A stretch of 47,205 bases of DNA from Xanthocytophaga agilis (GTDB lineage: Bacteria; Bacteroidota; Bacteroidia; Cytophagales; 172606-1). How positions within the stretch are numbered: the stretch's first letter is position 1; each line of letters opens with the position of its first letter. Shown here one piece after another: positions 1-47,205 of the stretch. Under the pieces are notes generated by a model. The model saw only the letters and a list, made by a program, of their open reading frames with translations. It was not told where the DNA came from and ran no database searches. The stretch covers positions 1 through 47,205 of the forward strand of contig NZ_JASJOU010000028.1 in assembly GCF_030068605.1 (NCBI RefSeq), read 5' to 3'. The translations under genes were made by a program, and so were the position numbers.

Positions 1-127
1 GCCTGTGGTTGTTGCCTGTGGTTGTTGCCTGTGGTTGTTGCCTGTGGTTGTTGCCTGTGGTTGTTGCCTGTGGTTGTTGCCTGTGGTTGTTGCCTGTGGT
101 TGTTGCCTGTGGTTGTTGCCTGTGGTT
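1..127. repeat. 13-bp tandem repeat array, truncated by window edge
   Basis: About 9.8 perfect copies of the unit gcctgtggttgtt run from the first base to about 127, so the array continues outside the window. Because 13 is not a multiple of 3, a reading frame crossing it cycles through all frames. On the minus strand it is open in every frame and encodes a 13-residue period (NNHRQQPQATTTG). It directly follows, in frame, the RHS fragment on the minus strand. The copies are identical, which implies recent expansion by slippage, or an assembly-sensitive region. Confidence 0.95.
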
Positions 128-330
128 TGTAAAAATAACGATAAATCAGAACCTGTATTAGTAGATGCATCGGTAGAATAAAATACATATACAGACGCCG
201 ATAACTTATCTCCCCGTTTGACTTTCAGAATACGGCTTGGTCCCATGGGTTGAGAAGAAGTCAGTTTAGCCGAATTAGAGCCAGAAGAAGCATGTTCACT
301 ATTATGGGTTGCTGTTACATTGTAAAACTA
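1..330 (-). pseudogene. Fragment of an RHS-repeat-associated protein
   Basis: The minus strand from about 330 down to the tandem array reads as an open stretch containing SGSNSAKLTSSQPMGPS followed by RILKVKRGDKLSASVYVFY. This resembles the conserved segment of Bacteroidota RHS/YD-repeat proteins (…SARLN…GPS..L.V..GD…VYA.Y) that lies before the RHS core. A stop codon sits just upstream, near 330, and there is no credible start codon, so this is a remnant or a displaced internal piece. The open frame runs on through the tandem array and out of the window. The family assignment is from memory of the motif; no alignment was run. Confidence 0.6.
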
Positions 331-473
331 AACAGAACAGCAACTATTGAGTAAGCCAAAAATATGATAGAGCAAGCGGTTTACTTATACAATCAGCGAA
401 AATTACATGTAGCATTAAACCATCAAACACCTAATACTGTCCATCAAAAGTTAACAAAAAATGAACTTAAGTA

Positions 474-511
474 GAAAAAAAAGTCCTTGTCAGACTTACC
501 AACAAGGACTC
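474..511 (-). terminator. Rho-independent terminator of the secreted-protein gene
   Basis: A 9-bp stem (agtccttgt at 482-490 with acaaggact at 502-510) is followed on the minus strand by a run of eight T (474-481). It lies about 150 bp downstream of the minus-strand gene ending at 666. The stretch 512-665 between them has no other recognisable feature. Confidence 0.75.
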
Positions 512-665
512 TATTTAATCTTTTACTAACTGTCAATTTATTTAAGAATGGGACAAGTATTTAGTGTACTATAACAGAAGGGAGTATCCTTATCTTAGGA
601 GCAAAGCCAAGTACTAAATGTTTGTTGGTGACTACAGTAATGAAAGTTCATTTCATATCCTATCC

Positions 666-1124
666 CTAATATTGAGACCACTCAGCTTTGATGAGCCTAG
701 CCTTATCGTAGAGACCCCGATATTCAATTGAATAACCTGATAATCCAATAAAATTGTGCCTATAAATGGCATAAGGATCTCCTTCTTTTTTAACTGAGTG
801 TAGAAGATTACTAAATAAAAAATCCTCTCTCATTAATATTGGAATTACTTCTGTAGAATCGAGTCTTATATAACGATTTGTATTCTTTATCAGAAATGTG
901 AGTTCCTTCGGAGAATCTCCATGTGAACTTATGAGCACCTGAGTTGTATCATTTTGATGAGATAAAACCCCAAAGATAGAATGATCCGGTCTCAGATTCT
1001 TCTTTTTCATGTAGTCTAAAATCTTTGCTTTTACAAAAACGGGAATAAAATAGTAAACAGAATCACGACTCTGAGCAAACGAACCATTTACAGACATGGC
1101 AAACAGGCATATAGTAATCAGCAT
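666..1124 (-). CDS. Small secreted/periplasmic protein of unknown family; orphan immunity candidate
   Basis: 152 residues from ATG 1124, beginning with a Sec signal peptide (MLITICLFAMSVNGSFA, then QS). An upstream ATG at 1169 would add 15 residues before the signal and overlap the RHS tail, so 1124 is preferred. It starts 11 bp after the stop at 1135 that ends the remains of an RHS C-terminal tail on the same strand. A small gene directly downstream of an RHS toxin tip is the usual place for its immunity gene. I do not recognise the fold; the mature part is mixed, with a YRHNFIGLSGYSIEYRGLYD segment near the C terminus. The immunity role is inferred from position only. It could equally be an unrelated secreted protein. 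Confidence 0.6.
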   Translation of the reverse strand: MLITICLFAMSVNGSFAQSRDSVYYFIPVFVKAKILDYMKKKNLRPDHSIFGVLSHQNDTTQVLISSHGDSPKELTFLIKNTNRYIRLDSTEVIPILMREDFLFSNLLHSVKKEGDPYAIYRHNFIGLSGYSIEYRGLYDKARLIKAEWSQY

Positions 1125-1134
1125 TCGAGATACT

Positions 1135-1990
1135 TTATTTGTGAATGCCAGCTCTTGTTTCAAGCGCATCCCGAAGAATTTGCTTACTCCTTGGTTGTTT
1201 ATTTGATATATCTCCATTTTGATTAACTTTATATACATTTTGGTTATCAATAGCATATACAGACCCTCCTATACGGCCCGCAGTTATTCGAACACTACCT
1301 CCAGCTGCATTAGGTTTTACACTCACACCACGATGTAATGTCATTCCAGGGACAGGATCGGGGTGGGATGCGCCACACCTACAACAATTTGACCACTGGA
1401 AGGGTCATTAAGTCCACTTGGTTATGTTCCTGGAACATAACTTATACATTTAAATGTTCAACCGGAAGAGGAGCAGTTGTCAATGTTCCTGAGGAATCAG
1501 GTGTTCTAAATCCCAATGTTCCTGCATCATAATCAAAAACAATAGGAACATTAAATTCTGCTCCGGCACCATTCCCTGCACCATTACCAGTTGTGTAAAC
1601 CCCAGCCATATAGGTTTCTTAATCTGCTTCACTCATAACAGTTATTGCGTTACTATTCTGTTGTAATTCTGCTGTAGCATTCAAAGAATTAGAGCTTCCA
1701 TCATTTCCTGCAACAATAGCTTTATAAGTATTTTCTTCAATACCTCTTATATTATTGGTTATAGCTCCGTCCGTGCCTTAATACTTACCTATTTTTGAGT
1801 AATCATCATCATAAGGTGCCATTCCATCTGGATCTAAAATCATTATTGGATTATTGGCAGCATAAGTATAAGGAGAAAGAGCATAGTATTTCTCAGATTT
1901 ATTATCAATTGCATGCCACCTACCAATTTGTGAATCGTCCATCCTTGCCCCTAGATCAATCCAATTCAGTCCAAACGGTTCTGCAACCTG
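1135..1990 (-). pseudogene. Degraded RHS core and C-terminal tail
   Basis: On the minus strand, 1990-1778 encodes a clear RHS-repeat-associated core: GLNWIDLGARM, then DSQIGRWHAID, then LSPYTYAANNPI and DPDGM. The same frame meets a TAA at 1778-1780 but stays readable beyond it (GTDGAITNNIRGIEENTYK…). It meets another stop near 1620, then a stop around 1440. Another frame carries a tail from about 1435 down to 1135 ending ETRAGIHK. Everything upstream of the core (YD repeats, secretion parts) is missing, cut at about 1990 where unrelated primase sequence begins in the opposite direction. At least two in-frame stops plus 5' truncation make it non-functional. The tip sequence is not recognisable as a known toxin. 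Confidence 0.75.
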
Positions 1991-2461
1991 GTAGGAACCA
2001 GCAATGAAAACACGTTTCTGAAAGACCCAACCGGAAACCGTCGCTTTCCCATCATTGAAACAGGTGTAATTGATAAAGAGTACTACAATACCATTGATAA
2101 ATATGAACTCTGGAAAGAGGCTTACTTTATCTATCTGCAAAATCCGGATTCTAAATTTGATGCAAACGATTTCCAGCTGATCAATGAGGTGGCAGACAGC
2201 TATCTGCGTCGTACGCCCGAACAGGAACTGTTATTAAAGTTCTATGAAGAAGCCGATGAAGAAACAGGATTGTTTCGCACCACCAGTGATATCCTAAATA
2301 TGCTGTTAGGAAGTAGCAACATCAAAACAATGAATACAGTCAATCTGGGCAGGGCTATTTCAGCACTCAAGTGGAAGAAATCTATTCAAGGTACAGGTAA
2401 ACACAAACGATATGGCTACTTCATCCAGGAAAAAACGCTTGCAATGAACAGACAAGTCTAG
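1991..2461 (+). pseudogene. 3' fragment of a VirE-type (virulence-associated E) primase/helicase
   Basis: The open frame 1991-2461 encodes GTSNENTFLKDPTGNRRFP followed by IIETG, then the acidic C-terminal segment (YLRRTPEQELLLKFYEEADE) and a winged-helix-like end. FL.DPTGNRRF is the hallmark of the VirE/D5-like primase-helicase family of phages and mobile elements. The whole N-terminal half, including Walker A/B, is absent, because RHS sequence on the other strand starts at the breakpoint. A GTG at 2189 could start a 90-residue ORF, but it would begin mid-domain. The neighbours (VRR-NUC, membrane protein, amidase) fit a phage-derived module. Confidence 0.75.
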
Positions 2462-2474
2462 CCAAATTAACAAC

Positions 2475-2664
2475 TTGGGTAAGCTGGGTAAACTTGGGTA
2501 AGATGTGGGTAGGATGTAATGAATTGATAATCAGGCTGGGTAAGATGGGTAGGATTTTTGGCCGGTAACTCTCCTGGAAGAAGTGGGAATGATGGGTAAG
2601 TATATACTATATATAGTATTTTTTATATTATTCTCTATATACATATATAAGGGAATCTTACCCA
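2475..2664. repeat. TGGGTAA direct repeats spaced one helical turn (iteron-like)
   Basis: TGGGTA starts at 2476, 2485, 2495, 2506, 2537, 2546 and 2593, with an inverted copy (cttaccca) at 2657-2664. Within the two clusters the spacing is 9, 10 and 11 bp, then 9 bp, so the copies lie on the same face of the helix. A perfect palindrome atactatatatagtat and an AT-rich stretch lie between the last direct copy and the inverted one. The block sits just after the primase fragment and before the nuclease gene. It could be iterons of an element's replication origin or an operator array. Confidence 0.6.
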
Positions 2665-2711
2665 GAAAGTAAGAGAGAACCACTTTATCATCTAACTATT
2701 TGACTCATACT

Positions 2712-3080
2712 ATGCAACCAACCGAATCCCGTTTACAAGGCCTATGTTTTCAATGGCACTGGAATACATTTCCTCACTACAGAGGCTTATTACATAGGAA
2801 CAACAACACCGCCCAAAACGCGATTAAAGGGGCTTTAAACCGCTCGATGGGAATTGTCAAGGGAGTAGCAGACCTGGAATACTTCTTTGCATCTACAGGC
2901 CATTTTATAGAGCTAAAATCACAAGAGGGCATTCAGACCTGTCCCGCCATCGGCGGGAGCGAAGAACAAAAACTGTTTCAGGCAAGAATTGAAGAACAAG
3001 GCGGATACTATCACATTATTCGCAGTTATGACGAGTTCAAGCAATTAATCACCGCTATTCCTACAGGCCACCACCGATGA
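2712..3080 (+). CDS. VRR-NUC domain nuclease (PD-(D/E)XK type)
   Basis: 122 residues from ATG 2712 (an in-frame TTG at 2700 is less likely). It begins ESRLQGLCFQWHW and carries the VRR-NUC core: GIVKGVADLEYF with the metal-binding Asp, then HFIELKSQEG with the E-x-K pair, then EEQGGYYHIIRSYDEF. Small stand-alone VRR-NUC proteins are typical phage Holliday-junction-type nucleases beside VirE/D5 primases. Oddity: between EGIQ and EEQKLFQ, where the family normally has one short link, there is a 24-nt in-frame insertion (TCPAIGGS) that is a perfect palindrome at the DNA level (2942-2958). The active-site residues are intact, so activity may survive. Confidence 0.75.
   Translation: MQPTESRLQGLCFQWHWNTFPHYRGLLHRNNNTAQNAIKGALNRSMGIVKGVADLEYFFASTGHFIELKSQEGIQTCPAIGGSEEQKLFQARIEEQGGYYHIIRSYDEFKQLITAIPTGHHR
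2937..2960. repeat. Palindromic insertion inside the VRR-NUC gene
   Basis: A 24-nt block containing TCCCGCC-ATC-GGCGGGA (perfect 7-bp arms, 2942-2958) interrupts the nuclease gene in frame. A degenerate relative (cctgtcccgacaatagcgga) interrupts the family-B repeat at about 24402-24421. Two intrusions into otherwise conserved sequence suggest a small mobile palindrome. Confidence 0.6.
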
Positions 3081-3114
3081 AAAAAATACAATCACACACA
3101 ATCTATGATGACAA

Positions 3115-3466
3115 TCCGAACCCTGTAGGGGCAGGGCTCGCCCCTGCCCAGATTCCCACCGAACGATTGGGATTATTCCGAACCAATGTAGGGGCGCACC
3201 TGTGTGTGCGCCCAGTTTCCCACAGACCGCGTTTGTGGTATTCCGACATTGTAGGGGCGATTGGCAGATCGCCCACATTCCCACAGACACGGCATGGGAT
3301 ACATCCGAAAGGATTGTCTGTTAAATCTGATCCTTCGCGAATGGAACCAAGGCGACCGCCAGTCGCCCCTACAGGTGTCGGATTAATCCAATCATAGCCT
3401 GTGGGAAACCGGGCGCACACACAGGTGCGCCCCTACATTGGTTCGGAATAATCCCAATCGTTCGGA
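3115..3466. repeat. GTAGGGGC hairpin field with a 67-bp inverted repeat
   Basis: Five hairpin units share the outer bases TGTAGGGGC…GCCCA or their complement but have different inner stems. The first starts at about 3124, the second at about 3188, the third at about 3250, and two inverted ones lie at about 3349-3373 and 3410-3440. Units two and five plus their flanks form an inverted repeat: 3159-3225 pairs with 3399-3465 with one mismatch, enclosing units three and four. Short open frames across this block on either strand come only from the repeat's lack of stops. No gene is seen between 3081 and 3507. Confidence 0.85.
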
Positions 3467-3507
3467 TGGTAAACAGGCAATTACATCACACCAAACCCTT
3501 ACCCCCT

Positions 3508-3693
3508 ATGGCAAAATCGATATACGATTACATCCAGTTCGTGTTAGACAACTGGAAAACCTCGACCCTGGGTTTATTTACTTTCTCAGGGTATATTCTT
3601 TGGCTGGCTAATCGAATTGATACACAGTCGTTCGTTTCGTTACTAGCCTTTATTTCAACAGTCGGGTTCGTCTCCATGAGAGACCCTAAATAA
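3508..3693 (+). CDS. Small two-helix membrane protein, holin candidate
   Basis: 61 residues from ATG 3508, chosen because the upstream part lies in repeat sequence. The first helix is around residues 17-34 (TSTLGLFTFSGYILWLA). The second is around 40-56 (FVSLLAFISTVGFVSM), ending MRDPK. Size, two membrane segments, and position ahead of an endolysin-like amidase fit a holin-like role in a lysis cassette. No family was recognised, so the function rests on context. Confidence 0.5.
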   Translation: MAKSIYDYIQFVLDNWKTSTLGLFTFSGYILWLANRIDTQSFVSLLAFISTVGFVSMRDPK

Positions 3694-3702
3694 CACAGAT
3701 GC

Positions 3703-3860
3703 ATGCCATCCCACCGTATCGGGATAGGCAGCCTTAGCGAGGACGGCATCAATCCCCATCCTTGCTTTCGTTCCCGTCGTTGGTGTTATCACCAACGACC
3801 TTGTTTCCCACCGTTCAGGTTGGTGATAACACACAACCTGGGGAAGAGCACAACGGATTC
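3703..3860. repeat. Hairpins of the ttggtgttatcacc type
   Basis: A perfect 10-bp stem with a 4-nt loop occupies 3776-3799 (gtcgttggtg/caccaacgac). A second, imperfect hairpin with the same core lies at 3816-3840 (caggttg…caacctg). A related sequence, tttgtgataatacccaaac, appears at about 13019. These fill the 217-bp gap between the membrane-protein gene and the amidase gene. Confidence 0.6.
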
Positions 3861-3910
3861 ACAACTCGTCCTGTTCACGTTCAATAAACCACATATAACA
3901 AACTACCTCT

Positions 3911-4432
3911 ATGAAATTCCAATACCTGATTATACACTGCACCGCCACCCCTGCCGGACGCTGGATCTCCCCTGATGATGTGAAACGCTGGCACACTAAA
4001 CCCAAACCCTACGGCAACGCCTGGAAGCAAGTCGGCTATTCCGATCTGATTCTGCTGGATGGCTCCAGGCACCAGTTCGTCAAACACAACAATGACCAGG
4101 TAATAGACTCTTTTGAAGTTACCAATGGAGTAGCAGGCATCAACTCCATTTCCAGACATCTCTGTTATGTAGGCGGCCTGGACTCGTCTCACAAAATGCC
4201 ATTAGATAGCCGCACCCCTCAGCAGATCTCAACCATGTTAGACATTCTCGGTGAGGTACTGGGTTATGCCCCTAATGTAAAAATTGCCGGACACAACCAG
4301 TTCGATAACAAAGGCTGTCCGTCTTTCTTTGTCCCCACCTGGCTTAAACAGCTAGGCATTCCCAAGCACAACATCGAGTGGCGCGATCCGTTTGGCTATG
4401 AGAAGTACTTTAAGCAAGTTTGGAAGAAGTAA
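3911..4432 (+). CDS. N-acetylmuramoyl-L-alanine amidase (Amidase_2, endolysin-like)
   Basis: 173 residues from ATG 3911. It would cleave the amide bond between N-acetylmuramic acid and L-alanine in peptidoglycan. The T7-lysozyme pattern is complete: zinc ligands H9 (LIIHCTAT), H128 (IAGHNQF) and C136 (KGCPSF), with Y43 and K134 matching the catalytic pair. No signal peptide is present, as in phage endolysins that rely on a holin; the small membrane protein just upstream would fit. A strong terminator follows immediately. It probably belongs to the same phage-derived module as the VRR-NUC and primase fragment. Domestication for another use cannot be excluded. Confidence 0.85.
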   Translation: MKFQYLIIHCTATPAGRWISPDDVKRWHTKPKPYGNAWKQVGYSDLILLDGSRHQFVKHNNDQVIDSFEVTNGVAGINSISRHLCYVGGLDSSHKMPLDSRTPQQISTMLDILGEVLGYAPNVKIAGHNQFDNKGCPSFFVPTWLKQLGIPKHNIEWRDPFGYEKYFKQVWKK

Positions 4433-4438
4433 AAATAC

Positions 4439-4468
4439 AAAAGCCGACCTGAAAACAAGTCGGCTTTT
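4439..4468 (+). terminator. Rho-independent terminator after the amidase gene
   Basis: Perfect 10-bp stem aaaagccgac/gtcggctttt with a 10-nt loop, starting 6 bp after the amidase stop. The A/T-rich arms make it plausible in both directions. Confidence 0.8.
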
Positions 4469-4502
4469 ATTCCTTATTTTGCCTCTGGTAATATACCCAC
4501 CT

Positions 4503-5366
4503 ATGAACAATAAAAAAGAAGCAAACCGTTACGATAAAATATTCAAGGAAAATCTGGAAGCTGTTACGCTAAGCATGATTGAGAAAGTACTCCGGATCGA
4601 TGTTGCCAATTATGAGAAAATACCATTAGATCTGCAACGGACCCTGGAACGAAAACCCGATCAGCTACTCAAAATTACAGACAGGCAAGGCGATACGTTT
4701 TTACTGCAACTCGAGTTCCAACTGGTCGATGAAGCACGGATGGTAGACCGCATGTTTGAATACAAAGCCTTGATCTGGCGTAAATATCAATTGCCTATTC
4801 GCCAGTACGTCTTGTTTCTCTCAGATACGGTGCCTACCATGCCCACCCGTATCGAGCAACACGGATTAGTATTTTTCTTTGACCTGGTCAGGCTTTCGCT
4901 GATAGACTATCAATTATTTCTCTCATCAGATAAGGCTGACGAGGTTGTATTTGCGGTTCTGGCGAATTTTGGCAATATGGAGCCAGAGAAAGCAGCCAGC
5001 CAGATTTTAGATCGCCTCACCCAGGTTTCACCAACTCCACTGGAACTAAACCGTCACTTGCAACAGTTACGGATATTAGCTAATTTGCGTAAACTATCAC
5101 CTTTTATTGAACAGATTATGGAATCCATTACTAACTATATCAAAGAAGAAGATGATTATTTCTTCAAAAAAGGAGAGAGAATAGGAGAACAAAAAGGTAG
5201 ACAGGAAGGTAGACAGGAAGGATTGCAGGAAGGGAAACAGGAAGGAAAGCAGGAAGCGATTCTCAAATTTCTCAAAGATGGGATTCTGACTACCAAACAA
5301 CTGGCTTCGTATTTTGATGTAACCGAAGAGTTTGTCGAAGACCTACGCAAAAGCCTAGACAAATAG
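4503..5366 (+). CDS. Rpn family recombination-promoting nuclease / PD-(D/E)XK transposase-like protein
   Basis: 287 residues from ATG 4503. The upstream ORF extension runs through the terminator and is not used. It has the Rpn/YhgA-like layout: N-terminal YDKIFKENLEA, core with DRQGDTFLLQLEFQ (the E-x-Q variant of the nuclease motif) and VDRMFEYKALIWRKY. The glutamine/glycine-rich C-terminal repeats (QKGRQEGRQEGLQEGKQ…, about residues 225-248) end in a short helical tail. Such proteins are DNA endonucleases that promote RecA-independent recombination, often in multiple genomic copies. The DNA repeats encoding the tail could vary in number. It stands alone between the phage-like module and a family-A repeat. 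Confidence 0.75.
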   Translation: MNNKKEANRYDKIFKENLEAVTLSMIEKVLRIDVANYEKIPLDLQRTLERKPDQLLKITDRQGDTFLLQLEFQLVDEARMVDRMFEYKALIWRKYQLPIRQYVLFLSDTVPTMPTRIEQHGLVFFFDLVRLSLIDYQLFLSSDKADEVVFAVLANFGNMEPEKAASQILDRLTQVSPTPLELNRHLQQLRILANLRKLSPFIEQIMESITNYIKEEDDYFFKKGERIGEQKGRQEGRQEGLQEGKQEGKQEAILKFLKDGILTTKQLASYFDVTEEFVEDLRKSLDK

Positions 5367-5387
5367 CATATACAGTACTCCAGACAA

Positions 5388-5760
5388 CCTGAGTCATCCT
5401 GAATTTTGAGGGAAGTATTTTACATTGGAAGCATTATCCGATAGTAAAATAATAAGCTACAAAGAGAGTTACATCCACTTCAATCGTATGCGGTCGTATA
5501 GGTGCGTAGGCAATCTTTTCTCCGCGAGGTTGGCCTTTGGCCTGCGGGCGGAAGGATCGGAGAAAAGGGCCCTTTTTTGCTCACACACAGATCTGGCTCA
5601 CCAAACTCTCGTTTGGTGCCCTGTTTTTTGGGCAAGCAAAAAATGAAGAGATCAGTGGAAGAGTGATGAAAGTGACTATAATCAAACTCAGGAAGAGAGC
5701 TTTTTCAAAAATTACCCTAGGCTTGGGTTTTATTCAAATCCAACATTCAAGATGACTCAT
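5388..5760 (+). repeat. Family-A intergenic repeat, copy 1
   Basis: It starts with CCTGAGTCATC at 5388 and ends with GATGACTCAT at 5751-5760, giving near-inverted termini. Inside are the family-A blocks: ttacaaagagag-like start, acttcaatcg, cgcgaggttggcctttggc, gcccttttttgc, the caccaaa/tttggtg hairpin and gcaagcaaaaaatgaag. The terminal aagccta/taggctt hairpin keeps only its right arm (around 5718-5730). It lies 22 bp after the Rpn stop and 6 bp before the stop of the convergent gene at 5766. It has no coding capacity. Confidence 0.85.
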
Positions 5761-5765
5761 GTTAC

Positions 5766-6221
5766 TTATTTCTTATATTCTGAATACACTGTGTATTGAC
5801 TCAGTAACAGATTCCACTGCGTCACTTCCTCTTTCTGTTTTTCATAGTCCTCTATATTGTCTGACAGATAATCGTTGACAATATCATACTCCATATCATT
5901 GACAATCTTTTTTCGCTTTGCGATTTTTGCCAAAATGCTTTTATTTCCTCTGATATCCTGAGTGGCATTTCTGCCAGTACGTTTTTTATATTCGTCAAAT
6001 AAGGCTTGTTTGAGTTTCGGGTTTTCACATTCTTCCCAGCTTCCCAGCAATTGTCGTTGCAGCATGCCTAACCCAATTGTATTCTTCTTGTTATAAGCAT
6101 CCTGAGCTATTTCTTTTCTGTGAAGAGTAACGGAAATATGCCAATTCTTCACCTCACTACTTACATCAATCATCAATAGGATTCTTTCCAACAAAATATC
6201 GGCTTTTTTCTTTTTTTCCAT
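5766..6221 (-). CDS. Hypothetical protein, charged and helical
   Basis: 151 residues from ATG 6221. No family recognised. It is rich in Lys/Glu, begins MEKKKKADILLERILLMID, and has no membrane segment or signal. The middle part (WEECENPKLKQALFDEYKKR) and end suggest a mostly alpha-helical cytoplasmic protein. Its stop is only 6 bp from the inverted terminus of a family-A repeat, whose hairpin end could act as its terminator. Codon use looks ordinary and the length of open frame supports it being real. Confidence 0.6.
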   Translation of the reverse strand: MEKKKKADILLERILLMIDVSSEVKNWHISVTLHRKEIAQDAYNKKNTIGLGMLQRQLLGSWEECENPKLKQALFDEYKKRTGRNATQDIRGNKSILAKIAKRKKIVNDMEYDIVNDYLSDNIEDYEKQKEEVTQWNLLLSQYTVYSEYKK

Positions 6222-6429
6222 AGAAATGAGTTGGTTACTAAAGCAGTAAAGATATCACCGATTTAGGCTACAAAAAAGAAGGGAAGCAAAGCCAGAGATT
6301 ATTTTTCTTTTGTGTACTACCTAGTTGATCGTGTGTCCAGATTAGAAAAACAGGCATGTGGAATAAAGTTTTTGCAGATTTTAACAGGTATTTTTGTTTA
6401 TACACATAATTTCAAAGTAGCCTGTCAGA

Positions 6430-6819
6430 ATGGCTATGCAAGAGGTTATAGTACCAATCAATCATTTAACTAGTCGAGCTATGAAAGCACTCCCAATAGA
6501 ACAGCTAGAGAAGTATGCAAACCCTGAGCTGGGAAAGCCGATAAATCTCAATGAGGTTGAATCTTTGTATAAAGAAAGTTTTAACCTTGTTTGTCTGCAT
6601 GAATATTTTGAAGGGTGGGAATTCGATTTTTCCTACCAAAAATATATTGACAGTTCTGAAGAAACGAATCTGATCTGGATTAGTGACCAAACTCTTCATA
6701 TAAATGAACACGTATTCGCTTATCCTCTCACCTTGTATGCATTTATTCAGCATTGCAATCAGGTAGGCGTAAACTTAGTGTGGAATCAGAAAATACTAAA
6801 GCGGTTCTATACAGAATGA
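6430..6819 (+). CDS. Hypothetical protein
   Basis: 129 residues from ATG 6430. Acidic, no signal or membrane segment. It contains several aromatic residues (YFEGWEFDFSYQKYID, then LIWISDQTLHINEHVFAYP). No family was recognised. The gap before it (6222-6429) is AT-rich and may hold its promoter, but no clear consensus was seen. Confidence 0.55.
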   Translation: MAMQEVIVPINHLTSRAMKALPIEQLEKYANPELGKPINLNEVESLYKESFNLVCLHEYFEGWEFDFSYQKYIDSSEETNLIWISDQTLHINEHVFAYPLTLYAFIQHCNQVGVNLVWNQKILKRFYTE

Positions 6820-7133
6820 GTAATGAAAAAGACAAAAGTAAAATAAGCTATATAGACATAACATAATCAGAAGATAATAGCCTGCAGTTGCCTATACATG
6901 GCAACTGCTTATTGGCCAAACAACAGGACTTTTTAAAATCATCCAGGATAAAAGAAGTATATAGAGCTGTTTCCAAACAAAATACAATTGATATAGTACA
7001 CCAATAGTATGAAGCATTCCTCAAGCTGACTAGCCGTTTTACACAATGAATGGTATAAGCTCTGAGCAAATAACACCTCAACAAACATATCCAAACAAGT
7101 ATGTCCAAACGGTTATAACAGATCAGTTTCTCT
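6820..7133. other. Intergenic, hairpin only
   Basis: The only structured element is a perfect 9-bp stem gcagttgcc/ggcaactgc (6884-6892 with 6900-6908). It lies between two convergent genes and could be a terminator without a good T-run. An open frame on the minus strand (6848-7183) overlaps the end of the response-regulator gene and has no protein-like features. Confidence 0.45.
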
Positions 7134-7700
7134 TTATTTTTGTTTTGCTCTGAGATAATCGTGTAAAATAGAGCAAATATCATTTGCTAGTATCGGCTTG
7201 AGCAAATAGTCTTTGATAAGTGGAGTTGTGTTTGCTTTCTGAAGATCGAACTGATTAACAAAAGAGGTCAGCAGATAGATTCCCAGCTTTGATTTTACGT
7301 TATTATACCCGGGAATGGCAATGAGTAAATCTGTCAACTTTTTTATAAATTCCCACCCATCCATTTGCGGAAGCACCATATCCAGAAAGATCAAGTCAGG
7401 GAGTGTATCAAAATCCCCTTTCAAAAACAACGTTCTGATTTGAGCCAAAGCCGCAGATGCGGTAGAGAAACAAGATACTTTAACCTGAATCTGCTCAAAT
7501 GGCTGTTCCATTACATCTCTGTTGGATTGGCCTTCACTGTTTATCTTGTGTTCTGACTTAGGAAAACTACTATTCTCTTCTGAGTTCTGTTGGCTTGTTT
7601 TTATTGGATGAAACTGTTCGTTACACACCTTTTCTATTTGTTTTTCAAATATCATTCGATCAACCGGATCATCGTCGACAACATAGATTTTCACAAGCAT
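7134..7700 (-). CDS. Single-domain response regulator with an inserted loop
   Basis: 188 residues from ATG 7700. Receiver domain residues are present: acidic pocket D9-D10-D11 (YVVDDDPVDR), phosphoacceptor D107 (LIFLDMVLPQMDGWEF), T145/S146 and K168 (LLKPI). No output domain, so it probably acts by protein contact in a phosphorelay or on a kinase. Oddity: about 40 extra polar residues (roughly 30-72, rich in Ser/Gln/Glu) lie between the first helix and second strand, making it longer than the usual 120-140. No kinase gene is adjacent. Confidence 0.8.
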   Translation of the reverse strand: MLVKIYVVDDDPVDRMIFEKQIEKVCNEQFHPIKTSQQNSEENSSFPKSEHKINSEGQSNRDVMEQPFEQIQVKVSCFSTASAALAQIRTLFLKGDFDTLPDLIFLDMVLPQMDGWEFIKKLTDLLIAIPGYNNVKSKLGIYLLTSFVNQFDLQKANTTPLIKDYLLKPILANDICSILHDYLRAKQK

Positions 7701-8085
7701 ACCGGATTAGTTTTATCTTTAGTAAAGTATAAAGTAGATATCTCCTTTGAAATTACTTATGATCAGAAAATAACTAATTCGATAAATAGCTAAAAAAGTA
7801 TGCCTGTTCTTTACACTTTTTATAAAAAAAGGAAGAGAACATAGTTAGATTACAATGAATAGGGTTCAGTAGTATTTTGACAGATTTCAGATTATCCGGC
7901 ATCTTTAAAATTTCATATATTCTATCCTGCACTTACATATAACAGATAGTTGACTTTTATCAAAAAATAGAATTAATTGCATTCTATCCTTTACTGTTTT
8001 TTTTGCCTAGATCATTGATTATCAATTTAGTAGGCGTTTTTTTATTTTTCAGATCTGCGGATTCTCTTTAAACTTACGCCAGTAT
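7701..8085. other. AT-rich divergent intergenic region, no gene seen
   Basis: 385 bp between divergently transcribed genes. Strongly AT-rich with poly-T stretches. It must contain promoters for both sides, but I see no clear consensus, repeat or RNA. Confidence 0.5.
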
Positions 8086-8328
8086 ATGAAAACCATACAA
8101 GTAGGACAGAAAGTTATTTTAAGAAAAAATATCAATATCCATTCCATTGAGGTTACTGCTGAAAATGACACTCACAGCCATAGTAGAGAGAAAGAAGTAA
8201 TACTCAAGGAAATTGGAGAAATCCTTAGTGTCGTTGTGGATCAACACGGCCTTGAATGGGTAGTTGAAACCAATCGACTCTTACCATCTGATAACTATTA
8301 TCTCAATTCAATGGATACCAATAAATAG
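8086..8328 (+). CDS. Small hypothetical protein
   Basis: 80 residues from ATG 8086. It begins MKTIQVGQKVILRKNINIHS with a later EIGEILSVVVDQHGLEWVVE, a pattern of short beta strands that might be an SH3/KOW-like barrel. There is no signal or membrane segment. No family recognised; small size limits confidence. Confidence 0.5.
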   Translation: MKTIQVGQKVILRKNINIHSIEVTAENDTHSHSREKEVILKEIGEILSVVVDQHGLEWVVETNRLLPSDNYYLNSMDTNK

Positions 8329-8931
8329 AATAGATTACTCCCTGGTGAGTAGTAGGCTGTGATTGAAACCAGTTTTTTTGTGAAGAAAAAAACGTCTATA
8401 GTATACAAAGTGATATTCGTAACCAGAAAATTATAAGCAATCCTGCAAACCACCAGCCTTTCTTCTTAATCAGGTAAGGTGATTTCTCTAGCGGTTATTT
8501 TGCTTTTTCCCATACTGGTTTTGGAATTGACTGAAAAGAAAGTGTAGAGTCTTTCTCCCCCTTCTCTCATTCTTGTTGTAGCGTGCTTATTTCCATCTAG
8601 TTAGTTTACACCTGCCTTAAAAATAAAGCTATCATGAGCTTGCTCTTGACTAAGCGGATAATGCACTACTTATGCACGATATAATGCCTATTGCCCCCAC
8701 TCCCACTGTTACGAAATATACAACGGATGGGTGCATTTAGCCATTGGTCACAGTGGCGATAGACCCTACTTTTGTACTATACCATCTGTTCATTCAATCA
8801 TCTACCCGGATAGAAAGGTTTGTGAAAAATGTCATTGTCCGTTAAACAGATCACTGAGTAGCATCAGATAGTGCAGCTTATTCTTCCAGCAGCTTTTATT
8901 CGCATTATACCTATTGGTAAATTTTTATACT
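8329..8931. other. 600-bp intergenic region upstream of the protoglobin gene
   Basis: No gene, terminator with T-run, or repeat recognised apart from the putative promoter at 8744-8774. Confidence 0.5.
8744..8774 (+). promoter_or_regulatory. Putative Bacteroidota promoter of the protoglobin gene
   Basis: TTG at 8744-8746, 20-bp spacer, TACTTTTG at 8767-8774. This fits the Bacteroidota sigma-A pattern TTTG/TTG-N19-21-TAnnTTTG. It predicts a leader of about 150 nt before ATG 8932. Confidence 0.45.
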
Positions 8932-9516
8932 ATGCACACTCAAACCACACAAATCCCTGGCTATACCTATGGAGAAGTAGCCACCTCACCCGTATCTGAG
9001 GCTGATTTAGACTTGCTGAAGCAAACCGTACTTTTATCTGAAGAGGATGTACTCTATCTGCAAATGGCAGGAAGAGTACTCGAAGACCAGACAGAAAACA
9101 TACTGGATGTCTGGTATGGCTTTGTAGGCTCACATCCGTATCTGGCTCAGTATTTTGGAAAAAACGATCAGTTGAATGATGCCTATTTAGCCAGCGTACG
9201 TAAGCGCTTCGGGCAATGGATCATGGATACTTGTTTTCGTTCTTACGATCAGCAATGGATGAATTATCAGCATGAGATTGGCCTTCGTCACTTGGTTAAA
9301 AAGAACCAGACGGATGGAGTAGATGCTGTTCCGATTATACACTTCCGATACCTTGTCACTTTTATTGTGCCAATCACTGCAACCATAAAACCGTTTCTGG
9401 CTAGAAAAGGCAATAGTGTAGGCGAAGTTGAGAATATGTACAATGCCTGGTTTAAGGCTATTACACTGACGGTGGCACTCTGGTGTTATCCCTATGTGAA
9501 GGAGGGTACTTTTTAA
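8932..9516 (+). CDS. Protoglobin-domain protein
   Basis: 194 residues from ATG 8932; an in-frame TTG at 8914 is not needed. It matches the single-domain protoglobin/globin-coupled-sensor family: VLEDQTENILDVWYGFVG, then YQHEIGLRH with the expected proximal heme ligand H120, then a VPIIHFRYLVTFIVP segment and a C-terminal helix. No output domain is attached, so it is a heme protein that binds O2, CO or NO rather than a signalling fusion. It lies 88 bp ahead of an alpha/beta hydrolase on the same strand, which could be co-transcribed. Confidence 0.85.
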   Translation: MHTQTTQIPGYTYGEVATSPVSEADLDLLKQTVLLSEEDVLYLQMAGRVLEDQTENILDVWYGFVGSHPYLAQYFGKNDQLNDAYLASVRKRFGQWIMDTCFRSYDQQWMNYQHEIGLRHLVKKNQTDGVDAVPIIHFRYLVTFIVPITATIKPFLARKGNSVGEVENMYNAWFKAITLTVALWCYPYVKEGTF

Positions 9517-9604
9517 GTTCCATTTTTTGCTCCGCCTTACCAGATAAGATCTCCTGTAAAACATACATATAGTTCTTTATCACTCATTTAAACACAAACC
9601 TATT

Positions 9605-10429
9605 ATGACACCTACTCCATCTAAAACCGTAGTCTTTATTACCGGAGCTTTTGTCAGCCACAGTTGCTGGGACGAATGGCGTACCTATTTTGAAAGCAAA
9701 GGCTATTCAACCATTGCACCACCCTGGTTACACAAAGAGGGTACTGCGGCTGAATTACGGGCCAGACAACCCAATGATGTGGCGCTGGCAACTCTTCATT
9801 TGGAAGATCTGGTAAATCATTATGTAAACATTATCAAAGGACTACCTGAAAAACCGATTGTGATTGGTCATTCGTATGGCGGTATGCTTACACAGATCAT
9901 GGTGAATCGCGATCTGGCGGCTGCTGGGGTAGCCATTCATTCCGTCCCTCCACTAGGCGTATTTCCCTATGAATTCTCCTTTCTGAAAGCAGGCTGGAAG
10001 TCGTTGGGACTGTTTACGTCACTGGAAGAAACCTATCTGATGTCTTTTGAAGACTGGCAGTATGCTTTTGTGAATGGAATGTCATTTAATGACCAGATTG
10101 CTTCCTATGAAAAATATATCATACCGGAGTCGAAAACTGTAGCACGGGATGCATTAACCCCTGCAGCAAAAGTAGACTTTGCCAAACCACATGCGCCTTT
10201 GTTGTTTACAGCCGGCGATACAGATCATATTACGCCTGCCCATCTGAATCAACGCAACTTTAAAGCATACGAAGAAAACGGCTCTATTCTCGAGTACAAA
10301 CTCTTTACCAACCGGAATCACTATGTATTGGGACTGCCTACCTGGAAAGAGGATGCAGACTACATCTTACAATGGATAGATAAAGTACAACAGGCTGTGC
10401 CAGTGAGCAGTAATCAGGTCGAAGCCTGA
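9605..10429 (+). CDS. Alpha/beta hydrolase
   Basis: 274 residues from ATG 9605. N-terminal strand and oxyanion turn (VVFITGAFVSHSCWDEW), nucleophile S90 in GHSYGG, acid D205 or D207 in AGDTDH, and H239 in NRNHYVLG. No signal peptide, so cytoplasmic. It resembles the general esterase/lactonase-like hydrolases of soil bacteria; the substrate is unknown. It is the first of three hydrolase genes on this strand separated by repeat-rich gaps. The other two belong to different subfamilies, so this is not a tandem duplication. Confidence 0.85.
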   Translation: MTPTPSKTVVFITGAFVSHSCWDEWRTYFESKGYSTIAPPWLHKEGTAAELRARQPNDVALATLHLEDLVNHYVNIIKGLPEKPIVIGHSYGGMLTQIMVNRDLAAAGVAIHSVPPLGVFPYEFSFLKAGWKSLGLFTSLEETYLMSFEDWQYAFVNGMSFNDQIASYEKYIIPESKTVARDALTPAAKVDFAKPHAPLLFTAGDTDHITPAHLNQRNFKAYEENGSILEYKLFTNRNHYVLGLPTWKEDADYILQWIDKVQQAVPVSSNQVEA

Positions 10430-10503
10430 GCTAGTTGACAACGCCTCTATAGTCTCACTTACCCATTTTTCAATCTTAACTGGTTCAGTTACTTGGCCTT
10501 TGG

Positions 10504-10745
10504 CTTGTCCCATAGCTTTTCTAGAAATGAGTCCAGTAAATAAAGAAAAAGCACCCTTTTCTGTCCTCCTGTAAGGAACTCGTGGCAAGACCGGCGACCT
10601 ATGGATTCTGAATATATTTGTTTCTCTCAGAAAGTAAGCATAGCACTATTTGTCACAAGATTCTTTCAGAAGGACAGCGAAAGGGTGGTTCTTTCAGCAG
10701 GACAAAAGAGAAGAGGGCACAAAAAAGGTTTTAGGAAAAAATCCC
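10504..10745. repeat. Family-B intergenic repeat
   Basis: The outer left end (cttgtcccatagcttttctaga) starts near 10504. The core lies at 10562-10676 (115 bp) with TGTCCTCCTG at the left end and the matching inverted CAGAAGGACA at the right. Inside is gcaagaccggcgacc and, near the right end, actatttgtcacaag. An extra right-arm-like piece (ttctttcagcaggaca) follows at about 10690-10704. It sits between two hydrolase genes and is non-coding. Confidence 0.8.
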
Positions 10746-10791
10746 TCTAAAATTCTATTTATTTTTTTCTCACCTAAACTCACTTCAAACC

Positions 10792-11787
10792 ATGAATGCA
10801 GCAGTTTCACAAACTTCTGGTGTAGCGTACTATGCCGAAGATCCGCGTATCGACCAAGGTACTAAGGCCTTTTTACAGATTCTGAACAATTCAGGCGGCC
10901 CTGCTCTGGAGACGTTGTCTCCGGAAGCCGCCCGGCTAGTGCTGGTAAATGCACAAGCTTCCATACCCGTCGATGTATCAGGTATTGAAACCACAGAGAA
11001 AACCATTACCTATGATGGATATACCGTGAAGCTACACATTGTCCGTCCGGAAGGAGTAAAAGAGGTATTGCCTGTCTTTCTCTTCATACATGGAGGAGGT
11101 TGGGTATTGGGAGACTTTCCTACTCACCAGCGTTTAGTCAGAGATTTGGTAGTACATTCCGGTTATTGTGCTGTGTTTGTTAATTATACTCCATCTCCGG
11201 AAGCTCGCTATCCGCAAGCTCTCAATGAAATTTATGCAACTACCCAATGGGTTGCTGAACATGGTGCAGAAATCAATGTAGATGGAAAACGCCTGGCCAT
11301 AATTGGAAACAGTGCAGGCGGAGATCTGGCAGCAGCTACCTGTTTGATGGCTAAACATAAATCAGGTCCGAAAATTAGTTTACAGATACTACTATGGCCG
11401 GTTACCAACGCAGACTTCGAACTGGATTCATACAAACAATTTGGCGAGGATCGCTTTCTGACGACATCTGTTATGAAATGGATGTGGGATCAGTATGTGC
11501 CAGATCTTGAGAAACGGAAAGAAATCTACGCAGCCCCTTTGCAAGCATCTGTGGAACAGTTAAAAGGCTTGCCTCCTACACTGATCCAAGTAGCGGAGAA
11601 CGATATATTGCGTGATGAAGGAGAAGCCTATGGCTGCAAATTAGATAAAGCAGGGGTAACAGTAACTACCATACGCTACAATGGAATGATACATGACTTT
11701 GGCCTTCTGAACGGTCTGGCAACATTGCCCGCTACACGTTCACTATTTGTCCATGCCGCAGCTGAGCTAACCAAATACCTCGGATAG
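10792..11787 (+). CDS. Alpha/beta hydrolase, hormone-sensitive-lipase family
   Basis: 331 residues from ATG 10792. HSL-family signature: HGGGW at residues 100-104 forming the oxyanion hole, nucleophile S174 in GNSAGGDLAA, acid D271 in AENDILRDEG, and H301 in MIHDFGLL. The family hydrolyses short-chain acyl esters. No signal peptide, length normal. A hairpin of 11-bp stem follows the stop by four bases. Confidence 0.9.
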   Translation: MNAAVSQTSGVAYYAEDPRIDQGTKAFLQILNNSGGPALETLSPEAARLVLVNAQASIPVDVSGIETTEKTITYDGYTVKLHIVRPEGVKEVLPVFLFIHGGGWVLGDFPTHQRLVRDLVVHSGYCAVFVNYTPSPEARYPQALNEIYATTQWVAEHGAEINVDGKRLAIIGNSAGGDLAAATCLMAKHKSGPKISLQILLWPVTNADFELDSYKQFGEDRFLTTSVMKWMWDQYVPDLEKRKEIYAAPLQASVEQLKGLPPTLIQVAENDILRDEGEAYGCKLDKAGVTVTTIRYNGMIHDFGLLNGLATLPATRSLFVHAAAELTKYLG

Positions 11788-11791
11788 CATT

Positions 11792-11829
11792 CCAGGCAGG
11801 TAGGTGTATAAAGATGCTTACCTGCCTGG
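11792..11829 (+). terminator. Strong hairpin after the HSL-type hydrolase gene
   Basis: Perfect 11-bp stem ccaggcaggta/tacctgcctgg with a 16-nt loop, starting 4 bp after the stop. It lacks a T-run, so it may be an RNA 3'-end stabiliser rather than a classical terminator. Confidence 0.5.
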
Positions 11830-12003
11830 CTATAGAGAATGAGAAAAGCGTGATAGCATATGCTGATTCCTCATTTTGCATCGCTGATTTATAGCCAGAA
11901 TAGCTGATAGGGCTTTTACTCTCCTTCTTCCAGCACGCTTGTTGTCTGGCAGGTTATTCTATAGTCCATTCATAACTTAATGTTCCCTAAACACAATCAA
12001 ACC

Positions 12004-12804
12004 ATGCGACTTTTATTTATCATTCTTATGCTTACCAGCACTCTTCTAACTACATCCTGTGATGATGACAAAGACGAGGCAGATCCGAAACCAACCTTTG
12101 TGTTTGTACATGGCACCTTTGCCGGTCAATATGCCTGGCATCTGATTAAACCCAAACTTGAGGCGAAAGGCTACCAGGTAGTGACCTTTGATCTACCTGC
12201 TCATGGCGATGATCAGACACCTGTTAGCCAAGCCAACTTTGAACTGTATGTAAAGACAACAGTAGACAAAATCAATGCGATTCCAGGAAAGGTAGTACTA
12301 GTCGGCCACAGCGGTGGTGGAATGGTTATCACAGCAGCAGCAGAACGGATTCCTGCAAAGATTGAAAAGCTGGTGTATATGTGCGCCTTTTTGCCCAAAA
12401 GTGATCAGACTCTCTACGAACTGGCTATCTCTGATACGGCAAGCTTGCTCGGACGCAGCCTGCAACCCTCTCAGGATGGATTAACCGCCTCACTACCGGA
12501 AGATGTGCTGATCCAGGTGTTTGCGGTTGATGCGTCAGAAGAGATTCAGAAGGTAGTCGCGAAAACACGGCCAGAACCGTTGGCTATCTTTCAGGGTAAA
12601 GCAACATTAACGGCTGCTAATTTTGGTAAAATACCCAAGTACTACATTAAAACGCTTAAAGACGAAGGTATCACCCCAGCCACGCAACAGAAAATGATTG
12701 ATGCCAATGGCTCTGTTGTCAAGACCTATACTATGAACACAAGTCATAGCCCCTACTGGGCTCAGCCCGATGAATTGGTGACTATTCTACAGGAAATAAA
12801 CTAA
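12004..12804 (+). CDS. Alpha/beta hydrolase lipoprotein
   Basis: 266 residues from ATG 12004, chosen because it starts the lipoprotein signal MRLLFIILMLTSTLLTTSC; C19 would be lipidated. The acidic residues right after it (DDDKDEAD) recall the Bacteroidota surface-export signal. Catalytic parts: FVHGTFAGQYAW, nucleophile S103 in GHSGGGM, and a C-terminal TSHSPYW with the likely His. It resembles the small esterase/hydroxynitrile-lyase-like branch. It is predicted on the outer membrane, possibly the cell surface. The substrate is unknown. Confidence 0.85.
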   Translation: MRLLFIILMLTSTLLTTSCDDDKDEADPKPTFVFVHGTFAGQYAWHLIKPKLEAKGYQVVTFDLPAHGDDQTPVSQANFELYVKTTVDKINAIPGKVVLVGHSGGGMVITAAAERIPAKIEKLVYMCAFLPKSDQTLYELAISDTASLLGRSLQPSQDGLTASLPEDVLIQVFAVDASEEIQKVVAKTRPEPLAIFQGKATLTAANFGKIPKYYIKTLKDEGITPATQQKMIDANGSVVKTYTMNTSHSPYWAQPDELVTILQEIN

Positions 12805-12819
12805 AGTGAGGCTGGCCGC

Positions 12820-13231
12820 TTATCGTTTCCCAAACTTTTCCAGAAAGGAGTCCGGTAAATAAAGGAAAAGCACCCTTTTCTGTCCTCCTGAAAGGACCTC
12901 ATGACAAGACCGGCGGCCTTTGGATTCTGACTATATTTGTTTCTCTCAAAAAACAATCATGTCACCTAATTTGAAAGCAACGTCCGTTGCGTTGGGACAA
13001 ATAGAGCCAAGTTTAGGTTTGTGATAATACCCAAACAAGGTTTTACCCACCAACGCAGCGTCCGCTCAATGCTGTCAAGGTAAGGGAGTTTATTTCTTTT
13101 TTCCATATTTCTTTATTGTCCTTCTGAAAGAATCTTGTGACAAATAGAGTGGCGCTTGTATTATGAGCGAAAAAAATACTCTCCAAATTCAGTGGCCGCC
13201 GGTCTTGCCACGAGTTCCTTTCAGGAGGACA
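12820..13231. repeat. Composite family-B repeats
   Basis: A left half of family B (12881-12960, with accggcggcc and tatatttgtttctctc) follows the usual left flank. It is interrupted by a mosaic stretch containing the gcaac-gtcc-gttgc hairpin and gggacaaatagagcc. A complete 115-bp core follows at 13117-13231, bounded by TGTCCTTCTGAAAG and CTTTCAGGAGGACA. It abuts a family-A copy 44 bp further on. Confidence 0.75.
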
Positions 13232-13274
13232 AGAGGGGGTTGAGAGGGTAAAAAGAGAGTTTTCTCAAAAATAC

Positions 13275-13736
13275 ATCAGTCATCCCAAATTTTGAGGAAA
13301 AGAATATCACATTCCTTAAGAAAAAGAGAAACAAAGGAGTTACAAAGAGAGCCAAGATCACTTCAATCGTGGATGGTGGTGCAGGTGCGTTGGCCTTCCT
13401 TTTCCCGCGAGGTTGGCCTTTGGCCTTGCGGGCGGAAGGATCGGGAAAAGGTGCCCTTTTTTGCAGCTAGCACAAATCCTGGCCCAACAAATTCTCATTT
13501 GTTGTCCTTTTTTGGGCAAGCAAAAAATGAAGGGGCCACAAGTAGAGTAAAGAAAAGGATTAGAAACAAACACAGGAAGAGACAAGCAAAAAAGTAACAG
13601 GGTGATAAGAAGAGAAATGTTCTGAACAATAAACAAACGCAGAAAGAAACATTTCTCAAAAAGAAACCCAAGCCTACACCATTTTTAAAAGCATAGGCTT
13701 GGATTTTACTCATATCCTAAATTCATAATGACTCAT
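13275..13736 (+). repeat. Family-A intergenic repeat, copy 2
   Basis: Left end ATCAGTCATC at 13275, right end ATGACTCAT at about 13736. It contains acttcaatcg, ggtggtgcaggtgcg, cccgcgaggttggcc, the aacaaat/atttgtt hairpin, gcaagcaaaaaatgaag, and a complete terminal hairpin (13668-13702, ccaagccta/taggcttgg). The hairpin end lies 26-60 bp from the stop of the convergent histidine-kinase gene at 13762. Confidence 0.85.
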
Positions 13737-13761
13737 GTATATACCTATCTGTTTTGTACTT

Positions 13762-16032
13762 TCAGACAGCATCTGCATTCACCAATGAAAACCTGGTTTT
13801 ATCAATAGCATCATTCAATGTAGGGGTAGCCTTGAAGCTTATAAAAATACTTAATCCGTTATCGGAAGTCAGGGTTAGTTTTCCGTCAATGTCATCGGTT
13901 AATCCCCGGATGAGTTTAAGCCCTAATCCTTCATTGCTTCTTTTTGTCAAGAAGTCTGCAGGTAACCCTTTGCCATTGTCAGAAATTGTCAGAAGTATTT
14001 CATTATTTTCTGTCTGTTTGCATTCGACTGAAATACTATTATTCGATTCCTGTTTAGGAAAAGCATACTTAAATGCATTGGTAACAGCTTCGTTCACAAT
14101 CAGTCCAATTGGTACTGCCTGAGAAACATCCAGCTGGATAGATTCATAATTTTGATGAAAGTGGATAGGATAACCGTCACTAAAGCTTTCACGCAAGTGT
14201 TGAATTAGTTCTTTCAGGTATTCCTCCATATTGATAGAAGCTACATTGGTTGCCTGATACAGTTTTTTGTGAATCAAAGACATAGCATATACCCGATTCT
14301 GGCTTACCTGTATTGCCTGTAAGGCATCATTACTCAAACTATGGGATTGCGATTCGAGCAAACTTAATACTGTCTGAAGATTATTCTTAACCCGATGATG
14401 TACTTCTTTTAACAACCATTCCTTTTCAGTAAGAAGATGTTGCAATTGCTTGTTGGTTTTCTGCTTGATCCGGTATTGATTGTAAAGCAAGCCCATAATT
14501 ATACCCAATAACACAATGCCTGCCAGGGTAGTATTTCGTATTATTTCTGATTTTTGTATTTCGCTTTGCTGTACCTGAGTTTGCTTGGTTAATAGATTAA
14601 TAGACTGTGCTTTTAGCTTAATGTCCTGATCTTTTTTCTCAGTTTCATACTGCACCTGCAACTGGGCAATCTGCTGGCTTTTGGCCTCATTGAAAATCGA
14701 GTCATTCAGACGTTTATGGAGCTGATAGTGAGCAATAGCTGAAAGGTAATTCCCCTGAGCAGAATCAACTTCAAACCACGACAACTGATTCACTGAAAGA
14801 TCTGCTAACGAACCAGATTTTTCAGCAAGCTTTTTTTCCAGTTGCAGATATTTCTGAGCCAGTTTATACTGTTTGGTAGCAATAGTAAAGGGTATGACTG
14901 CGGTATATATAATGCTATAATCCCCTGGGCTTAAGTCTGGTTTCTCAGCCAGTTCCAGCAACTCATTACAATAGGTTTGCCCCTGTGTATATTGCTTTAA
15001 CAATTCGTATACAGTTACAAAGCTGGCTTTATTGATTATCATACTACTTATATCAGGAGGAGGATATCTCTTTGTAATGTCTTTCAGAAATACCAGTGCT
15101 TCAGAATACTTATGCGATTTGAGTAAAGAATGGCTGATATTTTGAGCCAAACTATTTATCGTATTGAGATCCTTATTCTTTTCAGCAACAGTCAACGCTT
15201 TCTTGAAGTAGAGGTATGCCTGTTCGTAGTCTTTTAAATAATAATAGGTAATACCCAAATGATTATAGATTGTGCTCATCTGTGCAGTTTCATCATGTAG
15301 ACGTTCCCCTGTTTTCATAGCAAGCAAACCATATCTTATTGCCTCTTTATACTCTCCTGATATGGAGTAGACAGCACTTAAAATATCGTAGATACTTTGT
15401 AGGCGGGAATAATTAATAGATTGATATACAGCCAAAGCTTCTTTTAGCTTTTTAATAGAACGGGTATAATCTCCATCTATGGAATACAGGTCCCCTATTT
15501 CTTTTAAGCAATGAGCAATCTGTACTTTACTGCCTGCCTGCTTAAAAGCCAACAGGGCTTTTTCAGCGATATCGATTCTTTGAAATAATATCTCTTTGGA
15601 AGCAAAGGCCGAATAAAAATTCCTTTGCTCCATATAAGCTTCCCCCAGTCCATAGGTATATTTGATTCTGGCAAACATATCAATTGCTTTACCAATCATT
15701 ACTTTACCCCTCTCGTTATCTCTTTTTTCCCGATAGGCCATTGAATATAGCAAGTAAGAATAGGAAATTCCTTTTTGAAATGAGAGCTTGTTGCTCAGCT
15801 GCTCAGCTTCTTGAATAAGACTCAATGCACTATCCAGATCTGTTTTGTGCTCTCCAGGCTTTTCAATATAAAACCGTCCTGCTTTTTGCAATAAATAGAC
15901 ACGATTTGTATCCTGTTTGGCAACCTTCAATAAGCCCAGTGCATCAGTAGCTTCCTTTACTGTTATATCCTGTGCATGACAATAACAGTTACCAATACAC
16001 AACAGTAAAATAACTATGGAAAGATTCTTCAT
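13762..16032 (-). CDS. TPR-containing sensor histidine kinase (HisKA_2 type)
   Basis: 756 residues from ATG 16032, chosen because MKNLSIVILLLCIGNCYCHA is a signal peptide. A long periplasmic array of TPR helices follows (about residues 40-430). Then come a coiled coil with KKDQDIKLKAQSINLLTKQ, a membrane helix (TTLAGIVLLGIIMGLLYNQY, about 500-520), the H-box EVHHRVKNNLQTV (about H545), the N-box NEAVTNAFKYAF and the G-box SDNGKGLP. HHRVKNN marks the HisKA_2 subgroup, common in Bacteroidota. No partner regulator is adjacent on this strand. The response regulator at 20301 is the nearest candidate. Confidence 0.9.
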   Translation of the reverse strand: MKNLSIVILLLCIGNCYCHAQDITVKEATDALGLLKVAKQDTNRVYLLQKAGRFYIEKPGEHKTDLDSALSLIQEAEQLSNKLSFQKGISYSYLLYSMAYREKRDNERGKVMIGKAIDMFARIKYTYGLGEAYMEQRNFYSAFASKEILFQRIDIAEKALLAFKQAGSKVQIAHCLKEIGDLYSIDGDYTRSIKKLKEALAVYQSINYSRLQSIYDILSAVYSISGEYKEAIRYGLLAMKTGERLHDETAQMSTIYNHLGITYYYLKDYEQAYLYFKKALTVAEKNKDLNTINSLAQNISHSLLKSHKYSEALVFLKDITKRYPPPDISSMIINKASFVTVYELLKQYTQGQTYCNELLELAEKPDLSPGDYSIIYTAVIPFTIATKQYKLAQKYLQLEKKLAEKSGSLADLSVNQLSWFEVDSAQGNYLSAIAHYQLHKRLNDSIFNEAKSQQIAQLQVQYETEKKDQDIKLKAQSINLLTKQTQVQQSEIQKSEIIRNTTLAGIVLLGIIMGLLYNQYRIKQKTNKQLQHLLTEKEWLLKEVHHRVKNNLQTVLSLLESQSHSLSNDALQAIQVSQNRVYAMSLIHKKLYQATNVASINMEEYLKELIQHLRESFSDGYPIHFHQNYESIQLDVSQAVPIGLIVNEAVTNAFKYAFPKQESNNSISVECKQTENNEILLTISDNGKGLPADFLTKRSNEGLGLKLIRGLTDDIDGKLTLTSDNGLSIFISFKATPTLNDAIDKTRFSLVNADAV

Positions 16033-16134
16033 TGGATAAAGTGCTTTAGACAATGTAAAACAACCAGCTAAGATAGAAGACTAAAAAAAGAAGTATAAAA
16101 CTATTCGCTCTAAGTTGTTACTCAGATAAGAGAC

Positions 16135-16162
16135 AGAGTTCATGTAATAATGTATGAACTCT
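16135..16162. terminator. Hairpin between AraC regulator and kinase genes
   Basis: 9-bp stem agagttcat/atgaactct with a 10-nt loop, in the 180-bp gap between two minus-strand genes. No adjacent T-run on the minus strand, so termination of the AraC transcript is only possible. Confidence 0.4.
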
Positions 16163-16213
16163 ATTTTAGAGTTTTTGTCAGTAATATAGCCTATTTTCAT
16201 GTAGACTTGTGTG

Positions 16214-17119
16214 TTAGTGGCTTCCATTTTTAAAAGCAGTAAAGTTCATTCCTGAATTGTTTTTGAAGAACTTGCTAAAATGCGCATAATCGGTAAACCC
16301 TAACTCGTACGCTACTTCCTTCATACTTAAGCCAGAATACAGTGCCTGCCGCTTTGCTTCCAGAACGATGTGCTGCTGAATATGGTAACTTGCTGGAAAT
16401 CCAGATACTTTCTTTACGATCCTATTGAGATAATTGGGTGTAACACATAGTTCCCGCGCATAATCTGCAACCATTCGTTTGGTGGTATAATGTATTTTCA
16501 ACAGAGCTATAAATCTTTCAGCAATATGTATGTCTTTTTCTGGCACGTTTACGTAGTCCTGCCTTTCTGCTTTTCTGGATAAGTAAATAATAAATATTTT
16601 CAGCAGACCTTTTAAAATCTCCGTTCGTAGCATAAAACAGTTAGACAATTCTGTTCTCATCTTCATCAGAATATCTTCCAGTTCATGATGTATTTCCTTT
16701 GTTGTATGAATAATTTGCAGATTTCTGCCAAAGCTGTTTTGAAGAGTTAGAAAAGAAAAGTCCTGTTTGTTTTCTGCCAGATAGGCAAACTCTTCCGATA
16801 AGGAAATGTAATACCCTTCTACCTTTCCATTGGTTGAAAATTGACGCAATTGTCCTGGAGAGAGACAATAAATAACATTGGGTTCAATTACATATTCCTG
16901 ACAGTCAACTGTTAATTTACCGGTTCCTTCAACTATCCAGATTATTTCAAAACCAGTGGTACGGATAGGACTGTTAAAAGATATAGGATGGTTCTGTTCA
17001 AGCCATTGGAGTGTGTGAATCTCCACTGGGTTGTCAGCCTTGGCATTGCCTTTACTTGTCATCTGAAAATGATCTCTGGCTGATTCATGGGTATCGGTGG
17101 GTCGAACCTTTAGTCTCAT
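16214..17119 (-). CDS. AraC family transcriptional regulator
   Basis: 301 residues from ATG 17119. An N-terminal cupin-like sensing part (GTGKLTVDCQEYVIEPN…YCLSPGQLRQF) is followed by the double helix-turn-helix of AraC/XylS (VADYARELCVTPNYLNRIVK and MKEVAYELGFTDYAHFSKFF). An alternative ATG about 20 codons in is possible. Diverges from the sigma-54 activator gene across a 397-bp AT-rich gap. Target and ligand are unknown. Confidence 0.9.
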   Translation of the reverse strand: MRLKVRPTDTHESARDHFQMTSKGNAKADNPVEIHTLQWLEQNHPISFNSPIRTTGFEIIWIVEGTGKLTVDCQEYVIEPNVIYCLSPGQLRQFSTNGKVEGYYISLSEEFAYLAENKQDFSFLTLQNSFGRNLQIIHTTKEIHHELEDILMKMRTELSNCFMLRTEILKGLLKIFIIYLSRKAERQDYVNVPEKDIHIAERFIALLKIHYTTKRMVADYARELCVTPNYLNRIVKKVSGFPASYHIQQHIVLEAKRQALYSGLSMKEVAYELGFTDYAHFSKFFKNNSGMNFTAFKNGSH

Positions 17120-17426
17120 GGGGAAGAATATTTAAGGTTATAAAAGTGTATTTCTAGTATCAGGACTTCCTTATCAAATTGTAAATCTGAATTGCATTAC
17201 CTTCCTATATCGTTTCCGGCTATACTTCAAATAGTACTATCACGTGAGCTAAACTCGAACAACTCTTTTCCTTTACTAAACAAAACAGGTATTACACTTT
17301 TCTATTAGTACTAAACCTCCATACAGCGTTTGTAGACGATTACGTTTTGTATCCTTTCCTACAACTGATATACCAATAAATTAACGCATTGAATATCAAT
17401 TAATTAAAACTATATTTATCAATAAT

Positions 17427-17448
17427 AATTGTTGATATTTCAACAATT
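17427..17448. promoter_or_regulatory. Inverted repeat in the AraC/sigma-54-activator divergent region
   Basis: Perfect 9-bp arms aattgttga/tcaacaatt with a 4-bp centre, 69 bp before ATG 17517. The surrounding 17120-17516 is AT-rich and otherwise featureless. It could be an operator or only an AT-rich hairpin. Confidence 0.35.
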
Positions 17449-17516
17449 AACGAAAGTATTGGTGAGATATAACCAGTTTATCACTTACATTTAGATAAAA
17501 CTCATTTTCAAACTAT

Positions 17517-20204
17517 ATGGATCAGACCCATTGGCAAGACCTGGAACGGAAATTAGAGGAAAAAGAAATTTTGCTTTCTTTAATCAGGGATATAGCATCG
17601 ATACGAAACAAAGAGGATCTGCAGCATGTTTTGCAGATCAAACTCCAAAAACATCTGGCTGTCAGCGGCTTCCGAATTAGCCTAATAGACAAAGCATCAT
17701 CTCAGGTAGTGCCTTTTCTGATCATCACAGGCCAGTATGGTCAAAAGAATCGGGAACTGGAGTTGGAACTGAACCGAAATCTGCCTCTGCAGGATGGAAT
17801 TTTTGATAGAGTATTAGAGACTGGCTCTACGGTTAGAACAGATCTGACAGCCAAATCCGTCACTACCCATACACCAAAGTACATACGTTTGTTGAAAACT
17901 ACCGGCTTAACGGAAATCGTTTCGGTACCCTTAAAAAGTGAAGAGAAAACCATAGGCGTCATGTGTATGATAGGCGATTCCAAAAATAAATTTCGCCCTG
18001 AGCACTATACCCTGATTGAAAGTGTATCCGCCCAGATTTCAATAGAAGTCGCCAACATCCTGGCCAATGAAGCCATAGCCCGAAAAGAAGAGGAGAAATC
18101 TATATTACTATCTCTGAGTAATAGCATGGCCCTTGTGCGCAGCAAACAAGACCTTGCCAGTACCATCAACCAAAAACTTAAAGAGCTTTTTTTCATAAAG
18201 GATTTTACCATCGTAGCTCTTGACCAACAGGATATGACCTTTGGCGCGTATTTGTTTGATGAGGACAATACCCCCTACCTGCAAAAACGGGAGTATCTGC
18301 AAACCATTTATTCCAATTTTAAGTTTGAGAAACAATTCTATGACCTTGTGCTACAATCTGACAGGCCTGTAATCTTTGATATAAAGGAACTAGCTACCCA
18401 AAAAAATGCGTCAGGGCATGCACTATTTTTTCATTCCATCGGCATTGATTTCATAATCGGGGCTGCATTACGCATTGGTAATACAAACTTTGGTGTACTT
18501 TGGATTCAACCGGAAAATCTAACCGATTTCAATACCGTCAATACGACTATTTTTACAGGTGTCTGCTCACAAATATCCATCGCACTTTCCAATATCATCG
18601 CCAATGAGGCACTCGAAAAACAATATAAGGAGAAAGAAATACTCCTTTCCCTTAGCAATGCTATCGCTTCTACCCGTGATAAGACTGATTTGCTTAAAAT
18701 CATTACCCATCAGCTCAAGCAGCTGTTCAATTATAACGACGCATCCATTATCATTCTGGATCAAGAGCAGCAAACATACAGTGCATATTTGCTTGACATG
18801 GAAGAAAAACGAACTTCTCATCCCGATTGTCTACCAAATGCGACTGGTAACTATGCTGTGGCAGACCGGATTTGCGATGCAATATTGGCAGCAGAAGGTC
18901 CGATTGTTTTTGATAATGAGGAACTCATAGAGCAAGGGACTGTCCCTTCCTGGCTTGCTTTCCTTCATAAAACGGGTATCCGTGAGATGGTTAGTGTGGC
19001 TTTACGTTACAGCAATAAGAATATCGGCGCTTTTTTTCTCCATTCTGAAAATAAAAACTATTTCAAACCTTATCAGCTTACTTTGATTCAGGGCATTTCC
19101 TATCAGTTATCCATCGCCATGGCAAATATTCTGGCCAATGAAGAGATAGCCAGACAACTGGAAGAGATCAAGCATTACAAAAGCCAGTTGGAAGAAGAAA
19201 ATCAATATCTGCAGGAACAGGTAGAAAAAGCCTATAACCATAGCGAACTGATTGGGGAAAGCCAACCTATGCAGAAGGTATTTCATATGCTTTCACAAGT
19301 GTCGTTTACCAATAGTACAGTCCTGATCTTAGGTGAAACCGGAACAGGGAAAGAACTCATTGCCAGGGCTGTTCATAATGCTTCATCCCGAAAAGATAAA
19401 CTTATGATAAAGGTCAACTGTGCTGCATTGCCAGCCAGTCTGATAGAAAGTGAATTGTTTGGACACGAAAAAGGTGCTTTTACAGGAGCAATAGAACGTC
19501 GTATTGGTAAATTCGAAATGGCACATAAAGGTACGTTGTTCCTGGATGAAATTGGCGAATTACCCCTGGATTTACAGGTGAAGCTACTGAGAGTATTACA
19601 GGAAAAAGAGATTGAACGAGTTGGTGGTCAAACTACAATTAAAACGGATGTACGTCTGATTGCTGCCACCAATCGCAATCTGCAAAAAGAGGTAGAAGCC
19701 GGCAGATTCAGAAGTGACTTGTATTATCGCCTGCATGTATTCCCGATTGTAATGCCTCCACTTCGGGAGCGAAAAGAGGATATTCCTTTGTTAGTAACTC
19801 ATTTTATAAAAAAATATACACAAAGAACAGGAAGGGAAATTTCTACTGTTACCAAAAATGTAATGAATGCCTTACAGGCATACCACTGGCCGGGGAATAT
19901 TCGGGAGCTGGAACATTTTATAGAAAGAGCTGTATTGCTTACCTCTGGCAATAGTATCAGACAAATAGACCTTCCTTCATTTGCAGGCAAGAGAACCGTT
20001 GCTGACTCAGTAGAAAACTACTCGATAAAAACACTGGAAGAAAACGAACGAGATCATATTCTGGCTGTATTGAGGAATTGTAACGGAAAAGTATTTGGTC
20101 CTGGCGGTGCTGCTGAACTATTGAATATTCATGTGTCTACCCTCAACTCCCGAATGAAAAAATTAGGTATAAAAAAAGAACATATATTTGTTCAAAAAAA
20201 ATAA
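17517..20204 (+). CDS. Sigma-54-dependent transcriptional activator with three GAF domains
   Basis: 895 residues from ATG 17517. Three tandem GAF modules, each introduced by a copy of the same motif ([39 protein letters not shown]), fill about residues 1-545. A coiled coil follows, then the sigma-54 AAA+ domain: Walker A GETGTGKE (606-613), GAFTGA (653-658) and Walker B LFLDEIGE (about 674). The C-terminal Fis-type helix-turn-helix ends at about 886. The related GAF modules suggest internal triplication. They would sense small ligands, but the ligand is not visible. It lies 96 bp upstream of a paralogous NtrC-type regulator. Confidence 0.95.
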
Positions 20205-20300
20205 TCATAAGCTATCATTTTTTACCGTAACCCTATTGCGCTTGTTAAATTACCCATTTTTTTGAAAATTGTAGTAACTTGCCAATATGGAGTACTATCT

Positions 20301-21701
20301 ATGAAAAATAAGATTCTGATTGTAGAAGACCAGTTTGTAGAAGCCAACAATCTGCAAATGATCCTGGAAAGAGCAGGATACGAGGTATGCCCCATTGCTC
20401 GTTCCGTTTCGATAGCTCTGGAAATCATAGAAAAAGAAAAGCCCGATCTCGTATTGCTGGATATTTTTCTGAAAGGTAAACTAACAGGTATTGATCTGGC
20501 CAAAATCTTACAGGAACAACAGATTGCATTTGTTTATTTATCAGCTAATTCAAATAAGGAAATTCTTGATGCAGCAAAGGCCACTAAACCCTACGGCTTT
20601 CTGGTAAAACCTTTTCGGGAAAAAGATGTACTCGTCACACTAGATATAGCAAATTATTTACACGAAAACAATCTTCAGTCTGCCATTCGCCAAGAATCAC
20701 AACAGGCTGCAAAACAATCTTTTCCCACTACTCACTTTAAAGACATTATTGGAAAAAGCAGGAGTTTAGATCTCGTTTTAAATCATGTACAGATTGTAGC
20801 CCCAACCAATACATCCGTTCTGCTTCTGGGCGAAAGTGGCACAGGCAAAGAACGCATAGCAGACGCCATTCACTTACATTCTTCCAGAAAAAACAAACCT
20901 CTCATAAAAGTCAACTGTGCTGCATTGCCAGCCAGTCTGATCGAGAGCGAATTGTTTGGCCACGAAAAAGGTGCTTTTACAGGTGCCACAGAGAGAAGAA
21001 TTGGTAAGTTTGAACAAGCTCAAAGTGGTACTATTTTTCTGGATGAAATTGGCGAAATGCCCCTGGATTTACAAGTAAAGCTACTGAGAGTATTGCAGGA
21101 GAAAGAAATTGAACGGGTTGGTGGAAGAACTACCTTTAAGGTAGATGTACGCATTATAGCTGCGACGAACCGTAATCTGGAAAAGGAAGTTGCTGAAGGT
21201 CGTTTCCGCATGGATTTATATTATCGTCTCAATGTATTTCCGATTGTGATGCCTCAACTTCGGGAACGAAAAGAGGATATTCCTCTGCTTGCTCAGTATT
21301 TTCTGGAAATATATACCCGAAAAATAGGGAAACAAATAACAGGTTTGTCTGACAACGTTCTGGAAGCTTTGGTTCAATATAGTTGGCCAGGCAATATTCG
21401 CGAACTGGAACACTTCATTGAAAGAGCTGTATTACTTACCCAGACAGAGATGATTCAACATGTAAGCATACCTGTAGATGTACCAAAGGAAGAAGCTTCT
21501 TTAAAGAACCCGCAAGACATTAAATCTATGGAAGAAATGGAGCGGGAGCATATACTATGGGTGCTGGAGCAATGTAATGGAAAAGTATTTGGACCCGGAG
21601 GCGCTGCTGAATTACTAAAGGTACCTGTTTCTACTCTCAATTCCAGAATGAAAAAGCTGGGTATTGAAAAAGAGAACTTCTTCTCTATCAACAAATCTTA
21701 G
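20301..21701 (+). CDS. NtrC-family sigma-54-dependent response regulator
   Basis: 466 residues from ATG 20301 (an upstream in-frame ATG at 20262 would add 13 residues before the receiver). Receiver with E9/D10 and phosphoacceptor D54 (LVLLDIFLKG) and a conserved Lys in GFLVKPF. AAA+ domain with GESGTGKE, GAFTGA and IFLDEIGE; C-terminal Fis helix-turn-helix ([20 protein letters not shown]). The AAA and Fis parts are close paralogues of the GAF activator upstream, with long identical stretches. The pair is probably an operon formed by duplication with exchanged sensor domains. The HisKA_2 kinase nearby could phosphorylate it. Confidence 0.95.
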   Translation: MKNKILIVEDQFVEANNLQMILERAGYEVCPIARSVSIALEIIEKEKPDLVLLDIFLKGKLTGIDLAKILQEQQIAFVYLSANSNKEILDAAKATKPYGFLVKPFREKDVLVTLDIANYLHENNLQSAIRQESQQAAKQSFPTTHFKDIIGKSRSLDLVLNHVQIVAPTNTSVLLLGESGTGKERIADAIHLHSSRKNKPLIKVNCAALPASLIESELFGHEKGAFTGATERRIGKFEQAQSGTIFLDEIGEMPLDLQVKLLRVLQEKEIERVGGRTTFKVDVRIIAATNRNLEKEVAEGRFRMDLYYRLNVFPIVMPQLRERKEDIPLLAQYFLEIYTRKIGKQITGLSDNVLEALVQYSWPGNIRELEHFIERAVLLTQTEMIQHVSIPVDVPKEEASLKNPQDIKSMEEMEREHILWVLEQCNGKVFGPGGAAELLKVPVSTLNSRMKKLGIEKENFFSINKS

Positions 21702-21755
21702 TCAACACAATCGTTTTAGGTACTTCTTTTGCTAAAGTTCTGGAAAATAAAACTC

Positions 21756-22169
21756 CTACTTTACCAGGCTCGCTTCTATAAAGATCCTGGCATTTAACAT
21801 CCGGCTGACAGGACCATACAACTCCGTCTCTTTAATACAGGCTTCAAATGCTTCCTGACTAATTCTGGAGACTTTTGCTTTTATAGTAAGGTGCGATTCT
21901 GTGATTACCGCATTTTCAAATGTGATATGGCATCTTGTTTCCAGTAACTCTGCTGTAAAACCTGCCTCATTCAATACAAAGCTCAGTTTCATAGTGAAGC
22001 AACTGGCATGGGCCGCAGCAATCAATTCTTCCGGGTTTGTGCCAGGCACCTCACCAAACCGACTGGTAAAAGAAAAATACACCTGTTCTAAAATTCCGCT
22101 TTGGGTACTGATCTGTCCATACCCATCTTTTCCAGTACCAGTCCAGGTGGCAGTAGCATGGCGTTTCAT
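21756..22169 (-). CDS. OsmC family protein lacking the second catalytic cysteine
   Basis: 137 residues from ATG 22169. OsmC-type organic hydroperoxide reductases use two cysteines. The first is present (C57 in AAHASCFTM), but the second, normally in CPVS/CPIS, is Gly here (ELYGPVSRML, G119). C111 is nearby and could substitute. Otherwise length and motifs (FTSRFGEVPGTNPEELIAAA) are normal. It lies 43 bp downstream of the MBL-fold gene, same strand, so probably an operon. Peroxidase activity is doubtful without the second thiol. Confidence 0.85.
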   Translation of the reverse strand: MKRHATATWTGTGKDGYGQISTQSGILEQVYFSFTSRFGEVPGTNPEELIAAAHASCFTMKLSFVLNEAGFTAELLETRCHITFENAVITESHLTIKAKVSRISQEAFEACIKETELYGPVSRMLNARIFIEASLVK

Positions 22170-22212
22170 AACTATGAATGGTGTTCTATAGCGTGATAAG
22201 GAAGAATCAGGA

Positions 22213-22998
22213 CTAGATTAGTGGCGTTTGTACTCCAGAAGTGAGAAACAAGGTTTTATTGCGTAGTTGCTCATTACGGGCAATAGCTTCTTTAAGCTTA
22301 TTCTCTGTTTGTTTAAAATGTGTCCAGCCTTTGTGGTGAATAGGAATAATTTTGTTCATATCGAGTACCTTTACGGCTTTTAGCAGATCATTGCTATCCA
22401 TGGTATACTGCCCGAAGCCAGTAAGATAGCGAAACTGTACTGATCCCAGATGGAAAATGCCAACATCAATTTTGTAACGTCTGCCAACCTCTGCAATCCC
22501 CTTAAAATAAACAGTATCCCCAGAAATATAAATCACCCCATTTTTCTGTTCGTCAAAAGCTATAATAAAACCGATTACTTTTCCGACAAGAAATTCCGGC
22601 ACCCACCAGGGATGATGCTGGGCAGGTGTTGCTGTAATAGTCAAATTTGTTACTGATTGTGTATAAATGGGATAACTCTCCCAATCGTCAAGTCCGATAG
22701 CACCCGATATAGTCCTGGCAGCTGGTTTGGTAGAAATTACAGTGGGTACAGTTTTAGTAAATTCCTGCCCATTCCTATCAAAATTATCTTTATGCTGATG
22801 ATGGCTCAACAATACCAGGTCTACTGCAGGTAGCTTATCCACTGGTAGAGCCGGATCTTCTGTCTTTCTGGAAAAAGTGCCCGATCCGTGATAATACAGA
22901 TGTCCGGCAGCATCCAGTGTTGGATCAGTCAGTATTTTGTAGCCGTTAATATCTAACAGAACACAAGCTGTGTCAATATGTGTAATTGATAGTTTCAT
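22213..22998 (-). CDS. MBL-fold metallo-hydrolase (UlaG-like)
   Basis: 261 residues from ATG 22998. Beta-lactamase-fold zinc hydrolase: motif H67-Q-H69-K-D71-N72 (HxHxDN rather than the more common HxHxDH), then an AQHHPWW motif, ISGDT and a C-terminal IPIHHKGWTHF. UlaG-like enzymes act on lactones or N-acyl phosphoesters. The Asn replacing the metal-binding His is the main variation. Its probable operon partner is OsmC. Confidence 0.85.
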   Translation of the reverse strand: MKLSITHIDTACVLLDINGYKILTDPTLDAAGHLYYHGSGTFSRKTEDPALPVDKLPAVDLVLLSHHQHKDNFDRNGQEFTKTVPTVISTKPAARTISGAIGLDDWESYPIYTQSVTNLTITATPAQHHPWWVPEFLVGKVIGFIIAFDEQKNGVIYISGDTVYFKGIAEVGRRYKIDVGIFHLGSVQFRYLTGFGQYTMDSNDLLKAVKVLDMNKIIPIHHKGWTHFKQTENKLKEAIARNEQLRNKTLFLTSGVQTPLI

Positions 22999-23340
22999 AC
23001 AATACAGCTATCCTCGAATCGGTGGTAAATCTGTGAAAGTCTATAAGCAAAATTGCCATACTGATGTGATTGAAACAATGTAGAAAAGGTATATTTTATT
23101 GGCTATATCAAACCTTTTGATGCTTGTTACCCAATTCTTTTATATGAGACTATTCCTGCTTGTAATTCAATGATTTTTTGCTGGCAACCCTCTTCTGACC
23201 AGAACACTGATTTCTCTGGTAGTCAATAAAATAAGTCTCTAGTAAGTTATGTTTAGTTGCTGAATACTTCTGATATTGTACTTGTCATGCAACCATTTGA
23301 AAAGAAGTTGGGTCACTGTTCCATAACAACAATTATATCG
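22999..23340. other. Divergent intergenic region, no gene seen
   Basis: 342 bp between the MBL-fold gene and the lipoprotein gene. An upstream in-frame extension of the lipoprotein frame (from about 23257) precedes the signal peptide and is not thought to be used. No repeat or hairpin recognised. Confidence 0.5.
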
Positions 23341-23856
23341 ATGAAAATAAGTTTTTTGCATTACGCCTTGATTTTATCTCTGACTTTTAGTTTTAGCAGT
23401 TGCTCACAAAAAAACTCCACAGGAGAACAAACAGAACCAGCCAAAGATACTGTAGCTGTGCTGGACACGGTAGCAACTCAGGATACAGTAGTCACTACAA
23501 AAGATTGTTCAGGGGATGTTATGTGTACTGAGATATTCTCCACTGTTTCAGCTACAGTCAAAAATAAAGACAATAGCCCTGTCCAGTTAGACAGCTACAA
23601 GATTATCCAGACTGCTACAGGCACAGAGAGAACGCTAACACTAGATGCGGCAATGGCTGAGATGCAACGCAAATCCGGAACATATGCTATTGTTACAGAT
23701 GCCAATGTGAAAGAACTCGCCAACAAAGAAATCGAGGTAGAATTTATTGGTTATAAAGCTGGGAAAGAAATCGTGAAAAGAAAGTTTACCGTAGGTGCGG
23801 ATTGCTGCCATGTCAAACACATTGCCGGAGAGCTGGAGATTGTAGTTGAAAAATAA
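23341..23856 (+). CDS. Hypothetical lipoprotein
   Basis: 171 residues from ATG 23341, which begins a lipoprotein signal MKISFLHYALILSLTFSFSSC. A threonine/valine/aspartate-rich linker follows (DTVAVLDTVATQDTVV), then a small beta-rich domain with four cysteines (DCSGDVMCTE and GADCCHVKH) that may form disulfides. Domain not recognised; anchored in the cell envelope. A family-A repeat begins 16 bp after the stop and supplies a terminator-like hairpin. Confidence 0.75.
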   Translation: MKISFLHYALILSLTFSFSSCSQKNSTGEQTEPAKDTVAVLDTVATQDTVVTTKDCSGDVMCTEIFSTVSATVKNKDNSPVQLDSYKIIQTATGTERTLTLDAAMAEMQRKSGTYAIVTDANVKELANKEIEVEFIGYKAGKEIVKRKFTVGADCCHVKHIAGELEIVVEK

Positions 23857-23871
23857 GAACTATCTGATAAC

Positions 23872-24287
23872 ATGATTCATCCCGGATTTTGGATGTGAGT
23901 AAAACCCAAGCCTATACAATTTTCAAAAGTTTAGGCTTGGGTTTATTTTTGAGAAATGTTTCTTTCTGCGTTTGTTTATTATTCAGAACATTTCCCTTCT
24001 TATCACCCTGTTACTTTTTTGCTTGTCTCTTCCTGTGTTTGTTTTATTGTCACTTACTTTTCTCTTCCACTGACCTCTTCATTTTTTGCTTGCCCAAAAA
24101 ACAGGGCACCAAATGAGAATTTGGTGAGCCAGATTTGTGCGTGTGCAAAAAAGAGCACTTTCTGCCGAACCTGCTCCGCGCAAAGCCGGGGGCTTTCCTC
24201 GCGGCAGAAAGAAGGCCAGCGCACAGATACGACCTTCCACGATTGAAGGAAGTTTAATTCTTTTTGTAATATTTTTCTTGTCCGCCT
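23872..24287 (-). repeat. Family-A intergenic repeat, copy 3 (reverse)
   Basis: Terminus ATGATTCATC at 23872. The terminal hairpin lies at 23903-23943 (cccaagccta/taggcttggg followed by tttattttt on the plus strand), 47 bp after the lipoprotein stop. Further in come cttcattttttgcttgc, the caccaaat/atttggtg hairpin, cgcgg and cacgattgaag. The distal inverted terminus is missing; the copy fades near a family-B element at 24305. Confidence 0.85.
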
Positions 24288-24304
24288 AAATAAACACCCC
24301 TCTC

Positions 24305-24440
24305 TGTCCTTCTGAAAGAATCCTGTGACAAATAGAGTGGCGCTTGGTTTCTGAGAGAAAAAATTATTCTCCTGTAGAAAACGTGGCTCTATTTGTCACA
24401 CCTGTCCCGACAATAGCGGAAAGTTTCTTTCAGAAGGACA
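24305..24440. repeat. Family-B intergenic repeat with palindrome insertion
   Basis: 136 bp bounded by TGTCCTTCTGAAAG and CTTTCAGAAGGACA, containing gacaaatagagtggcgcttg and ggctctatttgtca. It is about 21 bp longer than the other cores, the extra being cctgtcccgacaatagcgga near the right end. It lies 24 bp downstream (on the gene's strand) of the esterase stop at 24464. Confidence 0.8.
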
Positions 24441-24463
24441 GTAAGGGATAAGGGTAAAAAGAA

Positions 24464-25210
24464 TTACTCATTTTGCTGAAGCCATCGATTCAAATCTTTC
24501 AGCACGTCGTTATTAATGGAATGGCCCAGGTTGTATTCATGGTAACTTAACTGCACATTCAGCTTTTCAAGAAAAGTTTTGGCTTCTCTGGCATACTGGA
24601 TTGGGAGTGTACCATCTTGAGTACCATGAGAAAGAAATATGTTTAATTTGCGGAAACTATCATTTGGAACAACTCCTACCTGGTGCTGTTCCAGAATCCG
24701 GCCACTTAGTGCAATCACCTGATTTACTTCATTAGGATAGGTCAATGCCACACTAAAACTCATAATAGCTCCCTGGCTAAATCCTCCCAGATACAGCTGG
24801 TCGATGTGGTATTTCTGTTTTATCTGAGACACAAATCTGTGAATGGTATTTCGGCTTGATAACTCCTGCTCAACATCAATCACAGGCCTGCCCGTTGAAA
24901 AATCAACATTGTACCAGGCAAATCTGCCTCCTCCTAAAGCAAAGGGCCCTCTGGCTGCAATAATATAAAAGTCATCAGGTAAATGACCCGCCAGGCTAAA
25001 CAAATCCTGCTCATTACTACCTACTCCATGCAAAAGGATGATAGCCTTGTTTTTTTCTGCTTTAACTTTTGGCTCTCTAATAAGATATTGTAAGACAAAG
25101 CTATCAGAAGGGTTATTGGATTCGGACACCATTGGATCTATCATAGATGTATTGTTTATAGATAGCATCTGTAACGCAAAAAAGAATACAGACACAAGCA
25201 TATTACCCAA
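24464..25210 (-). CDS. Carboxylesterase/phospholipase-type alpha/beta hydrolase
   Basis: 248 residues from ATG 25210 (ATG 25201 is an alternative three codons later, closer to a typical signal peptide start). Hydrophobic N terminus MLVSVFFFALQML suggests export. Catalytic triad S145 (GGFSQGA), D199 (GTQDGTLP) and H230 (NLGHSI), with the oxyanion HGVGSNEQD: typical of the dienelactone/phospholipase-carboxylesterase family. The start overlaps the stop of the upstream dioxygenase gene by 8 bp, so they are co-translated. Both have N-terminal leaders. Confidence 0.85.
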   Translation of the reverse strand: MGNMLVSVFFFALQMLSINNTSMIDPMVSESNNPSDSFVLQYLIREPKVKAEKNKAIILLHGVGSNEQDLFSLAGHLPDDFYIIAARGPFALGGGRFAWYNVDFSTGRPVIDVEQELSSRNTIHRFVSQIKQKYHIDQLYLGGFSQGAIMSFSVALTYPNEVNQVIALSGRILEQHQVGVVPNDSFRKLNIFLSHGTQDGTLPIQYAREAKTFLEKLNVQLSYHEYNLGHSINNDVLKDLNRWLQQNE

Positions 25211-26084
25211 ATTTTACAGAAGTCATGGTAAGTGAACCCCCTACTGCCTTATCATTGAAAAATGATATGCTATCCTTTCCTTCTTTAAGACCTAACGTAT
25301 ACAACAATGGCAGATAGTGCTCGGGTGTAGGAATAGCCAGCAGAGCTTCTCTGCCCAACGTTGTATAATTGATCAACGCTTTATGATTCCCTTCCTCAAT
25401 CAGGTTTTTAAAAGTATCATTCATCTGTGCAGCCCAGTCATAGGCGTATTCGGGATCATTTAGTTTATCCCATGCTACCATTCTCAAATTATGCACCATA
25501 TTGCCACTTCCTATGATCAATACTCCTTTTTTGCGCAGCGCATTAATTTCTCTTGCCAGATCATAATGATATTGTGGCCCTTTGGTAAAATCAATGCTCA
25601 ACTGTAGTACCGGAATTTTTGCCTCCGGATACATATGGCGTATAATAGTCCAGGTACCGTGATCCAGCCCCCAGTCGTGGTCTAATTCCACATGAGCAGA
25701 ATGAATCAGACTAGCAGTCTCTTTCGCCAGAGCCGGATTACCGGGTGCCGGATACTGTACAGCAAACAGTTCTTTGGGAAATCCTCCAAAGTCGTGTATC
25801 GTCTCTGGAAAGTCCATTGCCGTAATTTTAGTACCTTTGGTAAACCAGTGTGCCGATACAACCAGCACAGCTTGAGGCGTTGGAATCTCTTTTGCCATTT
25901 GGGTCCACCGTCGGCTAAACTCTGTATCTTCAATGCCATTCATAGGCGATCCATGCCCAATAAATAGTACGGGCATTAGCTGCTCCTGTTTGGGGAGATT
26001 ATCTGTAAATGCTTTAAATCCTGATAATGTTGTCATACCTATTGTTCCTGTTAGGATGGTTTTAATAAATTTCTCTCTTTTCAT
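25203..26084 (-). CDS. ygiD: 4,5-DOPA-type extradiol dioxygenase (YgiD-like) with leader peptide
   Basis: 293 residues from ATG 26084. LigB-superfamily ring-cleaving dioxygenase. Putative metal ligands H44 (IGHGSPMNG), H79 (SAHWF), H198 (GNMVHNL) and H256 (PEHYLPL), plus DHGTW. Their spacing matches the E. coli YgiD ligands (22, 57, 177, 234 from memory) with an offset of about 22. The N-terminal addition (MKREKFIKTILTGTIGMTTL…) looks like an export leader, unusual for this cytoplasmic family. Overlaps the following esterase gene. The substrate could be a catechol; DOPA is only the name-giving one. Confidence 0.85.
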   Translation of the reverse strand: MKREKFIKTILTGTIGMTTLSGFKAFTDNLPKQEQLMPVLFIGHGSPMNGIEDTEFSRRWTQMAKEIPTPQAVLVVSAHWFTKGTKITAMDFPETIHDFGGFPKELFAVQYPAPGNPALAKETASLIHSAHVELDHDWGLDHGTWTIIRHMYPEAKIPVLQLSIDFTKGPQYHYDLAREINALRKKGVLIIGSGNMVHNLRMVAWDKLNDPEYAYDWAAQMNDTFKNLIEEGNHKALINYTTLGREALLAIPTPEHYLPLLYTLGLKEGKDSISFFNDKAVGGSLTMTSVKFG

Positions 26085-26118
26085 CAGACAAATGATTGAT
26101 CAATGACAGATGTTGAGT

Positions 26119-26781
26119 TTAATGATGAAGAACTTTCCAGCCTGCCAGCCAGTCATAGTTACTCTTTATAGTCTCTTGAATAAGCAGTAAAGCCATATTC
26201 TCAAGCGTTCTGCTGACAGATAAATCACCCGCAAGAATGGGATAAAATCCGGCTGCTACTACTAGTTCTGAAGCTGTTTGCAATGCTTCTTCATGATTAC
26301 CTGCTATAAATGAGTCAACTTGTTTGCCATCAATGACAGGAGTTGAGAAATCTGCCGCAAAAGTTGTGTTGAAGGCTTTTACTACTTTTGAATGGGGAAG
26401 CTGTTTTTGTAATTCTTCAGCAGCACTTGTATCTGGTTCTGTTAGCATACCATTGAAAGAAGTATTCAGTGGATTGGAAATACTAACCACAACCTTCTGA
26501 TTAGCTACCTCTCTGATCTTTTCAGCGATTTCTTTTTCAGCCTGATAAGGCACAGCCAATAGGATAATATCTGCTTCCCAGCTTGCATTGACACTGCAAT
26601 CTACACTCTCTATATTTGCGACAGCATTACTTTTCCTGATTTCCTCAACCAAAGTTTGAAGTTTAGCCTGATCTTTTGCAAAAAGAAGAAGACGATAATT
26701 AGCGTTGGATAATGCCCTGGAGATAGCTGACCCCATATTTCCTGTAGCTCCAATAACGGCAATAGTCTGTTTTGTTTTCAT
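26119..26781 (-). CDS. NADPH-dependent F420-reductase-like / NAD(P)-binding protein
   Basis: 220 residues from ATG 26781. Rossmann motif GATGNMGSAIS, then LLAVPYQAEKE and SNPLN…, and KVVKAFNTTFAAD: the F420-dependent NADP oxidoreductase-like (ProC/NPD superfamily) layout. Bacteroidota do not generally make F420, so it likely uses NAD(P)H with another acceptor. It lies 34 bp downstream of the dioxygenase start on the same strand, so it may lead an operon with it. A paralogue sits at 28279. Confidence 0.8.
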   Translation of the reverse strand: MKTKQTIAVIGATGNMGSAISRALSNANYRLLLFAKDQAKLQTLVEEIRKSNAVANIESVDCSVNASWEADIILLAVPYQAEKEIAEKIREVANQKVVVSISNPLNTSFNGMLTEPDTSAAEELQKQLPHSKVVKAFNTTFAADFSTPVIDGKQVDSFIAGNHEEALQTASELVVAAGFYPILAGDLSVSRTLENMALLLIQETIKSNYDWLAGWKVLHH

Positions 26782-26884
26782 CTCACAATCTGTTTTGATG
26801 ATACAAAATTACTACTTCCTGCTACCCTCCGCATTGATTTCAGGCAAGAAAAAGTCTTGACAAAAGTCAATGAAATGAAGCATT

Positions 26885-27463
26885 TTACTTTTGGTTAAGC
26901 ATTTTCTTCCGGACACGACTTAAAGTCTCAGGAGAAAGTCCCATATACGAGGCAATCATATGCTGAGGCACCCGCTGTACAATATCGGGATAGGTCTCGA
27001 TGAAGTTTTTATACCGTTCCTCTATAGGCAAGCTGATGCTGGAGGTGAGACGTTTCTGAAGGGCTATGTATGCATCTGTAATCAGTAATCGCATGTATGT
27101 CTCATATTTAGGCTGAGTTTGCAGTAGTTCCTCATGTGAACTTTTGGAGATAAGTACCAATTCTGAATCTTCCAGGGCATCAATCGTATAAACAGCAGGC
27201 TCACCAGTCAAAAAACTAAACAAATCAGCCACTGTCCAACCTTCCAGTGCAAACAAAATAATATGTTCTGTCCCACCTTCGATAGAGTACTCCCTCAATG
27301 CTCCTTTTTCGACAAAAGCAATATGCTTACAAATATCTCCTTCCTGGAGTATATATTGCCTTTTGCGTATTTTTTTCGGAATGAGATAACTTTTAATCTG
27401 TATTTCCTCTTCCGGAGATAGATCTACTCGTTCTCTGAATTTCTTAAAAAAAAGATCGTACAT
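26885..27463 (-). CDS. Crp/Fnr family regulator (first of two)
   Basis: 192 residues from ATG 27463. Cyclic-nucleotide-binding fold (KRQYILQEGDICKHIAFVEKG) followed by a short C-terminal helix-turn-helix with MGLSPETLSRVRKKM. No Fe-S cysteine cluster is visible. It precedes the NADP-binding gene on the same strand and shares its motif with the second regulator at 27528. Effector unknown. Confidence 0.85.
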   Translation of the reverse strand: MYDLFFKKFRERVDLSPEEEIQIKSYLIPKKIRKRQYILQEGDICKHIAFVEKGALREYSIEGGTEHIILFALEGWTVADLFSFLTGEPAVYTIDALEDSELVLISKSSHEELLQTQPKYETYMRLLITDAYIALQKRLTSSISLPIEERYKNFIETYPDIVQRVPQHMIASYMGLSPETLSRVRKKMLNQK

Positions 27464-27527
27464 GAATAAACCAATCTATTGGTAGCAACTGAGAGTTCTT
27501 AAGCTAAGTTATAGTAAATTAACCTGA

Positions 27528-28142
27528 TTAGCTGCGTTCGTTTCGAATTTCGCTTAAATACTGGGGCGTAATTCCCAAATAAGAAGCAATCTGTGTATTG
27601 GGCAAGCGCAGAGCAAGTTTTGGGTATTGTTCCAGAAATGCCGCATAGCGTTCCTGTGCGGTAGAACTGATATTTTGCAGAACCTGATTTTGTAACTCGA
27701 CAAATTTATTCTCTATAATGACTTTAAAGATACGATCAAGCTTCGGAATGGATTGATACAAAAAATAAAGATCTTGTTGTTCAATCTGCAAGATAAGAGA
27801 CGGCTCAATGGCTTCAATAAACAGCTTGCTTGACTTATTGGAATGAAAACTGCCTATATCTGCAATCCAGTCGTTCTCAGCAGCAAATTGGATATTATGT
27901 TGGTTCCCTTTCTGATCAACCCCATACATTTTAAAACACCCTTCCACTACAAAACTATAATGCTTACAGGGGAAGCCTTCCTGCAAGATATGTTGTCTGC
28001 GTTTGATCTTACGTTGTGTTACCCGCCCTTCCAGCAATTGCATTTCGCTTTCTTTTAAGGGGAGATAACTTTCAAAATGAGCAATGAGAGGTTCAAGCAT
28101 CTGGTTATAGAGAGAATCTGTTTTTTGTTCCAAAGCTAACAC
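27528..28142 (-). CDS. Crp/Fnr family regulator (second)
   Basis: 204 residues from ATG 28142. Cyclic-nucleotide-binding domain (KRRQHILQEGFPCKHYSFVVEG) and C-terminal helix-turn-helix (SYLGITPQYLSEIRNERS). It is divergent from the NADP-binding gene at 28279 and is a paralogue of the regulator at 26885. The layout of regulator plus reductase occurs twice in 3 kb. Confidence 0.85.
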   Translation of the reverse strand: MLALEQKTDSLYNQMLEPLIAHFESYLPLKESEMQLLEGRVTQRKIKRRQHILQEGFPCKHYSFVVEGCFKMYGVDQKGNQHNIQFAAENDWIADIGSFHSNKSSKLFIEAIEPSLILQIEQQDLYFLYQSIPKLDRIFKVIIENKFVELQNQVLQNISSTAQERYAAFLEQYPKLALRLPNTQIASYLGITPQYLSEIRNERS

Positions 28143-28161
28143 AAAAACTATTTTTCCTTCT

Positions 28162-28190
28162 AAATAATGGCATTACATCGCCATCATTAA
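28162..28190. promoter_or_regulatory. Inverted repeat in the Crp/reductase divergent region
   Basis: atggc/gccat arms separated by 8 bp (28167-28184), with partial extension taat…atta. It lies between two divergent starts, a usual place for autoregulation by a Crp/Fnr protein. The half-site does not match the classical Crp or Fnr consensus, so the assignment is tentative. Confidence 0.3.
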
Positions 28191-28278
28191 ACTAGTTGAA
28201 TGGTATTTCTTCAGAAACCTGAAAGGTTGCATTCCTGAATACTTCTGACCTTTGCCTCATCATTTAAACCATAAGACC

Positions 28279-28941
28279 ATGTCAAAAACATCAGAATCAA
28301 AAGTTGCTATCATCGGATTAGGGAATATTGGCCAAGTAGTAGCCACTAATTTGACTAAGGGCAATCGTCCCGTTATTCTGGCTTCCCGCGACTATTCACA
28401 GGCCAAATGTCTTGCGGAAAAGTTAGGAAACCTCGCCCAGCCAATGGAAATCAGTGCCGCTCTTCAGGAAGCAGATATTATTATTTTGGCTATCTGGTTT
28501 TCTTCTATCAAAGAATTTCTAAATCAATATGCGACACAGTTAGAAGGTAAAATCATTATTGATCCTTCGAATCCTATTGCTCCTGATGGAAAGGGTGGTT
28601 TTGTCAAAACGATTGATGCAACTAATTCTGCCGGCCAAATCAATCATTCATTACTGCCTAAGGGAGCTAAACTGGCAAAAGCTTTAGGTACACTCGGGGC
28701 AGCTTCATTAGCCAACGCCTCTGATCAAAAGCCCGAACCGGCCGTTCTGTTCTATGCAACTAATGATCAAAGCATTAATACTAAAATTGAAGAACTGATC
28801 TGGGATACAGGTTTTGAACCACTATATGTGGGTAATTTAGATCAATCCATTCGAATCGAAGTGTTTGGAGAGTTACATGAGTTCGGTGCATTAGGAAAAA
28901 CCGTAACAGCAGATGAAATACGTCGTTCTGTAGCTGTTTAG
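28279..28941 (+). CDS. NADPH-dependent F420-reductase-like protein (paralogue)
   Basis: 220 residues from ATG 28279 (MSKTSESKVAIIGLGNIGQV); an upstream ATG at 28252 gives an unlikely extension. Rossmann motif GLGNIGQVVA, then IIILAIWFSSIKE and IIDPSNPI. A paralogue of the gene at 26119. A family-A repeat starts 10 bp after the stop and provides a hairpin at 28984-29020. Reaction and substrate unknown. Confidence 0.8.
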   Translation: MSKTSESKVAIIGLGNIGQVVATNLTKGNRPVILASRDYSQAKCLAEKLGNLAQPMEISAALQEADIIILAIWFSSIKEFLNQYATQLEGKIIIDPSNPIAPDGKGGFVKTIDATNSAGQINHSLLPKGAKLAKALGTLGAASLANASDQKPEPAVLFYATNDQSINTKIEELIWDTGFEPLYVGNLDQSIRIEVFGELHEFGALGKTVTADEIRRSVAV

Positions 28942-28950
28942 TTAATAAAC

Positions 28951-29567
28951 ATGAGTCATCTCGGATGTTGGATATGAGTAAAACTCAAGCCTATACTTTT
29001 AAAAATAGTGTAGGCTTGAGGTAATTTTTATGAAAGCTCTCTTTCTTCGTTTGTTTAAAATCCAGAACCTATCTCTTTTTTATCGCCTTGTCACTTTTTT
29101 GTCACGCCACAGCGTGATAACCCAAAAAAGGCACTTTTTCCTGATCTTTCCGCCCGCAAGGCCATGGGCTTTCCCTTATCCTGTTCCATATTTTTTCTAG
29201 AAACATGGTTTGTAAATAAAGAAAAAACACTCTCCCTGTCCTCCTGAAAGGATCTCGTGACAAATAGAGCCATGCCTGGTTTGTGAGAAAACAAATACAT
29301 TCCAAAACCTAAGGCCGCCGGTCTTGCCACGAGGTCCTTTCAGGAGGACAAAAAAGGGTGTAATGGCACAAAAAAGAGATTATCCCCTAAAGCTGCAAAA
29401 TTGAAAAACTTATGGGACAGGATAAGGTGCCAACCTCGCGAGAAAAAGATTCCCTACGCCCCTACACCACCACACACGATTGAAGTTATCTTTGCTCTCT
29501 TTGTAACATCTTTGTATTGTTATATATGTCAGTCAAATTCTTTTCCTCAAAATTTGGGATGACTCAT
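28951..29567 (-). repeat. Family-A intergenic repeat, copy 4 (reverse), split by family B
   Basis: Termini ATGAGTCATC at 28951 and GATGACTCAT ending at 29567. Terminal hairpin at 28984-29020 (ctcaagccta/taggcttgag). The body is interrupted at the cgcgaggttggc core by a 254-bp family-B element (29174-29427). The variable hairpin here is tcacgc-tgtg-gcgtga rather than caccaaa/tttggtg. Starts 10 bp after the reductase stop. Confidence 0.9.
29174..29427. repeat. Complete family-B element nested in family A
   Basis: Outer 17-bp inverted repeats CCTTATCCTGTTCCATA / TATGGGACAGGATAAGG with one mismatch, at 29174 and ending at 29427. The inner core lies at 29237-29350 (114 bp), bounded by TGTCCTCCTGAAAG/CTTTCAGGAGGACA. 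It is the best-preserved family-B copy and shows the full element has two nested inverted repeats. Confidence 0.85.
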
Positions 29568-29765
29568 GTATTTTTGAGAGAAAAGATCTAATGCACATAC
29601 TGCATAGATTAAAGATCTTTTCCTGAATTAGGTCTCTATATATTCCATTATTATATATCAAACACACTGAGACTGAACGAATACATTTTTTGTGATACCA
29701 TTTGCCTTTGTTGTAAGTTGCTACATTTATCTATATTTTGAGCTGCTTTTCCGGAAAACACTCAA

Positions 29766-30503
29766 ATGAAAAATCAACAAAGCAATCCATTTATCCTTGC
29801 TCTTACAGCCCACAATCTTACCGTAGAGATCCACAAACATTCAGCGTATCAGATTGTTTTAACCAATGACGCACCGTTTACCTCAACGATTAACGGGCAG
29901 TTGTGTAAAAATATCTATGGCTTTTTGATCAAACCACAGGTTACCCATTTGTGTGTAGCTGAAAAAGGAACATTGAATGTTTTCAATATAGAGCCGTATT
30001 CTACTATTGGTTTGGAACTTGCCAACAGATTCGCTGCTGATCAGGACTATATTGTTTTTCATTCCGAAAACGAAATGGAAGCTTTCTTTCAAACCGGAAC
30101 GAATCGTTTTGATATTGACACCCTCATTACAGCATTGGTGTCACAACTACCTGCTACACAATATGATGAAAGGGTGACAAAAATGGTTGATTATATCCGA
30201 ACCAACTTCTTTGAACGGGATATTAACCCACAAACCTTTGCTGATATCGTTTTCCTTTCTCCTTCTCGTTTAGCTTCACTGTTTAAAGAACAAACGGGTA
30301 GTAGCTTGTCTAAATATTTATTGTGGACAAGGATACGTCAGGCTGTTTACCTTACCCTTTCTGACAAAGACAAGAGCCTTACAGACATCGCCTACGATAC
30401 GGGCTTTTACGATCTTCCCCAACTCAACAAGTATATGTATGAAATGTTTGGTATGCCACCCAAGGCTTTAAAGCACAATAGTGATCTGATACAAGTCTAT
30501 TAG
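29766..30503 (+). CDS. AraC family transcriptional regulator
   Basis: 245 residues from ATG 29766. Short N-terminal part (ALTAHNLTVEIHKHSAYQIV, cupin-like) and a C-terminal double helix-turn-helix (SPSRLASLFKEQTGSSLSKY and SLTDIAYDTGFYDLPQLNKY). It is first in a same-strand group with an MDR reductase, an NmrA-like SDR and an old yellow enzyme, suggesting it controls them, perhaps in response to electrophiles or quinones. Preceded by the family-A copy and 200 bp of AT-rich DNA. Confidence 0.9.
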   Translation: MKNQQSNPFILALTAHNLTVEIHKHSAYQIVLTNDAPFTSTINGQLCKNIYGFLIKPQVTHLCVAEKGTLNVFNIEPYSTIGLELANRFAADQDYIVFHSENEMEAFFQTGTNRFDIDTLITALVSQLPATQYDERVTKMVDYIRTNFFERDINPQTFADIVFLSPSRLASLFKEQTGSSLSKYLLWTRIRQAVYLTLSDKDKSLTDIAYDTGFYDLPQLNKYMYEMFGMPPKALKHNSDLIQVY

Positions 30504-30553
30504 ACGTGCACACCCGATCTTTGTAGCATCAATCATTTAAACAAAAACAGAAA

Positions 30554-31495
30554 ATGAAAACGATCGCTTACAACATGTTTGGTGGCACTGAAGTGTTACA
30601 AACCATAGATGAACCAACACCTTCTATCCAGGCAGATCAGGTTCTGGTAAAAATCAAAGCAGTTTCAATTAATCCTTTGGATTGGAAAATCAGAAAAGGA
30701 GAAATGAAACTGATGTCAGGTTCGAAATTTCCAAAGCATACAGGCACTGACTTTGCGGGTGTTATTGAAGAGGTTGGATCATCAGTAACTACCTTCAAAA
30801 AAGGAGATGAAGTGTTTGGTATAGTGAAAAACAATATGAAAGAGGGAGCCTTAGGCGAGTATGTTGCGGTGCCTGCTACATCTGTCTGGAAAAAACCTGC
30901 AGCTATCAGTTTTGCTCAGGCGGCTTCCATTCCTACGGTTGGAGGTGCGGCTGTTGCAGCATTTCAGAAAATGGGAAAGATCAATTCGCAATCTCACATT
31001 TTGATCAATGGAGCAACAGGAGGTTTCGGTATGTTCTTGTTACAACTATTAAAGCCTACAGGAGCAAACGTAACAGCCGTTACAAGTACCAATGGGGTGG
31101 CCTATGCTAAAGAATGGGGAGCTACTTCGGTAGTGGATTATAAAAAAGAAAATATACTTTCCCGCAAAACAACCTATGATGTTGTCATTGATCTATCAGG
31201 TAAAATGGGGTATAAAAACGCCAAACAGATAATGAAACCTCAGGCCCTGTTTTTAAATCCGGTTCCCCAGCCTATTGACATTCCAACCACACTGATTCAA
31301 AATCTATTCAGAAGTAAAAAGCATATTGCCCTAATAACCGCCCCTTCTGAAAAAAGCATCAATTTATTGTTACAGGGTATAGATAAGGGACTAACCATTG
31401 AGGTAGGCAAAGTATTTCCCTTTACTCAAACTCAGGAAGCCTATCAGTATGCAGAGAAAGGTGGATACATTGGCAAGGTAGTCATAGAGCTCTGA
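30554..31495 (+). CDS. NAD(P)-dependent MDR-type alcohol dehydrogenase/quinone reductase
   Basis: 313 residues from ATG 30554. Medium-chain reductase fold: GroES-like part (ADQVLVKIKAVSINPLDWK, GTDFAGVIEEVG) and nucleotide-binding NGATGGFGMFLLQL. No catalytic or structural zinc cysteines are visible, so it belongs to the zinc-free quinone oxidoreductase branch. It starts 50 bp after the AraC gene. Likely reduces quinones or enones with NAD(P)H. Confidence 0.88.
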   Translation: MKTIAYNMFGGTEVLQTIDEPTPSIQADQVLVKIKAVSINPLDWKIRKGEMKLMSGSKFPKHTGTDFAGVIEEVGSSVTTFKKGDEVFGIVKNNMKEGALGEYVAVPATSVWKKPAAISFAQAASIPTVGGAAVAAFQKMGKINSQSHILINGATGGFGMFLLQLLKPTGANVTAVTSTNGVAYAKEWGATSVVDYKKENILSRKTTYDVVIDLSGKMGYKNAKQIMKPQALFLNPVPQPIDIPTTLIQNLFRSKKHIALITAPSEKSINLLLQGIDKGLTIEVGKVFPFTQTQEAYQYAEKGGYIGKVVIEL

Positions 31496-31754
31496 ACATC
31501 CTCAGCCAGATGCCTCTATGAGGATGTGTTAGTAAGGCATCATACTGTAAATCCACATACATACTCTAATTCAGTGCCGTAGATCAACTAGTTTGTGATC
31601 TATGTGGTAGCACCGTGTCTGTCCTTTCAAGTCTACCATATAATCTCCAACGACAGATACACAACTCAACTACAGTGATCTGATACAAGTTTATCCTTGT
31701 TCAGCAAAGTAATTTTACATCATCATTCATCACTAACATTTAACATATACACAT
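31496..31754. other. Intergenic region with hairpin and a copy of the AraC gene's 3' end
   Basis: A hairpin (acatcctca/tgaggatgt, 31496-31504 with 31519-31527) begins right after the MDR stop. The 21-bp sequence agtgatctgatacaagt.tat at 31674-31694 repeats, with one mismatch, the last coding bases of the AraC gene (30480-30500). The bases after each copy are also loosely similar. This suggests that a segment was duplicated or inserted here. Confidence 0.6.
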
Positions 31755-32642
31755 ATGATTTTGGTAACAGGAGCAAACGGGCACCTTGGGAAAGCTATTA
31801 TCCATTCCCTACTAAACAAAGGCGTTAAACCTAACACTATTATTGGCTTGGTTAGAGAAACCGCCAAAGCAGAAGATTTACAAGCAAAAGGCATCACACT
31901 ACGAGTAGGTGACTATGACTGGTACCCTACATTGGTCAAGGCTTTTACAGGGATTGACAAATTAATCCTGGTAGCAGGTAGAGATCTGACCAGCAGAGCC
32001 GAACAACATGATAGTGTAATCACAGCAGCAAAAGAAGCTGGAGTAAAACATCTGCTATACACAAGTTTTTTTGACGAAAATGCAGTTAAAAACTCTCCAT
32101 TTGACTTTGTATCTTCCTCTATCAAGACCACAGATGCAACGATTAGAGAAAGTGGGATTCCGTATACTATTTTTAAAGACAATCTGTATACAGAATTGTT
32201 ACCTCTGCTTTTAGGAGATAAGGTAATGGAAAACGGCATTTATTTACCAGCTGGTGAAGGTAAGGCCGCGTATGTAACCCGCACCGACATAGCTGAAGCC
32301 ATAGCAAATGTCTGTCTGCAGGAAGGTCATTATAATAAAGAGTATAATATCAGTAATACGGAAAATGTGTCTCTGGCTGAAATTGCTGATATTTTAAGTA
32401 CGCAAGGCGGAGTGGATATACAGTACACCAGTCCTTCAAAAGCGGAGTATATGGCTACTATGGAGAAAGCCGGGCTGCCTCCTCAATCCATCAAAATATT
32501 TTCAGCCCTGTCAGAAGCCATTAGCTTAGGTGAGTTTCAATCTTCTTCAACAGATCTGGAATTGCTTCTGGGCAGAAAACCTTTGTCCGCAAAGCAATTT
32601 TTAACACAAACATATTTTACAACCACCACTAACGTAATTTAA
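31755..32642 (+). CDS. NmrA-like/SDR NAD(P)-binding reductase (QOR2-like)
   Basis: 295 residues from ATG 31755. Atypical short-chain dehydrogenase: N-terminal GANGHLGKAI, no YxxxK catalytic pair evident, with the AEQHDSVITAAKEAGVKHLLYTSF and GIPYTIFKDNLYTE stretches of NmrA/QorB proteins. Probably an NADPH-dependent quinone reductase. Its stop is 3 bp from the old yellow enzyme start, so the two are co-transcribed. Confidence 0.88.
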   Translation: MILVTGANGHLGKAIIHSLLNKGVKPNTIIGLVRETAKAEDLQAKGITLRVGDYDWYPTLVKAFTGIDKLILVAGRDLTSRAEQHDSVITAAKEAGVKHLLYTSFFDENAVKNSPFDFVSSSIKTTDATIRESGIPYTIFKDNLYTELLPLLLGDKVMENGIYLPAGEGKAAYVTRTDIAEAIANVCLQEGHYNKEYNISNTENVSLAEIADILSTQGGVDIQYTSPSKAEYMATMEKAGLPPQSIKIFSALSEAISLGEFQSSSTDLELLLGRKPLSAKQFLTQTYFTTTTNVI

Positions 32643-32645
32643 AAA

Positions 32646-33728
32646 ATGAAACTGTTTGATAAAACCCAGTTAGGGAAACTAACATTGAAAAATAGAATGG
32701 CGATGTCTGCCATGACCCGAAGTCGTGCCGATATAAACGGAGTAGTAGGTGATTTAACCGTTGAGTATTATACACAAAGAGTAAGTGCAGGACTACTCTT
32801 TACAGAAGCCATTACTATTAGTGAACAAGCCATAGGAAGCCCTTTTACCCCTGGCATTTTTACACCCGACCAGATTGAAGCCTGGAAGAAAGTTACAAAA
32901 GCGGTTCATGACAGAGGGGGTGTCATTATTGCCCAGCTTTGGCATACCGGAAGGGCTGGTCATTCGGTTGATCGCAAAGGTGTATTACCGGTTGCACCGT
33001 CAGCGGTTGCCATTACCGGAATGAAACATTTTACCTCTCAGGGTCTCAAAGACTACGAAACACCGAGGGCACTAACAGTTGATGAAATTAAACAAATCAT
33101 ACTGGATTACGGTCAGGCAGCCAGAAATGCAATGGCCGCAGGGTTTGATGGTGTAGAACTGCATGCAGCGAATGGGTATCTGCCCAATCAGTTTTTAGCA
33201 GAAAGCGCCAACAAACGAACAGACGAATATGGAGGAAGTATTGAAAATAAAACTCGTTTTGTTCTGGAAGTAATGCAGGAGCTGATCCGTGCTGTCGGAG
33301 GGGATAAAGTAGGGATAAAAATATCGCCTTTTCATCCCTATGGAGATATGTTAGTGGACAACCCGGTTGCCACCTATACTCATTTGATTGAGGAACTCAA
33401 CAAACTGGATTTTACCTATGTAGAGTTAATGAAACGTAGTCCGCTATTCTCGGCGGTGCCGGGTTATCCAGAAGATGATGAAATTGAGTTATTTGGCAGA
33501 ATGGTAAAGCATACCCTTATAGCCAATACTGGCTACGACAAAGTGTCTGCCGAAGCAGAACTTGAAAAAGGCATTGCCAAAATCATTTCTTTTGGTACAC
33601 TATTTTTAGCAAATCCTGACCTTCCAAAACGATTCGAAAAAGATGCCCCTCTTAACCAACCTGACAGAGCTACTATGTTTGGAGGCGGCGCACAAGGGTA
33701 TATTGACTACCCATTCCTAAATGCCTAA
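32646..33728 (+). CDS. Old yellow enzyme family alkene reductase (NemA-like)
   Basis: 360 residues from ATG 32646. FMN-dependent ene-reductase: AMSAMTRSRAD, AQLWHTGRAGH, GFDGVELHAANGYLPNQFL and NKRTDEYGGS are hallmark motifs, and the length is normal. Reduces activated C=C bonds and nitro groups with NAD(P)H. Immediately follows the SDR gene; AraC, MDR, SDR and OYE form a plausible electrophile-detoxification set. Confidence 0.93.
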   Translation: MKLFDKTQLGKLTLKNRMAMSAMTRSRADINGVVGDLTVEYYTQRVSAGLLFTEAITISEQAIGSPFTPGIFTPDQIEAWKKVTKAVHDRGGVIIAQLWHTGRAGHSVDRKGVLPVAPSAVAITGMKHFTSQGLKDYETPRALTVDEIKQIILDYGQAARNAMAAGFDGVELHAANGYLPNQFLAESANKRTDEYGGSIENKTRFVLEVMQELIRAVGGDKVGIKISPFHPYGDMLVDNPVATYTHLIEELNKLDFTYVELMKRSPLFSAVPGYPEDDEIELFGRMVKHTLIANTGYDKVSAEAELEKGIAKIISFGTLFLANPDLPKRFEKDAPLNQPDRATMFGGGAQGYIDYPFLNA

Positions 33729-33780
33729 GCTAACTGTTTTAGCTTTTCAGCTGGAGTCTACATCAGGACGATACGGATTG

Positions 33781-34429
33781 CCTTATTCTGTCCCATATCT
33801 TTTCTGGAAGACCTATAATTAAAGAAAAAAATACTCTCTTTGGAAAACAATTCCATGTCTCTGTCCTTCTGAAAGAACCACCCTTTCTCTGTCCTTCTGA
33901 AAGAATCTTCTGGCAAGGTTAGCGACCTTTCCCATTGGAGTGTATTTTTTTCTCTCAGAAGCCAAAGATGGCTCTATTTGTCAAAAGTCTCTTTCAGAAG
34001 GACAAAAAAGGACATGAGTCATCTCGAATTTTGAATAAAGAATCTCATTGAGAAGGGATAATAAATGTTACAAAGAGAGCAAAGGAAACTTCAATCGCGG
34101 AAGGTGGTGTAGGTGCGTAGGCAATCTTTTTCCCGCGAGGTTGGCTCTTGGCCTTGCGGGGCGAAGCTTTGGAATTTTTTGCCCTTTTTTGCTCACACAC
34201 AAATCTGGCTCACCAAACGAGAGTTTGGTGAGCCAGATTTGTGTGTGAGCAAAAAATGAAGAGATCAGTGGAAGAGTGATGAAAGTGACAATAAACAAAC
34301 GAAGAAAGAGATCTTTCTCAAAAATTGCCCTAAGCCCATACTTTCAAAAGTATAGGCTTGGGTTTTACTCATATCCAACATTTGGGATGACTCACATTCA
34401 AAATTAAAAAAGTTATGAAACAAGATAAG
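33781..34429. repeat. Family-B element split by a family-A insertion
   Basis: Outer left end ccttattctgtcccata at 33781. A stray left arm lies at 33862, then the core at 33890-34004 (115 bp) with TGTCCTTCTGAAAG and CTTTCAGAAGGACA. The expected right end (aaaagttatgaaacaagataag) is found only at about 34408-34429, on the far side of a complete family-A copy (34014-34394). So family A inserted into family B here. Confidence 0.75.
34014..34394 (+). repeat. Family-A intergenic repeat, copy 5, with a 34-bp perfect hairpin
   Basis: Termini ATGAGTCATC at 34014 and GATGACTCA ending at 34394. The central hairpin is perfect over 34 bp (34185-34218 with 34223-34256, loop gaga), whereas in other copies only the inner 7-8 bp pair. 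The terminal hairpin lies at 34328-34362. It is nested in a family-B copy, downstream of the old yellow enzyme gene and convergent with the Gfo/Idh gene. Confidence 0.9.
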
Positions 34430-34503
34430 AACTAATTGCTTGCTATATAGCGTCTGGGCTAGGAAGAAGTTGTCTGGGGTTCGAGTCTGTTTTGCTGATT
34501 CAT

Positions 34504-35694
34504 CTACATAGTAATCGTCCTTCCTTCCTCAGCACTTTCTTTGATCCTATCCAGCAGTTTGTGCATACGCACCCCCTGAGCAAAATCAGGAACAGTATGA
34601 GTATTATTTTGAATATCATTCCAAACTGCTTTGTATGTATAGTATAAACCATATACAGGCTGATGGAGAGGTTCAGACACGTCTGTTAAATAGTTAGTTG
34701 GAATTTCAAGTGACTGTAACTTCTCTCCACTTGCCGCATATTGTACTGTAACAGGTGTAAGCTGATAGTGCCCTAATTGCCCGGAAACAAGAATATCCCC
34801 TTTGGTACCATTTATTTCCCAGAGAAAGTTGGTTCCTGTTGATATCCCACTTCTATAGTGGATGTTAGAAACAATCCCTGCTTTGAGGATGCCCGAAACA
34901 ACAATCTGATCATTAGTCAGTTGTGGCACTTTTGTACCGTTTGTCAATAAGGTTACTTCCGTTCTTCTACGAGCCAATGTAGTACTCACTGATTGATAGT
35001 TACCCAGAACTGCAAGATAGGCAGCAAGTGTATGGGCAAAAGGAATTTCTAACATAGTAGCACCATTTGCCGGGTCATACATATAAATGTTTCCTTCCGA
35101 TCGGATATCAGCCCACATCCCTCCCGAACCTAGTATGTTGGAAGAAAGTACTTCTCCAATCAACCCATCTGCAATAACTTTTTTCAGGTAAATCGTTTCT
35201 GGCAGGGATAAAGCCTGCAATCCGGTAAAGGTACGTATTCCCTTGTCATTAGCCAGGGTTGCCATTTCTTCCGCTTCTCTGGTACCGTTACCAAGTGGCC
35301 ATTCACAATAAACCATTTTACCTGCTTCAACTGCTGCTTTAACCAGTTGATAATGATAAGGCACCTTAACTGCTATCACAACAAGATCTACATCCGGACA
35401 GCTAACCAGATCAGACTCATTATCAAAAGCATGCTTTACTCCAAACTTTTCTGCTGCTTGTTGGGCTGAACTCATCTTTGTAGTGCTTACAGCTGTGAGT
35501 TCAAATCCGGGGAGTAACTTCAATGCTGGAATGTGTGATCGAGATGCCCAGTTTGTAGTATTGGCTCCAATAATCCCTACTCTGATTTTATTTGTGGTTG
35601 CTGATATATTTTTCACGATGTATTTTCGATTTTTAAGATATAAATGGTTTGCTGCTTGGCTGGCTGCAATTATCCTTTCCATACTAAGGATCAA
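34504..35694 (-). CDS. Gfo/Idh/MocA family oxidoreductase
   Basis: Up to 396 residues from ATG 35694. Rossmann motif VGIIGANTTNWASRSHIPAL begins only at about residue 37, so the real start may be a downstream codon (ATG 35682 or GTG 35616). Other motifs: VVIAVKVPYHY and VYCEWPLG (the family's EKP-type region with Trp-Pro). Acts on sugars or related polyols with NAD(P)+. The gene lies 7 bp from the AraC gene upstream on the same strand. Confidence 0.8.
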   Translation of the reverse strand: MILSMERIIAASQAANHLYLKNRKYIVKNISATTNKIRVGIIGANTTNWASRSHIPALKLLPGFELTAVSTTKMSSAQQAAEKFGVKHAFDNESDLVSCPDVDLVVIAVKVPYHYQLVKAAVEAGKMVYCEWPLGNGTREAEEMATLANDKGIRTFTGLQALSLPETIYLKKVIADGLIGEVLSSNILGSGGMWADIRSEGNIYMYDPANGATMLEIPFAHTLAAYLAVLGNYQSVSTTLARRRTEVTLLTNGTKVPQLTNDQIVVSGILKAGIVSNIHYRSGISTGTNFLWEINGTKGDILVSGQLGHYQLTPVTVQYAASGEKLQSLEIPTNYLTDVSEPLHQPVYGLYYTYKAVWNDIQNNTHTVPDFAQGVRMHKLLDRIKESAEEGRTITM

Positions 35695-35701
35695 CTACAT
35701 A

Positions 35702-36514
35702 TCAATATAGCCACTCGGTAGGGGCCTTGCCGAACTTTTTCTTAAACGAATGTGAAAAGTGAGAAAGGCTTTCAAATCCCAGTTCGAGATAGATTGCAGA
35801 AGGTTTTTTCTGCCTGTCTTCGATTAAATGACGAGCTTCAGCCAGCCTTCTTTCCTGCAACCAATGTCGGGGAGCCATGCCAAACACTTTTTGGAAGTCC
35901 CGTTTAAACCCTGCCAGACTTCTTCCGGTAAGTTGGGCAAACTTCTCAACAGGAACATTGAAATGAAAATTGCTAAGCATGAACTTTTCCAGATCTATTT
36001 TATACGGCTCGGAAAAATCGAATAGAAACTCCTTAAGGTCGGGCATGGTATACAGTAGCAGATGAACAGCCTCTCTCACCTTTAACATACCCAGGTCCCT
36101 GGTTATTTTTTCTTCCGGATAACGAGTATAAGGTATTGCCGATTGAAAAAATCCCTTCAGAAAATCGTTCTGGGGAATAAGGATGTTGGGTGGACCAGCA
36201 TATTTTTTCTCTATCTCAATTTTCTCTTCCAGAGCAAATTGCCTGAGCAGATCTTCCTTTAGACTGATCACAAGAGTTTGGTAGTCTTCTCCCTCCAGAG
36301 GCATTTTGGTAAGTTCTCCCAACTGATTTTTTCGGATCAGCAACATCTGGCCTTGTTTCATTGAGATTTTTTCACTGGCTGTTTCCATCATGAAGTGGCC
36401 GCTAACCTGTAATACCAGAGTACTATGCTCGAAAAAACCTACTTTATCCTTTCGCTGTTTGGATAGATACGAGTAAAAGATGACTCCCGGAAGTATTTCA
36501 GTTGGATTTTGCAT
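35702..36514 (-). CDS. AraC family transcriptional regulator
   Basis: 270 residues from ATG 36514. N-terminal cupin-type part (LVLQVSGHFMMETASEKISMK) and C-terminal helix-turn-helix pair (RSLAGFKRDFQKVFGMAPRH and YLELGFESLSHFSHSFKKKF). Upstream of and nearly touching the Gfo/Idh gene. The AraC-like operator ahead of the aldo/keto reductase at 36778 may be its target. Confidence 0.9.
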   Translation of the reverse strand: MQNPTEILPGVIFYSYLSKQRKDKVGFFEHSTLVLQVSGHFMMETASEKISMKQGQMLLIRKNQLGELTKMPLEGEDYQTLVISLKEDLLRQFALEEKIEIEKKYAGPPNILIPQNDFLKGFFQSAIPYTRYPEEKITRDLGMLKVREAVHLLLYTMPDLKEFLFDFSEPYKIDLEKFMLSNFHFNVPVEKFAQLTGRSLAGFKRDFQKVFGMAPRHWLQERRLAEARHLIEDRQKKPSAIYLELGFESLSHFSHSFKKKFGKAPTEWLY

Positions 36515-36564
36515 AAATGTAAAGATATAAAACAGGTTGGGGTAAATACATCATACCTGCCTTA

Positions 36565-36764
36565 GAGGTTGTCTCAAATTATTCTAAAAGGCTGCAAAGG
36601 CAGATAATAAAGTTCTTAAAGAACTAAAAATACATGTGCTGCGTATTTCGTCCATTTTTCGGTGAGTAGCCGCTGGCTACGTTGCGATTGGCCTGTAGGT
36701 AAATATCTCATCTCGCTACAAAATCTACTCTTTTCGCTTTTTTAATAATAATTTAGACAACCTC
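36565..36764. mobile_element. 200-bp MITE, IS5-type ends, TTA target duplication
   Basis: Inverted ends GAGGTTGTCTCAAATTATT / AATAATTTAGACAACCTC. TTA stands immediately outside each end (36562-36564 and 36765-36767), the 3-bp duplication expected of IS5/ISL2-IS1031-type transposition. No coding capacity. It lies between the AraC gene and the aldo/keto reductase gene. Confidence 0.75.
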
Positions 36765-36777
36765 TTATGGGTATATT

Positions 36778-37749
36778 CTATCTTTGCAGATAGGTACTGC
36801 CAAGCATAGCACCCACCGAAAAATGCGAATTAAGGGTATGTATCTCATCTTCCGTAAAGGTAATGTCCATAGCCTGTAGATTTTCAGGAAGGCGTGATCT
36901 GCGGCTCATGCTTACCAGAGGCATAATATGCTCACCCTGTGCATTTACCCAGGCAATAGCCAGTTGAGTAGGGCTGTATCCTTTTTCCTTTGCTATCGTC
37001 TTTAATACTTCCACTCTTTCCAGGTTCTTTATCAGATTCTCCCCCTGAAAACGTGAGAAATGGTTTCGGTAGTCGTTGTTCTGAAGAGGGGCTTTCAGTT
37101 CGCCTGTAAGCAATCCTTCCGCTGTGTTGGCGAAGGCCACTACAGCAATACCCAATTCCTTCGCTGTAGGAAGCAGATCTTTTTCGATTTGGCGGTCAGC
37201 TAGAGAATACCCTATTTCCAGAGCTGATACAGGATGTACATTATGTGCCTTACGTAACTGCTCAGCTGTGATTTCTGACACACCCAGGTGACGCACTTTT
37301 CCTTCTTTGATCAGATCAGCGATAGTTCCAATCACATCTTCTACAGGCACACTATTATCCAGTCGGCATGGTTGATACAGATCAATTGTATCAATACCCA
37401 ACCTCACCAACGAATAGTTGATAAAGTTCTTGATAGCTACAGGTCGCAGATCCAGACCAATCAACTGTCCATTGTAAAAGATAGCCCCAAACTTCACACT
37501 TATAAATGCCTCTTCTCTTCTGTTCTTAATGGCTTTGCCTACAAGTAGCTCATTATGACCCGCTCCATAAAAATCTCCGGTATTCAGAAAGTTAATACCA
37601 TTATCCAGTGCCATCTGAATAGTAGCAACGCTTTCATTTTCATCATTAGTAGGCCCTCCCCAGGTAGATGACATACGCATACATCCTAAACCAAGTTTAG
37701 ATACGAAGGGACCATTTTTGCCAAGGGCAATTTTTGTTATTGTTGTCAT
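36778..37749 (-). CDS. Aldo/keto reductase without the usual catalytic His
   Basis: 323 residues from ATG 37749. AKR TIM barrel: GDFYGAGHNE with the active-site Asp and Tyr, ISVKFG with Lys, and a C-terminal cofactor-binding segment. Where most AKRs have a catalytic His (DLYYQHR), this has DLYQPCRLD, so that His is missing. A subfamily with DLYQP…RLD may exist (from memory). NAD(P)H-dependent carbonyl reduction is expected. The promoter region has a candidate AraC operator. Confidence 0.88.
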   Translation of the reverse strand: MTTITKIALGKNGPFVSKLGLGCMRMSSTWGGPTNDENESVATIQMALDNGINFLNTGDFYGAGHNELLVGKAIKNRREEAFISVKFGAIFYNGQLIGLDLRPVAIKNFINYSLVRLGIDTIDLYQPCRLDNSVPVEDVIGTIADLIKEGKVRHLGVSEITAEQLRKAHNVHPVSALEIGYSLADRQIEKDLLPTAKELGIAVVAFANTAEGLLTGELKAPLQNNDYRNHFSRFQGENLIKNLERVEVLKTIAKEKGYSPTQLAIAWVNAQGEHIMPLVSMSRRSRLPENLQAMDITFTEDEIHTLNSHFSVGAMLGSTYLQR

Positions 37750-37777
37750 TGCGGTTCTTTTAAATGAATTAACAAGA

Positions 37778-37847
37778 CAAAGGTCTACATTATATCCGTT
37801 GGCGTATTTCTCTTACGGCTCAATTTACTTGTCCGTACGGCTCATTT
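37778..37847 (-). promoter_or_regulatory. Candidate promoter with AraC-type direct repeat upstream of the aldo/keto reductase
   Basis: Minus strand: GACCTTTG at 37785-37778 is a -7-like element 29 bp before the start codon, with no good -33 TTG at the proper spacing. Just upstream of that gap are two direct copies of A(A/T)TGAGCCGTA, 22 bp apart (37813-37847), the two-turn spacing AraC-family activators use. Together this resembles an activator-dependent promoter. Confidence 0.4.
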
Positions 37848-38161
37848 CTTATTTTACCATTGAATAACAAATGTAGGTGCTTTCAGTTACAACTGCGTGG
37901 AAAAAAGGAGGGGACAACAGGCAAGGATCAAATGGATATTGATAAAGAGCTCTGTTATCAATAATGCCTGAGATAACTTCTTTATAGATAGTCTGAAAAG
38001 CACTTGTGTTAACTTATCTGAAATGTCTTTTCCAGTATCCTCAGATTAAAATACCAGTTCAATTAAATAAGATGGTATAGTAAGAATATCACTATACTCT
38101 CAGAGTAATTTTTATTCTCTATATTAATGCTACCTTCGGCAAGCATTTTTAGCAGATATTT

Positions 38162-38706
38162 TTATTTTATCCAACCTACTCTCTTTCTCCACTCATCCAT
38201 TTCCTCCCTCCTTTTTTCAAAATCTATTGGTGGTGATTGATTCTCTTCTTTTGCCCTTTTTCTTATGAGTATGGTTTGTTCTTCAAGTGTATTAAGACCA
38301 ATAGATTTTCGTCTTTGGTTTACCTGGATTAAGTCATCAAAAGGGTCAGGACTTAGTTCTCCATGTTCGTCCCAGTCAAATTGAGTTCCATACAACTGGG
38401 GCTTGCCTTATTATCACTCACAGCATCTTCAAGCAGATCTCTACACTTCTTCATAAATTCGGGCTGTCCAATGGAATGTATGACCAACCAGGCAGCTTCA
38501 CTGGCTTCTTTCCCTACCTTATCTATTGTTGGACAGCCAATACTATCTATTATTTCATGCATTATCTCAGCATTCTGGTTATGCAATTCTTCCATTTGTT
38601 TGTTATATCCTCCTGAAAGCTGTCCGTTTTGAACAAGTATTTCCCTAAGCTTCAGATCAGCATCTTTGAGGCTAATGATTTTTTCGGCAATGTATGTATA
38701 GTCCAT
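38162..38706 (-). pseudogene. DUF6624-like gene split by a single-base frameshift
   Basis: The frame from ATG 38706 carries the family's helical start and IGCPTIDKVGKEASEAAWLV and ends at 38353 in the other frame. The normal continuation, LYGTQFDWDEHGELSP to the stop at 38162, is in the next frame. The switch lies at a run of four G (38398-38401, CCCC on the coding strand); one extra C would restore an uninterrupted protein of about 180 residues (…KASPQLYGTQFDW…). It is either an assembly/sequencing error, a real null mutation, or a slippery tract. The family resemblance is from memory of the DxxG…AAWLV…YGTQ pattern. Confidence 0.7.
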
Positions 38707-39625
38707 TTTGATACTTATTTCTTTACATTTGTAGTATACCTTCTATGGCTTCTTCGTTATGCATACTCTAGTCGCTGGTAACCGCTCCCTGAAAGTAATA
38801 AAACATATCTCACGCAGCTCAATGTTATTACTCGTAGGAGTAGTTTTTACAGATATTGACCTATAAAATGGTTCTATCAATCAAAAGACTAAATTCCTTT
38901 TAGCATACACCTAAATATGATAACTGGTTTAGTATGGCAGAAATCGATTTTTAGTGATAAGTAAAAATGTTCATATTGATGAAAAGAATCTGTGAAAGAT
39001 CATTACGAACAGCTTCATGTTGGGTTAAAGAAATCAAATGAAGACTCCTATAAAGTAGCTATTTGATACCAGACAAATCCGACCCCAATTGAAGCTGCGA
39101 CCTTAGAGCCAATTCCGAGGATGATATTTCTATTTCGGCCAGTTACTGCTACATAATACAGCTACACCTGCTCTAGCTTATTTTATTTAACTTAATAGTG
39201 AATATATATTGTACTAATTGCTGGTTATTACATTAATAATGAATTACTTCCACTTTTAAAATTCACTAAGAAACTAAAAAACAAAAATATCTCTTGCTCA
39301 ATTACAGACAATACTATTACTTTGTCTATATAATTAGTAGAGTACTTTTTATCCCACCAGTAATTAGTATTCGATTCAGTTACCATTATGAAATCGATAC
39401 AATTTACTTCTACCCTTGGAGAGCTGTCTTTCCTGTTCTCCAGTATTGTTCCTCACACCCCTGTTTGTAATAGGTGTTGTTGTTGATTGCATTCTTTTCT
39501 TTTCAGTAGTACATACTGCTTTGACCTCTCCTAAGAAATAGGCCAAGGATAGGCGTACACTATCTGACAGGGTCATTGTATCTGTTTACCTCTTATTACT
39601 CAATTCATTCTTAACTCGTTAATGT
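38707..39625. other. 920-bp intergenic region ahead of the SusC gene
   Basis: Mostly AT-rich with no intact gene. A minus-strand open stretch of about 37 codons (about 39165-39057) reads like a lone C-terminal membrane segment (NIILGIGSKVAASIGVGFVW) preceded by a stop, possibly a gene remnant. A minus-strand frame at 39376-39576 has no protein-like features. A short palindrome tactc-gtag-gagta lies at about 38831. A weak promoter is listed separately. Confidence 0.45.
39294..39324 (+). promoter_or_regulatory. Weak Bacteroidota promoter candidate for the SusC operon
   Basis: TTG at 39294-39296, 20-bp spacer, TTACTTTG at 39317-39324 (one mismatch to TAnnTTTG). It would give a leader of about 300 nt. 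Confidence 0.3.
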
Positions 39626-42600
39626 ATGACTAAAAATTTACAACCGTCATCAACTGGTTGGATGGCTTGGTCCATTTTTGCTATCCTCCTCTTTGTAGCT
39701 TTACAAGTTCAGGCACAACAAACTCAGTTACAGACAAGGACTGTAACTGGAAAAGTTATCTCAGAAACAGATCGTGCTGCTATTCCAGGAATCAATGTGG
39801 TTTTGAAAAACAGCACTACAGGTACTACTACGGATGGCAATGGTCGCTATTCTATCCAGATTCCTGAAGATGGAGTCCTTGTATTTTCGGGTATAGGTTT
39901 TCAATCTATTGAAATAACAGCAGGCAATAAAGGCATCATTGATGTCACCCTGCCTGCGGATGTCAAATCACTTAACGAGGTGGTAGTTGTCGGTTATGGA
40001 ACGCAGAAAAAAAGTGACCTTACCGGATCTATTACGTCGATTTCAGAAGCAGAGTTTAAAAAAACGCCAGTGGTATCACTCGACAATGGATTGAAAGGTC
40101 GTGCTGCAGGTGTACAGGTTACCAGTACTTCCTTTCAGCCGGGTGGAGCTACTTCTATTCGGGTCCGGGGAAGTAACTCAGTCAATACAGGTAGTGAACC
40201 CTTGTATGTTATTGACGGATTTCCGGTATACAACGACAATAATAGTACAGGAGGTGGAGCAACTGTCGGTCCCAGGCTTAATGCGCTGGCACTGATCAAC
40301 CCCAATGATATAGTGTCTATAGAAATATTGAAAGATGCATCGGCAACAGCTATTTACGGTGCACGGGGTGCCAATGGTGTTGTGCTGATCACTACAAAAA
40401 AAGGTCAGCAAGGCGATATGAAAATAGATGTCAATGCCTACTATGGCGTTCAGCATGTTTCCAAAACACTTCCATTGCTAAATGCAACTGAATACGCCAG
40501 ACTAGTAAATGACGCAAATGGTTCACAAATCTTTACGGAAGAACAAATTGCATCATTTGGAAAAGGCACGGATTGGCAAAAAGAGATATTCCGCTCTGCA
40601 CCTGTACAAAACTATCAGATCAGTGCCTCGGGTGGTGATGCCAAAAATAAATATGCTCTTTCGCTCAATTACTTTGACCAGGATGGAATTATTATTAACT
40701 CAAATTTCAAACGGTATTCAGCAAGGTTCAATTTTGAGAAACAGGCATCTTCAAAGTTCTCGATTGGAACCAACCTTACTGCCTCCAATGTAAATTCCAA
40801 TCAGGCACTTACCAGTACAGGCGGAGGAGAAGGGACACAGGGAGTAGTCGTATCTGCACTGGATTTCAATCCTATCCTGAAGGTATACAATACAGAAGGT
40901 TCCTATGTGTTGGAAAATGATAGGGGTATACCCATAGGGAATCCTGTGGCTACAGCGAGAGAGCTAACTAATAAATCGCTTAGTACACGGTTGCTGGGTA
41001 ATATATTTGCCAACTATCAGATTCTAAAAGGGCTTACCTTCCGTACCAGTCTGGGCACTGATATTATCATTACTGAAGAAAAATACTATGCTCCTCGTAC
41101 CATTCTGGCAGGCTATACACTTCAGGGACTTGGCAGGGTATCTAACGCCAATTCCTATTCCTGGCTAAACGAAAATACACTAACCTATACTCAGTCATTC
41201 GATCAACATGCCTTTACTGTACTTGCCGGTTTTACAGCACAGAAATACAGACGCACAATCAGTACCTCATCTGCATCCGGATTTGTCAATGACCTGCTCA
41301 AAGCTGACAATCTGGGATCAGGTGCTATTATCAACGCTCCTGTTACCAATGTGTCTGACTGGGGGCTTCTCTCCTATATAGGTCGAGTGAATTATGCTTT
41401 CCGCGATAAATACTTGCTCACACTGACTGGACGTGTAGATGGCTCTTCCAAATTCGGAACCAACAATAAATATGGTTTCTTTCCCTCCGGATCTATTGCA
41501 TGGAAGTTATCACAGGAAGAATTTATCAAAAACATCTCTTTTATCGACGAGCTCAAATTGAGACTTAGCTATGGAAAAATCGGTAACCAGGAGATTAACA
41601 GCTATCAGTCGCTAGCCGGGTTGACAGGAGCCAGTTATATCATTGGGGACAAAGTGGTTAAAGGCTTTACACCAGGTAATATTCCCAATGGCGATCTGAA
41701 ATGGGAAACTACTACCCAAACTGACATAGGTCTAGATCTGGGAGTTTTTCAGGGCAGAGTTAATTTGACACTAGATGCCTACTACAAAAAGACAACAGAT
41801 ATGTTGCTGAATATAAATGTTCCCTGGTCAACTGGATTTTCAACTGCGCTGCAAAACATTGGTAGTGTGGAAAATAAAGGAATAGAGTTAGGCATTCAGA
41901 CAGTTCTATTAGACAAAGGCGTGAGATGGAATGCAAACTTCAATATTGCTTTCAACCGAAACAAGGTACTCGACCTGGGCCCGGTAAGCCAGATACTTAC
42001 TGGTGAGATCAATGGCTATCTGAAAATCAGTGATCCCATTGTCATTCAGCCTGGACAGCCTATCGGTGCTTTTTATGGGTATGTAAGTGATGGTATTTTC
42101 CAGACTGGAGATGACATTGCATCCAGTGCACAAAAAAATGCCGTTCCCGGAGACAGAAAGTATAAAGATGTTAAAAATGACAATATATTAAATGCACAGG
42201 ATCGCGTTTTCTTGGGAAGTTCACAGCCTAAATTCTTTGGAGGATTTTCTACAGATATTGCCTACAAGGGCATTGAACTGGCAGCATCCTTTAACTTTGT
42301 TTATGGCAATAAGATTCTTAACAGCACCCGTGCCGACCTGGATCTGCCCACAGGACAAAAGAACAGTTCGGCTCGTGTAAAGGATCGCTGGACCCCAACC
42401 AATCCAAGCAATGAAATACCAAGAGCTTCGCTGAATCGTTCCTTCTTATTTTCTGATGCGCAGCTGGAAGATGGTTCTTTCCTACGATTGGGAACATTAA
42501 CTCTTGCCTATAATCTACCTGGTAGCTGGCTTAAACACGCACGTATTGGCTCGGCAAAACTCTATGTATCTGGCCAAAATCTGTTTGTACTTACCCACTA

Positions 42601-42718
42601 TACCGGTTACGATCCGGAAGTAAATCAGTCAGGACAAAACAACATTTTGCGAGGTATTGACTCAGACGCTTATCCTAATACACGATCCTATATGGTAGGA
42701 GTGAACTTTAGCTTCTAA
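39626..42718 (+). CDS. SusC/RagA family TonB-dependent outer-membrane transporter
   Basis: 1030 residues from ATG 39626. Signal peptide (AILLFVALQVQAQ), a carboxypeptidase-regulatory-like domain (TGKVISETDRAAIPGINVVL), a TonB box (NEVVVVGYGTQ), plug (GLKGRAAGVQ, RVRGSNSVN, YVIDGFPV) and a beta-barrel ending NFSF. Imports oligosaccharides using TonB energy with its SusD partner, which follows after 31 bp. No N-terminal signal-transduction (STN) domain, so regulation by an anti-sigma pair is unlikely. Size and end are normal. Confidence 0.95.
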   Translation: MTKNLQPSSTGWMAWSIFAILLFVALQVQAQQTQLQTRTVTGKVISETDRAAIPGINVVLKNSTTGTTTDGNGRYSIQIPEDGVLVFSGIGFQSIEITAGNKGIIDVTLPADVKSLNEVVVVGYGTQKKSDLTGSITSISEAEFKKTPVVSLDNGLKGRAAGVQVTSTSFQPGGATSIRVRGSNSVNTGSEPLYVIDGFPVYNDNNSTGGGATVGPRLNALALINPNDIVSIEILKDASATAIYGARGANGVVLITTKKGQQGDMKIDVNAYYGVQHVSKTLPLLNATEYARLVNDANGSQIFTEEQIASFGKGTDWQKEIFRSAPVQNYQISASGGDAKNKYALSLNYFDQDGIIINSNFKRYSARFNFEKQASSKFSIGTNLTASNVNSNQALTSTGGGEGTQGVVVSALDFNPILKVYNTEGSYVLENDRGIPIGNPVATARELTNKSLSTRLLGNIFANYQILKGLTFRTSLGTDIIITEEKYYAPRTILAGYTLQGLGRVSNANSYSWLNENTLTYTQSFDQHAFTVLAGFTAQKYRRTISTSSASGFVNDLLKADNLGSGAIINAPVTNVSDWGLLSYIGRVNYAFRDKYLLTLTGRVDGSSKFGTNNKYGFFPSGSIAWKLSQEEFIKNISFIDELKLRLSYGKIGNQEINSYQSLAGLTGASYIIGDKVVKGFTPGNIPNGDLKWETTTQTDIGLDLGVFQGRVNLTLDAYYKKTTDMLLNINVPWSTGFSTALQNIGSVENKGIELGIQTVLLDKGVRWNANFNIAFNRNKVLDLGPVSQILTGEINGYLKISDPIVIQPGQPIGAFYGYVSDGIFQTGDDIASSAQKNAVPGDRKYKDVKNDNILNAQDRVFLGSSQPKFFGGFSTDIAYKGIELAASFNFVYGNKILNSTRADLDLPTGQKNSSARVKDRWTPTNPSNEIPRASLNRSFLFSDAQLEDGSFLRLGTLTLAYNLPGSWLKHARIGSAKLYVSGQNLFVLTHYTGYDPEVNQSGQNNILRGIDSDAYPNTRSYMVGVNFSF

Positions 42719-42749
42719 TTTAACTGACCTATTCATTCTCTTATATCCG

Positions 42750-44216
42750 ATGAAAAAGATATTCTATCTACTTGTTATATTGTTTCTTATGGCAAGCTCT
42801 GCCTGCAGCGAATTTCTCAAAGAAGATCCAGAATCGTTGATGGTAGCTGAAAACTTTTACAAAACAGAAGCTAATGCCGATGCTGCTGTAGTAAGTGTAT
42901 ACGATGGACTGAACGATCAGTGGAACATTTATTATCGGGGTATTTATCTGCTGGCAGAACTAACAACCGATAATGCTGAATGTGGTCAGGGTGTAGCCAA
43001 TTCCAATATATTTGCCCTCAATGACTATACCCATGGCCCGGTAAATGACAGGATTTATACGCTTTATACAGCAGTATACAAATCAATAGCCAGTGCCAAT
43101 GTTGCTATCGACAAAATACCTTTGATCGCATTTAATGAAACCAAAAAGAACAGATTGGTTGCAGAAGCCCGGTTTGTTCGTGCCCTACTGTATTTTAATA
43201 TGGTAAGGTTATTTAGTGATGTTCCGCTCGTATTGCATCAGGTTACTTCTCTGGAAGATGTGAACACACCACGTTCACCTGTAGAGGAAGTATATGCACA
43301 AATAATTGATGACCTGGAATTTGCAGAGCAGAATCTGGACAAAACAAACACATCAGCTAATCTGGGTCGTGCCACTCAGTCATCTGCTACAGGACTACTA
43401 GCTAAAGTTTATCTTACCCGCAAAGAATACCAAAAGGCAAAAGAAAAAGCAACGCAGGTATTGGACGACACTCAGTTTGGCTTGCTGGAAAGTTATTTTG
43501 ACATTTTTACTCCTACCAACCGCTTTAACAAAGAACTTATTTTCGCTATACAAAATAAGGGAAATACAGGTGCGGCAAATGGTTTTGGTATGGCACTTTT
43601 CCTTCCGCGAGCTACAATCAAACTGGCTGGAGGAGGAACCGTAGCTGGTAACAGTGCTGATGTACCTACACAAGAGTTCTACGATAGCTTTGCCAGCGGT
43701 GACCTGCGACGTGACCGCACTTTCTTCACCCAGTATGATGCAGGTGCGGGTGTAGCGACTTTCCGTCCACACTGGTACAAATTCTTTGATCCTTCTGCAA
43801 TTACCAACCTGGGAGAAGGCACTCTGAATTATCCTGTAATCCGATATTCAGATATACTGCTCACCTATGCAGAGGCTATTAACAAACTGGAAGGTCCAAC
43901 TGCAGACGCCTTAGAGGCTGTTAATCAAGTGCGTCGTCGTGCCTTCGGTAAACCCATCACTCAACCCGATGCCTCCATTGATCTGGCAGGGTTGAACGCT
44001 GAAACATTCGATGAAGCAATTCTGCAGGAACGACGTTGGGAGTTTGGGTTTGAGGACCACCGGTGGTTTGATCTGGTACGAACAGGAAAGTTAATATCTA
44101 CCATGCGTGCCAAAGGGAATACCGCCATTCAGGATTATCACGTGCTGTTTCCTATCCCACAGCGGGAACGCGATGTAAATAAAAATCTCACACAAAATGA
44201 TCAATATCCTCAATAA
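42750..44216 (+). CDS. SusD/RagB family substrate-binding lipoprotein
   Basis: 488 residues from ATG 42750. Lipoprotein signal with lipobox SSAC followed by SEFLKEDPES. N-terminal SusD-type TPR region and a C-terminal RagB/SusD domain (RRWEFGFEDHRWFDLVRTGK, YPVIRYSDILLTYAEA). It caps the SusC barrel on the outer surface and binds the glycan. The C-terminal DLVRTGK motif is a reliable family mark. The sulfatase gene follows after 55 bp in the same operon. Confidence 0.95.
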   Translation: MKKIFYLLVILFLMASSACSEFLKEDPESLMVAENFYKTEANADAAVVSVYDGLNDQWNIYYRGIYLLAELTTDNAECGQGVANSNIFALNDYTHGPVNDRIYTLYTAVYKSIASANVAIDKIPLIAFNETKKNRLVAEARFVRALLYFNMVRLFSDVPLVLHQVTSLEDVNTPRSPVEEVYAQIIDDLEFAEQNLDKTNTSANLGRATQSSATGLLAKVYLTRKEYQKAKEKATQVLDDTQFGLLESYFDIFTPTNRFNKELIFAIQNKGNTGAANGFGMALFLPRATIKLAGGGTVAGNSADVPTQEFYDSFASGDLRRDRTFFTQYDAGAGVATFRPHWYKFFDPSAITNLGEGTLNYPVIRYSDILLTYAEAINKLEGPTADALEAVNQVRRRAFGKPITQPDASIDLAGLNAETFDEAILQERRWEFGFEDHRWFDLVRTGKLISTMRAKGNTAIQDYHVLFPIPQRERDVNKNLTQNDQYPQ

Positions 44217-44271
44217 ATTAAAAATACATCCATAAAAACTGTTTATTCGTAGAGGAAAACATGCACATAAA

Positions 44272-45855
44272 ATGAAAATGACTATGTATCGTATCCTATG
44301 TATGCTCTGCCTGATGAGCATATCCTTTACTCCGGTAGCCTTTGCACAGAAGGCAGCTACACAGGAGAAAAAACGGCCTAACGTAATCTTTATTCTCTCG
44401 GATGATCATGCCTATCAAGCCATTAGTGCCTATGGCAGCAAGTTAGTCCAGACTCCCAGCATTGATCGTATAGCCAGTCAGGGAGCTATTCTATATAACA
44501 ATGTGGTCACCAATTCAATATGTGGTCCAAGCCGGGCCGTCTTATTGACAGGGAAACACAGCCATATAAATGGGTATAAACTCAATGAGAAACAGTTTGA
44601 TATTAATCAGCCTGTGTTCTCAGAGCAACTTCAGCAGAATGGTTATCAAACAGCATGGATTGGTAAAATGCACCTAGGCGCATTACCCAATGGATTTGAT
44701 TATTTGAATGTACTACCAGGGCAAGGTCTGTACTACAATCCGGACTTTATCAATTCAAAAAATGAAAAGGTAAAATATACTGGCTATGTAACAGATATTA
44801 TTACACAGCTCTCAGAGGAATGGCTTAGTAAGCGGGATACAGTTAAACCGTTCTTTCTCGTAGTAGGCCACAAGGCTACTCACCGTGAATGGTTACCAGC
44901 CATTGAAGATCTGGGATACTATGACAATGTAAACTTCCCTTTGCCTTCAACCTTTTATGATGAATATACAGGCCGTATTGCAGCACAAAAACAAGATATG
45001 ACCATCGACAAAACTATGAGGTTAAAAGAGGACCTGAAGGTGCATGCAGACTATGACTCCGAAACAGGGTACAATCCTTATAAAGGCTTCACACCCGAGC
45101 AGAAGACGGCCTTTTATAACTATTATGAAAAGAAGGTCAGCAAAGAGTTTGATGAGAAAAATCTGAGTGGCAAAGCTCTTGTAGAATGGAAATATCAACG
45201 CTACATGCGAGACTATCTGGCTACAGCCCGATCTCTGGACCGAAATATTGGCAAGATACTCGACTATCTGGACCAACATGGTCTGACAGAGAATACAGTA
45301 ATAATCTATGCATCTGATCAGGGTTTTTATCTAGGTGAACATGGATGGTTTGACAAACGGTTTATTTATGAACAGTCTCTAAAAACACCTTTTGTCATTC
45401 GTTATCCGAGTGTGATTAAACCAGGTACAAAAGTAGATGCTGTTGTATCTAATCTTGACTGGGCACCTACCCTACTTAACGTGACAGGAACGTCTGTTCC
45501 AGATCAGATGCAGGGACAATCTTTTCTCCCTCTGCTGAAGGGGCAAAAGACATCCTGGAAGAGTGCAGCTTATTATCATTATTATGAATACCCCAAACCA
45601 CATAATGTACCACCTCATTTTGGTATTCGTACTGAGCAATATACGTTAGCCAGATTCTATGGGCCTGACAATGCATGGGAACTGTATGACATTAAGAAAG
45701 ACCCACAAAACCTGAATAATTTGTATGGAAAGAAGGGGTATGAAAATATTACTTCAACATTGAAAGCACAACTCAAAAAAGAGATCGTCCAGGCCAAAGA
45801 CAATGAAGCGTTAAAGATACTGGAAGGAGATTTGTCTTCAACATCCGCTCGATAG
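44272..45855 (+). CDS. Sulfatase, S1 family (arylsulfatase-like), exported
   Basis: 527 residues from ATG 44272. Signal peptide (MYRILCMLCLMSISFTPVAFA). Active-site C84-G-P-S-R88 is the CxPSR motif that is oxidised to formylglycine; calcium ligands D44-D45 in FILSDDHAYQ. Later KMHLG, GHKATHREW and ASDQGFYLGEHGWFDKR are typical of glycan sulfatases including GlcNAc-6-sulfatase-like ones. The SusCD context implies removal of sulfate from an imported glycan. No formylglycine maturase gene is in the window. Confidence 0.93.
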   Translation: MKMTMYRILCMLCLMSISFTPVAFAQKAATQEKKRPNVIFILSDDHAYQAISAYGSKLVQTPSIDRIASQGAILYNNVVTNSICGPSRAVLLTGKHSHINGYKLNEKQFDINQPVFSEQLQQNGYQTAWIGKMHLGALPNGFDYLNVLPGQGLYYNPDFINSKNEKVKYTGYVTDIITQLSEEWLSKRDTVKPFFLVVGHKATHREWLPAIEDLGYYDNVNFPLPSTFYDEYTGRIAAQKQDMTIDKTMRLKEDLKVHADYDSETGYNPYKGFTPEQKTAFYNYYEKKVSKEFDEKNLSGKALVEWKYQRYMRDYLATARSLDRNIGKILDYLDQHGLTENTVIIYASDQGFYLGEHGWFDKRFIYEQSLKTPFVIRYPSVIKPGTKVDAVVSNLDWAPTLLNVTGTSVPDQMQGQSFLPLLKGQKTSWKSAAYYHYYEYPKPHNVPPHFGIRTEQYTLARFYGPDNAWELYDIKKDPQNLNNLYGKKGYENITSTLKAQLKKEIVQAKDNEALKILEGDLSSTSAR

Positions 45856-45879
45856 AGTAGTCAACTTCTGTATCATATC

Positions 45880-45917
45880 AAACAGCCAGCTAAGTTACTG
45901 GCTGTTTGATTTTTTCT
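45880..45917 (+). terminator. Rho-independent terminator of the SusCD-sulfatase operon
   Basis: Perfect 10-bp stem aaacagccag/ctggctgttt (45880-45889 with 45898-45907), followed after 3 nt by six T. Lies 25 bp after the sulfatase stop. Confidence 0.85.
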
Positions 45918-45973
45918 ATAGGATGACCTTTATAATAATATTTAACTTCTTAACAATATTTATAGGAGTCTGA

Positions 45974-46305
45974 TCAAAAAAGGGAGAAAAATAGTGAATA
46001 TTGCTCTTGGCCAAGAGTACTATTAGCCATAATAGCTCCACCATGATTAGTAACCATTTTTTCGCAAATGGCCAGACCAATACCTATAGATGCATATTTT
46101 ATACATGTAACCGTTCAAAAATCTGAAAGATGAGGCTCGCATATCTGTGCTCAAACCCAATTCATTATCAGTCACATCAATCCGATGATACTGTGTGGTT
46201 AGGATGTGAGACACTCACCCAATCAGGAAGATTCATTACCGAAACAGGCTGATACGAAAACTCAAACAGAATAGGAACATCTTCTTTACGAAACCTAAGT
46301 CCAAT
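45974..46305 (-). pseudogene. Decayed C-terminal part of a histidine kinase
   Basis: Reading the minus strand: a first frame gives LRFRKEDVPILFEFSYQPVS. A second frame gives YHRIDVTDNELGLSTDM (the N-D-N-G box region), a third IFQIFERLHV, and a fourth YASIGIGLAICEKMVTNHGG and GAIMANSTLG to a TGA at 45974. In order these match the ATPase end of a PAS-type sensor kinase (…DNGIGF…IFQIFERLH…GIGLAICKKIVENHGG). At least three frameshifts make it dead. The 5' part is missing. Confidence 0.8.
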
Positions 46306-46825
46306 GAAAAACAGATTCTGAAATAATTAGCTTGGTTGAGATATGTATTCCAGGTAGCAGATCTATCCAAATAATGGTGTTGGTCTTCCCAATAGTGAGA
46401 TCTAACTCTAAAAAACATTATTTATCATTTCAGGGTATAGATTCTAATAGGAAACATTATTGGTCAACACAGAAATCCATACAACTGTTTGCAATATGTA
46501 TCCAGATATACGATCTTATCTACCTTGTTTATTTACAATAAACCTATACCTGCTAATTTCATTGTCTTTTGATAACTTTGAAAGGAACAATTAGCAAAAG
46601 AGTTCATGTTCATAAAATCAAAAATAGGGTCGAAAATATCCTACTTAAAAGATAAACTTTTAAACGATATTCTTTTCTTTCCATATAAATGTAAAAATGC
46701 GAGTAAAATCCTATTGGGAATAGGATAAGTGATTAGGATGACAGAGAATCTTCTTATTTTGATAGTTAACTCCAGCCGTAAAAGGCCTGAAATTTGAGAG
46801 AGATATTAGAAAGATATACAAAATA
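46306..46825. other. Intergenic, no gene seen
   Basis: AT-rich. Contains a small hairpin atcctatt/aataggat near 46709-46727. No repeat family, RNA or promoter identified. Confidence 0.5.
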
Positions 46826-46826
46826 A

Positions 46827-46854
46827 AAAACACTCACTATTGAGTGAGTGTTTT
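46827..46854 (-). terminator. Terminator of the rRNA operon
   Basis: Perfect 12-bp stem aaaacactcact/agtgagtgtttt with a 4-nt loop. On the minus strand it is followed by T-rich sequence and lies 14 bp past the 5S 3' end. Confidence 0.8.
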
Positions 46855-46867
46855 AATAATAGTAAAG

Positions 46868-46976
<109 letters not shown>

Positions 46977-47205
46977 AATGTTTGTGTCTTGCGACAATGC
47001 TTGTGTCTTGCGACAATGTTGGTTGATTCGATTAGGAATCTAATATTTTAGAAGTTCATTTACTTTTCAGAGTGTACTACTCTGTGGAGTAAAACTCTTT
47101 GTAGTAAAGAATTGACAAGTGGAAAAGAGAGAAACTCATTAACGAGTGTTTAAGTATAACAAAGTATTTTTTCTGATTGAGTATCTGACTTGCATGATCA
47201 GCAAA
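46977..47205 (-). other. 23S-5S spacer with a 19-bp tandem duplication
   Basis: Spacer between the 5S gene and the off-window 23S gene. Contains two tandem 19-bp units tg(t/c)ttgtgtcttgcgacaa at 46979-46997 and 46998-47016, differing by one base. The rest is AT-rich and featureless; no 23S end was recognised. Confidence 0.6.

Follow-up and report, generated by a model that had tools for sequence, protein, structure and literature searches.

The described repeats closest to the one considered here are the CGTC-tagged REPs. In the parts of the account by Di Nocera et al. (2013; PMC3733652) on which we draw, these are tagged palindromes whose stems (8-9 bp) begin with AT; they lie mostly downstream of genes or between convergent genes and have no dedicated transposase, some families being reported inside palindromes. 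How transposase-less palindromic repeats of this kind spread is left open in the same source. Element A, the subject of this paper, is a repeat found in five copies in the window (the whole stretch of DNA analysed, 47,205 nucleotides of Xanthocytophaga agilis). Like the CGTC-tagged REPs as those parts of the source present them, A has tagged palindromic arms with a stem start of AT, lies at gene 3' ends, often between convergent genes, and has no dedicated transposase. Unlike them, it is 384 bp long, its arms enclosing a core of about 340 bp in place of a palindrome of 20-40 bp with a loop of 4-5; its arm is longer and its tag is AGTC rather than CGTC (or TGTC or CCTC). Because tag and size both disagree, we do not file A under the CGTC-tagged REPs. 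It also swaps with unique terminator hairpins, a behaviour that the same parts of PMC3733652 do not report for REPs.

REPINs and BIMEs with a RAYT, so far as the relevant parts of PMC3116915 describe them, resemble A in that two inverted palindromic units make up one dispersed unit and in the absence of target duplication, but A has a much longer spacer, exchanges with terminators in their slots, and occurs in two genomes neither of which has a RAYT. Bacterial MITEs such as RUP, NEMIS, ERIC and Bcr1 (named in the parts of PMC3733652 used here) are, like A, short, non-coding and gene-adjacent, with inverted ends. A differs from them in having neither a consistent target duplication nor, among the examined loci, a transposase element with the same ends. 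Group IIC introns insert after terminator hairpins. The target that we propose below for A would likewise be a terminator hairpin recognised by its structure, but A, with its inverted ends, usually replaces the hairpin, and no intron was matched in the Rfam scan of the window. As for terminator replacement itself, a narrow search of the open-licence PMC literature, which is weak evidence of absence, found no description.

Copies, family and relatives of element A

The original prediction listed five copies in the window with common ends, a common order of internal blocks and a common terminal hairpin, four of them between convergent genes and copy 4 between co-directional genes; all of this holds, and the limits were right to within a few bases (Table 1). 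It was right also that copy 1 has half lost its hairpin, which is whole in the corresponding slot of the sister species X. flavus (L130:991-1620). Some details have been corrected: the matches of copy 3 end at position 349-351 of the 384 of the model, the distal inverted end being gone; the inner block is duplicated in copies 2 and 3 (seen as overlapping model matches); and copy 4 is interrupted by a second repeat, family B. Family B itself accounts for six listed species differences (one site twice) among 26 shared, numbers too small for a test.

Table 1. Element A copies and associated features in the window
Feature	Position	Strand	Remarks
A copy 1	5388..5762	-	hairpin end at 5762; one hairpin arm left, about 5718-5727
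A copy 2	13273..13738	-	inner block duplicated; one inversion breakpoint relative to sister species
Terminal hairpin, copy 2	13664..13706	-	
A copy 3	23870..24294	+	distal inverted end lost; 98.6% identical in sister species
Terminal hairpin, copy 3	23902..23944	+	
A copy 4	28949..29569	+	split by insert bearing family B; second inversion breakpoint
Terminal hairpin, copy 4	28981..29023	+	
Family B core within copy 4	29237..29350	+	part of longer insert, in loop region of inner A hairpin
A copy 5	34012..34395	-	X. flavus slot holds a different A copy (element 79.8%, flanks 92.6% identical)
Terminal hairpin, copy 5	34328..34363	-	approximate limits, read by eye

The five copies represent a family spread over the genome, since profile searches of the window and 72 further loci of its own genome found at least 79 elements, 45 of them with both ends. 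The consensus is non-coding, with no open frame of note, and consists of two inverted arms (the 22-bp ends, ACATGAGTCATCCCGAATTTTG), an inner part with more palindromes, and a strong hairpin with a T-rich flank near one end; individual copies vary by indels and truncation over the whole element. The end pattern TGAGTCATCNNNAATNTT, with at most one mismatch, occurs 94 times in the genome and its reversed control 4 times, and thus the repeat is not due to chance. In its terminal inverted repeats (within the 15-30 bp expected of a MITE), its shortness and its lack of coding capacity, A is the transposase-free, MITE-like dispersed element that had been proposed. Target duplication, on the other hand, was discarded as a feature of A: no consistent excess was found at the 45 two-ended copies (k = 2-9, 81 offset pairs), small excesses appearing at odd offsets only. 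No longer element with the same ends and a gene of its own was seen, there being no long end-to-end pair among the examined loci that carry these ends. The bases flanking A are A-rich before and T-rich after it, and their palindromy exceeds that due to base composition significantly at only two (positions 2 and 4) of the 14 positions shown. Direct or inverted repeats in the flanks were also tried as a general feature and rejected, as only L042 and L062:4222 stood out among the 79.

X. flavus has many copies of A; a single weak match was found in a third Xanthocytophaga genome (72% complete), and none at E<=0.001 in five genomes from other genera of the same family. A scan of genome contigs with the 22-base end pattern, possibly not covering the window's own genome, found 18 stretches: 11 in X. 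flavus, five in Saprospiraceae, and one each in Chitinophagales and Poribacteria. The arm lies within a short hairpin in six of the seven out-of-genus stretches, and a T-rich stretch follows in five (ATCCCGAATTTTGG-loop-CCAAAATTCGGGAT). The 17-base arm is matched 57 times in one Saprospiraceae genome (G406), where most of the copies that were read are palindromes of 40 bp with a CGTC or AGTC tag. These Saprospiraceae copies of the arm, with their loop of about 5, resemble CGTC-tagged REPs as the parts of PMC3733652 used here describe them: the palindrome and loop are of the size that A lacks, and several of the same-arm hairpins carry the terminal CGTC-type tag. The original remark that the repeat was not recognised as a described family thus needs some amendment, since the ends of A equal the arms of these REP-like hairpins, A itself differing in tag and size. 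A solo arm, sought across 395 Bacteroidota genomes (a sample without X. flavus), was matched only in the window's own genome.

The terminal hairpin and its place at gene ends

The stem sequence of the terminal hairpin varies among copies (CCCAAGCCTAT, CCAGCGTCTAT, ATCAGCGTCTAT and others) while pairing is kept. The arms and tails listed for 59 copies give a GC-containing hairpin followed by a T-rich tract, as in an intrinsic terminator. Compensatory change, for which the original prediction had proposed a check, is strong. In the 53 of these copies that were counted (six with damaged hairpins were left out), 94.3% of cells are paired, versus 84.1% after shuffling; cells changed on both sides number 69 (shuffles: 21.0, sd 3.6); and covariation scores 0.415 (shuffles: 0.235), neither of the last two values being reached by any of 500 shuffles. 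Counted by pairs instead, changes on both sides were not significant: 8 pairs had them in the same 53 copies, and 71 of the 500 shuffles reached as many. The simple reading is that selection for pairing explains the compensatory change; templated correction of the palindrome during replication could be another source. The terminator-like hairpin with a T-rich flank that had been claimed is thus borne out, its pairing kept by compensatory change, and the hairpin may bring about termination. A simple terminator scan (loop limit 3-8) did not flag the terminal hairpins of copies 3-5. The other suggestion made at the outset, that of a structured RNA, gained nothing positive beyond the hairpin: at gathering thresholds, the only Rfam match in the window was 5S rRNA.

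With ORFs of at least 100 aa simply taken as genes, 42 of the 79 A elements lie between convergent, 33 between co-directional and four between divergent gene pairs, compared with 51, 251 and 80, respectively, of the 382 element-free pairs at the same loci. The excess at convergent pairs (Fisher p 2.4e-13) and the deficit at divergent ones (p 3.6e-4) extend to the genome the strong preference for gene 3' ends that had been suggested from the window. The accompanying claim that the hairpin end faces a stop codon is true within the window, but genome-wide the hairpin end does so in 61 of 79 elements and the other end in 56 of 79, by which a rule that it always does so is rejected; at co-directional sites the hairpin end is at the gene 3' end 19 times and the other end 14 times (binomial p 0.49).

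Slot exchange, turnover and inversion between sister species

The flanks of the elements were placed in X. flavus by joined 60-base queries (53 pieces), and 39 loci were compared, together with loci around the A copies of X. flavus itself. Among 29 candidate sites with A in one species only, both flanks could be resolved at 23 (for L028 in a separate comparison, an upstream insertion there having hidden the near anchor), and six with a flank poorly aligned or out of order were set aside (L031:8729, L043, L053, L068, L127 and L026:3765). At 16 of the 23, the other species has a different hairpin element. In 14 cases this is a single unique hairpin, absent from the A allele (L021, L015, L044, L014, L027, L040, L039, L126, L057, L064, L028, L019, L035:5173 and L150:5486); once it is a hairpin pair, 'family C' (L009:5771/L151), and once a family B copy (L055/L179). 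At three further sites copies of the hairpin bracket A (L042, L124 and L132; in the other allele of the last, a family B element comes after a single hairpin copy), one site (L060:7117) retains the hairpin's left half, and three have no hairpin at all (L025, L063 and L032). The stems of 11 of the 14 single hairpins are reached by at most two of 100 shuffles, two are weaker (0.08 and 0.10) and one was not shuffled. Borders are tight, with at most two unaligned flank bases per side, at seven of the 16 sites (L015, L044, L014, L040, L039, L057 and L126); several other sites have untidy right borders (57 bases at L035:5173 and 141 at L150:5486). An automatic listing of replacement blocks contained mostly ordinary diverged stretches and was not used.

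As a control, 82 other strong intergenic hairpins could be placed in both species, and 71 of them are homologous. The remaining 11 comprise seven that face A (a share inflated by the choice of control loci around A), three that look decayed and one AT-rich, doubtful case (window 37843), so that the exchange of one plain hairpin for another is essentially unseen. Of 11 X. flavus hairpins sought in the window's genome, ten were unmatched at E<0.1 (50 candidates, 40 of them scored), the eleventh being the bracketing pair at L042. It appears, then, that A and the usual stop signals of transcription take each other's place.

How recent might these differences be? No young donor copy was sampled: the nearest sampled relatives of 20 one-species copies have a median identity of 87.4%, whereas the species differ by only about 4-6% at these sites, which gives no support to a recent jump from any sampled copy. 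One-species copies have a median of 4 end mismatches versus 10.5 (p 0.014), a difference partly due to truncation, but in nearest-paralog score they do not differ (p 0.15), and a younger age was rejected for them. A mosaic origin was likewise dropped, as the share of windows matching another copy at 94% identity or more is 35.7% (n=210) in one-species and 31.5% (n=257) in shared copies, no clear difference, and biased mutagenesis is contradicted by a mixed spectrum (1865 transitions and 2051 transversions). Content is exchanged between copies: copy 4 of the window matches the slot of copy 1 in X. flavus, with 93% identity over 540 columns. Relatives from other genera at four of the sites (seven loci) are without A but, with sequences that fail to match the hairpins of Xanthocytophaga, they do not fix the direction of change.

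In X. flavus, the part of the window between about 13.5 and 28.9 kb is inverted, with A elements at both junctions: one joins the left sides of copies 4 and 2 (around L143:12536-12948) and the other their right sides (around L142:11897-12316). This arrangement fits inversion by recombination between the inverted copies 2 and 4.

Possible origins of the exchange, and its meaning

We favour, at slightly better than even odds (about 0.55), the reading that A is a mobile, REP/MITE-like non-autonomous repeat that takes over terminator slots, bringing its own terminator. Its home would be the transcription-terminator slot at gene 3' ends, and the direction of change would be from hairpin to A. In the step that we consider most likely, a putative enzyme would insert A at the base of the extruded terminator hairpin; the resident hairpin would usually be lost, sometimes duplicated on both sides and sometimes halved, all of which would follow from cutting at that base, and the hairpin of A would then take over termination, making the event tolerable. 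The lack of a young donor copy, the somewhat more diverged flanks, the untidy borders and the three of 23 sites without any hairpin count against this explanation. Rather more tentatively, we suggest that intrinsic terminator hairpins may be landing sites defined by structure and not by sequence, for an enzyme that acts at their base, with A supplying the replacement terminator.

A serious rival, if on the whole an unlikely one, is that A is an old and now silent family, and that A-free slots have been restored by homologous import from A-free relatives through recombination in the flanks. The lack of near-identical donors agrees with this, and so does the state of the flanks, which are more diverged at one-species sites (median identity 0.937, n=22) than at slots with orthologous A (0.964, n=15; p 0.005), as expected if slot alleles are imported. 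The divergence is greatest in the nearest 100 bp (0.914 versus 0.958), but the difference in the flanks is modest. Slot content turns over, since 19 of 34 two-species slots hold A copies less than 93% identical, several between flanks of 95-97% (L071, L017 and L066), and this too is in keeping with import. Import should, however, swap ordinary terminators as well, and among the 82 control hairpins none is clearly replaced by an unrelated plain hairpin (one is doubtful); nor does it explain the bracketing of A by hairpin copies at L042, L124 and L132. That A came in as an ordinary MITE beside terminators, the redundant native hairpin being lost later, seems improbable to us. The non-coding element with its 22-bp inverted ends would suit such a history, L063 keeps a native terminator beside A, and the preference for gene ends may amount to purifying selection against insertions in promoters (4 of 79 at divergent pairs); yet a consistent target duplication is wanting for k = 2-9, and loss of the hairpin alone, with 0-2 unaligned bases at seven sites, would need repeated exact deletions.

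The arms related to REP-like hairpins, the location at 3' ends and between convergent genes, and the absence of target duplication would all be natural in a REP/REPIN-type element moved by a RAYT (a Y1 HUH transposase), but the corresponding domain (Y1_Tnp, PF01797) was found in neither of the two genomes by a search that was positive in five of 14 control genomes, and we regard this origin as very improbable. Scarcely credible is a structured non-coding RNA with the terminal hairpin as its 3' end: the hairpin does covary, but there is no Rfam match and no genome-wide rule of orientation, and copies vary by indels and truncation.

The comparison of these two Xanthocytophaga species offers about twenty orthologous sites at which A in one species stands against a plain hairpin in the other, so that the exchange can be read at the level of single bases. 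The presence of A at both ends of a 15-kb inversion means, moreover, that these elements shape gene order. If A does take over terminator hairpins, it would be a mobile element that preserves the function of gene ends through an exchange of terminators, which would then be a target class for mobile DNA. Were terminator hairpins indeed landing sites defined by their structure, this would amount to a self-compensating strategy of insertion, and would offer palindromic repeats that lack a transposase, such as the CGTC-type REPs, a way to spread.

Repeats associated with element A

A second dispersed palindromic repeat, family B (114 bp consensus, with ends TGTCCTTCTGAAAG...CTTTCAGGAGGACA), was counted 76 times in loci of both species, and in two cases, copy 4 of the 384-bp element A and the genomic locus L046, it splits an inner hairpin of A. 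A third hairpin repeat, family C (CGTTGGTGATAACACCAACG), occupies or brackets the same gene-3'-end slots as A.

Coordinates of repeats and of the RNA gene
Feature	Location	Strand
Family B	window 10552-10676, 12871-12961, 13117-13240, 24305-24440, 29237-29350, 33890-34004	
Family C	L151 about 4915-5000; L026/L132; L150 about 5880-5990	
Tandem array	window 1-128 (contig start)	
Large inverted repeat	window 3159-3465	
5S rRNA	window 46865-46976	minus

The tandem array is built of a 13-base unit, GCCTGTGGTTGTT, and the large inverted repeat has arms of 90 nt, 89% complementary, spaced by 127 nt. Part of the L062 flank (about 3962-4021) is another multi-copy intergenic repeat, with ~20 matches at multiple places in X. 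flavus (G001).

Miniature, solo ends and distant arm matches of A

Both ends of A, with nearly nothing in between, make up a 53-bp miniature at L011:3650-3704, and solo A ends were seen at L067:3791, L072:3913 and L076:4024, each adjoining plain terminator-like hairpins. Outside the genus, the A arm was matched 57 times in the Saprospiraceae MAG that contains L203 and L206 (G406), and the matches examined are mostly 40-bp REP-like palindromes.

Element A at inversion junctions

In the sister species X. flavus, the 15-kb segment corresponding to window 13500-28950 lies in inverted orientation, and both of its junctions are element A.
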